The notes below the pieces were generated by a model, which saw only the letters and a list, made by a program, of their open reading frames with translations, was not told where the DNA came from and did not search any database. 64,000 bases of DNA from assembly GCA_030272155.1 (NCBI GenBank), contig CP126204.1, positions 248,001-312,000 on the forward strand. Reading direction: 5' to 3'. How positions within the stretch are numbered: position 1 is the stretch's first letter; each line of letters begins with the position of its first letter. Source of the DNA: Tetradesmus obliquus (Eukaryota; Chlorophyta; Chlorophyceae; Sphaeropleales; Scenedesmaceae). The position numbers and the translations under genes are program-made. Below, piece after piece: positions 1 through 64,000 of this stretch.

Positions 1-10
1 CTGCTTGCAG

Positions 11-708
11 GATTGCTTCCTAGAGACTGCAGAGCTGCAGGGCAGCTTGCAGGAGCTCCTGCAAGCGCTGGGCCTGCCTTTCCTGCAAGTGGCGCAGCCC
101 ACCAGCCACAAGTGGCTGTTCCTGCAAGCCCTAGGGGTCAGCACACAGCTGCAGTGGCCAGATATACACAAGGCCCTGCTGCAGCTCAGCAGCAGCAGCG
201 CAGCGCCAGATCTGGAAGCCATGCGGGAGCTTTATAAGCGGCTGCATGTGCTATGTCAGCTGGATGCAGCAGGCAGCACAGCCGAAAAAGTGCTGCAGGC
301 GTTCCAGCAGGAGCAGCTGCTGTTTGTGCCGCAGCAGGAGGGGCATAACAGCAGCAGCAGCAGCAGGGTGGTGGGGAAGGCTGTGGGGCATCAGTGGCTG
401 CGCAGTAGCGATGTGCTGTGGAGTGGCAACCGCAAGGTCTTTGCCACCAAGGTTTTCATTGCGTTGCACTACCGGGTAGGCTGCCTGCTGCTGCTGCTGG
501 CTGCTACAAAGTGTCTGCTGCTGCAATGAGTAGTTTGTTGGCCTTGACATTGCAAACTCATGAACATTTTGTGGTTTGTGGGCCTTGACATTGCAAACTC
601 ATGAACATTGTATTAACCTGGCATTTGGGTACAGGTGCCAGGGCAAAACGCTGGCTTAGGCAGCTGCATATAACATAAGTTGTGTGTGCGTGCGCATGCG
701 TGCATGCA

Positions 709-799
<91 letters not shown>

Positions 800-2963
800 A
801 GACACAGAACAAAGCCACTACTCAACCTATATGGTATCACTGGCCAGGCAGTGAGTTCACACCATAACCCAGGTTGCCAAGCTGCTAATGCTGTGCCACC
901 CCGCTGTGCTTGCAGGAACTGTTTGTGTTCTTCACCCAGGTGCTGGGCATCCGCAGCGCAAGCCAGGCCGACCTCAAGGTGGGGGCACCTGCTGCTGATG
1001 TGTGCTTGCAGGACAGCAGCCAGCGCAGCTGCAGAATGCTTGCAGGACAGCAGCCAGCCCGGCTGGAAATGCTTGCAGGATAGCAGCCAGTGCAGCTGCA
1101 GAATGCTTGCAGGACAGCAGCCAGTGCAGCTGCATAGTGCTGCTTTTGACTCTCCTGTTCATCATCATGCTGCTCATGGGCTTGCAAAAGAAAGCATTGC
1201 ATAGGATTGGCAAGATGCTAACAGCGGACCACACAATTCAGGCAGAACCGATGCACGGACTTGCAGGAAACAGGCCCAGCAGAGCCGTGTGTATGCTACA
1301 AGTCATCAAGGCGGCTTCAGCATCACAGCAGGCACACCAATCAATGCTTCAGCTCCTGGGTGATGTTGCCGCTGCCAATGCTTGCAACCATCACCTCTTG
1401 CAGGAAGCGCTGCTGGCGGTGCCAGGGCAGCTGCAGCAGCAGCTGCTGCCCGAAAGTGACATCATCGACATCACACTGCAGATTTACACAGGCCTGGCAG
1501 ACAACACAGCAGGCTTACCCTGGCTGAAAGAGCTGCTGAGCAAGCAGCCAGTGCTGCTGGTCAAACATCGTGGTCAGCTGCGCTTCAAATCAGCTAGCTG
1601 CGGCCAGCCAATTTACCTGGAGGATGACTTGCAGCTATCGCAGCTGTTTGCAGGGGATTGCTGCGTGCTGGCAGTGCCGCCGGAGCAGCTGCCGCTGCTG
1701 GGAAAGCTGCTGCTGCTGCAGGTGAAGCCGCGGCTGCAGTGCCTGTCTGCGGCAGTGAAGCGCAGCTATGCGGCGGCTGGCAGCAGCGGCAGCAGCAGCA
1801 GCGGCGGGGTACCGAGTGATAAGTGGACAGGCCTCCTGAGGGCTGTGCTGCCACTGATTGCGAGGTGCGTGGAGATTCTTGTGCTGCTGCTTGCTGCTGC
1901 TGTTGTATGGCGCTTGGTGGTGCGTGCTGCTGTTAACTGCCTCCACTGGTGCTGTAGACAGAGGGATCACAGATATGTTGCCTCAGAAAGCATGCAACAG
2001 GGTAGTCAGGTGCTATGTGAACCTGCTTGCCAACGCTTGGTGCCAGTTCGCCCTGGTGATCTGCTATCAAGGGTCAGTTGCTGCACATACGTAAGAACGG
2101 AGTCAGGTGTGCCTGCCTTTCCCACTGCTGTGCTGCTAACACTGTTGCTCCCTCTGTTGCTCCCCCTGCATCCCTGCAGGTTCCTCTACAAGCTGAAACC
2201 AGACCGCTTCCAAGAGCTGCTGCGCAGTGAGCAGCTGCAGCAGCTGATGCAGCTGCAGGTGCACTCGCTGCCGGGGCTCACAGAGACACTGACGCTTGGC
2301 AACACATCCAAACAGCGGCCAGCGGTGGCTGCACTGCAACAGCAGGCACAGCCAACCTCCACAAACGCCGGCAGCAGCAGCAGCAGTTACGTGTTGCTGG
2401 TCAACAGCAGCAGCAACAAGCTTGACCTGCGCTGCAGCATCGCTGACCAGATTGCTGCGCTGCTGTCTGGCGGGGAAGCAGTCCTGCAAGCGCAGCTGCT
2501 GCCCCGGCTGCGGCAGATGCTCAAGCAGGCACAAGACGGGCAGCTGGCAGATGCAGCTGCTGAGCTGCAGCATGATAATGTGCCAGAGATTCCCTCTGAT
2601 ATGCAGCCTTGGAAAGTGGACGGGGAAGGTGATGCAGCAGAAGGCGGCAGCAGCAGCAGCAGTAGGGCTAGGGGGTCTATCAGTAGGAAGTCTGCTTGGG
2701 AGGGCTCGGATGATGAAGATGAAGAGGCGGGGGAAGCAGCAGCCTCAGCTTATACCGCCTCAGCTGCTGCTGCTGCTGCTGCTACTGCTGGAGCTGCTGC
2801 TGCTGGTGGTGATGGGGTTGGAGTGGAGGGAGGGACAGGCGGCACTGCTGTCATTGCTGCTGCTGCTGCTTTTGGCACGGGCGGCTGGCGGCCGCAGCAG
2901 CCAGAGCAGCCGGCAGGCCAGCAGTCACCTGGCGATGCCCCTGTGCTCCCCACCAGTGGTGCA

Positions 2964-3003
<40 letters not shown>

Positions 3004-5116
3004 CACAGCAGCCGATACCAGCTGCGCAGCGCTACCTCTGCAAGAACCAGCTGCCCTTTGAGGCTGTGCCGGTCTCTGACGAAAGCAACAGCAGGTTTGG
3101 CTGGGTGGACGAAAGCAGCATGGTTTCCATCAGCGCCATGCCTGCTTACAGCAGCAGCAGCCATGAGGAGCTGCGCTGGGCAGACCACCAGGGCAGCGGG
3201 GAGTGCACAGCAGCCCCTGCTGTGATAAATGTGAGCTTGAAGCCGAGGATGGAAGTTCAGACATACGAGTTTGCTTGCAGCATTAGCAGCACCTGCAGCA
3301 GCCGTGGCAGCCCGACAGCAATTTTGTTACTCTGTCCTGATTCCAGCACAACTATGATAATGTAGCATCAGCAACAGTTCCGGCACGATCCGGCAGCAAT
3401 CTTGTGCACATATACTGAATAGCTCTGTCTTCTCAGCTGTTTAGCTATCCCGCTGCCCTCACATGCAGCTCTGACTTGGCTGCACTTTTTTGCCTGCAGG
3501 AGCAGACGATAGCTGTACGGCGTAACCGCAGCAGACAGCAGCTGCACTATGCACCTCAGCAATGCCGGGACTCAGGCAGCAGCACCACAGGCGCCTGTGG
3601 TGCTGCAGAAATGGTGCGCATGGCTTCCATCAGCGCCATGCCGGCGTACAGCAGCAGCAGCCATGAGGAGCTGCGCAGGGCAGATCACCAAGGCAGTGGG
3701 GACTACGCAGCAGCAGCCCCTGCCGTGCCATTTGTGAAGTTTGCAGCAGACTTTGGCCCACCACAGCAGCCACCACACCACAAGAAGTATCACAACGTGA
3801 GAGCGCAGCGCTTGCAGCACCACCAGCAGCACCACCAGCAAGAGCAGCAGCCGCAGACAGCTTCAGCAGCTGGAGAAGGGTCAGTGCAGGGTCACAACAG
3901 GGACAGCCGCAGTGCAGTGCAGGACGCAGCACGCGGGATCTTTGACATGTTTGCGAACAAGCGTCAGGCTGGCAGCGGGGACGCACCTGACAGCAGCAGC
4001 AGCAGCCTCATGCACCAGTTTGGCAGCCTCAACTTGTCAGATCCACCACCACCAGCAGCAGCAGCCTCTCAGGCAGCAATCGTGTTCGGGAACCTGCGGC
4101 AGCAGCTGCAAAGCGTGCAGTTTGCAGCAGCAGCTGCAGCAAGCAGGACAGATTTCCAGGTGGCCGCTGCTGCTGCCAGTGCTGCTGACGCTGCTGCTGT
4201 GCGTGCTACCTCAGCTAACCAGCAGCTCTGGCAGACTATGCAACCCCCGCCATTCGAAGGTGCGGCATTTGCTGCCAGCACCAGCTGCACCAGAGATCTT
4301 GCTGCTGCTGCTGGCGCTTTCAGCGGCCCTGGTGCAGGCAGCAGCGGCGCAGCAGGCAGCAGCAGCAGTGCAGGCGCTGCAGTGCAGAACAGCAGCAGCA
4401 ACAGCAGTGGGGCTGGGGCAGGCAGCAGCAGCGGCAGCCCCATCTTCCAGTTCGGTGCCGCCCGGGAGCCACCCAGCCATGCAACAGACACCCTAACACA
4501 GCAGGCGGCCGCAGCACCAGCCAACGGCTGCGCTGGCGCCAGCAGCAGTACTCCCCCAGCTGCTGCCAGCATCAGCAGCAGCATCAGCAGCAGTATGGAG
4601 GCTCAGCAGCGTGTGGGTCTGCTTGGCGAGGCTTTTGTCTTCAGCCTGCTGCAGCACAAGCTACCCGGCTTTGACGAGTCTTGCTGGCGCTCCAGTGCAC
4701 GGCAGTACTGGCCGCGCAGTGAAGGTCAAACCCCGTTGCAACCGCCAGACGTTGACCCGTCGTTTGACTTTTTGTACAAAGATGTCGAGGGGGAGTTGAG
4801 TGGCACTCCAGGCACCCTCTGCTGCATCGAATGCAAAGCTACAAGTGACAACGCGGCAGCAGACAGCAGCGGGATTAGCACGCACAGCTTCCACATTAGC
4901 CCGAAGCAGTGGGAGCTGGCGCGGCTGGTCAAACTTCGGTCAACGCCGGAGCAGCCGCAGCTGTTTGTTGTGATGTGCGTTGACCGGGTGGGCAGGCCAG
5001 GGGGCCCCCGGTTGGTGTCTGTATTGAAGGACCCTGTGGGCATGGCGCAGGCTGGGCAGCTGTGGGTGACTGGGCAGGAGCTGCAGCTGTGCGACTTCCC
5101 TGTGTGCCTGCAGTGA
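11..5116 (+). CDS. NO VEIN-like protein, C-terminal 1218 residues (partial at 5' end)
   Basis: Exons 11-475, 916-978, 1404-1864, 2180-3230 and 3500-5116 join in phase; the gene continues upstream of the window. The first exons resemble plant NO VEIN (LFVPQ, WLRSSDVLW, LFVFFTQVLGIRSA). The last about 165 residues (from GLLGEAFVF) match the DUF3883 type domain, with a conserved Asp (FDFLY) and an IECKAT motif that looks like the D...ExK of restriction-endonuclease-like folds. In Arabidopsis NO VEIN is a plant-specific nuclear protein needed for auxin-dependent vein patterning; a role in a unicell is unknown. The middle is low complexity (poly-Ala/Ser/Gln). A block around ISAMPAYSSSSHEEL is present twice, at the end of exon 4 and the start of exon 5. 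The stop is TGA at 5114-5116, and TGTAA follows at 5425. Confidence 0.72.
684..800. repeat. (TGCG)n microsatellite in a NO VEIN-like intron
   Basis: About 115 bp of nearly pure GTGC/TGCG tetranucleotide repeat inside the intron 476-915. The long Cys/Arg/Ala ORFs across it on both strands are artefacts of the repeat. Confidence 0.95.
1004..1138 (+). repeat. Four tandem ~34-bp repeats, each with an acceptor-like TTGCAG
   Basis: Units start at 1004, 1038, 1071 and 1105 (34, 33, 34 and 34 bp) and share GCTTGCAGGACAGCAGCCAG with small changes. They lie in the intron 979-1403 of the NO VEIN-like gene. Each unit carries a TTGCAG that could act as a decoy 3' splice site; the coding frame uses the site before 1404. 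Confidence 0.85.
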
Positions 5117-5878
5117 GCACTGCTCTCTGAGCAGCAGCAGCAACGGGTGTGGTGTGATTATTGGATTTGCGGTGTCAGTGCTGGGTGTGAGGGTGCTGGG
5201 AGTGGGTGCTAGTCAACTTCCCTGCGTGCCTGCAGTGATCAGCAGCAGCAGCTGCATCCCTGCAGGGATTATGTGCCCGACTGTGTGATGGACGTGCAAC
5301 AGCGGTTACAAAGCCAGAGCGCGGGTTGGGTGCAACTTGGCTAACTTCAGGGGCAGCAGACATCTGCTGTTTGCACGTCTGAGGCAGCATGAGTTTCAGC
5401 GTTTGCATACAATGCATGATTGGCTGTAACGTTGCTTACAACGCAATATGCTGCATTGTGCTACTGCAATGTGTGTTACCTGCAATTCTTTATACAATGG
5501 GCTGCTCGTGCTGGTGAGGAAAGACAGGAACGGTTCTAGGCTGCTGTCTAAGAGGCATCTAAGTTTCCTCCTCCAAGGCGCGCCTGGCGTCACCGTGGTT
5601 TACTCGCAGTTGGTGCGCATCAAGGTTGCACATGTGATCGGTTCGTGATGTAATAACAACACAAATCAGTTGCCGTACGCCATTGTGCGCTTGTGTGGTG
5701 CAGCACACGTGATACAGTACTGTTGTTGGGTACGAGGGGCTGTTTGCTCCTGGCACGCACAGGAACTGCGAGGCTTCTGTTGTGACACTAACCAGCTTCT
5801 GTATGCACCGTGGTTCGGCTGAGTAGCTAGCAATCGCCGTGAGCCGCTCCCCGGGCCAACCCCAACAGCAGAGGAAAC
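5117..5878. other. Intergenic region, no gene seen
   Basis: Lies between two convergent-free plus-strand genes. It carries TGTAA at 5425-5429, a plausible polyadenylation signal for the upstream gene about 310 nt after its stop. No conserved coding segment was recognised on either strand. Confidence 0.6.
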
Positions 5879-6303
5879 ATGTCAACAGCAGCAGCAGAGG
5901 AGGTGTATGAACTGCCAGCTGCCGCAGTCAGGTACGTTCAACCGTGTTCAGATCAACGATGTACCAAAAACCCGCAGAGCTTCCAGGAACAGCCGCTGCT
6001 GGCCATAGCCACCACCATCACGTCTGCTGCACTGCTGCGCAGCAGTGCATGCATGCAATGCGCATGCAATGCGCATTGCATGCGCATTGCATGCGCATGC
6101 AATGCAGTGCATGCACTGCAGTGTCAGACCACACAACGCAGCATTTGTCCTCAACAGGATGCACCTCCTCACAGCTTGCTGGCAAGTAGGCAGCAGTATT
6201 CTCACACAATCACTACTTGCCAACATGCCCATCAACAACCACCGCCATGCAGCGCACTTGAACAGCACCATGCTGGACGCAAACACGCATGCGCTGCTGC
6301 TAC

Positions 6304-6345
<42 letters not shown>

Positions 6346-6650
6346 GCAATCCCACTTGCAGGACACTGGCACAGCCCGGGCTGCGCCTGGAGCTGCACTG
6401 CATCAGCATCAGCCACTACTGCATGCGGGCCAAGTGGGCGCTGCAGCTGGCTGGGCTGCCTTTTGATGCTGTGCACTACCTGCCACTGGCCCATGTGGCA
6501 GGCATTAAGCGGCTGCAGGTAAGCAGCAACAGCAAAAGAGCTTTAAATACTTGTAGTAGCCAGGGCACTGCTGCAGCTGGCTGGGCTGCCTTTTGCTGCT
6601 GTGCACTACCTGCCGCTGGCCCATGTGGCAGGCATCAAGCGGCTGCAGGT

Positions 6651-6694
<44 letters not shown>

Positions 6695-9627
6695 GCAGCA
6701 GCAGCAGTACTGAACAGCCAGAAACTGTTCCTGAGGCTTCAGCAGCACTGTGATCTGTGCTTTCAGTGGCACAGTGATTTACACAGCAGGCCTCAAGATT
6801 GACACCGGCTGCAATTACCTGCCCAGCAAAACAATGAAGCGCATAAAGCTGCACAATTTTATAAATGTAGTCACACTCAAGGCTGGGGTGTGACCTCCCT
6901 TACTGCATCGCTCTGCTGCCCTCACTGCTCTTCTCCTTGCTCCTTCCCTGCCGCCTGTGCAGCGCCGCTTCAACCAAGGCCCTGGCGCTGCCACAGCCTC
7001 CAGCAAGTCCCCAGCAGCAACGCCAGTGCTGGCAATCTACTCGGCACAAGGCGAGCCCCTCTGGTGCGCACTTGCAGGAACTTGCAGGAACTTGCATGAC
7101 CCTGGCTGCAGCCTAACTGCAGCAGCAGCCGCGCCAGAACTACCAGTGGCCCAAAGCTTGCTGTATGGCAGCGCTGTGCATTGCCCACATAGCACAGTCA
7201 GCAGGTGCAGCCGGATCATACAGTTGTGTGAGCAGTCTCCCGGCTCCTGCAGCACCCCTGCTGACCCTGCCTACCTGCTGCAACGCACCACCTTTCACCA
7301 CTCCTGCTTCGGCCTGGTAGCCAACTCAAAATCAGCAATGCTCCTGACCCGTACCAACACCCTGCTGCTCTGCACTATCCCTGGCCACCCTGCTGTAGCC
7401 TGGTGGCCAACTCAACGCTGATCAGCTGCTACGCTGCGCTGCGAGCTGCTGCACTGGGCCTGCCCGGCTACATACACATGCACTTTCCTCTGTCTCACGT
7501 AGCACGCTCAGCAAGTGCAGCAGCAACTTAAATCGTGTGAACCAGTGCAGGCGCCGCCTGCGCCTCCAGCATGCCTGCTAACCCTTGCTATCCCTGCTGC
7601 CCTGCTGCAGCCTGGTGGCCAACTCCACACTGATCAGCCGCTACGCTGCGCTGCGAGCTGCTGCCCTGGGCCTGCCTGGCCTAGGCCAGCAGCTGTATGG
7701 CCACAGCCTGGACCTGGCCCCACCAGCAGCAGGAGCAGCAGTCGATGAGGCAGCAGGCAGCAGCAGCAGCAGGGTGGTTGGGGCAGGGCCGGAGTATGAG
7801 GCAGTGTCTCAGCTGGAGCTGCGGCTGTCAGGCACGATGGGCATTGAGGTGAGACTGGGGGAGGGGGGGGGGGTGCTGGGCATAGGTGGCAGCCAAGCCG
7901 TAACAGGTGGCAGCCACGTTATGACTGTTCTGTGCGGCTGTCTGGCACAGTGGGTATTGAGGTGAGTGAGGGGCTGCTGAAAACATGCGGCAGTCAAGCC
8001 ATGACTCATTTTAAAAACACCAGTCGAGCCTTAGCAATGATGTCAAGCCATGACTGTGCTGTACACATGTGCGGCTTGAGGCCAGCTTGGCACATCGGGC
8101 GTTGAGATGAGGCAGCATGATGCTTGCCTCTTGAGGGACAAGTGTGGCCAACCAAAAATTTGTGTTGTTTTGGATTTAAGGAACAACACTGCAGCTTTTG
8201 CTGCAGCTTGGCTTGATGCCTGCCAGCGCTCTTCCAAAACCCCAGCAACTGTTCTGCAGGTGTGAGGTTTCACATAGCAGGAGCTGGGGAAGTCAACAAC
8301 ACCATGCCCTGCCGCCTGCCTGCTTTGCTGCTGCAGGTGCGCCGCGTGATGTACCACTACCTGCTGCCCCGCTGGCACCTTGCCGGCCACCTGTTCTCTG
8401 CCAATGCTGGCAGCACCCTTGGCTGGCTGCTGTCTCCCCTCGCCTACCTGCTCAGCCGGCTGCTGCTGCCAAAGGTCATGGCCATCAATGCGGCAACAGC
8501 AGCGCGCGGCATGCAGCGCCTGCAGGAAGAGTTTGACTTTTTTGACAGCCTGCTGCTGACTCAGCAGCAGCAGCAGCAGCAGGGCAAGAAGGCTGCTGTA
8601 GCAGCAGCAGCAGACGGCAGCAGCAGCAGTAAGCTGCCGTACTATCTGTGTGGGCCGCAGCTGACTGCTGCTGATGTGTCGCTGGCTGGCCTGGGTGGCT
8701 ATGTGGTGGGGGTGCCTGCTGGGCAGATGGGGCTGGCGTGGAGCCCCGGCATTGATGACATGCCAAAGGAGCTGCAGCATTTCATGCAGGTGATCAAGTT
8801 ATCCTTTTGTTTGGGGGTTTTGGGGGATGGCCGGGTTGCTGTAGTGCTGGTGGGCCTGTGCAGCAGGCATGTTGAGCTGCCATATGGCGAAGTGCTGGTT
8901 GCTAGGTGCATGCAGCGGCCCTTGGGGCCTATGTGGTGGGGGTGCCTGCTGGCCAGATGCGGCTGGTGTGGAGCCCGAGCATTAATGACATGCCAAAAGA
9001 GCTGCAGCACTTCATGCAGGTGAGAGGGATGTGGTTCGTTCAAATCTGTGGTTTGCTGTAGGCCTGATAGACACGTGCATCAATCTAGTCGAGCTGCAGC
9101 AGTGTGGTGCAGCAGTTGCCTGGGGCACACCAAATTGCAGTCGTGTCGCTTGCGGGCCTGGGTGGCTATGTGGTGGGGGTGCCTGCCAGCAAGATGCGGC
9201 TGGCGTGGAGCCCCGGCATTGGGGGCATGCCAAAAGGGCTGCAGCACTTCATGCAGGTGAGAACAGCTTTGTGTGCAACCACCTTGAATGATCAGTACAA
9301 AACTTCCTTTTGTGTACAAGCAGATGCCAAAGTGGCTGTGTGGGTGGCTATGTGCAAGGCTATGTGGTGCGTGTGCCTGCCAGCAAGATGGGGCTGGCGA
9401 TCTGGATCCCAGGCATAGGACAGATGCCAAAAGAGCTACAGCACTTCATGCAGGTGAGAGGAGCGCTGTGAGTCCTTAAGTCTTCCGTGCTCCCACCTGG
9501 CACCTATAGATGTGTGAAGGGGCCACTGCGAACTGCAAGCTGCGAGCGCACCACAGACACCAGCACATTGCTCCGTCGTGTTACTTGTGAGGTTTCTGCA
9601 GATGACGGTGGTGCACAATGTTGCCAA

Positions 9628-9704
<77 letters not shown>

Positions 9705-9790
9705 AGTCGCTGCGTAAGCGGCCCACTGGCCAGTTCATCCTGGAGATGTGGAGGCTGCACGGCCCGCTGCTGCAGCAGGGCACAAAATGA
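5879..9790 (+). CDS. Glutathione S-transferase-like protein (396 aa, 6 exons)
   Basis: Exons 5879-5931, 6362-6518, 6963-7063, 7611-7848, 8337-8789 and 9602-9790 keep phase throughout (397 codons with stop). Exon 2 gives the thioredoxin-like N-terminal half (SHYCMRAKWALQLAGLPF), typical of GSTs that use a Ser or Cys near the start of the fold. Exon 4 has LVANSTLISRYAAL, matching the glutathione-site 'S..I..Y' region. Exon 5 has YYLCGPQLTAADVSLAGL, the hallmark of the all-helical C-terminal domain. The end RPTGQFILEMWRLHG is like other GST-fold C termini. Expected role: cytosolic glutathione conjugation or peroxide reduction; substrate unknown. The last exon holds 25 in-frame CTG codons (poly-Leu), which could instead be part of an unrecognised intron. 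TGTAA lies at 10136. Confidence 0.8.
6029..6120. repeat. Palindromic ATGCGCATGCAATGC-rich stretch in GST intron 1
   Basis: Alternating TGCATGC / GCGCAT units make several overlapping inverted repeats between about 6045 and 6120, inside the first GST intron. Probably simple-sequence expansion with hairpin potential; no gene is assigned. Confidence 0.6.
6570..6706 (+). repeat. Copy of GST exon 2 end plus donor, followed by a CAG run
   Basis: 6570-6653 repeats the last ~80 bp of exon 2 together with its GTAAGC donor (LAGLPFAAVHYLPLAHVAG). It is followed by a CAG run to 6706. No acceptor precedes it, so it looks like a donor-side duplicate rather than a real exon. Confidence 0.85.
7311..7480 (+). 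repeat. Two truncated copies of the start of GST exon 4
   Basis: Segments at about 7312 and 7396 repeat the beginning of exon 4 (CLVANS..LIS.YAALRAAALGLPG) and then diverge into intron sequence. The full exon starts at 7611. These are acceptor-side boundary duplicates. Confidence 0.8.
8919..9453 (+). repeat. Three copies of GST exon 5 end plus donor
   Basis: 8919-9019, 9151-9255 and 9341-9453 repeat the final ~100 bp of exon 5 (GYVVGVPA..., ELQHFMQ) each followed by GTGAG. They differ by point changes and small indels. None has an acceptor, so they are donor-side boundary duplicates in the intron before exon 6. Confidence 0.9.
9629..9706 (+). repeat. (CTG)25-CAG tract in the last GST exon
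   Basis: Twenty-five CTG codons followed by CAG, in frame with the GST C terminus. Read as coding, this is a 25-residue poly-leucine. The CTG run ending in CAG also has the form of the acceptors used elsewhere in the window, so an intron end here cannot be excluded. Confidence 0.85.
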
Positions 9791-10579
9791 GTCACTGCAG
9801 AACATATGCACAGCGGCCTGGCATGCCGGCAGGGGCATGCCTGCTGGAAGCCTGCTGCTGGAAGCCTGCTGCTGTACAAGGTGCCAGAGAGGAGGCCTGC
9901 TGCCGCAGCATATCTCCGGCAGGGTTCCATGCAACTCTTTGTATGTATCTTGCACGTGCAAGTGAATTTTAGCTGCGGCCCATACCTAGCATCGCACTTT
10001 GAAGTTACATCATTGTGCCGCGCATGCATTGGCGGCAAGGCTTCGGCCATTAGATTCTGGAACTTGAAGCACATGACTTTGTTGTGATCATCGCAACTCA
10101 ATGCGTTGTTTGTATACCATATGTATGGCTTGGTCTGTAACATGCCGTCAATGAGGTGATGAAATGTAATAACAATGACGTGATGCTGACATCATACGAA
10201 AGCCCAAACATGTGCTGCCTGTCAGCTGCTCTTCAAGCTGCAACAAGCGGACTCCGTCGGACACCTCCCCCCCCCTCTTCACCACCGCCACCACCACACG
10301 AGAAAATTGGCTACACTGCAGCCTGTCATGAAGCAACAGGTGCCATGTTCATACAAACAACGCACAGCACTGGTGCTGCTATACACTGCACTGTACACGC
10401 AGCATATCACAAAAGGGAGTCGGCCTCCACCATTGGCAGCGTTCCGCAGGCGGTCACCACCCAGCAGCAACCAGCCTGGCAGCTGAGTGGCAACCACTGG
10501 CAGCACCACACCTGCCGGCGTGGATGCAGAAGCCATGCCCACACACACCTTGCAGCACAGCATTGAGCAGCTGCACTTT
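9791..10579. other. Convergent intergenic region, no gene seen
   Basis: Separates the plus-strand GST gene from the minus-strand WSC gene (tail to tail). Apart from the TGTAA motifs for each gene, nothing coding was recognised. Confidence 0.6.
10136..10140 (+). terminator. TGTAA polyadenylation-like signal for the GST gene
   Basis: TGTAA, the usual green-algal polyadenylation motif, lies 346 nt after the GST stop with no gene in between. Position-only evidence. Confidence 0.4.
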
Positions 10580-10584
10580 TTACA
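10580..10584 (-). terminator. TGTAA polyadenylation-like signal for the WSC gene
   Basis: The complement reads TGTAA 72 nt past the WSC-gene stop, a typical distance for chlorophyte 3' UTRs. Confidence 0.5.
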
Positions 10585-10655
10585 GCGACAATGCTGCTGT
10601 GCCCAGTAAGAATGTAGTCAACAACCACATCTGACACCTGTACACACAGCCCCTT

Positions 10656-12994
10656 CTAAAGACACCAACCCACAGACAGCAGCCCTGCTGCGGCTATCAG
10701 CACTGCAGACACCGCTGCTCCACCCGCCCCCGAGTACTCCTTAGCCGCCGGCTGCTCCACCCTGCCCTGCTGCTGCATCTGTGCACTGGCAGCCGTCCCT
10801 ACCAGCAAGCTGGTGCTGGGCTGCAGCAGCTCCTGCATGCTGCTGCTGACCTGGCTGCCTGAGCCTGCTGCAGACCCGCTGCCAGCTCCCCCTGTGCTGC
10901 CTTGCTGTGAGCCTGAGCCTGCTGACTCAGGCAGCCCGGGATCTGAAGGGGTTGTGCTGCCAGAGACGTAATCGGCTGTGGATACTGTGCCGGCGTGTGA
11001 GGCGTCAGTCGGTGGCACGCTGTTGAGGCGGAACACCTGCAGCAGGCAGACGAGAAAGAGTATGTTTGTCGACAGCTGCAGCGCTGTATTCAAGCGTGTG
11101 CAGGCGGTGCGTGAATAGTTGCAGGGTGTCATCGTCTAGTGCTGCAGGGTCAAAAATCCAGTGCTGCTACACATACCTGCATGGCCCAGGCGCCGCCGCA
11201 GGATTGGCTGGTGTTGCCAGGGCATGCCATGTTGCAGTCAGCAGCACCCTGCACCTGCACGCCCTGCGCATCATAACCTGCAAGGTGTGGCACCACCCAA
11301 CAGAAGCACATGCCTGGTGAGGAAAGGAAGCAAGCAGTTTGGTGTGCTGGTGGCTGGCTGCTGCTGCATCTCAGGTGTCAGTGACAGTGGCTGTCAGCAA
11401 GCTGACACTGCAGGCGGAGTGAAATGACATGGAGCTGCTTAGAAACAAAGTGCTTGCTACAGGTGGGTATGGTTGCCGGCGGCTGCACTGCGGTCTGCAG
11501 GCAGCAGGGCTGGCTGTGGGCTGACCGATGGCGGCGCCAGCTGCATGTTCGATTTGGTTTCTCTTTCGCAACAAATATCATGTAAACGTTTTTTCCTCAA
11601 CATGTTTGACTGCATTTCAAGGCTGCACAGCTGAAAAAACCAGTGCTGCTGGACTGCAACGCTTCAAAACTGTTGCATTGTTTGAACTGGATCAGCTGGT
11701 TGTGCAGTCGCGTGGTCCCGCTCACCTCCCCAACACTGCAACAGATGGGGCCGGCAAGCAACCATAATGTTGGCGGCAGGTGCAGCGGGCAGCAGAGGCA
11801 ACAGCAAAAGAAACCAGCAGCACAACAGTATGAGCTGGATGGCGCAGGATTATGCCATTCACTGCATTCACTGGTGAATTTGCAAAGCCAGACACACAGG
11901 CCTCTGCCAATCTGGCTTGACTGCTGAGTTTATCCCAGTTGACTGCATCGTTGGGCTGCTGCTCAGCTGGCTGCAGCAGCAGGACCTTGGGACAGGCTGC
12001 CACCATGGGACAGGCTGGATGTCAAAGCAGAACGGGCTGCTGCTGCTGCTTCTGCTGCTGCCTGTCACCACTCACCTCCATGCCGTACTGCAGGCCGAAC
12101 ACGGGCCAGGCCTCTGCTGCCGCGATGTGTGCGCACAGCTCCACAGACATGGCCGCCCTGCTGCTCCACAGCCACTTGGGCATGGTGCGGTTCTCAGAGT
12201 CCCTGCGACACATCCGAGTGGTGGGCGTCAGGAAGCTAGTAAACAAGGGCCTGTTTTGTTGTGATGTGGTTGGCGCTGCCAGAGGCTTTGCGAACCTGGC
12301 ACAGCAACATGTACAGCTGGGCCAGGCATGACCTCAGCAGTCCTGACTTGCAGCACTCACTGGTAGCAGCCCATGTTTGTGACGCCTGCCTCTGGCATTG
12401 TTACGTTGAGCTCCACAGCATCGCTGGTGTACAGGTCGACAGTACACTCGTCGCCGCAGGTGGCCTGGGGGTCACCAGAGCAGAACATGGCACACTTGTT
12501 TGAGGGCCCATACTGTGTGAGGTCGGCAAAGGTGCCGTTGTCTGGGTCTGCAGCGACAAGCAAAACAGCAAACATGTAAGGGTTACTAAGAAAGAGAGAT
12601 TGATGGTGTCTGATACGTAAGCAGCCTCACAGGGCGTACTGCATGCAGTGTGCAGTCTGCCAGGCTGGCATGCGCAGCGCTGCTCAGCAGTACACCGTAG
12701 CAGCCAATTGGTGCTTCAGCTCACACCCTGACATGACTTGGCCATTATAATATCACCTAGCCAGCACTCTCGCCCGTATTCAAGGCCGTAGGCACTGGCA
12801 AAGCGCGTCTTGGCCATTCTGCTGCACAGCTCCGGCGTCATGCTGGGCAGCGACGCTGCCATGAATGGCAGCGCCCGCTTGCCCATATTGCAGTTGTAGT
12901 AGCATCCTCGGTATACGTCTAAAGCTTGTATCGCTTGTAGAGCGCAGGCAAGGACAAGGAAGCACGTGAACGCTGTTTGCGCGGGACGATGCAT
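10656..12994 (-). CDS. Secreted protein with two WSC domains (347 aa, 6 exons)
   Basis: Exons, in transcript order, are 12994-12757, 12547-12361, 12202-12076, 11735-11726, 11277-11177 and 11036-10656. They sum to exactly 348 codons with every phase matching. A signal peptide (TCFLVLACALQAIQA, residues ~8-24) is followed by two WSC-type Cys-rich domains. The first has YRGCYYN, FASAYGLEYGRECWLG, and CAMFCSGDPQATCG; the second has MGCYQDSENRT, FGLQYGMECWGG, and CNMACPGNTSQSCGG. WSC domains are found in wall-associated and carbohydrate-binding proteins. The Ser/Gly-rich tail ends in a hydrophobic stretch (AAVSAVLIAAAGLLSVGW), suggesting a GPI-type or membrane-anchored surface protein. Exon 4 is only 10 nt and supplies the CWG of the second domain. 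Unlike its neighbours, this gene shows no boundary duplications. Confidence 0.86.
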
Positions 12995-13591
12995 TTCTCA
13001 CTTTGTGCCTGATCAGCGTTTTTCTTTAGCAAGGAGTTTCCCACAAGTAGTGCGCAACATTGAAGTAGCGAGGTATTCAGCAGAAGCTTACATATATGGC
13101 AGCACATGACAGCAAAGCACGCTCATTTCGTGAGAAACCCTAGAAACATAAGTCCTCGTAGTTTTGCATCCAGACCGCAATAAAATAAGGCATTGGACTG
13201 TAAAATTAGGTTTAGTTCATCTTACAGCAGGCAGTGGGCACCAGGTGCCGTCTGCGCCTGCACCACAGCTGTGCATGCTGTTCAGCAGCAGGAAATCTCG
13301 AGAAACCATGAAAGCCACAGTGGGCACGCCATGCCGCTGAACCAACCGAAGATGGCGTATATACGTGAAGATTGCCTCGAAAAAATTTGTGCAGCGCTTT
13401 CAAGGTGCCCATGTCAGCTTGGCAGCAGTGCTGGCAGTGTTGCAACAAGAAGCAACCCTCCGGAGCCAGCAGCACACCGCTGCCTGCACAGCTGTGCACT
13501 GCTGCACCATCAGCAAGGGTTTGATCAGCTCACCAAACACACCTCTGGAGGCCAACAACCCTGCTGCGCACTCAAACCTCGACAGCCGTGC
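12995..13591. other. Intergenic, upstream of the WSC gene
   Basis: Contains the presumed promoter of the minus-strand WSC gene; CATATATG at about 13090 (reverse strand) could be a TATA-like element roughly 100 bp before its ATG, but this is weak. The far side is the 3' flank of GUF1, with a reverse-strand TGTAA at 13222-13226. No gene recognised. Confidence 0.5.
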
Positions 13592-13842
13592 TAGGGTTTA
13601 AGCAGCTTCGGGAAGACTTCTGCAAGCACGCTGAGCCCCCCCAGCTGCCTACAGGCCCACTGCACCCTCAGGGTTCATTAGCGCCAGGCCTGAACCCTGC
13701 TGGCTAAATCCTGCTGGCTAGGGTTCAAGCAGCTCCGGGAAGACTTCGCGGGCACGCTGAGCCCCCCAGCTGTCTACAGGCCCATTGCATCCTCAGGGTT
13801 CACCGGCGCCAGGCCTGAACCCTGCTGGCTAAACCCTGCCGG
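13592..13842 (-). repeat. Two extra tandem copies of the GUF1 3' end
   Basis: Segments at about 13592 and 13720 repeat, in direct orientation and at ~125-bp spacing, the last coding ~50 bp of GUF1 with the TAG stop and about 70 bp of 3' flank. They lie downstream of the true stop (13843-13845), so they are in the 3' UTR or beyond it. Confidence 0.88.
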
Positions 13843-14327
13843 CTAGGGTTTCAGCAGCTCCGGGAAGACCTCTGCGGGCACGCTGAGCCCCCCCAGCTGC
13901 CGCAGCCGCTTCTTGCCCTCCTTCTGCTTCTGCAGCAGCTTGCGCTTGCGGCTGACGTCGCCGCCGTAGCACTTGGCGGTCACGTCCTTGCGCAGCGCTT
14001 TCATCGTCTCACGCGCCACGATGCGGCCGCCGGCAGACGCCTGCGCAGCAGCGTGCAGCAGCAGCAGCAGCAGGAGACCCATGTGTAACATATTTTCAAA
14101 AGTGAAGTTCAGACGCCACATGTGCAGTGCCTTCATCATCCCACGCGCAATGGTTAGGCCGTCAGCTGACGCGTGCAGCAGCAGTGCCAGCAACAGCAGC
14201 AGCACTGCATGGGAAGCTTGTCTATCCTTTGGGTGAAATGTGAAGTTCAGCCGCTACATGTGCAGTGCCTTCATCGTCCGACGCGCAATGTGCGGCCGCC
14301 GGCAGCCCCTGCAGCATCAGCATCATC

Positions 14328-14361
<34 letters not shown>

Positions 14362-15657
14362 TGAGGCACATGCGTACATATTGCCAGGTGTGAAGTTCAG
14401 CCGCCACATGTGCAGCGCCTTCATCGTCTCTCGCTCCATTGGGGCGCGGGGCCGATGGCGTTGATGCTATGGCTTGATGGGTAACATGATGATGATGATC
14501 GTCTCTCGCGCCACCATGCAGCTCCTACACAAAGGCCAGTTGTTAGCAGACATGCAGGCTGCCCGCGCTCTGTTGCCTTCTTTGGTATACTTGGCATGTT
14601 TTGTGAGCACTCTATGGGCGAAGGGTGCAGACACACCCTGTCTGCCGCAACTCAAGCAGCACAGGCAGCTCGCAGGCGCACCTGAATGACCACCTCATAC
14701 TGCTGCCTGTACCATAATAATCAATGACTTATCAAGATCATGGCTCGCCAGTCACCTTGAACTGCTGCCTGCATGCCTTACCTGAATGACCACCTCATAC
14801 TGCTGCCTGTCCAGCAGCGTGCGCATGCGCGCGGTGAGTGCGCGCCCCAGCCGCACCGCGTCACCTGCAGCAGCAGCAGCAGCAGAAGCAGCAGGAAAAC
14901 AGCAGCAGTCAACAGCTCACTGCTGAGATCGACGCACAACTTCAACATAACATCAGGCATCAACATCAACATCAACATGCCAGTGTCAGTCACTGCTTGA
15001 ACGCAGCGTGTGCAGCAGCCCGCGCTACTCACCGCTGGGCACCAGCCGTCCTAATGCATGCATTTGTGTGCCGTTGACCAGCAGCTCCAGCAGCGTCCAT
15101 AACACAATCAATGTATGTACGGACGTCTGCAACTTCAGGCAGATCTATATTTGCAGTCACCGCTAGGCACCAGCAGCCCCAGCGCGTCCACGGGCTTGCC
15201 GTTGACTAGCAGCTCCAGCAGCGTCAGGCCTGTTGCAAACAAACATGTGAGTATATTGCATGCTAAGTACAAGTTGCTTCAGCACACTCACCGCTGGGCA
15301 CCAGCCGCCCTAATGCATCCACTGCCTTGCCATTGACAAGCAGCTCCAGCAGCAGCCAGGGCGGAATATAACAATAAACATGCATTTGTGTCGGTCGTTG
15401 GCTGAGCAAAATCGCCGCTGGGCACCAGCCGTCCCAGCGCGTCCACTGCTTTGCTGATGACTAGCAGCTCCAGCAGCGTCAGCTCCGCCAAACCCATCTA
15501 AACACATACATGTGACAGACCCCTGTAAACACGCACCGGTGGGCACCAGCCGCCCCAGTGCGTCTACTGCTTTGCCGTTGACCAGCAGCTCCAGCAGGGT
15601 CAGGTCAGCGGGCCGCAGCGGGCCCTCCTCGTAGTCAAAGCTGGCGTAGCTGTGGAT

Positions 15658-15695
<38 letters not shown>

Positions 15696-15790
15696 CCTCA
15701 GGTTACAACACGAAGATAGTTCTGTTACATGTAGCAGCACCAGGTGAGCGGGCGCAATGGGCCCTTGTCGGAGTCAGAGTTAGCGTAGCT

Positions 15791-15843
<53 letters not shown>

Positions 15844-16159
15844 CATCAGGTTGACAAAAACATCTGCTTTATAGCATGCAGCAGCGTCAGGTCGGCGGGG
15901 CGCAGCGGGCCCTCCTCATAGTCAAAGGATGCATGTTGACGCGGCTACATGCGACCCTGAGATCAGCAATAGACGGCTTGCTGATAGACAACGCAGCTGC
16001 CCTACCCAAGATGTGTTATTATAAATGTCACAATATTGTCATGTTATCATAAGGCTCACCCCTGAGTTGCCGACTTGAGCTTGCTGTAGAAGTCCCCTGC
16101 CAGCTCAGCCAGTGGCAGCTGGTAGCGCAGCAGCACGCGGTCACTGGCCAGGAAGCCAG

Positions 16160-16192
<33 letters not shown>

Positions 16193-16594
16193 CGCCAGTG
16201 TCAGCAGCTTCTGCTGCTGCTGATAGAACGTCCACACCGTCCTGAGTACTGCTGCTGCTGCTGCTGCCTGCGTGCTCGTCTGCTGCAGCAGCACTAGCAC
16301 TGCTGTTACCTGCACTATCTATACTGCTGCTGCTGCTGCTGCTGCTGCTGCCGCCCATGAAGCTGTAGTCCAGCTGGGTGCCGCGCCGTGCTACAGCCAG
16401 CTTCATGACGGCGCCGCAGTACTGCTGCGGTACAATGATGGTGGCCAGCACGGTGGGCTCGTAGATGGCTGACACCTGGCAGCAGCAGCAGCAGTAGCAG
16501 CGGCGGCAGCAGCGGCGGCGGCGGCGGCAGCAGCAGCAGCAGCAGCAGGTTACAGGGATGGTGGCCAGCACGGTGGGCTCGTAGATGGCCGACA

Positions 16595-16692
<98 letters not shown>

Positions 16693-16738
16693 GTTATGAT
16701 GATAGTGGCCAGCACGGTAAGCTTGCAGATGACCGACA

Positions 16739-16789
<51 letters not shown>

Positions 16790-17029
16790 TGACGATGATA
16801 GTGTGTGAGTTGACGCCGTCTACCCCTGCTGTAACCTGCTGTGTAACTTGCATGTCTGCGCCACATGTCCTACAAACAGCATGCCAGCAGTGTGGACAAG
16901 TGTGCAAGCTACAACCTGCGTTACCGTGCCAGCCTACAAGCAGGACCCACACAAGTATCCAGCGTGTCTCACCCTTTGATTGCGTGGGTACTCAGCAACA
17001 CTCTCCAGCACCAGCCGCTGCTTCTCTTT

Positions 17030-17066
<37 letters not shown>

Positions 17067-20000
17067 GGGTCGCCTGCCAGCTCCACCTCGTAGGGCACTG
17101 TGGGGGCGGTGCTGATGACGTCAGCGCTGTGCTCCTGCTGCAGGCGGGTCAGGAACACCTCCAGGTGCAGCGGGCCTAGAAAACCACACCTGAAAAGCAA
17201 CGCAAGAAGTAATACACCATGTAACATGAAACACATCAGGTGGAGACAATGACGTCAGCGCTGTGCTCCTGCTGCAGGCAGGTCAGGAACACCTCCAGGT
17301 GCAGCGGGCCCAGAAAGCCACACCTGCAGAATACCAAATGTCACATAACAAGTGAAACTGTGTTAGAAAATATCATGACTGATGACGTCAGCGGAGTGCT
17401 CCTGCTGCAGACGGGTCAAAATCACCTACAGGTGCAGCGGGCCCAGAAAACCACACCTGCAGAAACAACACAAAGCCATGTGTTACGAGCCTATCATAAC
17501 AAACATGATCACCCTGGCGCCATGCGCAGTCGGGGCCGGCAAGTCACACTGATTGCAAACTGCAAGTGTCACGCGCACTGAAGTTGCTCTTCATGCTGGC
17601 TGACTGTTTCAGCGCCTTACCTGAAGCCTGCTCCAAGGGCATCGCTGGTCTCCTTCTTGACAGTGACGGAGGCATCGTTCAGCCCCAGCCGCTCAATGGC
17701 CGCAGCCAGGCCCTCATAGTCATCGGCAGATGCAGGGTACAGCCCTGGGGGACGGGGTTTAGCGTGAACAGCAGCAGGCAACTGGCAGCAGCTGAGCATC
17801 AAGCAGCAGCTGAGGTGTCGACAATGCAGCATGCATGGGGTTAGGCAGATCATTGGTGAGGGCGTCCGAAAGGTCCTCAGCAAGCCTGAACTGCAGGCAT
17901 TGGCACACCCACAAAGGACCATGGGCTTGATGGGCTTGAAGCCCACCACACCCCACGCATGTAACATAAAAATGACAAGCTTGCAGCAGATATAATGCGT
18001 TTGATGGGCTTGAAGCCCGAACCCGACACATGTAACAAACTAACAACAGCCTAACAGCAAAAGTGACGCTCACCCGCACAGACCATGGGCTTGATGGGCT
18101 AGAAACCCCAACTCCACATATGTAAAGAATTAAATACAAGAATTAAATACAATTCAACAGCAAAATGAGCCTCACCCGCGAAGACCATGGGCTTGATGGG
18201 CTTGAGGCCCGCCAAAATCAAAACATGCAACAGCTGCTGCAAACGTAACATATGCTGTATGTAACAATAGCCTCACAGCAATAGTGACGCGCACCCGCAA
18301 ACACCATGGGCTTGATGGGCTTGAAGCCCGGCAGCGGCTCAACCGGCTGCCGTGCCAGGTGCCAGGTGTCACCCACACGCGCGGCCTTCACATCCTTGAT
18401 GCCGGGGATCACGTAGCCCACCTAAGCATGTAAAGCAGCAAAAGCGCAATACGAGGGCAAAGGTCAGCAACCGAAGCTTGTAGTTCTTGATGCGCAGGAT
18501 TACGTAGCCCACCTGCGGCAGTGCAGCATATAGGAAAATGGGACAGCAGCAAGTACTGCTACTGAAGCAGCTTGGTGTGCAGCCTTCACGTCCTTGATGC
18601 CCGGAATCACGTACCCAACGGGGAGGATGGCAGTGTAGCACAAGAAGATGAGCAATGTTCAGCAAGAAAAGGTGCCTGTGTGCGGCAGAAAAGCAAGCGG
18701 GAAACAAGGTTATTCTTCTGCAGGTACACACAGACAGCCCTGGTTGCTGTTGCACATTGAGCTTGTTGCGCAGCGCTGCCACTCGGTTTGTGCTGCGAGC
18801 CCCAGTCCCCACCTGCCCTGTCAGCAGCTCCCCAGCCGTGTATCAACTGTTTGGACCCAGTTCGCCTTATGCAGCTGCGCTCAGCTGTGCGCAGCCCCTA
18901 CGTACCTGCCCTGTCAGCAGCTCCCCTGTCGGGTGCGGCTCCGGAGCCAGGATGCCCACCTGGCAGCAGGCGGGCAGTGGAAGGGAGCGTGGCAGGCGGT
19001 GCAGGCAGCGGACAGTCAATTGTGTGCAAGGCGAGCACCATCAAACCTGCCTCAAGGCTTGAAGCTCAAGCTGGTTGCCTGCAGCCGTCCATGCACAACA
19101 GCCAACTGGCACAGCTGAGCACCACTTTGTTTGACTGCTTACATGCGACATGCAATCTCGCTGTCCACAAAAACAACACGACTCACCTCCGGGGACCCAT
19201 ATTCGCTGCCGCTGGATGCTGCTGCCACTGCCAGCGTGTCGCCATCAACCACCGCCACCAGGCACAACACGCACCGGTACTCGTCATCGTCGGAAGCAGC
19301 ATGCTCAGGAAGACACGCCTTACATCCAGAGCTCTATAGTCTGCACCACTACGGCACCACCAACTTGCTGATGCAAGCTTGCAGCCGCCACCAGTCACAC
19401 CTCAGCAGAGCCCATGCAACAGCAACACTCACCTCCAGGGCCTCATACTCGCTGCCGCTGGATGCTGCTGCTAATTTGTCGCCCGCCCGCAGCCGGCCAT
19501 CAACCACAGCCACCAGGCACACCACGCCGCGGTACTCGTCATGGAAGGCGTCAAACAGCAGCAAGCGCAGCGGCTGGGAAGGTTGGCCTGCAGGCGGCGG
19601 GATGCGCCTGCAGCGGCAGCAGCAGCAGCAGCAGATGACACATCAGAAAGATGACACCGCCGTTCAGGGAAAGGTGTCGAACAGCAGCAGGCGCAGCGGA
19701 TGCGCGGGGGAGCCTGCAGGGGGCGGGATGCGTCTGCAGCGGCAGCAGCAGATCAGTCATGCAGAATGGTCAGACATGCACGACTGTTCAACACAGGTGA
19801 CAATTGAGCTGCAAAGGGATGTGGCTGCCTTGAGAGGCATGGCATGCAAGCCTGCCTGCGGCGGCGCGCTGCGGCGCCAGGCAGGCAGGCATGCGATTAT
19901 ACACACCAGCAACCACAAGCAGAGTGAGACGCCCTTCTCTCCTTCTTGAACATAGTGGAAAGAGAGAATATATAAACGTATGTGTTATGCTGCCGCGCTG

Positions 20001-23000
20001 GTGCGCCTGCCACTCACTGCACCACAGCAGGCAGCAGCTCCCACAGGCCCAGCCCCGTATTGGCAGACACCGCCAGCACGCCATGTGCACGCCACACGCT
20101 ACGCTCACTACAGCTGTGACTATGTGCTTGTTTTAGAACAAAACCAACACACGGCAATCATGCTCACAATGAAACCTGTGAATGTGTAAATACAGCTTTC
20201 ACAATCATAGCATTGGGCATGATATTTCAAATGAATGCAGTTGCATGTGCCACTCACTCTACCACAGCAGGCAGCAGCTCCCGTAGCCCCAGCCCCGTCT
20301 TGGCAGACACAGCCAGCACGTCACTAGGCGCAACGTCAAAGGTGGCCGCCATCTGCGCTGCCCCTGCTGCAGGGTCTGCTTCGAAACATGCTGGGCAGAG
20401 CTGCAGCTGTGCCTAACAACAAGAGACCGCTAGTTGCATGTTTCGGCCAATGTAATTATAGTAGGTAGAGTCACTGATTCCGCGCTGCTATGTGTGCCTA
20501 ATGTGCACCTGCCACTCACTCTACCACAGCAGGCAGCAGCTCCCGCAGGCCCAGCCCAGTCTTGGCAGACACCGCCAGCACGTCACTTGGCACAACGTCA
20601 AACGTGGCCGCCATCTGCGCCGCCACTGCTGCAGGGTCTGCTGAGGGCAGGTCCACCTTGTTGAGCAGCGGCAGCAGCGCCAGCTCCTGCTCGAATGCGA
20701 GGTAGAAGTTGGCCACCGTCTGCACACAGATAAAGGCGGCAGCAGCAGTGGTATTGTCAGCATAGATGTTGGCGGCATTGCATGGCAGCAGCGCCAGCTC
20801 CTGCTCGAATGCGAGGTAGCCGTTGGCCACCGTCTGCACACAGATAAAGGCGGCAGCAGCAGCGGGATGGTGGTGTTGACGGCAATGCAAGGCCAGCAGC
20901 GGCAGCAGCAGCAGCAGCGCCAGCTTCTGTTGGAATGCAAGATAGAAGGTGGCCAGCTGCTGCAGAGGGATGGCAGCGGCAGCAATTCCCAGCAGTATTG
21001 TCATGTTAGCGGCATCAGATTGTAGCAGTGGCAGCAGCGCCAGCTGCTGCTGCAATGCGAGGCAAAAGTTGGCCACGGTCTGCAGGGTAGCAAAAGTTGC
21101 ATGGCAGCAGCACGCCAGAGTCAGAAAAGGCACTTGCAGGCCGGCAGAGACTGCAGCGCCAGCTCCAGCTCAAATGCTAGGTAGAAGTTGGCCACGTTCT
21201 GCAGAGGCATGGCAGCGGCAGCAGGTTTCAGCGGCGGTGTGGTGTTGGCGGCATCGCATGGCAGCAGCGCCAGATCCTGCTCAAATGTGAGGTAAAGTTT
21301 GGCCACGGTCTGCAAGCATGTGATTCCAGGGCCGTGACTTTGGAGAGAGGAGATAACATGTTGGTCCTGGCGCCAGCTTGAATGGCAGCGGCATTGCAAT
21401 ATGCGCACAGTTGTCTTGTGCACAAAGCATCTTCACGTGCTTCATTGGCAGCATAGTTTAGGAGCCATGCGCAGTTGGGCATTGTGAGCTGCTGCTAGTG
21501 CTGCTTGAAGTTTCCGATCATGCTGTCTTACGCATCGGTGCCATCTGCACTGCTGCTGAAGCCTGGCGTGTAAATCATTGAACACAGATTGCTGCTGTTG
21601 AGCTCAACACATCAACATGAATGCATGCACTGCAGCCTCACCTGTGCTTGCACGCCCTGGCTGGCGTCCACCAGCAGCAGCGCACCCTGGCAGGCCGCCA
21701 GGCTGCGCGACACCTGCAGCAGCAGCAGCAGCAGCAGCACGGACATCAAGACATATGGCAGTTTCAGGCTGAGCATGTGACTGAAGTTGATGATGTGACC
21801 AGGCACTGTCAAGCATGCTCATTACCACACTTCCCACTCAAACTCCCGCCGCTCTTCACACCAAACTTCACACCAATGTTCACACCAGACTTCACACCAG
21901 ACTTCACGCCCACCTCGTAGCTGAAGTCCACGTGGCCCGGCGTGTCAATCAGATTGAGCAGGTAATCGTGCCCATCGGCGTGGCGGTACACCAGCGAGGC
22001 TGTCTGGGCTTTTATGGTGATGCCGCGCTCACGCTCCACCTACGGCAGCGACGCAACACAAACAACTCAGGCACTGCTGTTGCACTACTGACGTTTTTGT
22101 TTGCTTGTTGAAGAAGCCTGGTGTGTATGCCAGACGCAGATTGGGCTGTGATGGTGAGGGTGGCATCACGCTCCACCTGCGGCACAGCGGCACGACACGA
22201 TACAAGAGGCATCAACACGATAGTAAAGGCGCGTACTGCTGGTGCATCATGGGGTGTATGGGCAGCACGCGCGTCTGCAGGCTGCTGCACAACTGCGGTG
22301 CAAGGCGCATGGCATGGATTTGCAGTGAAACGAGGCCTGATGACAAACACATGCTGTTACACAGATTGTCAGGCTGCTGCTGCTGTCAACATGCTGCTAC
22401 TGCTGCTGCTGCTGCTGCTGCCGCCCACCTGCGGCTTGTCTAGGTACTACGGTTGCCGCTACAGTAGCCTGCAGCTGCTGCTGGTGCAGTATTGCACAGC
22501 TGTTGCTGCTTCTGCTTCTGCTTCTGTTGCTGCTGCTGCTGCTGCTGTTGCCCCCCCCCCCCCCCCCCCCCACCTGCAGCTTGTCCAGGTACTGCGGCCG
22601 TGAGCCTGCCGGCACTGCCCCCGTGAGCTGCATCAGCCTGTCAGCCAGCGTGGACTTGCCGTGGTCAATGTGCGCAATGATGCAGAAGTTCCTGGTGGGA
22701 AGTACAGGCGGCCAGAAAGTTCACGGTCGAGTTCATTGTGCTGGTGATGGTGTGAATTTGCGTGGGTGAGCGGATGATACTGCTGGGTGAAAACTTGCAG
22801 GCAGTATTGCGCATCGCGTGGTGCCGCTGCTGCTGCTGCTGCTGCTGTTGCCAATGATGATGACAGAGCGCACTTCGCACCTGATGCGCTCTGGTGGGAA
22901 CATGTCCGGTTTGAACCCGCCACGCACAAACCCTAGCTCTGGGTCCAAACTGCTGCTGCTGCTACTGCTGCCCTTGCTGTTGCTACTACTGCTGCTACTG

Positions 23001-23557
23001 CTAAAGAAGTGCCTGCCTATGCTGCTGCGGCTGTAGCGGCTGCTATTGCTATAGAGCTGGGGTTGCCACGCTGACAATGCACAGCTTGCAGGAGCACATT
23101 GCTGCACATGTGGCAGCCTGTGCTGCAAGTGCGCATCAGCTGCATGCTGTGACTGCCAAGGTAGCAGTAAACCTGCTAGCTGCTGCTGCTGCTGCTGCTG
23201 CAGGTGGGTGTGCTGCTGCTGCTGCTGCTGCTGCTGTCTCCACACCCAGCTGGTGCTGTGGCTGGCCAATGGACCGGCAGCCTGTCCTGCTGCAGAGGAT
23301 GGATCAGCAACTCTCATCCAGTCAACTGCTGCTGACTGTAGCTGCTGGGGACTGCCATGCTGTGCTGCTAGTGTGCTGCTGTGCCTGCTGTTCTCCACAG
23401 CCCCTGCAACTAGCGTGCTGCTGCTGCTGCTGCTGAGGGGGCTGCCCAGGCTGCTCAGCACCGCTAGCCAGCCAAGATGCGGCACCTGACCATCATTGAC
23501 CAACTGTTTGGCGTCCGTCAACAGGCGCTGTGCCCGCACAGCAGCTGTCTGGCGCAT
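13843..23557 (-). CDS. GUF1: Mitochondrial translation factor GUF1 (LepA/EF4 family), 899 aa, 14 exons
   Basis: Exons in transcript order: 23557-22881, 22691-22574, 22039-21914, 21713-21642, 20719-20520, 19607-19433, 18959-18906, 18421-18295, 17744-17621, 17189-16973, 16475-16060, 15649-15537, 14864-14782, 14040-13843; total 900 codons, all phases match. G1 is AHIDHGKST (residues ~232-240). Also seen: [44 protein letters not shown] and the EF4-specific C terminus ([20 protein letters not shown]). FPPERIRNF, YLDKLQVERERG and KAQTASL are mitochondrial GUF1 signatures rather than plastid LepA. EF4 GTPases act on the ribosome during elongation and back-translocation. The ~225-residue N-terminal extension is rich in Ser/Gln and presumably includes the transit peptide; poly-Ser also interrupts domain IV. 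The start is the first in-frame ATG of the long exon, so it could be further upstream. Confidence 0.93.
14097..14525 (-). repeat. Copies of the start of GUF1 exon 14
   Basis: At about 14106, 14245, 14395 and 14495 the minus strand repeats, with decay, the exon-14 start (ASA.G.IVAR.TMKAL), each next to CAG/CTG runs. They lie in the intron 14041-14781 and are acceptor-side duplicates. Confidence 0.8.
14679..14713 (-). repeat. Copy of GUF1 exon 13 end plus donor
   Basis: About 33 bp identical to the exon-13 donor boundary (14779-14812) sits 100 bp further into the intron. Donor-side boundary duplicate. Confidence 0.8.
15020..15500 (-). repeat. Four copies of GUF1 exon 12 end plus donor
   Basis: Blocks at about 15026-15110, 15160-15235, 15289-15352 and 15412-15492 repeat the exon-12 end ([21 protein letters not shown]) with donor-like GTGAG following. 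The intact exon is 15537-15649. Spacing is about 125-130 bp. Confidence 0.9.
15658..15950 (-). repeat. CAG runs and partial exon-12 copies upstream of GUF1 exon 12
   Basis: CAG runs at about 15660-15694 and 15789-15842 alternate with short copies of the exon-12 start region (minus-strand [16 protein letters not shown]) near 15740-15785 and 15880-15930. These are acceptor-side duplicates. Confidence 0.75.
16476..16800 (-). repeat. Acceptor-side copies of GUF1 exon 11 separated by long CTG runs
   Basis: On the minus strand the start of exon 11 ([13 protein letters not shown]) recurs at about 16600-16556 and 16745-16703. Each copy is preceded by a (CTG)n run ending in CCAG; the largest run, 16600-16686, is about 29 triplets. 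The used acceptor is at 16475. Confidence 0.9.
17240..17460 (-). repeat. Two copies of the start of GUF1 exon 10
   Basis: 17246-17326 and 17380-17458 repeat, on the minus strand, the exon-10 acceptor and its first ~80 bp ([24 protein letters not shown]). Both are truncated; the full exon is 16973-17189. Confidence 0.88.
17905..18215 (-). repeat. Four copies of GUF1 exon 8 end plus donor
   Basis: Around 17908, 17997, 18080 and 18175 the minus strand repeats the end of exon 8 (GFKPIKPMV) plus the following donor, with ~85-95-bp spacing. The intact exon ends at 18295. Confidence 0.88.
18475..18835 (-). repeat. Copies of GUF1 exon 8 start and exon 7 end
   Basis: 18478-18515 and 18588-18622 copy the exon-8 start (VGYVI..IK). 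18806-18835 copies the exon-7 end (GELLTGQ) with a GTGGG donor-like site. All lie in the intron between exons 7 and 8. Confidence 0.75.
19188..19310 (-). repeat. Copy of GUF1 exon 6 end plus donor
   Basis: The minus strand repeats [13 protein letters not shown] and SSGSEY with a following GTGAGT, diverged from exon 6 (19433-19607). Donor-side duplicate. Confidence 0.8.
19660..19755 (-). repeat. Copy of GUF1 exon 6 start
   Basis: The minus strand repeats RIPPPAG and PLRLLLFD from the exon-6 start, with a ctgcag acceptor, then diverges. Acceptor-side duplicate just upstream of the real exon. Confidence 0.85.
20000..20400 (-). repeat. Two copies of GUF1 exon 5 end plus donor
   Basis: About 20006-20083 and 20248-20395 repeat the exon-5 end ([17 protein letters not shown]) with the GTGAGT donor. 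The longer copy also keeps [19 protein letters not shown] sequence. Confidence 0.88.
20720..21315 (-). repeat. Five copies of the start of GUF1 exon 5
   Basis: The minus strand repeats [16 protein letters not shown] and its ctgcag acceptor at about 20837, 20960, 21083, 21203 and 21313, spacing ~110-125 bp, diverging outward. The used copy starts at 20719. Confidence 0.92.
22100..22200 (-). repeat. Decayed copy of the start of GUF1 exon 3
   Basis: The minus strand reads [14 protein letters not shown], a clear relic of [14 protein letters not shown] at 22039, with a preceding acceptor. Acceptor-side duplicate in intron 2. Confidence 0.75.
22551..22571. repeat. Poly-C/poly-G homopolymer next to the GUF1 exon 2 donor
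   Basis: A run of about 20 C on the plus strand, so the GUF1 donor reads GT followed by poly-G. A likely site of sequencing-length error. Confidence 0.85.
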
Positions 23558-24120
23558 CTTAAACAACTGTTGACGCCATGCCACATGTCATACGTTGAAA
23601 CACTGATATCAAGACCATGAAAGCGCATTCTACGTCGCGAATGCTTAAAATCACTGTAAGGGCGCACACAAACCAACAAGTGACGAAATGACACAGCTGG
23701 TTACATCCAGCAGCTCAGCACCTTATGATGTTTGAGTTACATCATAAACAGTTTTTGTGTTGTTTACATAAACTACTTTACACCTGACCGCACTCCTGTC
23801 CTTGTACACGACGTGCAGATAAAAATCGCAGCATGGCCATGTTCACGTTGTCTGTGCCATGAAAACATTATCATTCAACATCTTGATAGCCTCTCTGCCA
23901 CTGATAGCGTCGATCGTAGGCGTCGCAGCAGGGTTGGAAGCACAGGTGAGCCGGGACAACATCCCAACCAATCCCTAGCCCAGCGCAACGAGTGTTGGGG
24001 CTAAATTGCAAGGGCCACATATCCATCATCTGGGCTCCTTGTGCCCGCCCATGTCACTGCTGCTGTTGCCTGCTGCTGATGATGATGATGACTCTGTCAT
24101 GCCTCTTGCTGCTGCCATCA
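23558..24120. other. Intergenic, divergent promoters of GUF1 and the next gene
   Basis: Head-to-head region between minus-strand GUF1 and the plus-strand glycan-enzyme-like gene. Relatively repeat-free. No confident start exon for the plus-strand gene was found; it may lie here. Confidence 0.45.
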
Positions 24121-25593
24121 GGCCCAATCACCCCCATCAGCCACTCCTGCAAGCACCAGCAGCACCATCATCCCACTCAACCTCAACCTAACACTCGCGT
24201 TTTGGGCACAGGCCCGCTCCAGTGACATCAAACTAGACTTCAGCACAGCAGATGCGCCAGCCCTGCAACAGCAGCAGGGCCAGCCTGTCACTTTCCGCGG
24301 CCAGCCGCTGAATGTAACACACCGCCAGGGGCCTTACCATGGCAACGTGGCTGTGGTGCGCTTTGGGTCTCAGCTGCTGCTGGCTGCCCGCAGCATTGAG
24401 TTCTACCTGAGCCCCCGCAGCGCGCTGCCTGACTACCCGCAGGACGCAGACCCCAGTAAGTGGCGCCAACCATTGCTTGAACTGAGCAATAGCTGCTTCA
24501 AGGTTTAGTTGTTGGCGAGAGGACTTAAAGAGATCGCCAGCAAAGTTTGACTCAATCGCAACCTTGCAGTGAAAGCCACAATGTTTAAAAACACATTGCA
24601 GCGCCAACCATTGGAACTCAGGGCCCACACTGGATACGCAAAAATATGAACGTTAATTGTGTGTTACTATCACTGCTGCATTCTGTGCCGTGCACCCGCC
24701 TGCAGGCAAGAAATGGATCAGCTGGTGGGTCAGCAGGCTGCACCTGTGCAGTGCTGATCCTGGCAGCCTGCAGCCGCTCAGCTGCAGCGAGTATGACCCG
24801 CGCGGCTGGCGCGGCGAGGAGTGCATGTGGAATGCAGGGTTTGAGTCACTCGGTGAGTGATGCAGTTGAGAACGATGTTGATGACTAGGCGTGTTACGTG
24901 CTGATAACATATGGGTAGCAGCTGGCGGGGTTAGGAGTGCAGGTGGAACGGTGGATTTTGAGTCGCTCTGTGAGTGGTGTGAACAGCTGGGAGCTGCATG
25001 AGTAGAGTTGTTACCTGAAGATGGAAAGACAGGACAGTGGCTGACGGGACGAGGAGTGCATGTGGAACGGCGGCTTCGAGTCACTCGGTGAGTTGTGCGG
25101 CCCGACCTTTCTGACTATGTTGAACGCTGTTACATGAGCAACTGGCGGACGGCTGCCATGAGCAACTGGCGGACAGCCGGCTACTCACTCAGTGCAAGGA
25201 CCTGCGCAGTTGGCAGCAGCAGCACGTCTGTGAAAACTTACACCGAGCGCCGGAAGAGTCGCGTGGGCAGAAGGTGTGTCAGGCCGGTGTAACCCGACCT
25301 CTCATGCTGCATCATGCCTGCAGGGCCGGAGGACCCCCGCCTGATTGTGTGGCCGGGCAAGGGCCTGTTCGTCATGATCACCTCTAAACCCTGGCCGCTG
25401 CGCCGCGGCAGCACTAAACCCTCGGACACGCACTGCGCGGGGCCCTGGGCGCAGCAGCCCTGGCTGGCACCGTTAATAACGTACCCACAGGGTAGCAGCA
25501 GCAGCAGCAGCAGCAGCAGCAGTGATCCTTGGATCACGTCTGGCTTGATTAGGCTGCAGTTTCTGCCAGATCATGTTGCACAAGCTGCTGCTG

Positions 25594-25635
<42 letters not shown>

Positions 25636-26933
25636 CGTTGGGTGGCAAGCAGCACAACCGCACAAGGAGCCACAGGCACCACGCGCTGCACAAGGAGAAG
25701 AACTGGAACCCGTTTGTGTACAACAATGAACTGTACTTTTCACAGGTGCGGGGATGCTGTGCGAGTAGATGCTGCGCTCAGCGAGGAGCAGTTGCGTGTG
25801 GCGCAGCATGTCTTGCGCTTATTGGGAGCGCTTTGCCCCTCTCAACAGCAGCAGCAGCAGCGGCTGTGCAGTGCAGTGCCTTGCTGTGCTGTGCACACTG
25901 CCAACCCTGCTCTGCATGAGGTGATCTCTTGGGCTGCATGCCTGCATAGCTTTGGAACCCCACATGGTCTTAAAGTGTGCAGTATTTAGCGGCACTTGCG
26001 CGCAAAGACGCACCAGTCTTGAGTCACTCTCTATCTACTGCAATCTTATTGGTATTCTCTTGTTTTTCTTCATGCCCGCAGAGCTTTGATCCTCATGTGG
26101 TTATAAAGTGCGCAGCGCCCAGCGGCACCTGCAGCAAAGCACATCAAACAGCCAGCCCTCCGCTGCAGGCCCTACCCGCTAAACCACGCGGCAACACGCA
26201 GGCGGTGCTGCTGCCGGCGGCTGTCACTGCTGAAGCAGATGAAGTTTATGTTGGCATCATTCATGTGGAGGTGGCGCGACGCTACACCAACTACTTCTAC
26301 AAGATGCAGGTGCGTACAGGCAGGGTTGGCGCTATTGTATCTCGCTTGTAAGGGGTGGCAGATACTATCCTCGCTCAATGGTGCGCAGGATGTGCAGCTG
26401 CAGGTCGAGTGCAGGCTGCACACTCGCTGCGTCGATAAATGCGCAAACGCTGCGGCGATTTCATAGGTCTTCCTCAACTAGTTGAGAAGGTTTGGTTGCT
26501 TGCAGCTCATCATTGCGGCTCAGTATCAGCCAGCTGTAGCACCACATGCTCAACCCCGGCGCCCTGCGCGCCCAGCGCCACCTGTCCCCTGACATCCAGC
26601 CTGACTACCTCTGCTGCCTGCTTTATTCCTCTGCCCTTGCAGGCCCGCCCGCCATTCGCAATAACAGCGCTGTCAGCGCCCATACCCCTAGTGTACGGCA
26701 AGCACCCGCGCATACCAGCTTGGGGTCACATCGCGTTCCCAATGTCGCTGCAGCTGCTGGAGGAGACAAACCAACTTATGATTGGCTATGGCAGCGGGGA
26801 CCAGGTGCCGCGCGTGAAGCTGATGGATGTAAAAGATGCGCTAGCGCTGTTTGAGCAGACAGGCGGGCAGCAGCAGCAGCAGCAGGGGCGGGAAACTGAC
26901 AAGGCCGGGGCAGCAGGAGGCGTGCTGGACTGA
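24121..26933 (+). CDS. Probable glycan-acting beta-propeller-like protein (5' end unresolved)
   Basis: In-phase exons: ~24121-24455, 24706-24852, 25324-25745, 26082-26309 and 26643-26933. The frame gives FRGQPLNVTHRQGPYHGN, WVSRLHLCSADPGSL, GPEDPRLIVWPG, EKNWNPFVYNNELYFSQ, SFDPHVVIKC, WGHIAFPMSLQLLEETNQLMIGYGSGD. The 'GPEDPRL...', 'KNW.PF...LYF' and 'HP.IAFP...IGYGSGD' patterns resemble beta-propeller glycosidases/phosphorylases of the GH130/GH43-like kind and related algal or plant proteins of unknown role. Family assignment is inference; I could not identify catalytic acids with certainty. The first exon is open upstream in frame, so the start and any signal peptide are missing. A CAG-encoded Ser run interrupts exon 3. 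The C terminus is low complexity and ends GGVLD. Confidence 0.6.
24920..25100 (+). repeat. Two copies of the exon 2 end plus donor (glycan-enzyme-like gene)
   Basis: Segments at about 24925 and 25045 repeat the GEECMWN.GFESL boundary with GTGAGT, at ~115-bp spacing. Donor-side boundary duplicates. Confidence 0.85.
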
Positions 26934-27604
26934 CGTGCTGCATGGAGCTGCATGGGGCCACATCGCGTTCCCCATGTTGCTGCAGCTGCTAGAAGAGACA
27001 AATCAGCTGCTGATTGGCTACGGCAGCGGGGACCAGGAAGCTCGCGTTGAACTGATGCCGCTGCCGGAAGCGCTGGCGCTCTTTGAGCAGCAGCAGGGCG
27101 GGTAGCAGCAGCAGCAGCAGGGGCGGCAAGGTGACAAGGGAGGGGCAGCAGCTGCAGGAGGCGTGCTGGACTGATGTGCTGCATAGACTCTCCTGGCGCC
27201 ACATCGCACCGCCTTGTGGCTACAGTTGCTGGAAGAGACGAGTCAGCTCATGATCGGGTACGGCAGCGGGGACCAGTAATAATTTCAGCAACTGGACGAA
27301 CAAGTCCACCAGTACCATACCAAAGCTAAACCTAAAAACCAAAAAGCAAGAAAAATTCAGGCCTAATGAGTATCAAATCCAAAGTCTTTTTTTTTACATA
27401 TCGTATCTCTTTATAAAAAATATATTATAACAAACAAAAAGAAGAGTTTTTTACACAATGATAGAATTTGTTTGGTTCAAAAAACTCTACTATAATCTCC
27501 TTATTAAAAAATACAGGTGCCGCGGGTGAAGCTGATGCCGCTGAAAGAAGCGCTGGCGCTGTTTGGCGAGCAGCAGGGCGGGCAGCAGCAGGGAGAGCAA
27601 CAGA

Positions 27605-27646
<42 letters not shown>

Positions 27647-27833
27647 GGCGGCAAGGTGACAAGGCCGGGGCAGCAGCTGCAGGAGGCGTGCTGGACTGAT
27701 GATGTGCTTCAGGGACCTGCCCGGCTGGCTCAGCCTGTCCAGCCGAGTCATGTTGCTGCAGCTGCTGGAGGAGAGCAGCCAGCTGCTGATGGGATGCAGC
27801 AGCGGGGACCACCATGTACGTGACCCTGTTGGA
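26934..27833 (+). repeat. Tandem copies of the last exon of the glycan-enzyme-like gene
   Basis: 26950-27180 repeats WGHIAFP through GVLD with its stop. 27190-27276 continuing at 27517-27703 is a further copy, split by an AT-rich insert. 27745-27830 is a short third remnant (LLQLLEESSQLLMG). All lie downstream of the first stop (26931-26933), so they are 3' of the coding region unless alternative splicing uses them. Confidence 0.9.
27277..27516. mobile_element. 240-bp AT-rich insert splitting a duplicated exon at CAG|GT
   Basis: The exon copy reads GACCAG then AT-rich DNA then GTGCCGCG, whereas the intact exon reads GACCAGGTGCCGCG. The insert is about 70% A+T against a GC-rich surrounding and ends in CAG, which would be a 3-bp target duplication. 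It holds an inverted repeat: AGAGTTTTTT near 27443 and AAAAAACTCT near 27479. Origin could be organelle DNA (NUMT/NUPT) or an intron-like mobile element; it starts TAATAA, not GT. Confidence 0.7.
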
Positions 27834-28595
27834 GTTTACAGAAGAACTTGGTCAGGTGTGTGCATTGCTGCTTGTGCTGTTGGTGGAGTTGTGCTGCTGA
27901 GTCTAGTATATTCTCGGCAGCTGTGGGATTCGCTTGCCAGCTGGCGGGAATCGGGTGCACGCCATACAGGATGGCACCGTTTGCTACGCAGGGATTGGCA
28001 GGTTATGGTCTGCACGGCACGATATCCACTGGCGAAGACTCGCTGTGTTGTTTTGTCGTTATGTGTGGATGCTTGCAGATTTGGGTGTGACAGCTGCTGG
28101 CTGATGCTCAACCGGTGCACTGATTACCCCCCGATTCCAAACCTCACGTGCTACTCAAGTTCGACTTCCTTTGCATGGCATGTTCATCGTTCGGCGTGTG
28201 GGCATCATCTCGCGCTGGTTGAGCAGAATCGGGCTGGTGACACACTGTGAAGTGTGCCTGTAACTGACAACCTCTGCAGATGAGGCAAGCAGGACGAGTG
28301 ACAGCACCATCGTAGATCAACTATTGCTGCTTGTGGTTGCTCGTGGACTGGTGTGGCCGTTGCTTCGTCGAGTGCCTGGTCCCTCGGATCACCCCTTTGC
28401 GATCTGGTTACTGATAAAGCTCAAGAACTGCACGGTACTGTTCTTTGTGCTGATCTATCGTAGTCTGCTGTCTTCTGCTGGTGTCTGCTGAGCTACTCCA
28501 ACAGCCCTAGTCCGGAATCTTAGGGACCGCCCACGCATTGCAGCCAGCAGCACGCCTGGTGCGAACACAGCAGCTAAAACGAACCACAGCACATC
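27834..28595. other. Intergenic, upstream of D-lactate dehydrogenase
   Basis: Contains TGTAA at about 28259, possibly serving the upstream gene and its 3' copies, and the presumed promoter of the next gene. No coding segment was recognised. Confidence 0.5.
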
Positions 28596-29408
28596 ATGCT
28601 TGCAGGTACGCCCTGCAGTACAGCTGCGCGCGCTCGCAGCTCAGCTGCAGCAGCAACAGCAGTAGCAGCACCACAGGCACGGCTCCTGTCCCGCCTGGCG
28701 ACAGCAAAAACATCCGAGGCTGGCACAGAGACGCCCTCAGATGCACCCAAAAATGCCAAGGCAGTCAAGTCAGCTGATATGGAGGACTTCACATGGCTCA
28801 AGGCACAGACACCCGTCAAGGTCTTCAGTGGCGCACAGGTGAGATGCAGAAAGTGTTGTCGTGTCTATGCTTTTGGGTCAAAACATGTAGTGCCTGGCTC
28901 CGCATGTACTCCTGAAGTGGTTGAAAGCGTAGGCGCGCCAGCGGCACACACACCAAAACACAAAGCTGTGTGCTTCATGCATGCCGCCCAGGCGTGCATC
29001 AAGTGCAAATGCCGCATGGCATGACTGGTAGAGTGCAATAAAAACACACTGTCACTGCTTCAGCTGCTCAATACGCTGCTGCTGCTGCTTGTCTGCAGTA
29101 CGTTGAGAACTACTTGGGCCCTCCTCTGGCGAAAGCAGGCTTCACCAACGTCCAGTTTGTAGAAGTAAGTCGCAAAAGGCGACAGCAGCAGCAGCAGCTG
29201 CGGCGGCGGCGGCGGCGGCAACAGCAGCACAACGTGCACCAGCGACTGCAACTGTCTTGCACGCGTCAGCAGTACACGCATTGAGCAGCAGCAAGCGCCA
29301 TGCTCCTTCTGCCAAGGCTGGCTGCACGGCGCCTGTGTCATGTAATGTATCTTAACAGCAAGTGTGCTTGTTCATGTGTGTGCTCTTCGGTCTCATGCAC
29401 TTAAAACT

Positions 29409-29482
<74 letters not shown>

Positions 29483-30917
29483 GCCGCCGGCAGCCGCGCC
29501 TGGACAAGTACACGGCTTCGCTGGCACAAGACACGCCCATCGTGTGCCTCTTCGTCAACGACGAATGCACCGAGCCGGTGAGCAACACCGCACCCGGCAG
29601 CAGCAGCAGCAGCAGCAGCCGACTTCAGCTTCATTGTTGGTGTTGCGCATGCTGTTCTGGAACCTGTGCCATAAGCTATTGCACCATCACTGTCGCACAG
29701 CTTTCGCCGCGTGTCAGTGTTATTGGCACACAGCAAAGTTGCTGGTGAACTCCGCGTGCTGCTTTACTGGCACGTACATCAAAAGCGCTAGGCCAAAGCA
29801 GTGGCATTCCCCACTTTCTGTCATCGGCAGCACTTGCTTACTGTCGTTTCGCTTGCTCTCCCTCCCTTTGCCTCCTTGCCTTCCTACAGATTGTGGCCAA
29901 GCTGGCCAAGGGGGGCGTCAAGCTAATCGCGATGCGCTGCGCCGGCTACGACCGCGTCGACCTGGCGGCCTGCGAGAAGTACGGCATCAAGGTGCGAAGT
30001 ACGGCATCAAGGAGTGAGTGAGTGACTACCCAGGCAGCTCTGCAGCTCCTGGGTAAGTTAAGGCTGGAGAAGGCGTGTGTGGCCAGGGGCGGCGCCCCTG
30101 GGCTCCACGCCCTCTACCTGTCCTCTTGCACCCTAGGGCACAAGCGGGGCGGTTGATTGGCGCGCTCATTTGAGGCGTGGCTTTTTGCAGTGGTCTGGCT
30201 TGCCTATGGCTTGCTTCGTTACTGTGCTGTGCTCAAGTTTACCTGAATGGCATCAAGGTGTGAGAAGTATGGCATCAAGGTGAGCAGCACGGCATCAAGG
30301 TGAGAGTACGGCATCAAGGTGATCACCCCTGGCACCACCTTGCTGCGTGTACATACCAGAAGCTTGCTGCGTGTGAGAAGTACGGCAGCCGAGGTGCTGT
30401 CCCACAAGGCCCATCTGACACAGCCGCACGTCACCCTTGAGGTCCTGGCGCTGCTGTTGCACATGTCGGCACACAGGAAACGTATCCGGGATGAGTCTTG
30501 GCTACAGTATGAGCAGAGTGCATCTGGATCTCCTCAACGAAGTGCTGCGCAATGTCACTCACTCACTCACTCACTCACTTACTCACTCACTCACTTACTC
30601 ACTCACTCACCTAACTTAAAGACTGAAAACACTTAAAGACTGAAAACAGTGGTGTGCTGCGCAATGTGGCTGCAGGTGGCGCGCGTGCCCACCTACTCGC
30701 CCACCAGCGTGGCGGAGCACGCGCTGGCGCTGCTCTTCGCGCTCAACAGGTGCGGGCGGGTTGGTGATGGTGCTGCATCATCAGTTTCTTTGTTGGCGGG
30801 CAACACCCGCTCTGAGTGCATGCAGATGAATCCAATCTCTCTTCCCAACAGCATACATGCGCGTGATGGCATGCAATCAACTGTGATTGCATGCATAGAC
30901 ACCCACTATATTATAAA

Positions 30918-30972
<55 letters not shown>

Positions 30973-32982
30973 CCACACAGGCGCATCAACATCGCGTACA
31001 CGCGCGTGATGGCGGGCAACTACAGCCTGGGCCCGCTGGTGGGCATGGAGCTGCGGGGCAAGAACGTGGCAGTCATTGGCACAGGGGCGATCGGCACAGA
31101 GGCAATCAGGCTGTTCAAGGTGGGCGGCGGTATCTGAAGAAACAACAAGCAGTTTGTGTGCCTGCCCAAACTAAGACTAAGCTGTTCATGGTGCCACAGA
31201 GGCAGCCAGGCTGTGTATGTCCTGCAAGAGTGTGCCGGTGGCTGTGTGATTGTGTGTGCCGCTTGCGGCGTGCTTGTGTATGCCTGTGGCTGCGTGATTG
31301 TGTGTGGCTGTGGCTTGCAGCCTGGGCCGGCTGGTAGGCATGGAGCTGCGGGGCAAGAACGTGGCAGTGATCGGCACAGAGGCAATCAGGCTGTTCAAGG
31401 TGGCATTGATTTCCTAGCCACTAGCAACAATTTTCATGATCTGCACCCTGTTCGCTGCTGTGCATGCCCGGCCTGCTGCCCTGCACCCTTCCGTGCATAT
31501 GACTGCTGCATCCTGTCTTCATCCAACCATTGCGCTGCACCCTGCACCCAGCACCAAGCACCCTGCTTCATTGCTCTTCAAACGCGCCCTGCAGGGCATT
31601 GGCATGAACGTGATGGCATATGATGTGGCAAAGAACCCCGTTGTTGGTCAGGTAGAGGGCGTGGAGCCCAGGGGCGCCGCCCCTGGCCACACACGCCTTC
31701 TCCAGCCTTAACTTACCCAGGAGCTGCAGAGCTGCCTGGGTAGTCACTCACTCACTCTCTCACCCTGTTGTTGGTTGACCCTACATGTCCATCCACGGCA
31801 TCAACTGGCCGTTTACCACTCTGACTACCATGCACTAACCTGATCTGCGCCCCCGTTGGCCAATCTGTATGTGCAGGGCATCGGCATGAACGTGATGGCG
31901 TATGATGTGGCCAAAAACCCGGCTGTTGAGGCCCTTGGCGTGCCTTACATGTCCATCGAGGACACGCTGCCACCTGCCCCTGCTGGCCCCCATGCGGCTC
32001 ACACTCAAAAAATTTGTTGATTCTGCCGGGCATGCCCTGCCTGCTGCACACCACCCTGCACCGATCCCCTCTGCACGACTGGTGCACTTTTCAAACCTTC
32101 ACCTGCAGGGTATCGGCATGAACGTGATGGCGTACGATGTGGCCAAGAACCCCGCTGTCGAGGCGCTGGGCGTGCCCTACATGTCCATCCATGACATGCT
32201 GCCCATCTACTGCTATGGCTTTTATATGGCTCACACCCTGCCAAACCTAAGGAACACACTGTGCGGTCTGCTGCTTGCCACTGTGCACTGAGGTCTGATC
32301 TGCACACCTGGGGCTTTCTCTCTGTATGTGCAGGGCACCGGCATGAACGTGCTGGCGTACGACGTTGCAGAGAAGCCGGCTGTCGAGGCGCTGGGCGTCC
32401 CTTACATGTCTATTGCGGACTTGCTGCCAGTGGCTGCCCGCACACAGTGACCAACAGAACAGCTCACACACGTCACACCCGCTGACTTCTGTGGCGCTTG
32501 CCTGCCTTCCCCAAACTTCACCCGCAGGGCATTGGCATGAACGTGATGGCGTACGATGTGGCCAAGAACCCCGCTGTTGAGGCGCTTGGTGTCCCCTACA
32601 TGTCCATTGAAGACATGCTGCCAATAGCCGACGTGGTCAGCCTGCACGTGCCGCTGCTGCCCAGCACCTACCACATCATGAACAAGCCGCGGTGAGCTTG
32701 CATTCTGATTGTGGTAGCGGTGTGACACTTTTGTGCTGACCGGATGTTCTCATGGCTGGCGTGGTCAGCCTGCACGTGCCGCTGCTGCCCAGCACCTACC
32801 ACATCATGAACAAGCCTCGGTGAGCTTGCATTCTGTTTGGTGGCAGCGGTGTGACACTTTTGTGCTGACCGGATGTTCTCATGGCTGTTGTGGTCAGCCT
32901 GCACGTGCAACTGCTGCTGCTGCTGCTGCTGCTCAACACGTACAGCCTTGTGATGATGAAGAAGGGCGCGCTGCTGCTCCAC

Positions 32983-33016
<34 letters not shown>

Positions 33017-33071
33017 ACATCTGCAGTTTTGCGGTGATGAAGCAGGGTGCGCTGCTGCTCAAGAAGCTGCC

Positions 33072-33115
<44 letters not shown>

Positions 33116-33727
33116 AGCTGCTGCGCTTCACATTCACAGCTGTGCCATGCTATAGAAGGGTGTGCTGCTGCTCAACGTGCTGCTGCTGCTGCTGCTGCTG
33201 CTGCTCACTTGAATTGATCACAAAACGCAGCTTTGCGATGATGAAGAAGGGCGCGCTGCTGCTCAACGTGAGCCGTGGCGGGCTGGTGGACAGCGACGAG
33301 ATGATGCACGCGCTGGAGGCGGCGCAGCTGGGAGGCGTGGGGCTGGACGTGTGGGAGAACGAGGCAGACATGTTCTTCACGGACTGGTGCGGGTTAGGGT
33401 TCAAGGGTTTAGGGTTTGGTGGTTGGGGTTGTGGTTTAGGCTGTTCAGAGGCATGTAGCTGGGAGGCGTGGGCCTGTATGTGTGGGAGAATGAGGCAGAC
33501 ATGTGCTTCACCAGCTGGTGCGTGGTTGCGGGCTGGGGCCTAGTCATAAATGGGCCTTGGTGTGTTTGCTTGGCAGGGCTTGTAGCAGCTGCTGATCAAC
33601 GGCAGCTGAGCAGCAGCTGGCAATGTGCCGCACAAGTGTGACAGGGATACCATGAAGAGGATGCAGGCATACAGCAGACATGTTTGTGTCACATGCGCTG
33701 CGCATCACCCGAACGTCCCTGCTTGGC

Positions 33728-33778
<51 letters not shown>

Positions 33779-34427
33779 AGGACTGACATGGACCTTGAGA
33801 CGCGCATGAAGGCCTGGGACAGGAAGTTCTACGCGCTCACCAGCTTCCCACAGGTGCGCAACGCAGGACAAAACTGTCGCACGCCGTGCAACCTTTGCAC
33901 TCCCATGCAAACGGCCTTCCTGCATTGTCACATGTTACATCACCGCCTTGTAACACGCTGCCCCGCAGGTGATTGTCACACCGCCCTCGGCCTTCCTCAC
34001 GCACGAGGCGCTGGCCAACATCGCCGCGTTGTGACCCAACCCAGTGTTGCGTATTGTAACATGTCATAACATCACAATCTAACATGTCTCGCTGCAGGTC
34101 ATTGTCACACCCCACTCGGCCTTCCTCACGCACGAGGCGCTGGCCAACATCGCGTCCACCACTGTTGAGAACATGTCGCAACAATGCCTTGTAACAATCC
34201 GCCCTGCAGGTCAGCCTTCCTGCATTGTAACATGTTATGACTCCGCATTGTAACACGCCACACTGCAGGTCATCGTGACGCCTCACTCTGCCTTCCTCAC
34301 GCACGAGGCGCTGGCCAACATCGCGTCCACCACTGTTGAGAACATGGAGGCCTTCCTGCTCAACAAGCCGCTCAAGAACGAGATCAAGGCCAAGCCGCGC
34401 ACCAGCCCCATCAAGCCATCCACATGA
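28596..34427 (+). CDS. D-lactate dehydrogenase (NAD-dependent, 419 aa, 10 exons)
   Basis: Exons 28596-28838, 29099-29164, 29494-29577, 29890-29991, 30676-30749, 30981-31119, 32528-32691, 33231-33386, 33781-33853, 34269-34427; exactly 420 codons with stop. Family: D-isomer-specific 2-hydroxyacid dehydrogenases, reducing pyruvate to D-lactate with NADH. Seen: MRCAGYDRVDL, the Rossmann loop VAVIGTGAIG (~residue 213), catalytic Arg306 in NVSRGG, the acidic residue in DVWENEADMFF (Asp330/Glu335), and catalytic His373 in VTPHSAF. The substrate-loop order fits fermentative D-LDHs. The first ~60 residues (Ala/Ser/Arg-rich, MLAGTPCSTAARARSS) look like an organellar transit peptide, so plastid or mitochondrial fermentation in the dark is the likely role. 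No alternative family fits as well. Confidence 0.93.
29409..29481 (+). repeat. (CTG)n run leading into the D-LDH exon 3 acceptor
   Basis: About 24 CTG/GCT triplets end in CCGCCGCCGGCAG, directly followed by exon 3 at 29494. One of the clearest CTG-run acceptors in the window. Confidence 0.92.
30012..30120. mobile_element. 109-bp SINE/MITE-like element, copy 1 (in D-LDH intron 4)
   Basis: Starts with GAGT repeats and ends CCTCTACCTG. It contains two hairpins: TACCCAGG...CCTGGGTA and CCAGGGGC-GGC-GCCCCTGG. A near-identical copy lies at 31649-31757 in the opposite orientation. No target duplication is obvious for this copy. Confidence 0.8.
30236..30330 (+). repeat. Copies of D-LDH exon 4 end plus donor
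   Basis: The unit TACGGCATCAAGGTG, the exon-4 end with its donor, recurs at least four times (29995, 30255, 30290, 30308). Donor-side duplicates. Confidence 0.8.
30556..30612. repeat. (TCAC)n microsatellite in a D-LDH intron
   Basis: Repeated CTCA/TCAC units with a few CTTA interruptions, in the intron 29992-30675. Confidence 0.9.
31300..31400 (+). repeat. Copy of D-LDH exon 6 end plus donor
   Basis: Repeats SLG.LVGMELRGKNVAVIGTEAIRLFK with GTGGC following. A 12-bp internal loss deletes part of the Rossmann glycine loop, so this copy could not replace exon 6 functionally. Confidence 0.85.
31594..32450 (+). repeat. Four copies of the start of D-LDH exon 7
   Basis: Acceptor-side copies of GIGMNVMAYDVAKNP.VEALGVPYMSI start at about 31594, 31877, 32109 and 32334, each after a TGCAG acceptor; the used copy starts at 32528. 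The first copy is split by the SINE-like element. Identity is high, so the duplications are recent. Confidence 0.93.
31649..31757. mobile_element. 109-bp SINE/MITE-like element, copy 2, inverted, with target duplication
   Basis: Reverse complement of 30012-30120. It splits a copy of D-LDH exon 7. The flanks CCCCGTTGTTGGT (31636-31648) and CCCTGTTGTTGGT (31763-31775) look like a 12-13-bp target-site duplication with one mismatch. That length suits LINE-driven retroposition of a short structured RNA. No ORF. Confidence 0.8.
32755..33085 (+). repeat. Copies of D-LDH exon 7 end and exon 8 start with CTG runs
   Basis: VVSLHVPLLPSTYHIMNKPR plus GTGAGC is repeated at 32760-32826, and a fragment at 32885. 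MMKKGALLL and VMKQGALLL, copies of the exon-8 start, follow near 32952 and 33034, separated by CTG runs. Confidence 0.88.
33390..33520 (+). repeat. Telomere-like TTTAGGG motifs and copy of D-LDH exon 8 end
   Basis: The intron begins with several GGGTTTAGGG/GGGTTAGGG words (33391-33425), then a decayed copy of LGGVGLDVWENEADM with a TGGTGCG donor. Too short and irregular to be a telomere. Confidence 0.7.
33960..34215 (+). repeat. Copies of the start of D-LDH exon 10
   Basis: GCAGGT-led copies of VIVTP.SAFLTHEALANIA occur at about 33969 and 34099, with a fragment at 34209; the used exon starts at 34269. The first copy reads TPPS, replacing the catalytic His with Pro. Confidence 0.9.
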
Positions 34428-35071
34428 TGATGCTGTTGCTGCTGCTTCTGCTGCTGCTGATGATGCCCCATCAAGCCCTCTACTTGATCACGATCAGCAC
34501 ATCAAGCAGAACAACTAGCGAGCAGCACAACTCAGAACATGGAGGATCTGCTGCAGCAACAGCTGCTCAGCAAGATGATGAGGCCAAGCCCCATCAAGCC
34601 ATCCACATGATGGAGATAATGATGATGAGCCCATCAATTTCCTGCTTGCAAGCAGAACACCTAGCGAGCAGCACAGTGCAGAACACGGAGAAGTTGCTGC
34701 TGCACAGGCCGCATGGTGGCATCTCCAGACAATTACAAAATCCAGAGTAGTGTTTGTGCAGCAGTGTATGCTCAGAGGCTCTGAAGCAAGCTGGTTTGAT
34801 CATGCATGATCAGCATAGCATATGCTGATTCGTCAATACAGATGAGGCCGCCAATATTGTTCGGAGAAAAGGCTGTGCTGTGCAGGCATGCGGGATGCCG
34901 TGTGCATGACTGATATCAGATTGCTCGTGCTGTTCCTATGGCCGACATAACTGTCGCAATACAGTGCCATTGATGGGGGCAGTAAGGAGATTGGGTGTGC
35001 AGTACAAGCGGTGTTGCAGGGCATTGCACGGCTAACGCTGACACAGGTGTTGCATATGCATCATGGCTTGA
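34428..35071. other. 3' flank of D-LDH, nothing recognised
   Basis: Includes GATGAT/CTG-rich sequence and two imperfect direct copies of a segment near the D-LDH stop (CCATCAAGCC...CACATGATG at about 34407 and 34590). No gene seen. Confidence 0.5.
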
Positions 35072-35877
35072 TTGCTTGAGGCTGTGCTGCGCCAAGAAAA
35101 GAGGATTCAAGGCATGGATGTTGGCCTCTCCCAGGATCAGGCCCGATCTCTACCTCTAATGGAGTTGTCAGAGTGTGTGGCGTCATCCAAAAGTGCAGTG
35201 TGTGGTGAGATGCGTGTACGCATGCAGAAGGGCACCCTTCAGACCAGCACCGTGAGTTCTATGTTGCATTATGCTTGCCTCTGATGTCAGACCTGCATGC
35301 ACGCTGTAACTCTTTATACCAGCACCGGTGCTCATCATGGGCTGAAGCGCTTGGGGCTAGCCCCACAGGCGACATGTCTGGACCAGATCTGGAGATGTGC
35401 GACACCTATGAAATCGAGTTTGTCACCCTTTTGAAAGCCTGCATGCATATCAATAAGGTGCCCACCTGGCTATATGCCCTTCTAATTCTGTGGGAATTAT
35501 GTAGATGCTATGCTGCACCGCAAGGCTCTTTGCCACGATTGTTTTACAAGCTTGCCCTGGCCATGTGGAACGGAACGCACGTGATACACCAGTGTGGCTG
35601 TACTGCAAAGACACCCGCGCGTGTGCTGCGTCATCTGCTGCAAACCCCCCTAGCAATTGCAAAGCACGTGTGCCGTGCTGCCAGTGGCGTGCCATGGCAA
35701 CAAATGCGGGGACAACCGCAGCACTCAATCCTTGCACAGCGCTGTGCAGCTAGCTGCATCAGCACCAAACAAGGCAGACACACCATAGCAGTTGTCGCTG
35801 TCACAGCAAGACATGATGGCTTTTTAGGTTGCACAAACCCAGTGCACAAAGAAATAATTGATTCATCGATTGATTGA
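35072..35877 (+). CDS. Possible hypothetical gene (low confidence)
   Basis: Two adjacent open frames, 35072-35284 and 35275-35877, lie in DNA that is unusually free of CAG repeats. The second encodes about 200 residues beginning MPLMSDLHARCNSL with no domain I recognise. No homology, clear splice sites or start context support it; it may be non-coding. Confidence 0.2.
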
Positions 35878-35999
35878 AACAATAACCAATTTGTAAATAT
35901 CATGGCATCTCTTGTTGCGTATTTATATGCATATACATTTGTATACACAAGCTGTTGTCATCCATGACAGGGGCAGCCTGCCTGTGACAAGTCCAGACT

Positions 36000-36005
36000 G
36001 CCAGA

Positions 36006-36050
<45 letters not shown>

Positions 36051-36222
36051 GCTGCTGCTGCTTTAAGGCAGCATCCGTGGCAGCAGCGGCAGCAGCAGCA
36101 GCAGCGGCAGCAGCAGCAGCAGCGGCAGCAGCAGCAGCAGCAGCAGCGGCAGCAGTCTGTAAAACCGCTGCTGCTACTGCTGACAGCTGCAGCTGTGGTT
36201 CCGGCAGAAAACTCTGTGCAGC
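36000..36222. repeat. CTG/CAG/GCAGCAGCG tract near the membrane-protein 3' end
   Basis: 36007-36062 is CTG-rich and 36077-36157 is a CAG/CGG-type run; the two are complementary in sense and could fold as a large hairpin in the 3' flank of the minus-strand gene. Confidence 0.8.
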
Positions 36223-37255
36223 TTATCCTGCAGCTGCTGGTGCTGCTACTGCTGCTGCTGCTGCTGCTGTTGCCGGTGTTGGTGCTGGTAGTACTGCTGC
36301 CAGCAGCAGCACCAGTGCACATATCACGAATGGAAGTACCATTATTATGTTGATGATCCGCTGCTCCAGCTTATTGAATCCAAGGGGGGTTGTCAGCCAG
36401 TGACGCATTTCCTTCTGCACCACAGCCAGCAAAGCGCATGCTGCTGCGCCCCATGCTATGTCAATAAGCACAGCAGCCAAGGGCCATCCCGCAGGCAGTG
36501 CTGCAATGATGACACCCACTGTGCCGTACAGCAGCAGGCCCATCATGGCACCCTGCAGATCACTCAGCAGCAGCAGCAGCAGCAGTAGCAGTGAGACAAC
36601 AGATGCCAAGGGCAAAGGCAACGGTGTTGGAAGTGTTTGCAACCAAAAAAGCCGGCAAGCATCGCGTCTGCAATCACAACATGTGCCATGTGCCGTGCCA
36701 TGTGGCACTTGGGGCCGGTGAGCACACAAAGAGGCACACAACAACCTTGGATTTGAAGGGATGCAAGCATACATCGTTAAACGCTTCAAAATGGTAGATG
36801 ATGGGAGCTGGAATAACACAGAGCATGCACTGGGCGCTTTGGTGTTGCTGCTGTATACATGCCTGCTGCTCTACTGCTGCTGCTTCGGCTAGCGCACGCA
36901 CCTGACCCAGGCAGTAGATCAAAGACCCCCCAATGGTTCTGGGCAGTACAAAGATCTGGTTAATCGCCACAGTGCTCCACAGCCAGCACGCCATGCGTAG
37001 AAAGCCAGGTATGTCTTTTGGCTGCCCAGGGTTTGGCCGTAAGAGCTCTAGCCGGGAGATGGGGTGGGGAGACATAGGGGCGAAGAAGAGCTTCAGGTAG
37101 GTCTGGTATTCGAGGCCGGCAGTCAGGAACCACAGGCCACTCAGCAGCAAAATCACGCCGGTTGAGTCATTAGAGATTCGAAGAGCAGCCCACCAGGCAG
37201 GCAGCCTGAGGTTGGCATACTCAGCAGGAGGGTGGAGGCTAGCTGTAGGCTGCAT
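36223..37255 (-). CDS. Small multi-span membrane protein (227 aa, 2 exons), unrecognised
   Basis: Exons 37255-36902 and 36552-36223 join in phase 0 (118 plus 109 codons and a TAA stop). Hydrophobic segments: STGVILLLSGLWFLTAGL, a second around MACWLWSTVAINQIFVL with a neighbouring one at TIGGSLIYCLG, then MMGLLLYGTVGVIIAALPAG, AAVLIDIAWGAAACALLAVV and NIIMVLPFVICALVLLLAAV: four to six spans. A polar loop with PHPISRLELLRPNPGQP lies between spans 1 and 2. Length and layout suggest an integral membrane protein of an organelle or the plasma membrane. No family recognised. The acceptor of exon 2 follows a CTG run on the minus strand. No boundary duplicates. Confidence 0.7.
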
Positions 37256-38538
37256 GCTTGATTAGAGGTGGCGGGTGACGGACGCAGCTCTTACACGCAG
37301 ATTTTGACTCTTCGTTCTGTATCGGAATAACAGCTGGCGCCACCAAGGAAACGAGGCTAAGTCTAGGCGATTCTGAGAAGAGAGAAGTACGCGACACTGA
37401 CACCCTGCCAGGTTCGCACGTTCGCACATCTGGTACCAGTAAGCCAGCCCACGCAAGATACTATTGCTGGTAATTTCGTTGTAATACGACTATGACCTGG
37501 TGTCTAGCACTTCGTCGGCCAGCTGGCGGTCAGCTTTACGAATCTTTCCCTCGCACTGTCTCCAACGTTGGTTAAACTTGGCAGGACAATGTTTGTGTTG
37601 ATAGCGAGTCGTCACGTTCTAGAAGATTCAAGATTCATGTTGTTTGTCAAGCGATAATCGGTGCTGCGAAGAGTTCTAGGCTCCACGGCATCGGAGCAGT
37701 ACCACCACACTGGTACACACTATCCACGCCAGGCAGCAATGTGAACGAGTGGCAGATGCTGCACGCATGCACAAGATGTTTCGATTATGTTGTAAATCAT
37801 CAGCATCCAGCAGATGTATCATCGCCTTCACAGCCCGCTCACAGCCTGCCAGGCTGGTATGCCAGCAAGCTGCTGCCTGCTGCTGTTGGCTCTTGCAGCA
37901 GCATGCATGAGCTCTGCTGCTGCTGCTGCTGCAAGTATGCAGCAGCTGCTTACAGCTGCTGGGGCTGCAGCTGGCAGCGCTTCTTCGAGAGAACTTTTGC
38001 TGGCACGGGTGCGCATATGCATGCAGCTGCGCGTTGATGCTGTGCTTGTGCGCATTTGATCCATTGCACCACCTGTGCTAAGTCAAACAGGAGGGCCTGA
38101 TGCGGCTATTGAACATAGTTTCGTTCCATTGGCTACTAACTGTAAGTGCATCAATATGGACACAGCATTCCTGTGTAGAATCCAGTGGTTCGGCCATGAG
38201 GTTCAACAGTAATGTTTGACCGCACGGTTGGACCGGCTGGTGAGCGGCATGGCTGTGTCTGCTGGTGCTATGTGTTGCGAATCGGTGGCGGATGTGGCTG
38301 CTGTGAACAGCGTGCACATGGTGCAACTATCACGTGTTTATTGGGCTAATGCTTGCAGGAAAAGCAGCTGCTGCCAGGGCCTTGTTTGGCAGCTTGCAGG
38401 AGGCTAGAGTTTGCAGGAAATATGGCTGCTGCCAGGGCCTCATTGAGCCGTGCTACATTCATGTCATAGTTTGAAAGCTAGGGCCAGCTTCCTGCAAGCA
38501 GCGAGCTTCCCTCCTGCTCCACGGTGCAACTCTGTCTC

Positions 38539-38573
<35 letters not shown>

Positions 38574-38601
38574 GCTGCTGCTGCTGCTGCTGTGAGTGCA
38601 G
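37256..38601. other. Divergent intergenic region with repeats
   Basis: Head-to-head region between the membrane-protein gene and the plus-strand gene at 38602. It holds a tandemly repeated block at about 38355-38445 (TTGCAGGA..AGCTGCTGCCAGGGCC, two to three copies) and a TCTG microsatellite at 38533-38573. The first exon of the downstream gene may lie here; none was identified. Confidence 0.5.
38533..38573. repeat. (TCTG)n microsatellite before an acceptor
   Basis: About ten TCTG/GTCT units followed by a CTG run and GTGAGTGCAG, directly ahead of the exon at 38602. Confidence 0.95.
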
Positions 38602-41200
38602 GCGTGCTGGCCAGCTGGATAGAGCTCACGCAGGTGGTGCTGCAGCACTGGCAGCGCAAGCTGTCATACGGCCGTGTCGGCTGTGACCTGGCGATGATGG
38701 GCACGCTAGGGATTCTGAACTTGCTGCTGAAGGTGCTGGATGAGGTGCTGCCTTATGCACCCGCAGAGCTGGCCCAGCTGGCGCCTGCGGCACTGCCGCT
38801 GCTGCAGCAGCTGCAGTGCTACAGCAGCTTCTTTGCCCCAGGCTCAGCAGCAGCAGCAGTAGCAGCACCAGGCCACCGCTGCCATCAGGTGTGGTGGGTG
38901 TGCATCGAGGCGCACCAGGCGGGTGGAGAGTTTGTCCAGCAGCTGAGCCATCCAGCTGTGGAGCAGATGCAGTCACAGCCAGGCGCGGCAGCAGCAGCAG
39001 CAGCAGCCCAGGGCATATACTTGCTGCGCCAGCCTGCAGCGGCGCAGCTGCTGCTGCAGCAGCTGACAGTCTACACCATGCTGCTGCACCAGCAGCACAG
39101 CGAGCAGCAGCAGCAGTCACGGCAGAGCAGCAAGCAGCAGCTGCGCGCAGACCTGCTGCCCATCCGTGCCTTCCACCATAATCAAGACATGCTGCAGCTG
39201 CTGCCAGGTGGCCAGGCCTACCTGGCTACCGCAGGTCAGCTGGCAATTAAACAGGCATCCAAGACAGGGCTGTCCTACACAGTAGAGGCTCGCCAGTTGA
39301 CGACTGCACTTGTGCTCACAGTGCACTTCTGCTGCTCGCCACAGCAGGGCAGCTTGGCGATTGATGGCAGTGCCCCTGCCCTGTCCGCAGCTGCTGTGCG
39401 GCTAGTGGTAGAGCTGCAGCTGCTGGCTGCAGCGGCAGTGCAGCACAAGCGGCAGCAGCAGGAGCGGCAGCGCGAGGGAGAGGATTACTCATTCCAGCTG
39501 CTGATGATCAGCTCATCGCTGCAGCAGAAGCAGCTGAGGGCAGTCTTGTATGCTGGCGGCAGCTGCTTGCTGCCTGAGCTGCTGCAGCAGCATGGGCTGC
39601 AGCTGCTGCAGGCGATGGCGGCCCCGCTGCAGCAGCTGCAGCTGACTGCGAGTGACAACCGCTGGAGGACCGTTCTAGTGGATGAAGCTGCAAGCAACCG
39701 GTCTGGCTCATTCAGCCAGCAGCTGCTGGCGCTGAAAGCTGCAGCGCCTGGGCTGGTGCTGCACGAGCTGGTGCTGCCAACAACAGGTGAGCAGCGGCAG
39801 CTGCTGCAGGCACGGCTATTGTGTGACAGGCGTTGATTGCCGCAATCTTTGTTTGAAATGACAGTATTGCGCATCGTGAATGCACAACTGTGCACCTGCA
39901 AGCAATGCTGGACCAACCAAATGACAGACGGCAGGTTGGTGCTGGGTACCCATGCGTGCTGGTTGCAAAGCCTGGATAGCTGTTTGCCATGCCTGGCATC
40001 TGCGTGAGCAGTGTGGCACAGTGTATCAGCCTTTCTGCCTGTGCTGTTTCTGCAAGTCAATTTTGCTTGCCTGCACTCTTGTCTTTTTGCCTCATTGCAG
40101 CGCTGTTTGTTTCCGCGAATGTGTGCGTTGCTGAGGTCATCTGCACACCTGCCCTGTCTGTCCGCCACAACCCACCAGGAGCAAAATTGACGGCAACGCC
40201 ACTGTTCAGCCTGGCAGCAGCACACCCGCAGGCCTTCACAACCCTCATCGACTGCTGCCTGCGCTCACAAGTGATGCAGGCAGTAGACATGCTTGCTGCA
40301 GTTGAGGTGCTTGCACATGCAGCTGTTGCAGTGCTAGGCTCTGGCGGTAGGCCATCAGGAGCATTGGACGACACAGCAGCAATGGCAGGCCTGGCTTCTG
40401 CTGTCACCAGCTTCGGCAAGAGAGCAGAGCAGCTCACAAGGGCAGCCATCAAGCAGCAGCCCCAGGTAGCGCAAGGGTTTGGGGCTGCTGCAGCAGCATG
40501 CTTTCCAGCTGCTCTGCTTGTGATGACTGAAGTGCTGCGGAACAACCTAGCTGGTAGGCTGCTGAGCGCATCACAGTCACAGCACTGCAGCACAACTGGT
40601 ACTGCTGGCAGCAGCAGCAGCCAGGCAGCTGCCAGCACGGCGTTGGTTGCTGCACGCAGCCTGGTGCAGTTGGCAGATGTAATGCAAGCAGCAGGGCCCC
40701 AGCTGCTATTGAGTTGCATCAAGGCCCTGCCAGAGTACAGGTGCAAGTGGGATGCAGAAGTGAGCACTGTGAGTGGGGCCTTTGTCAACGTGGCCAGACC
40801 AAGCAACAACCGTGCAATGCATGACGCCACTTACCAATGGCACTACTGGCAAGCCCGCATGCTGCAAGGCATGCTGCAGGTGGTGCGGGCTGTCACAGCA
40901 GCTGGCCGGCAGCCACCAGCAACGGAAGCAGCTTCAGCAGAGGCTGCGGCTGCTGGCGCAATCAACAACATCAACGCCAGCAGCAGCAGCAGCAGCAGCA
41001 GCAGGGGTAGCAGCTGGGGCTACCTGCTGCTGCAGCAGCAGCGCAGCCGGCACTGGGCAGCGGCAGTGGCAGCCTTTGATGCCAAGTGGCCTGGCTGGGA
41101 GCAGGGCACAGGGGCGTTTGCTGCTGCTGATGTAGCCAGCAGCAGCGACGCTGTGCAGCAAACCAAGCAGCAATTTGCTTTGTGGCAGCTTGCTGGCTGA
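38602..41200 (+). CDS. Unrecognised Gln/Ala/Leu-rich protein (at least ~760 aa, 5' end open)
   Basis: Two exons, 38602-39786 and 40101-41200, join in phase 1 across a GT-AG intron; the stop is TGA. An upstream exon is implied by the phase, or translation starts at the Met at 38695 (MMGTLGILNLLLKVLDEV). The protein is mostly helical in appearance, with many Leu/Ala and long Gln runs, and no catalytic motif that I can identify. Stretches with fewer repeats include WIELTQVVLQHWQRKLSYGR, LLMISSSLQQKQLRAVLYAG, and ALPEYRCKWDAEVSTVSGAF. It resembles the many lineage-specific hypothetical proteins of Sphaeropleales-type genomes (inference). No boundary duplicates in its intron. Confidence 0.65.
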
Positions 41201-41350
41201 CTTGTTGCCCAGACGTCTTTCATGCACTCGTGCCATGGTGATGTGCGAACGATCATTGAACCCCTGTGCCAGAACCCTGCTGCCTTGGACACACATGGCA
41301 TGTAGCATTCATGCAGCTGGTGCCTGCTGGCTTGATTGCAACGCGTCTGA

Positions 41351-42406
41351 ACAGCTGAACACGACGTTGTTACACGCAAAAACGATACTTTTAACGGGAT
41401 CGTTAAATGGCTGCATTTGCAGTCGCCAAGGGTGCGGGTAGTGCCGAGTACAAGTCAGGCTGACCGCCACACTCCGCGCTGGGTCTTCACGCAAAATGAT
41501 TCGTATATCGCAGGGCTTTACGTTGGTTCTCAGGCATCTCTCGATCAAGTGCAGGAGCTCGGCATTACACATGTGCTGGTGAGCAGCAAGAGCAGAAGCA
41601 GCAGCAGAAGCAACGGCAGCAGCAGCAGCAGTAGCAGCAGAAGGAGACACTCTCCAGAAGGAAAAAGCATCTGTATGCTGATGTTATCACACCAACAACG
41701 GCAGCCTGCCGTTCTGTCTCAGTAGCACAGGCCCTCTGGGTGTACTGCCAACCTGTTGAACATTGTTCAAGTGTCACACAAGGGCGCGCAGTTGCAGCTG
41801 CCACTTAATGCAGCGCTGCACTCCAAGCCTGCTGTAGTGTTATGTTTCACCTGCTGCAATAGTAGGTATCCATGGGCACTGCCATTTCACCTGATAAGCA
41901 GTTGCGTTCCCGCTGCAGAGCAAGGTGGACTGCATGGCAGCTGTACTGCTGGAGCGTCTGCAATTTTGTCTGTCTGCTGTGCACACCATGTGTTGGCGGC
42001 TGGTGTAATTGAAAGCTCAAGTACATCTGATATTGCTGCTGCTGCTGCAGAGTGTGGTCAACTATGAGGTGTCCCCCCCTGAGGGCGTCTGCCACTGGGC
42101 GGTGCAGCTGGAGGATGCTGAGTCAGCAAACCTGCTGGCAGCGCTGCCGGGTGAGAACAACATGCATTAGCAACAGCAGCAGCAGCACTAGCACCACCAC
42201 CAGCACCAGTAGCAGGAGCAGCAGCAAGGACAGCAGCAGCACCAGTGATGGCGCATGGTTGCAGTCGCAGCCAACCCTGGCCATGCCACGTTCTGTGCGA
42301 GCGACGCATATGAGCAGCAACAGAGCACCCTGCTGTGGTCGATCCCACCCTCGCACTAGCGCTGACTGCAATTGGCAGGTGCTCATCTCCAGCGAATGTC
42401 ACTGCT

Positions 42407-42441
<35 letters not shown>

Positions 42442-45400
42442 TGCAGGCGCGGTCACGTGGCTGGAGCGTGCGCTGCGCCAGAAGGGCAGCAAAGTGCTGG
42501 TGCACTGCAACGCAGGTGGGGACAACCGCTAGTTGCTGGTTCTGGTTAGTGGCAGTATGGCCATGTGTGTGATCTGTCTTGTTTGCTGCAGCTGCACTGC
42601 AGGTAGACCATACATTATTCGGTGCAACGCAGCGGGCGAATGATTCTGTGTGGGAGCGCGCAACAGCAGTTGTGTCTGGCATGCTATGGCAACAGATAGG
42701 GGATGTGTTCGTCAACAAATGCAGCACGCTGTATGTTGTGTTTTGGGCGTGCTGTCACCTGGTGCTTGCTACGCTTACAACCACCTGCAGGCACCGCCTG
42801 CAGCCCCTCAGCGGTGCTGGCCGCTACAATAGCACAACAGCTGTTTTCAAATCCTGCAACTGCTGCATGCACCTCCTGCAGCCCCTCAGTGGTGCTGGCA
42901 GCCACGGCAACACAACAACTGTCAGGTGTGTCTATACATCTTGTTTCAAACTCCTGCAATTGCTGCAGGCACCTCGCGCAGCCCCTCAGTGGTGCTGGCC
43001 GCCATCATGAAGGCCAAGGGTTTAGCGCTGGAGCAGGCTCTTGGGGTTTTGCGGGCAAAGGCCCCACATATCTGCCCCAACCCCGGGTTTATGGCTCAGC
43101 TGGAGCTGTGGGGGGAGATGGGCTGCTGCCTTGATGAGGAGCACCCGGCCTACAAGCAGTTCTTATTGGACCAGGTGAGCCAGCTGTCAGCTGGAGTTCA
43201 AAACTCAACTCAAGTTTTTTCAAAGTTTCAATGAAAATTCGGGGCTCAGTCGGAGCTGTGGATAGCTGCCTGGATGAGGAGCACCCGGCATACAAGCAGT
43301 GTTTGCTGGACCAGGTGGGTGGACCAAGCTGTAAGACTAAAATTAAACATTAGGTTTAGTTGTGGCTCAGCTAGATCTGTGAGGCTGCTTTTTGCCAGAG
43401 GAACACCTGGCCAAGAAGCAGTTCGTACTGGACCAGGTGGCCAGCTGTTACGCATATTTGAATTCTGAAACCTGTTATGTAACACATGTGCGCTACGAGC
43501 TGTGCTCGGTTGCTGAATGGAGGTTGCTAGCTGCAACAGCTGCAAAACACTACAGGCTGCCTGTCACACCCGGTTCCCTTCTCTGCTGCTGTTTGTTGTG
43601 TGCTGCAGGTTGCCGCGCAGTGGCAGGAGGAGGGCTGCGCCAACAGCACTGCTGCTGTGCCTGTCTTCAAGTGGCTCTCCATCAAGCGTAAAGTGCTTGT
43701 CTGTTGCTGCATGGCTGCTGCCTGCAGGTTGCCGCGCAGTGGCAGGAGGAGGGCTGGGTGGACCCGGCCGGCTCATCCCTGTTGGTCGACTGCCTGCTTT
43801 GCAATAACCCTGCCGCTGTGCCTGTGTGCCTGTGTTATTTCTGTACTGTTGTGCTATGCTGCATGCAGGTTGCCGCGCAGTGGCAGGAGGAGGGCTGGGT
43901 GGACCCCGCCAGCTTCGCTGAGCTGCCCGAGGATGAGGAGCAGCTGCAAAAGGTGAGGGTCTGATAGTGCGAAGCATGTTTGAATATTGTTTGTGTTATG
44001 TTATGTTATGTTATGTTATGTTATGTTATGTTATGTTATGTTATGTTATGTTGTATTATGGGGCAGATCTGCCAGAGGACGAGGAGCAGCTGCAAAGGGT
44101 GGACCCTGTGATCGAGGCCTTGCTGCGGCAGTGAGCTCGTTTGTTTTGTTGCGCAGCTGCACAGCATCAATGCGCGTCACAATGCAAAGCAACTAAAACT
44201 GCAGATGCTGCATGGCAGTGCTGAGATTTGTATAAGGGTATTGCATCAAATAGGCAGGCGGAAAGATGCCAATGTCGCTGTTGGGTTACGCCCCTGTACT
44301 GCTGCTGCTGCTGCTGCTGCTGCTGCAGCTGGACCGCTACCGCTGCCGCAAGTGCCGCCATCTGCTGGCCACGCAGCGCAACATCATCCCTACGGCGGGC
44401 GTGGGCCGACGCATCTTCCGGCGGCAACCCTACAACCACATACAACAGCAGCAGCAGCAGCAGCAGGGTTTAGATGCCGCCGAGCAGCAGGGTTTAGCCG
44501 CAGGGTCTGGCCTGGAGCAGGGTTCAGTGTTCACTGAGCCTCTGGCTTGGATGGCTGATCAGGTGGTGGGGCCTGTGCAGGGCAAGCTGTACTGTCCGCA
44601 GTGCAGTGCACGGCTGGGGTCCTTCAACTGGGCAGGTGAGGCAGTACAGTGCGTATTCTCTGCAATTCTAGATCTTTGATATTGCATCTAGATCTTTGAT
44701 ATGGCATTCTAGTTGTTATGACCAGGGCTTCAAAGGGTGCAGGGCAAGCTGTACTGCCCACAGTGCAGTGCACGGCTGGGCTCCTTCCACTGGGCAGGTG
44801 AGGCGGTACAGTGTGTATTCTCTGCAATTCTTTCTAGGTCTTTGGTATTGCATTCTAGTTGTTCTGACCAGGGCTTCAAAGGGTGCAGGGCAAGCTGTAC
44901 TGCCCACAGTGCACGGCTCGGCTGGGCTCCTTCAACTGGGCAGGTGAGGAGGTACATTGTGTACATTCTGACTAGGTTTTTGTGTTTTTGAGATCGATGT
45001 AGTGCAGGGCAAGCTGTACTGCCCGCAGTGCACGGCACGGTAAGGGTCCTTCAACTGGGCAGGTGAGGCGGTACAGTGTGTACAGTTTGACTAGGGTTTT
45101 GTGTTTTTTGAGATTGATGGCGTGCAGGGCAAGCTGTACTGCCCACAGTGCACGGCACGCCTGGGGTCTTCAACTGGGCAGGTGGGGATGTGTGTTGCGC
45201 CCGGCGACTAGGGCTTTATAGTCGTTGGGTGGTTATATCTGAACCACAGCCTGATGTTCCAACCAAACGGCCCAGCCTGCGGCCCATTTGCCGCTGCACT
45301 GATACACCGTATGTGTCTGGCAGTAGGCGGTGTCAAAATGGATGCTGCTAGGTTGCTTCACTGATCAAACGCTGCAAAGTCCTGCCTGGCATGTCTTGTG

Positions 45401-47980
45401 CTGACCAAACTGTGTCTGTTATTCCGTGCTTGCTCCAGGCATCAGCAACAGCAGTGGTTCCTGGATGGTGCCAGGCTTCCAGCTGCACTGCAGGCGGCTC
45501 TGCCCTCATCTGTCTGACAGTGGCCGCTGCTGCCGCCAGCCAAAGTCGTGCGGCGTGCTGCCTGTGTTGTATTTGGCATCCCCCTGCCAATCTACCATTG
45601 CCGACCTCATCACCCCTCCCCCTGATCTCTCATTGTAACAGGCCTACGTCTGCCATGCTGCCACACTGTGTTTCATGCCGCATCTTGACAAAATCTGCAG
45701 GCATCAGCAACAGCACTGGAGCCTGGATGGTGCCCGGCTTCCAGCTGCACTGCAGCAGGCTCGACCTGCTCAGCCCCAAACCACCGGCTGCCCTGGCAGG
45801 CATGCGGTTCCCAGCTGCCCTGGCTGCACACAAGCCTGCAGCACAGCAGCAGCAGCAGGGTGCGGAGGTAGGCGAGGATAGCGTGCAGCAACCGCAGCAG
45901 CAGCAGCAGCACGAAGACTTTCTGCCTGATCTGCAGGAGGCCAACGGGCAGCAGCAGCAGCAGCAGCAGCAGGATGGTTGTTGTGACCAGCTGGGGCACT
46001 GTGCGCCAGCAGCCGCCTGCTGCGATCAGCAGCCAGCTGTGGATGCCTTGCAGCAGCTCAACCTGCAGCAGCAGCAGCAGCAGCACGCCACCGGCAGCTT
46101 GCAGCAGGACCAGCAGCAGCAGCGGCCGTGGTTCCGCTACCTGGTGCTGGACTGTGATGGCGTGCTGGTGGACACGGAGGCGGCCTCCTGCGAGGCGCTG
46201 CGGCGGGCGGTGCTGCAAGTAACAGGTGGGCGATGGCTGATTGGCATTGGCTGCGGTGTGTCTGGCGTGCCGTAGGGGCAGGTACACGTGTGTCTCTCGT
46301 CACGCTTGTCGACAAGCCAGCCTGTGTTGCGCTTGTGCTGCAGCGCGCCGTCCTGCAGGTCACAGGTGGGGCTGAAGGGGTGGAGCAGGGGTGGTGGGGG
46401 GTGGGGGTTCTAGGGCAGGGAAATGCAGACGGCACCATTGAACAGCTGCATGATGTTGGTGCATCCTCAGGGGCTCGCGTGTCCCTCTTCACACTTCCTC
46501 ACAAGCCAGCCACTGTTGTGCCCGTGCTGCGGCGCGCCATCCTGCAGGTCACAGGTTTGCGTGGGCTGGCTGGCACCTGTATGATATCTTTTGACAACTG
46601 ACTCATAACTCATTCCGCACGGAAGCAGCAGTGCACGACCTGCTGTTGTGCCACACCTGCCGAGCTAGCTGCTGCTGCTGCTGCTGCTGCTTCTGCTCCA
46701 CAGGCGTGGACATCCCCCACTCCTTTCCCCAAGATTTCACGCCTGTGTTTGGCATGGACGTGGCCGGCTGCATACGGCACTACAAGGCAGCACTCAACAG
46801 GTGGGGGTAGCCATGCAGCCTGCAGATCATAATTCATGCAGTGCTGCTGTGACTGCTGATGTCTCTGCTCTGGTTGAGCATTAGCGGGGGGAGGTGTGGC
46901 TGGCTGCATCTGCCACTACAAGGCCAGCAGGTTGGGTGGCAGGGCAGGGAGGTTGGGGCACACGACTGTGCTAAGGAGGGGAGCAGGCTGCTGTGTGCTG
47001 CGCTTGCAGACTATACAATGTATTTGGTTTGTTGAGTCGTGTGCGGTGCATTGGTGCAGCAGCAGTTGAGATGCATGTGGTGGGGCTGAGCAGTGTTTGC
47101 TGCCACCCGATGGGAGGGCCGTACGCCACGCCTGCAAGGTCTGCATGACGTGCTTTAGCTGCATCAGAGCTGGATACAAACCGCTCTGATCCTGTGCTGC
47201 TGCTGCTGCTGCTGCTGCTGTGGAACCTGCTGCAGAGACGATTGGGGTGACGTGGCAGGCATTGCAGCAGCAGTGGCAGCAGCCAAGGAGGGCCAATACC
47301 AGCAGCTCACTGCAGCCGGCATACAGGCACTGCCAGGTGTGCAAGGGTGACATCATTGCCAGTAGCCTTTACCTGCAAGCAGATGCTGTCTTGGATGGTG
47401 CGCGGATCAAAAGTGCACTTGCTTGTGCCTTGGCAGGGCTTGTACTGCAAGTATGCAAGCACATGTGGTACCCCACCGATTTGAAAAGCACTACAGCGGC
47501 TGCTGTGGTGCCCCTCCTTCTGTAGCTCAATGTCCGGCAATGCTGGCAGGACCCGGCTGCTGCACATGCGCATCAACTTGCTGAGTGCTGCTCTTGCTGT
47601 TGCTGCTCGTCATCTCTTCCCCAGGGGCAGCAGCACTGATCCAGTCAGCACAGCGGCTGGGGTTGCCAGTGGGTGTGGCCTCATCAGGGGCCGCTTCTAA
47701 GATCCAGCGCAACCTGTCATCTTCAGGCCTGATTACGCTGCTGCCGGATGCGAAGTTCATAGTCAGCGCGGCGGAAGTTCGCGCCGGGAAGCCGGCGCCC
47801 GACGTGTACCTGGAAGTTCTGCGGAGGATGGGGTGTGAAGATGCGTCCCGGGCGCTGGTGGTGGAGGATGCGGTGCATGGCCTGGTGGCTGCCAAGGCTG
47901 CAGGTAATGAAACAAGAATGATGCCGAGCCTGAGACGTGTGCCACTGTCAGCAGCAGTAACAGCCGCCGCCGCCGCCGCC

Positions 47981-48016
<36 letters not shown>

Positions 48017-48191
48017 GGTTTTCCCCTGTGCAGTGGTCCTGCTTCCACTCTGTTTTTGGGGGCCGCTGGCGGTGAAGGATGCGGTGCACGGCCTGGTGGC
48101 TGCCAAGGCTGCAGGTTATGCTCAACTTGTATCTTGCACCCAGCACCGTGCAACATACGCACACTGAACAGCATGAAGCATATGTAACTGT

Positions 48192-48226
<35 letters not shown>

Positions 48227-48700
48227 GCAGGAGCAGCAGCAGGTTGTGCGCTGTGCAATGGTCCTGCTTCCACTCTGTTATTGGGGGCGGTGGTGGTGGA
48301 GAATGCGAAGCACCTGGTGGCTGCCAAGACTGTAGGTGACTGGGGGACCATGTAACCAGTGCTGCTGCTGCTGCTGCTGGTGCTGCTAGTGCTGCTGCTG
48401 CACGTCTGTTATCATGCATAAAACGCCATGCATGTTACACAAACTGGAGAGAGGCGTGCATATGACACCGGTGCATGCTGCCTTGGCTCTGGTGCCAGTT
48501 TGGAACACCGGCTGCTGTGTGCCTGTCCTGCTGCTGCTGCTACTGCTGCTGCTGCTGCCGCAGGCGCGTTTGCTGTTGGTGTCACCAACTCGCTGCCCGC
48601 TGAGCTGCTGAGTCAGCATGCCGACCTGGTGGTGGCCAGCCTGGAGCAGCTGGACCTGGCTGGCTTGACAGGGCAGCAGCAGCAGCAGCAGCATCAGTGA
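41351..48700 (+). CDS. DUSP12/YVH1-type dual-specificity phosphatase fused to a HAD-superfamily hydrolase
   Basis: Exons: (start unresolved)-41578, 42051-42150, 42447-42515, 42969-43174, 43869-43952, 44329-44635, 45701-46225, 46704-46800, 47236-47336, 47625-47903, 48564-48700; all junction phases match, about 690 residues. Part 1 is a protein phosphatase: YIAGLYVGSQASL, ITHVLSVVNYEV, the active-site loop HCNAGTSRS (split by an intron after HCNA), then a DUSP12-type zinc region (YRCRKCRHLLATQ, LYCPQCSARLGSFNWAG, MVPGFQLHCSRLDLL). Part 2 is a HAD phosphatase: LDCDGVLVDTE nucleophile motif, VFGMDVAGCIRHYK and the WGDVAGIAA cap, VASSG, Lys in AGKPAPDVYLE, and VVEDAVHGLVAAKAAG. Exon 7 encodes the end of the first and the start of the second without a stop. 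The start codon is missing: the first exon frame is open to 41351 with no ATG. Confidence 0.85.
42780..42910 (+). repeat. Two copies of the catalytic-loop exon (DUSP part) with Arg to Cys
   Basis: Segments at 42792 and 42869 repeat the acceptor and start of exon 4. The genuine exon gives GTSRSPSVVLAA; the copies read GTACSPSAVLAA and GTSCSPSVVLAG-like. Both lose the phosphate-binding Arg of the HCX5R loop. Acceptor-side duplicates. Confidence 0.88.
43222..43440 (+). repeat. Two copies of fusion-gene exon 4 end plus donor
   Basis: CLDEEHPAYKQCLLDQ with GTGGGT at 43272-43320, and a more decayed FLPEEHLAKKQFVLDQ with GTGGC at 43388-43442. Donor-side duplicates of the boundary at 43174. Confidence 0.88.
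43609..43868 (+). repeat. Two copies of the start of fusion-gene exon 5
   Basis: GCAG-led copies of VAAQWQEEG start at 43609 and 43729, about 120-140 bp apart; the used exon starts at 43869. Each diverges after 12-17 codons. Confidence 0.92.
43995..44053. repeat. (TTATG)n pentanucleotide microsatellite
   Basis: About eleven units of GTTAT in the intron after fusion-gene exon 5, unlike the triplet repeats elsewhere. Confidence 0.95.
44070..44130 (+). repeat. Copy of fusion-gene exon 5 end
   Basis: DLPEDEEQLQR is repeated (LPEDEEQLQK in the true exon), followed by GTGGA. Donor-side duplicate beyond the pentanucleotide repeat. Confidence 0.75.
44733..45185 (+). repeat. Four copies of fusion-gene exon 6 end plus donor (zinc-knuckle exon)
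   Basis: GKLYCPQC.ARLGSF.WAG with GTGAGG recurs at 44740, 44885, 45004 and 45124, spacing 120-150 bp. The third has a stop in place of the Leu (ARTAA-type) and the fourth a 1-bp loss. Donor-side duplicates. Confidence 0.92.
45438..45505 (+). repeat. Copy of the start of fusion-gene exon 7
   Basis: GISNSSGSWMVPGFQLHCRRLC, preceded by an AG acceptor, duplicates 45701-45765. Acceptor-side duplicate. Confidence 0.88.
46335..46560 (+). repeat. Two copies of fusion-gene exon 7 end plus donor
   Basis: RAVLQVTG with GTGGGG near 46343-46370 and RRAILQVTG with GTTTGC near 46532-46560, copying the boundary at 46225. Donor-side duplicates. Confidence 0.85.
48060..48345 (+). repeat. Two copies of fusion-gene exon 10 end plus donor
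   Basis: VKDAVHGLVAAKAAG (48073-48116) and VVENAKHLVAAKTVG (48292-48338) copy the HAD motif-IV boundary. In the second the acidic motif is altered (ED to EN). CAG runs precede both. Confidence 0.9.
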
Positions 48701-48701
48701 T

Positions 48702-48706
48702 TGTAA
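48702..48706 (+). terminator. TGTAA polyadenylation-like signal for the fusion gene
   Basis: TGTAA begins two bases after the TGA stop (48698-48700). If used, the 3' UTR would be very short. Confidence 0.45.
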
Positions 48707-49440
48707 TAAGCAGCAGATCAGCAAAACAGCAGTCACGCTGGTGATGTCCGTGCGTGCTGCAAGTGGGTGAAGCGGACAATGCTGGCTGTGCTACATGCAG
48801 TTGTGGTTTGCTGCTCCCAACGGCACTGCAAAAGTGCCACCTGAATCAGATTTGTGAGCACTGCTGTTGAGTGCTGTATGGGTTATAGCCTAACGAGTCA
48901 TGGCAACGGAGGCAGCACAGCAACAGTGCTGCTGTCGGAACATCAGCAGGCTGACTTCGCATGCGGTGTTAAGGACAGCTCAGATGCCACGCATTTGTCG
49001 CAATTATCACGTTGTGGTGTTTTCTGCTAGCGCGCAGTCTTCCATTCCTGCAGTGCGTGGGCAGGGGTTACGTGTATCCCACCCCGCTGATAAGGGGTGG
49101 AGCTTCGTGTTCGTGCTATCAGGTTGGGGGTAAATGTTCTCAGCGTAATGTATCGAAACGCCAGAGTAAGTCGTATGTGACCTTGGAACTTCTTTGGTCT
49201 ATGCAAGCTTTTTACTCTTTGGCAGAGCCCTGCTGCTGTGTACTAGTGCATTAGATTGATCCCATTACAGCGGAATATGTCCATGATGAACTTTTGAACC
49301 TTTTGAAAATTCGAACGAACAATGCAGGAAGACTTGTTCCGATAGCCCGATAGTGGCTTCCGCTTGCGGGCAGGCTACGCCACGCCGAGGTTCGAGTCGC
49401 TGAATGACAATGAACTCAACAATTTTACCAAACTAAACTG
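48707..49440. other. Intergenic, upstream of the receptor cyclase
   Basis: Low in repeats; presumed promoter and 5' UTR of the cyclase gene. No convincing TATA or coding segment was seen. Confidence 0.5.
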
Positions 49441-50265
49441 ATGTCGGCGAACTGGCCACAGCTGGTGGCGCTGGTGTGGATGCTGGTGACAGCAGCAGCA
49501 GCAGCAGCAGCAGCAGACGCAGGTGGGCATGCCTAGCGACGTAGTGTTGCAAAGCCCCGTACACTCAGCAATCACCAGCTCTATATAAAGTCCATGCTGC
49601 AAGACACAACTGTTCATGGCCCCTCATAGGTCAGCAAGCCGTGCAGATGACAGGCGCAGGCACATGCAGCAGAACATTGCCAGGCTGACTTCCAGGAGCG
49701 CTCTCACTGCACACTGACTATGCACGTTACACATCTATTCACTCATCAATCACAGAACTGCCAGCGTAGCTGCGCTACACATCATCACCTGCGTTCATAA
49801 AACACCCACACTCACACACCCAGATGCACACCCTGTGATGATGCTGCAGGCTTCTACTGCCTTGAAGAAGTCATCCCAGTCGGCAAGCTCCTGCAAAACC
49901 TCACAGTCCCCCTGCAGCAGCAGCTCACAGCAGGGCAAACAGCACGCTGGTGCAATGCACAGTGCTCAAACTGCCCCGGCTGCAGTGCAGCATGGAGTGC
50001 GGGGGCACTGGCTGACCCGGGACCTACCTGCCTGCTGCTGCAGCCTTATGAAGAGTCCTGGTCTCAGGCCTTTTCAAAAACACAGCCGGGAAAGGGGTAC
50101 CCGCAGGTGCAGCCGCATTTGAAAAGCAGAGATGGTGCGGAGGGGCAGCGGCGGCAGCAGCTGAGCTGGCTGTGCATGCGGCAGCACCAGTGGGACGACA
50201 TGGGAGCGGCACTCAACCTGCTGTACGGAGATGGGCAGCCAGGTGGGTGGAGTTGCAAAGCTTAG

Positions 50266-50301
<36 letters not shown>

Positions 50302-50397
50302 TGGTAGCAGCAGCACCAGTGGGACGACATGGGCGCTGCACTCAACCTGCTGTACGAGACGGGCAGCCAGGTGGGTGGAGTTGCAAAGATTAGCAGC

Positions 50398-50429
<32 letters not shown>

Positions 50430-50633
50430 TAGCAGCACCAGTGGGACGACATGGGCGCGGCACTGAACCTGCTGTACGGAGATGGGCAGCAAGGTGAGAC
50501 AAGCTGCGTGCAATGCAAGCTTGGCAGCAGCAGCAGCAGCAGCAGCACCAGTGGGCCAACATGGGCGCAGCGCTCAAGCTACTGTACGGAGATGGGCAGC
50601 CAGGTGGGTGGAGTTGCATGTGTAGCAAAGCTT

Positions 50634-50683
<50 letters not shown>

Positions 50684-50774
50684 GGGTAGCAGCAGCACCA
50701 GTGGGACGACAAGGGCGCGGCGCTCAACCTGCTGTACGGAGATGGGCAGCCAGGTGGGTGGAGTTGCAATGCTT

Positions 50775-50831
<57 letters not shown>

Positions 50832-51061
50832 TCCAGTGGATGCATGCATAGCTGTGTGGCCAGGTGCACAGGCTGTTATTGCCGCACTTGCAGCAATGCA
50901 ATCAAGACTTAATTTGGCAACGTACACTACCAGCTTGTGCAAAATTTGTTGCGCAAGCTGCTGCTGCTGCTGCTGCTGCTGCTGCAGTGGGCGACTGGTG
51001 TGCTCTTGGACACGACGTGGCGGGAGGCAATTTTGAGCGCCTCACCAGCCTCACACTGTCC

Positions 51062-51107
<46 letters not shown>

Positions 51108-51252
51108 AGTGGGCGCCTGGTGTGCTCTCGGGCATGACGTGGCAGGCAGCAACGTTGAGCGCCTCACCAGCCTCACCAGCCCCCGGCAGTGTGCAGCATC
51201 ATGTGCCATCAACCCCAGTTGCACCCAGTGGATCTTCGTGCAAACCCTCAGC

Positions 51253-51309
<57 letters not shown>

Positions 51310-54300
51310 GCGGTGCCGGATGGCTTTGACTGCTGGCTCAAGCGCAGCAGCTTCATTGGTCGGCAGGGCTGGAGTGCCGCGTACCAGGATGACGGCTATG
51401 CGGTGCCTGACTCTGCTGTGGCATGCTTCAAGCAGCTGGGAGACTGGCGGGCGTACGGGCGGCTGCTGAGTGAGTTGAGGAGGGGGAGGGGGTTGTTGTG
51501 GCGTGCTGTGGTGTGCTGTGGCGTGCTGTGGCGTGCTGTGGCGTGCTGTGGTGTGCTGTGGCGTGCCATGGCGTGCTGGGGGACTGGCGGGTGTACAAGC
51601 GGCTGCTGAGTAAGTTGGAAGAGGGGGTTGGTGTGGCGTGCTTCAAGCAGCTGGGGGACTGACGGGCGTATGGCGGCTGCTGAGTGATTTGAGGAGGGGG
51701 ACGGGGTGTTGCGGCGTGCTGTGGCGTGCTGTGGTGTGCCGTGGCGTGCTGTGGCGTGCTGTGGCGTGCTGTGGCGTGCTGTGGCGTGCTGTGGCGTGCT
51801 GTGGCGTGCTGTGGCTTGCTTCAAGCAGCTGAGGGACTGGCGGGCGTACGGGCGGCTGCTGACTGAGTTGAGGAGGGGGAGGGGAGCGTTCCCGCGTGCT
51901 GTTGTGTGCCGTGGCGTGCTGTGGCGTGCTGTGGCTTGCTTCAAGCAGCTGGGGGACTGGCGGGCGTTTGGGCGGCTGCTGACTGAGTTGAGGAGGGGGA
52001 GGGGAGCGTTCCCGCGTGCTGTGGTGTGCTGTGGCGTGCTGTGGCGTGCTTTGGCGTGCTGTGGCGTGCTGTGGCGTGCTGTGGCGTGCTCCACGCAGCT
52101 GGGGGAGTGGCGGGCGGGCGTACGGGCGGATGCTGAGTGTTTGGCTGCTTCAGGGCAGGCACAGCGTGGCCTGCACCTGCTTGCATGCGTGGCATACGGA
52201 GTGTGTGTGCCTGTGGCGGCTGCCGTGAGGAGAAGGACAACAGCGCCATTTGCGCAGCACCGACTGCAGCGTCAGCAGTGTGCTTGCACAGCCTGTGCTC
52301 GCAAACTCCCTGTTGCTACCATCTCATGCTTGTCTGCTGTGGCATTCGCTCAACCCCGCTACCTGCGCTGTGCTGTGCTGTGCTGCTGCTCAGGCCCTGA
52401 CACCAAGACGTACGCCTACGGCGCCCTCAACTACACAATCTTCCCGGAAACTGTCAGTTACAGCGAGGCAGCAGCAGCTTGCAGCAGCGTGCTGGCAAAC
52501 GGCTCGCTGGCAATACTATCCAGCAGAGATCTTTTAGTAGCCATGGACGAGCACTTGCTGCTAACCCTGCCCTGGAAAAGGTCCCTGAAAACAGCCTGGG
52601 TGGGGTTCGAAGGGCGAAATGCCGCCCACGGCCGCGACCCGGCCGCGACGATGTCGCCGAGAGAGCGCGAGCGGCTGTCAAATGCCACGCAGGCGAGCCT
52701 GCATTGGGTGCTGCCGGAAGGGGGCAGCATGCCGGTTGAGGCCTCTCACTTAAAGCAGCTGAGGGATGACAACACGCCCTGGTGAGAGGATCATCAGGGT
52801 TTAGGGTTCATCATTGCGCCCATGACTGAGGGTTTATGGTTTAATTGGTTTAGGGGCCAAGGTTGTTTTTACAAAGGCCAGCCTGCATTGGGTGCTGCCG
52901 GAAGGGGGCAGCATGCCAGTTGAGGCCTCCCACCTGAAGCAGCTGAGGGATGACAACACGCCCGGGTGAGAGGATGATAGTCATGCCCAGACTTAGGGTT
53001 TGAGGGTTTAAGGGTCTGGGGTTCAAGGTTTTGAACGAAGGCGAGCCCGCATTGGGTGCTGCCGGAAGGGGGCAGCATGCCGGTTGAGGCCTCTCACTTG
53101 AAGCAGCTGAGGGATGACAACACGCCCTGGTGAGGATCAGCGTTTAGGGGTGCAGGGTTTAGGTCTCTAGTTCTGCTGAAGCGCACACTTCCTCCCTGCA
53201 CGCCAACTCCCACAACGCAAGCACAGCTCAAGACGATGCATGGCACCCTGGTGAGCATTGATGAAGAATTGTGTTACATCTTGTTGATGACGTGCTTGTG
53301 ATACGCTTTAATTCAGCTACAGCGCACACTCCTCCCTCCTTGCACACTCACCCCTGCAAAGCTACTGTGTGCGTCTCACACTGCTGCTGCTCGGGACAAC
53401 GCACAACCGCCGTGCCAGATTGAACCTGGCAGCACACGTGTGTGTGTCCCACTTCATTTGCTGCCACTCGAACCAAATAACCAACCGCTTTGCTGCGCAG
53501 GACGATGCACAGCAATCTGGCAGACCCAGTATACACCCCTCCCTCCCTCTTCAGCCGCCGTGTGTGGCCGCCTGGTCAACCAGCTGCCGGCAAGCCACCC
53601 CTGCAGTCCGACGCTACTGCTATGGCTGACAACTGTGTCTTACTGTGCTGCGCAGGACGATGCACAGCAACCTGGCTGATCCCATGTATGTGCCGCCCTC
53701 CTCACCGGCTGTCTTCGGCCGCCTTTCTCACTCAGCAAACTACACCTTACTCTGCTGATGCGCAGGACGATGCACAGCAACCTCGCTGATCCCATGTATG
53801 TGCCGCCCTCCTCAGCCTCTGTCTGCGGCCGCGTGGTCAACCCGCTGCCGCCAAGCCACCCCTGCATTCCAACTGCGCTGTTGTCGACAACTGTGTCTCA
53901 CTGTGCTGCGCAGGACGATGCACAGCAACCTGGCAGACCATGTGTACATTCCTCCCTCCTCACCGGCTGTCTGCGGCCGCCTGGTCAACCAGCTGCCGGC
54001 AAGCCACCCCTGCAGTCCGACGCTACTGCTATGGCTGACAACTGTGTCTCACTGTGCTGCGCAGGACGATGCACAGCAACTTGGCAGACCCAGTGTATGT
54101 GCCGCCCTCCTCACCGGCTGTCTGCGGCCGCCTTTCTCACTCAGCAAACTTCACCTGACTCTGCTGATGTGCAGGACGATGCACAGCAACCTGGCTGATC
54201 CCGTGTATGTGCCACCCTCCTCAGCCTCCGTGTGCGGCCGCCTTCCTCACTCAGCAAACTACACCTTACTCTGCTGATGCGCAGGACGATGCACAGCAAC

Positions 54301-56952
54301 CTCGCTGATCCCATGTATGTGCCGCCCTCCTCAGCCTCTGTCTGCGGCCGCGTGGTCAACCCGCTGCCGCCAAGCCACCCCTGCATTCCAACTGCGCTGT
54401 TGTCGACAACTGTGTCTCACTGTGCTGCGCAGGACGATGCACAGCAACCTGGCAGACCATGTGTACATTCCTCCCTCCTCACCGGCTGTCTGCGGCCGCC
54501 TGGTCAACCAGCTGCCGCCCAGCCACCCCTGCAGTCCGACGCTACTGCTATGGCTGACAACTGTGTCTCACTGTGCTGCGCAGGACGATGCACAGCAACT
54601 TGGCAGACCCAGTGTATGTGCCGCCCTCCTCACCGGCTGTCTGCGGCCGCCTTTCTCACTCAGCAAACTACACCTTACTCTGCTGATGCGCAGGACGATG
54701 CACAGCAACCTGGCTGATCCCGTGTATGTGCCGCCCTCCTCAGCCTCTGTCTGCGGCCGCCTGGTCAACCAGTTGCCGCCAAGCCAGGCAGCAGCCATGC
54801 CGGGAGATGCGCAGCCGGGGGTGTGGTACTTTGACTGCAGCAGGCGGCCCGCAGCCTTCCTCTGCCAATGTGAGTGTGGGTCACCTGGGCGCTGCAGCCG
54901 CGCAACTGTCTCCCCCTCTGCGCTGCCTGCATGCTGCAGCAGCTTTCGCATCGCTGTTGCGTCAATAGGATGGTGCCGGTCATACCATTTTTATGTTGCA
55001 AGCAGCTGGCCCCAGCAGCATCGCTGCGCGTGGCTGCTGTCTAGCTCTCTGTTCACGGCAGCTGCTAGCGAAACTGCTTGCGTGCCCAATTCATCGCCCA
55101 GTGCAGCAACCTGAGATACTGTGCTTCCAATGCTGCTGCTGCTGCTGTCACCAGCCGCCGCTGTCCCTGCAGATCTGGCGTCACTCGACAGAGTGCTGGC
55201 CTACAAGTTTGCAGCAGACAACTGGGACGCGATGCGCGACACGCACGGCCCTTCCAACAACCCCACAGCCCTAATGCGCAAGGTGGTGCTGTCTGTGGTG
55301 GTGTGCACGGCCTGTTTGGCCCTGGCCCTGCTGCTGCTGCTGGGCTGTGCGGGCTCTCGGCACTTCAGCAAGCTGCAGTTTCTGCTAGGGCACCAAAGGA
55401 AGCGGGCGCTGGGCAGGCCAAGTAATGGCCGGCTGAGCGTGGTGGTTACGGATATCCAAGGGTACTCGCAGCTGATGGACGAGTGCCCTGAGGACATGCA
55501 GCAGGTGAGCATCACTGGATATAACCAGTCAGCGTGTGTTGGGGCTGCTCTGTGGCTGCTGCCGCTGCTGCCGGCTGCCTCGTATTGCTGCTGCTGCCGC
55601 TTGTCACTGCTGTTGGCCTGGCTGCATTGGCTGCTGCTGCTGCTGCTGCTGCTTGCGTGCTGCTGCTGCGCCAGGCGCTGCAGGTGCACAACGCCATCGT
55701 GCGGCACTGTCTTTATATGTACAGCTTCACTGCTTTGGCCTGGCTGCAAACACTTATGCTGCTCCTTGTCTGCTGTCGTGTCCGGCGCTGCAGGTGCACA
55801 ACGCCATCGTGCGGCACTGCCTTGCCGTGTGCAATTTTACTGCGATTGAACTTGCTGCAATTTTGCTCCTCTGCTGCTGCTTGCGTGCTGCTGCTGCTGC
55901 TGCGTCAGGCGCTGCAGGTGCACAACGCCATCGTGCGGCACGCCGCGTATGTGCACGCAGGCTTTGTGGTGGAGACGGAGGGGGACTGCTTCGTGCTGTG
56001 CTTCCACGAACCACTGGACGCAGCCGCATTCTGCCTGCAGGTATGCGCCTGGGCTGTGTTTCTTTTCAGCTTGTGCCCTGCCGCGTGAAAGTCTCTGGAA
56101 GGTTTAGGGGTTTTCAAGTGTGACAGGTAGACAGATAGCTGGGTCGTCACTTTTGAAGGTTTCATCAAAGGAAGAACGTACGCATGAGCATCAGAACATT
56201 GGACATGTCATGCGGGCTTTGTGGTGGAGACGGAGGGGGACTGCTTCGTGCTGTGCTTCCACGAACCACTGAACGCGGCCGCCTTCTGCCTGCAGGTATG
56301 CGCCTAGGCTGTGTTTCTTTTCAGCTTGTGCCCTGCCGCGTAAAACTTTCTGATTGAGGGGTTTTGGATTGTGAGAGGTAAACAGATAGCTGGGTCGTCA
56401 ACTGTGAAGGATTTATCAAAGAAAGAACATACGCATGAGCATCAGAACATTGGACATGTCATGCGGGCTTTGTGGTGGAGACGGAGGGCGAGAGCTTCGT
56501 GCTGAGCTTCCACGAACCACTGGACGCTGCCGCATTCTGCCTGCAGGTATGGGCCTGGGCTGTGTTTCTTTTTAGCTTGTGCCCTGCCGCGTGAAAGTTT
56601 CTGATTGAGAGGTTTTGGAGTGTGAGAGGTAAACAGATAGCTGGTTGTTGACTTTGAAGAATTCATTAAAGAAAGAGCACAGCATGAGCATCAGAACATT
56701 GGACATGTCATGCGGGCTTTGTGGTGGAGACGGAGGGCGACTGCTTCGTGCTGTGCTTCCACGAGCCACTGGACGCGGCCGCATTCTGCCTGCAGGTATG
56801 CGCCTGGGCTGTGTTTCTATTCGGCTTGTGCAGGTGGGTGGCACTGAAAAGTCTTGTCGTGTCGAGCCGAGCAAAACACTGCAAACTATGAGGTTGCACT
56901 GCACATCTGCTGTTCATCGGCAGATCGTGGCGATCTGCTGTCAGCCGCGTGT

Positions 56953-56990
<38 letters not shown>

Positions 56991-57279
56991 AGGTACAGCA
57001 GGCACTTTTGGAGGCCAAGATGCCGCCCAGCATCAGCTATAATGACTGCACATATGTGTCCCACATGTCATGCTGCTGCTGCTGCTGCTGCAGGTACAGC
57101 AGGCGCTTTTGGAGGCTGACATGCCGCCCAGCATCAGCTACAATGACGGCTGGGAGGCCTGGAGCAGCGGCAATAGCAATAGCCACGAGTCACTGCTGCA
57201 GCCCAAGAAGCAGCAGCAGCAGTCGCCGCCGCTGTCGATGGTGCTGCCTGCTGCAGCAGATTCCAGCTCCTGCCCTCTC

Positions 57280-57355
<76 letters not shown>

Positions 57356-57517
57356 CTTCGGGCACTTGGCTGGAGCCACTGTCTGTTACTGGCAGCAAGT
57401 GCGGCATTGGCAGCATCTCTGAAGAGCATCCGGCTGCATGCAGCGGCAAGCAATGCGACTGCCAGGCGGATGCGCTGCAGCCTGACACACAAAATGCAAG
57501 AGACATCAGGCCAAAGG

Positions 57518-57560
<43 letters not shown>

Positions 57561-58155
57561 GGACAGTGCACCTAGAGCAGCAAGCTCCCTGTGGGGCTCA
57601 AACCTGCTGCAGCGCTCCGGCTCACCTGCTGCTGCTGCTGCTGCTGCTGTGCCGGCTGGTAAGGCAGCCGGCGGCTCGGCAGTGAGCAGCGGCTCAGCAG
57701 CTGGCAAGAGGCACTGGTGGCGGCAGCTGCTGCGGCAGGGCGGCAGCGGGCAGCGGCTGTTCAGGGGCTTGAGGATCCGCATGGGCGTTGCTACTGGGCA
57801 GGTGCTGCGGGGCCAGGCCATACAGGGCACAAGTTCCTACACCTGCGCACGAGGTGCGTTGATTGAAGGTTACTGTTGACAGAGTGTTTGCATTGCACAT
57901 GTAAGCAATGAACTTACTGTGCATTGGCTCGACAATGCACCAGGGGCTGCAGATGCAACTCAGACTGCAATGAGGCTGCACCAAGAGCAAGTGTGCCGGG
58001 ACTTTGCACATGCCACTTATGTTGCGTGTGCAGACATGCAGCGTTCAGCACCGCGCAACAAGACTGGCGGCGGCTCCAGCGCATCACCTTGCTGCATCTT
58101 GCCTGCCGCTTTGCGCTGATAAGTGTCCGTGGTTTGCTGCTGCCACCGCCGCCAC

Positions 58156-58189
<34 letters not shown>

Positions 58190-61100
58190 TGCAGCCATCA
58201 GTGATGCAGCGGCCGGCGGCCAGATCCTCTGCGATGAGACCAGCTTTGCTGCTGTGCTCTACAGCTGCCACAATGCACTGACCCAACTGCCTGTGTGTGT
58301 TTAATTTGTTGCTGCTGCCGCCTGCAGCCATCAGTGATGCAGCGGCCGGCGGCCAGATCCTCTGCAATGAGGCCAGCTTTGCTGCTGTGCTGTACAGCTG
58401 CCGCAATGCACTGACCCAACTGCCTGTGTGCGTTGACGTGTTGCTGCTGCTGCTGCCTGCAGCCATCAGTGATGCAGCAGCCGGGGGCCAGATCCTCTGC
58501 GATGAGGCCAGCTTTGCTGCTGTAAGGGCTGAGCTGCGGCGGCTTGGGGCAGTCAGCAGCAGCGGCGTGGACTTCGGCCAACTCAGCAGCAGCAGGCGCA
58601 GCAGGTTACAAGCCTGCTGCAGCAGATTGAGGTGAGTAAGGTGGCTGGTGTGCTGTTCGCATGCTGTGTGCTTGAGCGTGCATTGACCAACTCAGCAGCA
58701 GCAGGTGCAGCAGGTTACAGGCCTGCTGCAGCAGAATGAGGTGGGCAGGGTGACTGGCGTGGTGTGGGCATGCTGTGTGCTTGAGCATGCTTTGGTCAGC
58801 TCAGCAGCAGCAGGCGCAGCCGGCTGCAGGCCTGCTGCAGCATGATAAGGTGGGCAGGGTGACTGGGCTGGTGTGATGGTTTGGCCATGCTGTGTGCTTG
58901 AGCGTGCTGCATTGCGTCTGCTGTGCGTGGTGTGCGCTGCAGTGTGCTGCATATCCTTGCAAACACAACCTGCAGCAGATGCAGCCCCTGTGTGCAGCTG
59001 CTCTGTCACAACCTACCCGCATAGGTTTTCTTACTCAGTGAGTATCTTCCTTACTTGTCTGTTACAGGGGTTGGGGAGATGAGCAGCGTCACCCTTCACG
59101 TGCCCCCTCTCCCTCAGCTGCTGCTGCAGCAGCAGCAGCAGCAGCGCCATCAGATGCCCTAGCTCTAGACATGGGCCTCTTTGAGGTGCCGCTGCTGCTG
59201 CCCAGCCCCTCAGAGCAGCAGCAAGCCGTGCTAGACATGTTCCAGCTGCAGCAGACAGCAGCAGCAGCAGCAGCAGCAGGCAGCAGCAGCAGCACTGAAG
59301 TCCGTGTGCCTTGGGAGAGGCTTGCTGCTGCTCGCGCGCAGCGGCAGCAGGACGCGTCGTGGCTGCAGAGCTCGCTGTCAGGGGCGATGTGGCTGTCACT
59401 GTCAAGGGTCGGCAGGTGAGGCTAGCAGCTGAAATTGCATGTTTTGTGCAGCACCTTTGATTATGTGGCATGGTGCATGGCCAGTTTGAGGCTGGCAGCT
59501 GGCTGCAGAGCTCCCTGTCAGGAGCGATGTGGCTGTCACTGTCAATGGTCGGCGGGTGGGTTTGTGAAGGACACCATTTGCTTGTATTGGCAGGTGCCGA
59601 ATTGCATGTGCAGCACTTTGGAAGACATCATCTTTACGAGCCTTGATGTAATCTGTACGAGACGTGATTGGTGCTGACATGTGCTGACCCAGCGCATGCT
59701 GAGCCTGCCTTGTGTGTCAAGGGACACACCAGAGTGTCTCGCATGAACAGCATTAGCATCGCCCGCACAGAATGCAGGTCTACGTCAGCTACATCTGGCT
59801 GCGCTGTTGCGTCCCTCATGTCAAGCTACCTTTGTGTGTTGTCGGCCTTTTACTGATCACTGCTCAGGGGCGCCATGCTGCGGAGCTTCAGGGGCAGCAA
59901 CATGTCCAGCAGCAGCAGCAGCGGCAGCAGCCTGCTGCGGCTGTACCAGCTGCTGCCGCCCCGCCTGGCTGCACGGGCTGCACTGTTCGGCAGTGCGCTG
60001 GCTGTCAGTGAGGACTGGAGGCAGCTGGAGCCAGGCTTCTTCTCAGCACCAGGTGTGTATAATATAATTATGGTGCTGTTTTCTGTTGAAAATGCATGTT
60101 ATGTTTTATGGTGTCGCAGCTGTTGTCAGGCTAGTGAGGAATGGAGGCAGCTGGAGCCGGGCTTCTTCTCAGCACCAGGTGCGCAACTTAAATGGTGCTG
60201 TCAATGTTTGAACAGGTGCTGCAATGCACACACTGCCCTTCTTGCAGCAGACAGCATGGGCATAGGTTTGCAAATGCGGCTGGAAGGCTGAAGGTTACAT
60301 GCAAGCTGCTGCTGCTGCTGCCGCTGCTGCTGCTGCTGCTGCTGCTGCAGGCCTTTGTGACCTGCAGCTCAGCACAAGCAGCCCACCAAGTATCGACAGC
60401 CCATTATCGCCGCTCAGCCAACAACAGCGCGGCAGCAACAGCGGCAGCGGCAGCAGCTGCTGCAGTGCTGGCGGCTCGCAGGTGGCAGCAGCAGCAGCAG
60501 CAGCAGCAGGATCTGGGCTGTCGGTAGCTGCTGTGCCTGCCGCAGGGTCAGCAGGAGTGCTGCCGTCATGGGAGGCGCAAGCGGCGCTGCGTGCCGCATC
60601 CATCAGCTGCAGCCTCATGGCCGATTCAACCCTTCAGCTGCACCAAAGCCACACTGCTGCTGCTGCTGGTGGTGGTGGGAGTGGCCTGCTGCTCGGCCTG
60701 GCTCCCGCCTTCCCTGCTGTTACGTATGTGTTTGTGTTTGTGGAGGGCGGGCGGCAGCTGCAGCAGCAGCATTTTGCGGGAGTGAGGTGAGCTCGCCTGC
60801 TGGAGCAATGCACGGCCACAGGTTGCTTCCTGTCAATTGCTGATTTCAAAGCATTGAAGAGGGACAGTTGCTATGTTAACCTGCATAGCCCACCCGATGA
60901 ATGTGGCAACCCAGCATGCCAGTTGAGTTGAACAGTGGCATTCACCTGCTCTGCATTGTGCTGCATGCCTGCAGGCTGCTGCACCGGCTGCTGCAGCAGC
61001 TCATACTTGCAGCAGCTCTGCCAGCTGCCAGGGGGCAGAACACCTAACAACGCCACTTGCCTGCTCTGTTCTGCATTGTGCTGCATCACTGCAGGCTGCT

Positions 61101-61915
61101 GCGCCAGCTGCTGCGGCAGCTTGTGTTCAACGCATGGCATTTGACACAAGGCTGCCTTTGCCTGCTCTGTTCTGCATTGCACTGCATGCCTGCAGGCTGC
61201 TGCACCAGCTGCTGCAGCAGCTGATGCTGGCAGCTGCTCGGCAGCTGCCAGGCGGCAAAACACCTATACACCACCATTTGCCTGATCTGTTCTGCATTGC
61301 ACTGCTTGACTGCAGGCTGCTGCACCAGCTGCTGCAGCAGCTTATGTTCACAGCATGTCATGGGACACAAGGCTGTCTTTGCCTGCTCTGTTCTGCATTG
61401 CGGTGCATGCCTGCAGGCTGCTGCACCAGCTGCTGCAGCAGCTCATGCTGGCAGCTGCTCGCCAGCTGCCAGGGGGCGGCTACATGGTGCGAGCTCAAGA
61501 GGGAGACCTACGCTACATGCTGGCATTTGCAGCGCCAGCAGCGGCAGCGGCGTGGTGCCTGCTAGTCCAAGAAGCAGCGCTGTACCTGCCGTATCCTGAG
61601 CAGCTGCTGCTGCGCTGCAAGAGCTTGCGGGTGGAGCATGATGCGGCAGGCAGGCTTGTTTTTAGAGGTCCGAGGTTGAAGATGGGGCTGTTTGAGGGGA
61701 GGCCGACGGCCATCATGCCGGATTCCATGGGGCGGGCAGATTACTTTGGCGCGTGTGTGAACACTGCAGCGAGGTTTGCGGACGCGGCCACGCACGGTGG
61801 GCAGGTCGTGACGGATGCAACGCTTGCGAAGCAGGTGCTGTACCAGTGGCAGCAGCAGCAGCAGCAGCAGCAGGAGCAGTCAGGTGCCTGTGATGGCATC
61901 AGCAAGTCACAGCAA

Positions 61916-61975
<60 letters not shown>

Positions 61976-62052
61976 GTTTTGGCTGGCCAGCTCGCTGCCA
62001 CACCTTGCTCAGCCGGCCCACCAGCGCCGGCAGCAGCATGTGCCTCATTACA

Positions 62053-62083
<31 letters not shown>

Positions 62084-62323
62084 CCACCAGGGGCTGTGTC
62101 AGTGCCTGTGGAGGCCCACTGGCTGGGGAGCTTCATGTTTAAGGGCAGCCCCAGATCTTTTGACATGGTGGGCCTGCTGCCGTGCTGCCTGGCGGGCCGG
62201 GCCTTTTCTGCAGATGCCCCGAAAGGCAAGGGCCTGCGGGTGGCAGTGCGGCAGGGCGTGGCAGGGCGGGCAGCGGTGATGCTGCCAGGGGCTGTGTCTG
62301 GCTACAAGCTGTTCACGCAATGA
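49441..62323 (+). CDS. Receptor-type nucleotidyl cyclase: two PAN-like modules, C-type-lectin fold, TM, two cyclase domains (1552 aa)
   Basis: Thirteen exons, all phases matching: 49441-49522, 49850-50242, 51110-51469, 52394-52781, 54694-54869, 55173-55504, 55918-56040, 57094-57853, 58463-58631, 59068-59415, 59868-60052, 60351-60786, 61417-62323. Residues 1-26: signal peptide (LVALVWMLVTAAAA). ~28-158: PAN/Apple-like (GFYCLEEV, CNAQCSNCPGCSAAW). ~159-278: second PAN (WCALGHDV, CAASCAINPSCTQWIF, DCWLK). ~279-466: C-type-lectin fold (SYSEAAAACSSVLANGSLAI, AWVGF, VWYFDC, AAFLCQ). ~504-526: membrane span. ~555 on: class III cyclase domain 1 with metal Asp560 (VVTDIQG) and Asp600 (ETEGD). Then poly-Ala/Gln insert, LRIRMGVATG, AISDAAAGGQIL; a linker with LYQLLPPRLAARA; domain 2 with VRAQEGDLRYMLAF and Asn1366/Arg1370 (VNTAAR). 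Intracellular tandem cyclase domains of this layout are known in green algae; the PAN-lectin ectodomain is what stands out. Makes cGMP or cAMP; which one is uncertain. Confidence 0.88.
50300..50850 (+). repeat. Four copies of cyclase exon 2 end plus donor, with CAG runs
   Basis: WDDMGAALNLLYGDGQ-type boundary copies at about 50315-50380, 50438-50500, 50548-50610 and 50697-50762, each followed by GTGGGT or GTGAGA and a CAG run. Donor-side duplicates of the boundary at 50242. Spacing follows the CAG run length. Confidence 0.92.
50960..51060 (+). repeat. Copy of the start of cyclase exon 3
   Basis: A (CTG)n-CAG acceptor then VGDWCALGHDVAGGNFERLTSLT, 125 bp before the used copy (VGAWCALGHDVAGSNVERLTSLTS). 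Acceptor-side duplicate retaining an open frame until it meets the next CTG run. Confidence 0.9.
51470..52140 (+). repeat. GTGCTGTGGC minisatellite alternating with copies of exon 3 end
   Basis: The 10-bp unit GTGCTGTGGC and variants form runs at about 51497-51570, 51715-51815, 51905-51935 and 52016-52090. Between them the exon-3 end (CFKQLGDWRAYGRLL.ELRR) with its GTGAGT-type donor recurs five times. Several copies have lost the donor GT (GACTGAG). Most likely unequal crossing-over of the whole block. Confidence 0.92.
52797..53160 (+). repeat. Two copies of cyclase exon 4 end plus donor, with TTTAGGG-like words
   Basis: ASLHWVLPEGGSMPVEASHLKQLRDDNTP plus GTGAG is repeated at 52878-52970 and 53044-53137. 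Between the copies lie GGGTTTAGGGTT and similar words. Donor-side duplicates of the boundary at 52781. Confidence 0.92.
53501..54693 (+). repeat. Nine tandem copies of the cyclase exon 5 acceptor boundary, 519-bp higher-order period
   Basis: CAG|GACGATGCACAGCAA occurs at 53501, 53656, 53766, 53914, 54065, 54175, 54285, 54433 and 54584 before the used copy at 54694. Intervals are 155, 110, 148, 151, 110, 110, 148, 151, 110; from 53656 on, every position repeats exactly 519 bp later. Each unit holds the intron end and about 55-100 bp of exon start (TMHSNLADPVYVPPSS) but no 5' donor downstream. Confidence 0.96.
55684..55917 (+). repeat. Two copies of the start of cyclase exon 7
   Basis: GCTGCAG-led VHNAIVRH copies at 55684 and 55794; the used exon starts at 55918. 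Acceptor-side duplicates upstream of the second metal-site exon. Confidence 0.92.
56150..56800 (+). repeat. Three copies of cyclase exon 7 end plus donor (~245-bp unit)
   Basis: GFVVETEGDCFVLCFHEPL..AAFCLQ with GTATG recurs at about 56212-56296, 56466-56546 and 56710-56794. The middle one reads EGES instead of EGDC. The AG that precedes the segment in the true exon is CG in all copies, so they lack an acceptor. Confidence 0.92.
56950..57093 (+). repeat. Copy of the start of cyclase exon 8 with CTG-run acceptors
   Basis: (CTG)n-CAG then VQQALLEAKMPPSISYND at 56993; a second CTG run leads to the used copy at 57094 (VQQALLEADMPPSISYND). Confidence 0.92.
58150..58462 (+). repeat. Two copies of the start of cyclase exon 9
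   Basis: CCTGCAG-led AISDAAAGGQILCDE.SFAAV at 58195 and 58328, about 133 bp apart; the used exon starts at 58463. The copies diverge after the Val into the same intron tail. Confidence 0.92.
58690..58870 (+). repeat. Two copies of cyclase exon 9 end
   Basis: CTCAGCAGCAGCAGG followed by GCAGC..GCCTGCTGCAGCA recurs at 58688 and 58798, each with a GTGGGCAGGGTGACTGG tail corresponding to the donor side of 58631. Confidence 0.85.
59470..59575 (+). repeat. Copy of cyclase exon 10 end
   Basis: WLQSSLSGAMWLSLS-type sequence is repeated at about 59500-59550, followed by GGTCGGCGGGTGGG. Donor-side duplicate of the boundary at 59415. Confidence 0.85.
60110..60185 (+). repeat. Copy of cyclase exon 11 end plus donor
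   Basis: SEEWRQLEPGFFSAPG with GTGCGC, copying the boundary at 60052. Confidence 0.9.
60960..61416 (+). repeat. Four copies of the start of cyclase exon 13 (~115-bp unit)
   Basis: CTGCAG-led LLHQLLQQL copies at about 60974, 61095, 61197 and 61313; the used exon starts at 61417. Units include ~60 bp of shared intron end (CTGCTCTGTTCTGCATTG). Confidence 0.93.
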
Positions 62324-62486
62324 GGCGTGTGTGTGGCTCCCGGCAATAGTAGTTCACCGTGTTGTAGAACGCCCTGCACTGTCTAGTTGGCAATGGGGGC
62401 ACCTGGCACCTGAGTATTGTTGCATGTTGATGTCCTTGTTTGCAGCAGAGGCGCCCAAGAGCTGCGGGTGCCATTGTGCTTGTGCG
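62324..62486. other. Cyclase 3' UTR
   Basis: From the TGA stop to TGTAA at 62487. Contains the start of a terminal-exon copy (GCAGAGGCGCCCAAGAGCTGCGGG resembles exon sequence at 62212). Confidence 0.5.
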
Positions 62487-62491
62487 TGTAA
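62487..62491 (+). terminator. TGTAA polyadenylation-like signal for the cyclase gene
   Basis: TGTAA 164 nt after the stop, the first such motif on the coding strand. Confidence 0.45.
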
Positions 62492-62514
62492 TGAATGCAA
62501 CCGGCCACTTTCCT

Positions 62515-63035
62515 TTATGTGGCAGTGAGGCAGGGCGTGGCTGGTCGGGCAGCGGTGTGCTGCCGGCGGCTGTGTCTGGCTACAAGCTGTTCACGCAATG
62601 AGGTTGGTGGCTGCAGGGGATGAGCCGCTATGCTCTGTTGTACAGCTTGCATGGTTGTGTGGATGTGTGGAGTGTTTGAATCAATGCAGTGCTGCTGTGT
62701 TGAGCAACGGTTGCGCTGACAGCTGCTGGGTATTGCACTGTTTCTACTTGGTGTACTTGTCGCCTGGGCAGCATTTTACTAGTATGTCAATCCTTAAAGG
62801 CGGCTGCCGTGCACTGCTGTGCGCACCACAGTCTGCAGTATGTCGGCGGGCAAGTGCCGGCACTGCCGGGGGCTGCGTCAGGTTGCAAGCTGTTCAAGCC
62901 ACGATATGCATGTCTACATAAAAACTGTGCAGGCAAACACCATGAACTCGCGCAAGTGCTTTAGTTGAACCTTGTGAATGCAGCATGCTGCAGGCTCAGC
63001 ACCGCCGGCGGCTGCAACTGCAAACTGCTCCTTTT
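62515..63035 (+). repeat. Decaying copies of the cyclase terminal coding segment
   Basis: 62521-62603 repeats VRQGVAG.A.V...AVSGYKLFTQ with the TGA stop, one base short. 62835-62905 and 62990-63030 are more diverged remnants. Same pattern as behind the GUF1 and glycan-enzyme-like stops. Confidence 0.85.
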
Positions 63036-64000
63036 GCATAACGTGCATTATACGTACACGTGTTCGTCACTAAACAGCAATCCACGTTGAAGCTATATCA
63101 TTGCCATGTGCACCACAAGCTGCAGCATGCATGCTGCCATATCACATGCGTGGTGCCATGATGGCAGCGGGACACTAGAGTGGCAATCAGCTGTGGGCAA
63201 ATCCACCTTTTGGGACGGTTGATGCAGGTCCTCCCCCTCTTCTTTGGCCAGAGGGCTTTGGTTGCCTGCAAACGGCTTGATTTTATGGGATGTTAGCTTG
63301 CACCGCATGCGTGCTGACACTGTTTTGAGGTGTTACCACCTCAAGGCATGATGGTGCTTCAACTTGGCAGCTACTGCCTGCAGCCACTGTGTCGCAGGCA
63401 CAGGCAAAAACTGAGCAGAATGCGAGCTGCATGAATGGCTTTGATGTTACTCTTATTCAGATGATCAGCGGTGTATGCACGTGCATCAAGTGATTATTGC
63501 TACTGGCCAGGAATGTCAAGTCACACCCCTCGTCTGCATCGCTCTGCTTGCCTGTTTACAACCCTTCCAAAATTTCATGACAACAGGCACGATACGTTAT
63601 TTGTTCATCCATAGTCCAATCAAAACGATTCCCTAGTGTCACTCACCGCGTTAACAACCCCTGTCACTGACCTTTTGGGGCGCATCTTCCGTACAGGACC
63701 TGATCGCCCGCACTAGAACTATCCAAGAGCTCTGGCACAGCACATTGCGGTTTTCATTGGCATTCCATAAAGCCGAGCAGCTACAAGCAGGTGTTTGAAG
63801 GTGCGCCTGGAACGAATGCATGTCCTGGTATCAGGGGCAGCATCGTAGCAGGGTTATCACCTTATCAGTGTTCGAGTGCTGCATTGGTGCAACTGTTGTG
63901 GCTTACAGCTCGGCTTCAGGTGCTTGCTGCTCCGGACTGCCGTTGTGCTGCTGCAGTGTCGCAGCTGGGCTTCGCGATCTGCCTATGCGACTGTCAGCTC
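63036..64000. other. No gene recognised to the window end
   Basis: Low in CAG repeats, mixed composition, no conserved frame on either strand. Confidence 0.5.

Follow-up and report, generated by a model that had tools for sequence, protein, structure and literature searches.

Copies of exon edges in introns of Tetradesmus obliquus and their possible origin in short tandem duplications

Exon edges are copied into neighbouring introns

Introns of Tetradesmus obliquus carry short direct copies of the edges of the exons beside them, a genuine pattern that is seen on several chromosomes. The focus on edges was far above uniform placement in the genes tested and recurred in sampled blocks on nine contigs. 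We analysed a window of 64,000 nucleotides together with about 300 kb of further DNA, a sample rather than the entire genome. Self-comparison of the window (simple repeats masked, E ≤ 1e-4) returned 138 direct matches closer than 4 kb and 1 farther, with 4 inverted matches within 2 kb; the control, a window shuffled by 6-mers within 600-bp bins, gave 0 matches. Nearby direct copies of this kind are what tandem duplication in general leaves, and the near-to-far ratio within the window is unlike that of introner-like elements, which form dispersed families.

Exon edges were placed in a curated set of 60 exons, from a GUF1/LepA gene and a D-lactate dehydrogenase (D-LDH) gene in the window, one CarB gene and six MutS-type loci. 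The models were rebuilt by spliced protein alignment, and a home-made ab initio gene finder, which returned a single giant gene over the greater part of the window, was dropped. Uncertain exons were excluded by hand before exon matches were counted, msF was aligned but left uncurated, and the intron counts cover introns of up to 2000 bp that contain no uncurated exon. A piece of LepA searched against plasmids gave no match. The two window genes are as follows.

13852..22693, minus strand: GUF1/LepA-like gene, 16 predicted exons (spliced alignment of E. coli LepA, score 1367, residues 5-592)
29494..34385, plus strand: D-LDH gene, eight confident exons (spliced alignment of Synechococcus LdhA, score 672)

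The exon-linked local repeat matches in the curated genes numbered 70, of which 69 reached an exon edge and 1 ended 9 bp inside, which bears out the boundary-spanning duplications at splice junctions described in an earlier, sequence-only reading of this DNA. No match in these genes covered a whole exon or joined one exon to another; 25 more had neither copy on a curated exon, being copy-to-copy or near uncurated exons. Edge families occurred in 28 of the 49 confident introns (19 donor, 16 acceptor, 7 both), so more than half of the introns examined do carry edge copies, in line with that reading, with a maximum of 5 intron copies per edge rather than its 9. Uniform placement predicts 49.5% intron-only families, and we found 0 beside 35 edge families (p = 6e-11). 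Two of 38 edge families had copies below the length that the copy finder handles and were left out of the measurement of periods between copies. Once copies were removed, introns with families had a median length of 310 versus 255 for those without (p = 0.20).

The listed GUF1 and D-LDH matches with an exonic copy all extended to an exon edge or the end of the gene, save one that ended 9 bp short, and their partners lay in the adjacent intron or the 3' flank. The copies in GUF1 are:

13585..13899, minus strand: exon 16 end and stop codon, copied into the 3' flank with a period of ~127; part of the exon end itself is included in these coordinates
14121..14434, minus strand: exon 16 start (acceptor edge), copies in intron 15, CTG-rich
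14680..14710, minus strand: exon 15 end (donor edge), one copy, 31/31 identical, unrelated flanks
15027..15488, minus strand: exon 14 end, four copies in intron 14, period 121-131
15733..15927, minus strand: exon 14 start, two copies in intron 13
16551..16742, minus strand: exon 11 start, two copies, CTG/CAG tracts between
17249..17473, minus strand: exon 9 start, two copies in intron 8
17903..18232, minus strand: exon 7 end, three copies in intron 7
18579..18619, minus strand: exon 7 start, one copy in intron 6
19172..19287, minus strand: exon 5 end, one copy in intron 5
19671..19741, minus strand: exon 5 start, one copy in intron 4
20001..20380, minus strand: exon 4 end, two copies in intron 4
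20784..21314, minus strand: exon 4 start, five copies in intron 3, period 111-126

Those in D-LDH are:

30259..30319, plus strand: exon 3 end, copies in intron 3
31318..31403, plus strand: exon 5 end, one copy in intron 5
31595..32429, plus strand: exon 6 start, four copies, each behind its own CAG
32752..32908, plus strand: exon 6 end and intron head, one copy, period 128, 94% identical
32943..33177, plus strand: exon 7 start, copies in intron 6
33457..33527, plus strand: exon 7 end, one copy in intron 7
33914..34175, plus strand: exon 9 start, two copies in intron 8

The GUF1 end gives a stop-codon version of the pattern, also reported in the earlier reading, in which the end of exon 16 is copied with its stop codon into the 3' flank and the last of the copies stops shortly beyond that codon. 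GUF1 and D-LDH are two of the six genes that the earlier reading named; around the other four, the GST, glycan-enzyme, fusion and cyclase genes, self-comparison found dense repeats, which are candidate edge copies. It found no match between 34704 and 42785, where the membrane and 38602 genes lie, in agreement with the claim that these two are free of copies.

Ten 20-kb blocks at preset coordinates, on nine contigs, served as a wider sample. Such repeats were present in all 10, with a common period, and 36 of 70 repeat loci were edge-type versus 18.4% of random spans, so edges exceed random positions, as the sequence-only reading implied; 24 of the 70 were classed as non-coding. The portions of the literature that we searched describe no genome-wide pattern of exon-edge copies in introns.

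Homology between copies fades where constrained sequence ends

The period between adjacent copies was 100-148 bp in 47 of 66 pairs in the gene models and below 100 bp in only 1, and the block period was 100-159 bp in 65 of 107. Shifts of 100-148 bp were found at 25/36 edge loci versus 9/24 loci classed as non-coding in the blocks; this sharper period of ~125 bp at edges counts against a purely general process. Full-length tandem arrays had periods like the partial ones, with three extra 144-bp units in carB exon 5 and a 128-bp unit in D-LDH exon 6.

Spacer similarity was scored against a null of unrelated introns. Across the 66 adjacent pairs, z was at least 6 in 13, intermediate in 18 and below 2 in 35, and the 53 pairs with z < 6, which are not independent, jointly retained residual similarity (Fisher p = 5e-9). 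Spacers exceeded the null's 95th percentile in 19 of 31 pairs with exon-part identity ≥0.90 and in 8 of 35 below 0.90. They were at the unrelated-intron level (z < 2) in 10 of the 31 pairs with exon parts at least 0.90 alike, for example at the ends of D-LDH exon 5 (97.6%) and GUF1 exon 15 (29 bp, 100%), and several of 12 hand-picked block pairs were 95-100% alike with flanks unrelated by eye. Clearly homologous spacers (z ≥ 6) were found in 10 intron-edge families, yet intron-only families numbered 0. In D-LDH intron 5, the three full-length copies of the exon 6 start have exon parts that align gap-free and are 81-88% alike, while their spacers hardly align (54-55%, with many gaps).

Homology fades where constrained sequence ends, be it a splice consensus or a stop codon. 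Junctions matched poorly in 2 of 18 donor families and in 2 of 17 acceptor families, which were left out; in the remaining donor families, terminal copies kept GT in 16/16 and +5G in 14/16, but +4 in only 8/16, and beyond +6 positions differed in 50-75%. Donor positions +1 to +5 were likewise mostly retained in the blocks and were near chance from +6, in an analysis that left out the 39 of 64 loci that fitted neither type. The decoy splice sites that the earlier reading expected are therefore genuine, in gene models and blocks. In one block pair (B05:18925), 98% identical, homology ends exactly at the stop codon. Acceptor extension lengths are lower bounds because simple-repeat masking shortens acceptor-side alignments; the msD exon 2 match ran about 48 bp further once unmasked.

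Copies diverge from their exons

In their exon parts, copies differ by 0-30%. Among 65 exon-copy matches, 24 of 26 gaps were not a multiple of three and there were 4 stops; a larger count of 38 frameshift gaps and a separate frameshift split, which also include gaps at truncated copy ends, were left out of account. These gaps rule against the copies being functional coding exons, although the D-LDH intron-5 copies look constrained.

Comparison of exons with 66 copies gave 212.5 synonymous and 174.5 non-synonymous differences, with synonymous divergence of about 0.22. The non-synonymous fraction was 0.451 versus 0.547 for a neutral copy (p = 1.5e-4, for copies that share ancestry and with base-composition bias unmodelled), and the effect was strongest in D-LDH, where, relative to the exon, copies 2 and 3 of exon 6 carry 8 and 10 synonymous changes and 2 and 1 non-synonymous ones. 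The fraction was 0.366 in 15 copies with homologous flanks and 0.454 in 39 with unrelated flanks. A weak, low-power test found no recombination signal in 3 of 7 multi-copy families, those with enough sites (p = 0.195, 1.0 and 0.141). One copy of carB exon 5 looks mosaic by eye.

Origin of the copies

The reading that we favour, with about an even chance of being right, is short tandem duplication followed by selection, in which the exon-matching half survives, possibly re-templated by the exon, and the boundary focus is mostly survivorship. Direct duplications, their unit being some 125 bp long, would arise often in the genome, from an initial break or slippage. Selection would remove those inside coding sequence, and those straddling one exon edge or a stop codon would survive because the splice site beside the exon body, if it is the one used, still yields correct mRNA. 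The product at donors would be exon end, spacer, exon-end copy and intron, with the mirror image at acceptors, and the intron would lengthen. The non-coding half of the unit would then drift, and the exon-matching half would stay recognisable for longer because the exon is constrained; gene conversion may also let the exon go on re-templating those copies.

Loss of homology at the end of constraint suits duplication with survivorship of the exon-matching half, and the arrest at a stop codon fits too, since DNA repair cannot see that boundary. Similar duplications in loci classed as non-coding and the introns that are not longer once copies are removed also speak for the favoured reading, as do the decay of the copies and their recurrent period, and the full-length arrays and residual spacer homology speak for plain tandem duplication. 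Against it stand the unrelatable spacers beside exon parts at least 0.90 alike, for which plain decay is too slow, the lack of intron-only families despite the 10 edge families with z ≥ 6, the sharper period at edge loci, and differences that are synonymous-rich, even with homologous flanks, where a neutral copy predicts fewer. The negative recombination test, being weak, weighs only lightly against homogenisation. Exon parts 94-100% alike beside unrelatable spacers would need either gene conversion from the exon or a junction-anchored event.

Copying anchored at transcript boundaries, through splicing intermediates, through R-loops or through breaks that accompany co-transcriptional splicing, is an unlikely candidate; an exon-edge piece would be inserted beside unrelated intron sequence that already bears a splice-like site. 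It would account for the 35 edge families against none within introns, the junction end of the exon kept in all but the one match 9 bp short, donor copies with GT and +5G amid variation at +4 and beyond +6, high-identity exon parts with unrelated flanks, and the sharper period at edges. Stop codons, however, are boundaries as well (B05:18925, GUF1) and lie beyond the reach of splicing, and the full-length arrays and residual spacer homology point to plain tandem duplication. The inner ends of copies, moreover, showed no enrichment of AG or GT (7/35 versus 16.9% background; 7/31 versus 18.7%), on which grounds we also rejected AG/GT-bounded exon-like units made by recursive splicing or splicing intermediates. 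Nor was there a CTG link of the kind once proposed: families were present in 12 of 23 introns that contain a (CTG)≥5 tract and in 16 of 26 that lack one (p = 0.57), copies were no closer to CTG than random (p = 0.46), and CTG repeats were rejected as a cause. The interpretation put forward in the sequence-only reading, a mutational process at transcript boundaries, is only partly supported: the edge focus goes beyond uniform placement, and mutation aimed at those boundaries is a candidate.

Random short tandem duplication with purifying selection and recognition bias, the spacers being lost to drift and indels with no homogenisation, is rather improbable. In its favour, it shares the tandem-duplication evidence with the favoured reading, and with synonymous divergence at about 0.22, the spacers, unconstrained in either copy, would be expected to diverge to a similar extent; against it stand the unrelatable spacers beside 94-100% exon parts and the gap-free exon parts and gapped spacers of D-LDH intron 5. 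We consider it more improbable again that exon and copy stem from separate haplotypes within a hyperdiverse species, by duplication between diverged alleles, which predicts mainly synonymous exon differences and unalignable introns. The mostly synonymous changes in D-LDH exon 6 copies 2 and 3 would agree, as would the consensus splice sites that the copies themselves carry amid unrelated sequence, but differences should then be neutral where flanks are homologous, and we rejected this origin because the fraction of 0.366 found there failed the prediction.

In the Rogers model, introns are gained by tandem duplication; the copies would mark both ends of a new intron, and the exon-end copy would sit directly before the next exon. 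This is very improbable here, given that more intron sequence follows the exon-end copy in the cases inspected, at carB exons 4, 18 and 20, that copies have frameshifting gaps and that protein alignments use the exon-attached copy; in its favour, the units contain splice sites, and excerpts of PMC4974935 report a one-boundary duplication making a new intron. An assembly artefact, by haplotype or read duplication, has a negligible probability, as exon parts that differ from the exon, with frameshifting gaps, are no assembly echo, and the repeats in ten blocks on nine contigs share a period.

Discussion

In the excerpts of PMC4974935, a tandem duplication across an intron-exon boundary of the potato RdRp gene made a new spliced intron. 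The copies described here resemble that case in being local direct duplications that span one exon-intron boundary and duplicate a splice site; unlike that single gene with its new intron, they decay inside existing introns, in 28 of 49, and are found at donor and acceptor sites as well as at stop codons. Gao and Lynch (2009), as cited in the same excerpts, described segmental duplications containing entire introns, which are also within-gene duplications involving introns, but the units here are ~125 bp with one exon edge. Small tandem duplications made in CST-guided Pol alpha-primase break repair, according to excerpts of PMC8355091, are the commonest short (<100 bp) insertions in humans. 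Ours are likewise short, direct and tandem, whereas only 1 of 66 periods is below 100 bp and those excerpts describe no exon-edge link.

The edge copies may be what an ordinary process of short duplication has left behind, and not the product of one aimed at gene boundaries. More tentatively, and with odds well short of even, edge copying could be tied to the coding boundary as such, by way of transcription, splicing or continual exon re-templating, supplying spare splice sites genome-wide and driving intron growth. In genomes like this one, spurious exons or alternative splice sites may turn up in gene predictions. If general, the pattern would offer a natural system for studying intron lengthening, the means by which splicing passes over near-perfect decoys about a hundred bases away, and whether exons can keep their non-coding neighbours alike by gene conversion.

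Local repeats and gene models

Self-comparison of the masked window returned 138 direct matches less than 4 kb apart and one farther apart, together with four inverted matches at most 2 kb apart; a shuffled window (6-mers permuted within 600-bp bins) returned none. Repeats occupied 25.6% of bases in the window vs 0.4–32% in another ten 20-kb blocks, whose coordinates were fixed in advance and which lie on nine contigs (200 kb in all). The genome comprises 104.66 Mb in 17 contigs, and the intron-rich genes and CTG-rich sequence suggest a green alga. Between dense stretches, about 8 kb (34705–42784) had no local repeat matches at E ≤ 1e-4 with simple repeats masked, and contained a long, apparently intron-poor gene. 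A large nested array at 53488–54786, with periods near 110, 148 and 258 bp, included two 598-bp stretches that were 97% alike, and a 120-bp array at 51494–52168 carried GTGGCGTGCT-like decamer repeats with several frames open. Short stretches with 77–80% similarity to the window's cyclase exon array, on the window's own contig (G000:C14:319628) and two others (C3:6531863 and C2:5706179), are probably paralogous cyclase exons. Pfam matches in the window were:

36226–36870, DUF2177 membrane protein (2e-6)
42833–43231, dual-specificity phosphatase (2.8e-11)
47585–48184, haloacid dehalogenase-like hydrolase (9.8e-14)

Exons were modelled by spliced protein alignment with splice-site scoring. Two of the six window genes named in the sequence-only reading (GST, GUF1, glycan enzyme, D-LDH, fusion and cyclase) were modelled, a GUF1-like gene (16 predicted exons, aligned to E. 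coli LepA) and D-LDH (located with Synechococcus LdhA). Genome searches added a CarB gene (10.5 kb, 21 exons; E. coli CarB query) and partial loci from a MutS query. The curated set judged reliable comprised 60 exons, 53 donors and 55 acceptors.

Duplicated copies are focused on exon edges

Among 70 exon-linked matches, 69 reached the edge of a curated exon, the remaining one ended 9 bp inside, and none joined exon to exon; in 25 additional matches both copies lay off curated exons. An edge family here means the local direct copies in an intron that include the splice-site end of the adjoining exon. Such families were found at the donor edge of 19 of the 49 confident introns, at the acceptor edge of 16 and at both edges of 7, with 21 having neither. 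Intron-only families were absent from these introns, whereas uniform placement of 105–145-bp units in collapsed introns predicted a 49.5% share (p = 6e-11, which presumes equal detectability and is generous, since both copies of an intron-only pair drift). Using just the ten intron-edge families with clearly homologous spacers (z ≥ 6; the spacer is the non-exonic part of the unit), the probability was ~0.001 (0.505^10); this subset excludes the stop-codon family and was not paired individually with the 49 introns.

In the blocks, a codon-usage classifier (AUC 0.942, 60-bp windows, leave-one-gene-out; weakly biased exons may escape it) assigned 36 of 70 repeat loci to the edge type, 24 to non-coding sequence, nine to coding copies with non-coding flanks and one to both flanks coding, vs 18.4%, 69.1%, 10.7% and 1.8% of random spans. 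The focus on exon boundaries over random positions, proposed from the sequence alone, thus holds in both data sets. So does its extension to stop codons: GUF1 3' copies stop just beyond the stop codon, and a 50-bp pair in one block (B05), 98% identical, stops exactly at an apparent one.

Donor families usually run from exon end through spacer and exon-end copy into further intron, with acceptors as the mirror image. Homology often stops a few bases beyond the splice junction, although masking trims this extension where acceptors are rich in CTG. Terminal donor copies (16 of 18 families) kept GT in 16/16, +5G in 14/16 and +4 in 8/16, and differed at 50–75% of positions from +7 onward; acceptor copies (15 of 17 families) kept AG in 12/15. 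The 25 assignable loci of 64 in the blocks gave GT 11/15, +5G 12/15, +4 10/15 and +6 4/15 for donor types, and AG 7/10 for acceptor types.

The period between adjacent copies was 100–148 bp in 47 of 66 cases in the gene models (81 bp in one, 165–282 bp in 18) and 100–159 bp in 65 of 107 in the blocks. Block shifts of 100–148 bp occurred at 25/36 edge loci vs 9/24 loci classed non-coding, and this sharper size rule at edges is evidence against a wholly general duplication process. The exonic share of the unit ranged from 18 to 123 bp, so unit size is independent of junction position. The lower limit near 100 bp could stem from interference between splice sites lying too close. A 64-bp minisatellite in another block (B07, 17326–17967; 99.7% identical, classed non-coding) is unlike the ~125-bp family.

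Origin and decay of the copies

A proposed link to CTG repeats found no support, as tracts showed no association with families, either by presence (p = 0.57) or by distance (p = 0.46). Long pure CTG/CAG tracts lie at 9629–9704, 16599–16687, 29410–29481 and 57281–57354; such tracts sometimes sit directly 5' of acceptors, where they seem to stand in for the pyrimidine tract. AG and GT were not enriched at inner ends of copies (7/35 and 7/31 vs background 16.9% and 18.7%). With the copies subtracted, introns with families were not longer than those without (median 310 vs 255, p = 0.20), so the added length can be put down to the copies.

Across 66 copies, differences from the exon numbered 212.5 (synonymous) and 174.5 (non-synonymous), a non-synonymous fraction of 0.451 vs the 0.547 expected if a copy drifts neutrally while its exon is constrained (p = 1.5e-4, treating non-independent copies as independent, with base-composition bias outside the model). 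Gaps shifted the frame in 24/26 cases, and four stops occurred in 65 exon–copy matches. The copies are mostly decaying, with the synonymous excess strongest in D-LDH. In the four D-LDH intron copies (31595–32429), changes relative to the exon are mainly synonymous; each copy retains its own acceptor, and the four look more constrained than most others. Derivation of exon and copy from diverged haplotypes is argued against, as the non-synonymous fraction in 15 copies with homologous flanks (0.366) was no closer to neutral than in 39 copies whose flanks are unrelated (0.454). A recombination test of low power was negative in all three testable families of seven multi-copy families.

Spacers were compared with the sequence beyond the copy, using other introns as the null. 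Similarity exceeded the null 95th percentile in 19 of the 31 pairs whose exon parts were at least 0.90 alike and in 8 of the 35 less similar pairs, and the 53 pairs with z < 6 were jointly significant (Fisher 5e-9, pairs not independent). This residual similarity indicates that the copies likely originated by whole-unit tandem duplication. Spacers were unrelated in 10 of the 31 young-looking pairs, and in D-LDH intron 5 three full-length copies have gapless exon parts 81–88% alike beside spacers 54–55% alike; the half derived from the exon is somehow kept intact or renewed.

Boundary-linked copying is a possible alternative to the reading we favour, which combines short tandem duplication, purifying selection in coding sequence and an exon-matching half that is recognisable for longer. 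The favoured reading leaves unexplained the zero intron-only families, the sharper period at edges and the young exon parts beside unrelated spacers. Searches of open-access literature, judged on titles and abstract openings, turned up no description of such edge copies as a genome-wide feature. The closest published case found is a potato RdRp gene in which one duplication across one boundary created a new intron (PMC4974935); small tandem duplications are described as arising from break repair (PMC8355091). Under duplication plus selection, short tandem duplications would arise, purifying selection would clear them from coding sequence, and the exon-matching half would remain recognisable longer, with gene conversion from the exon perhaps contributing; this accounts both for the boundary at stop codons and for the lack of copies inside exons.
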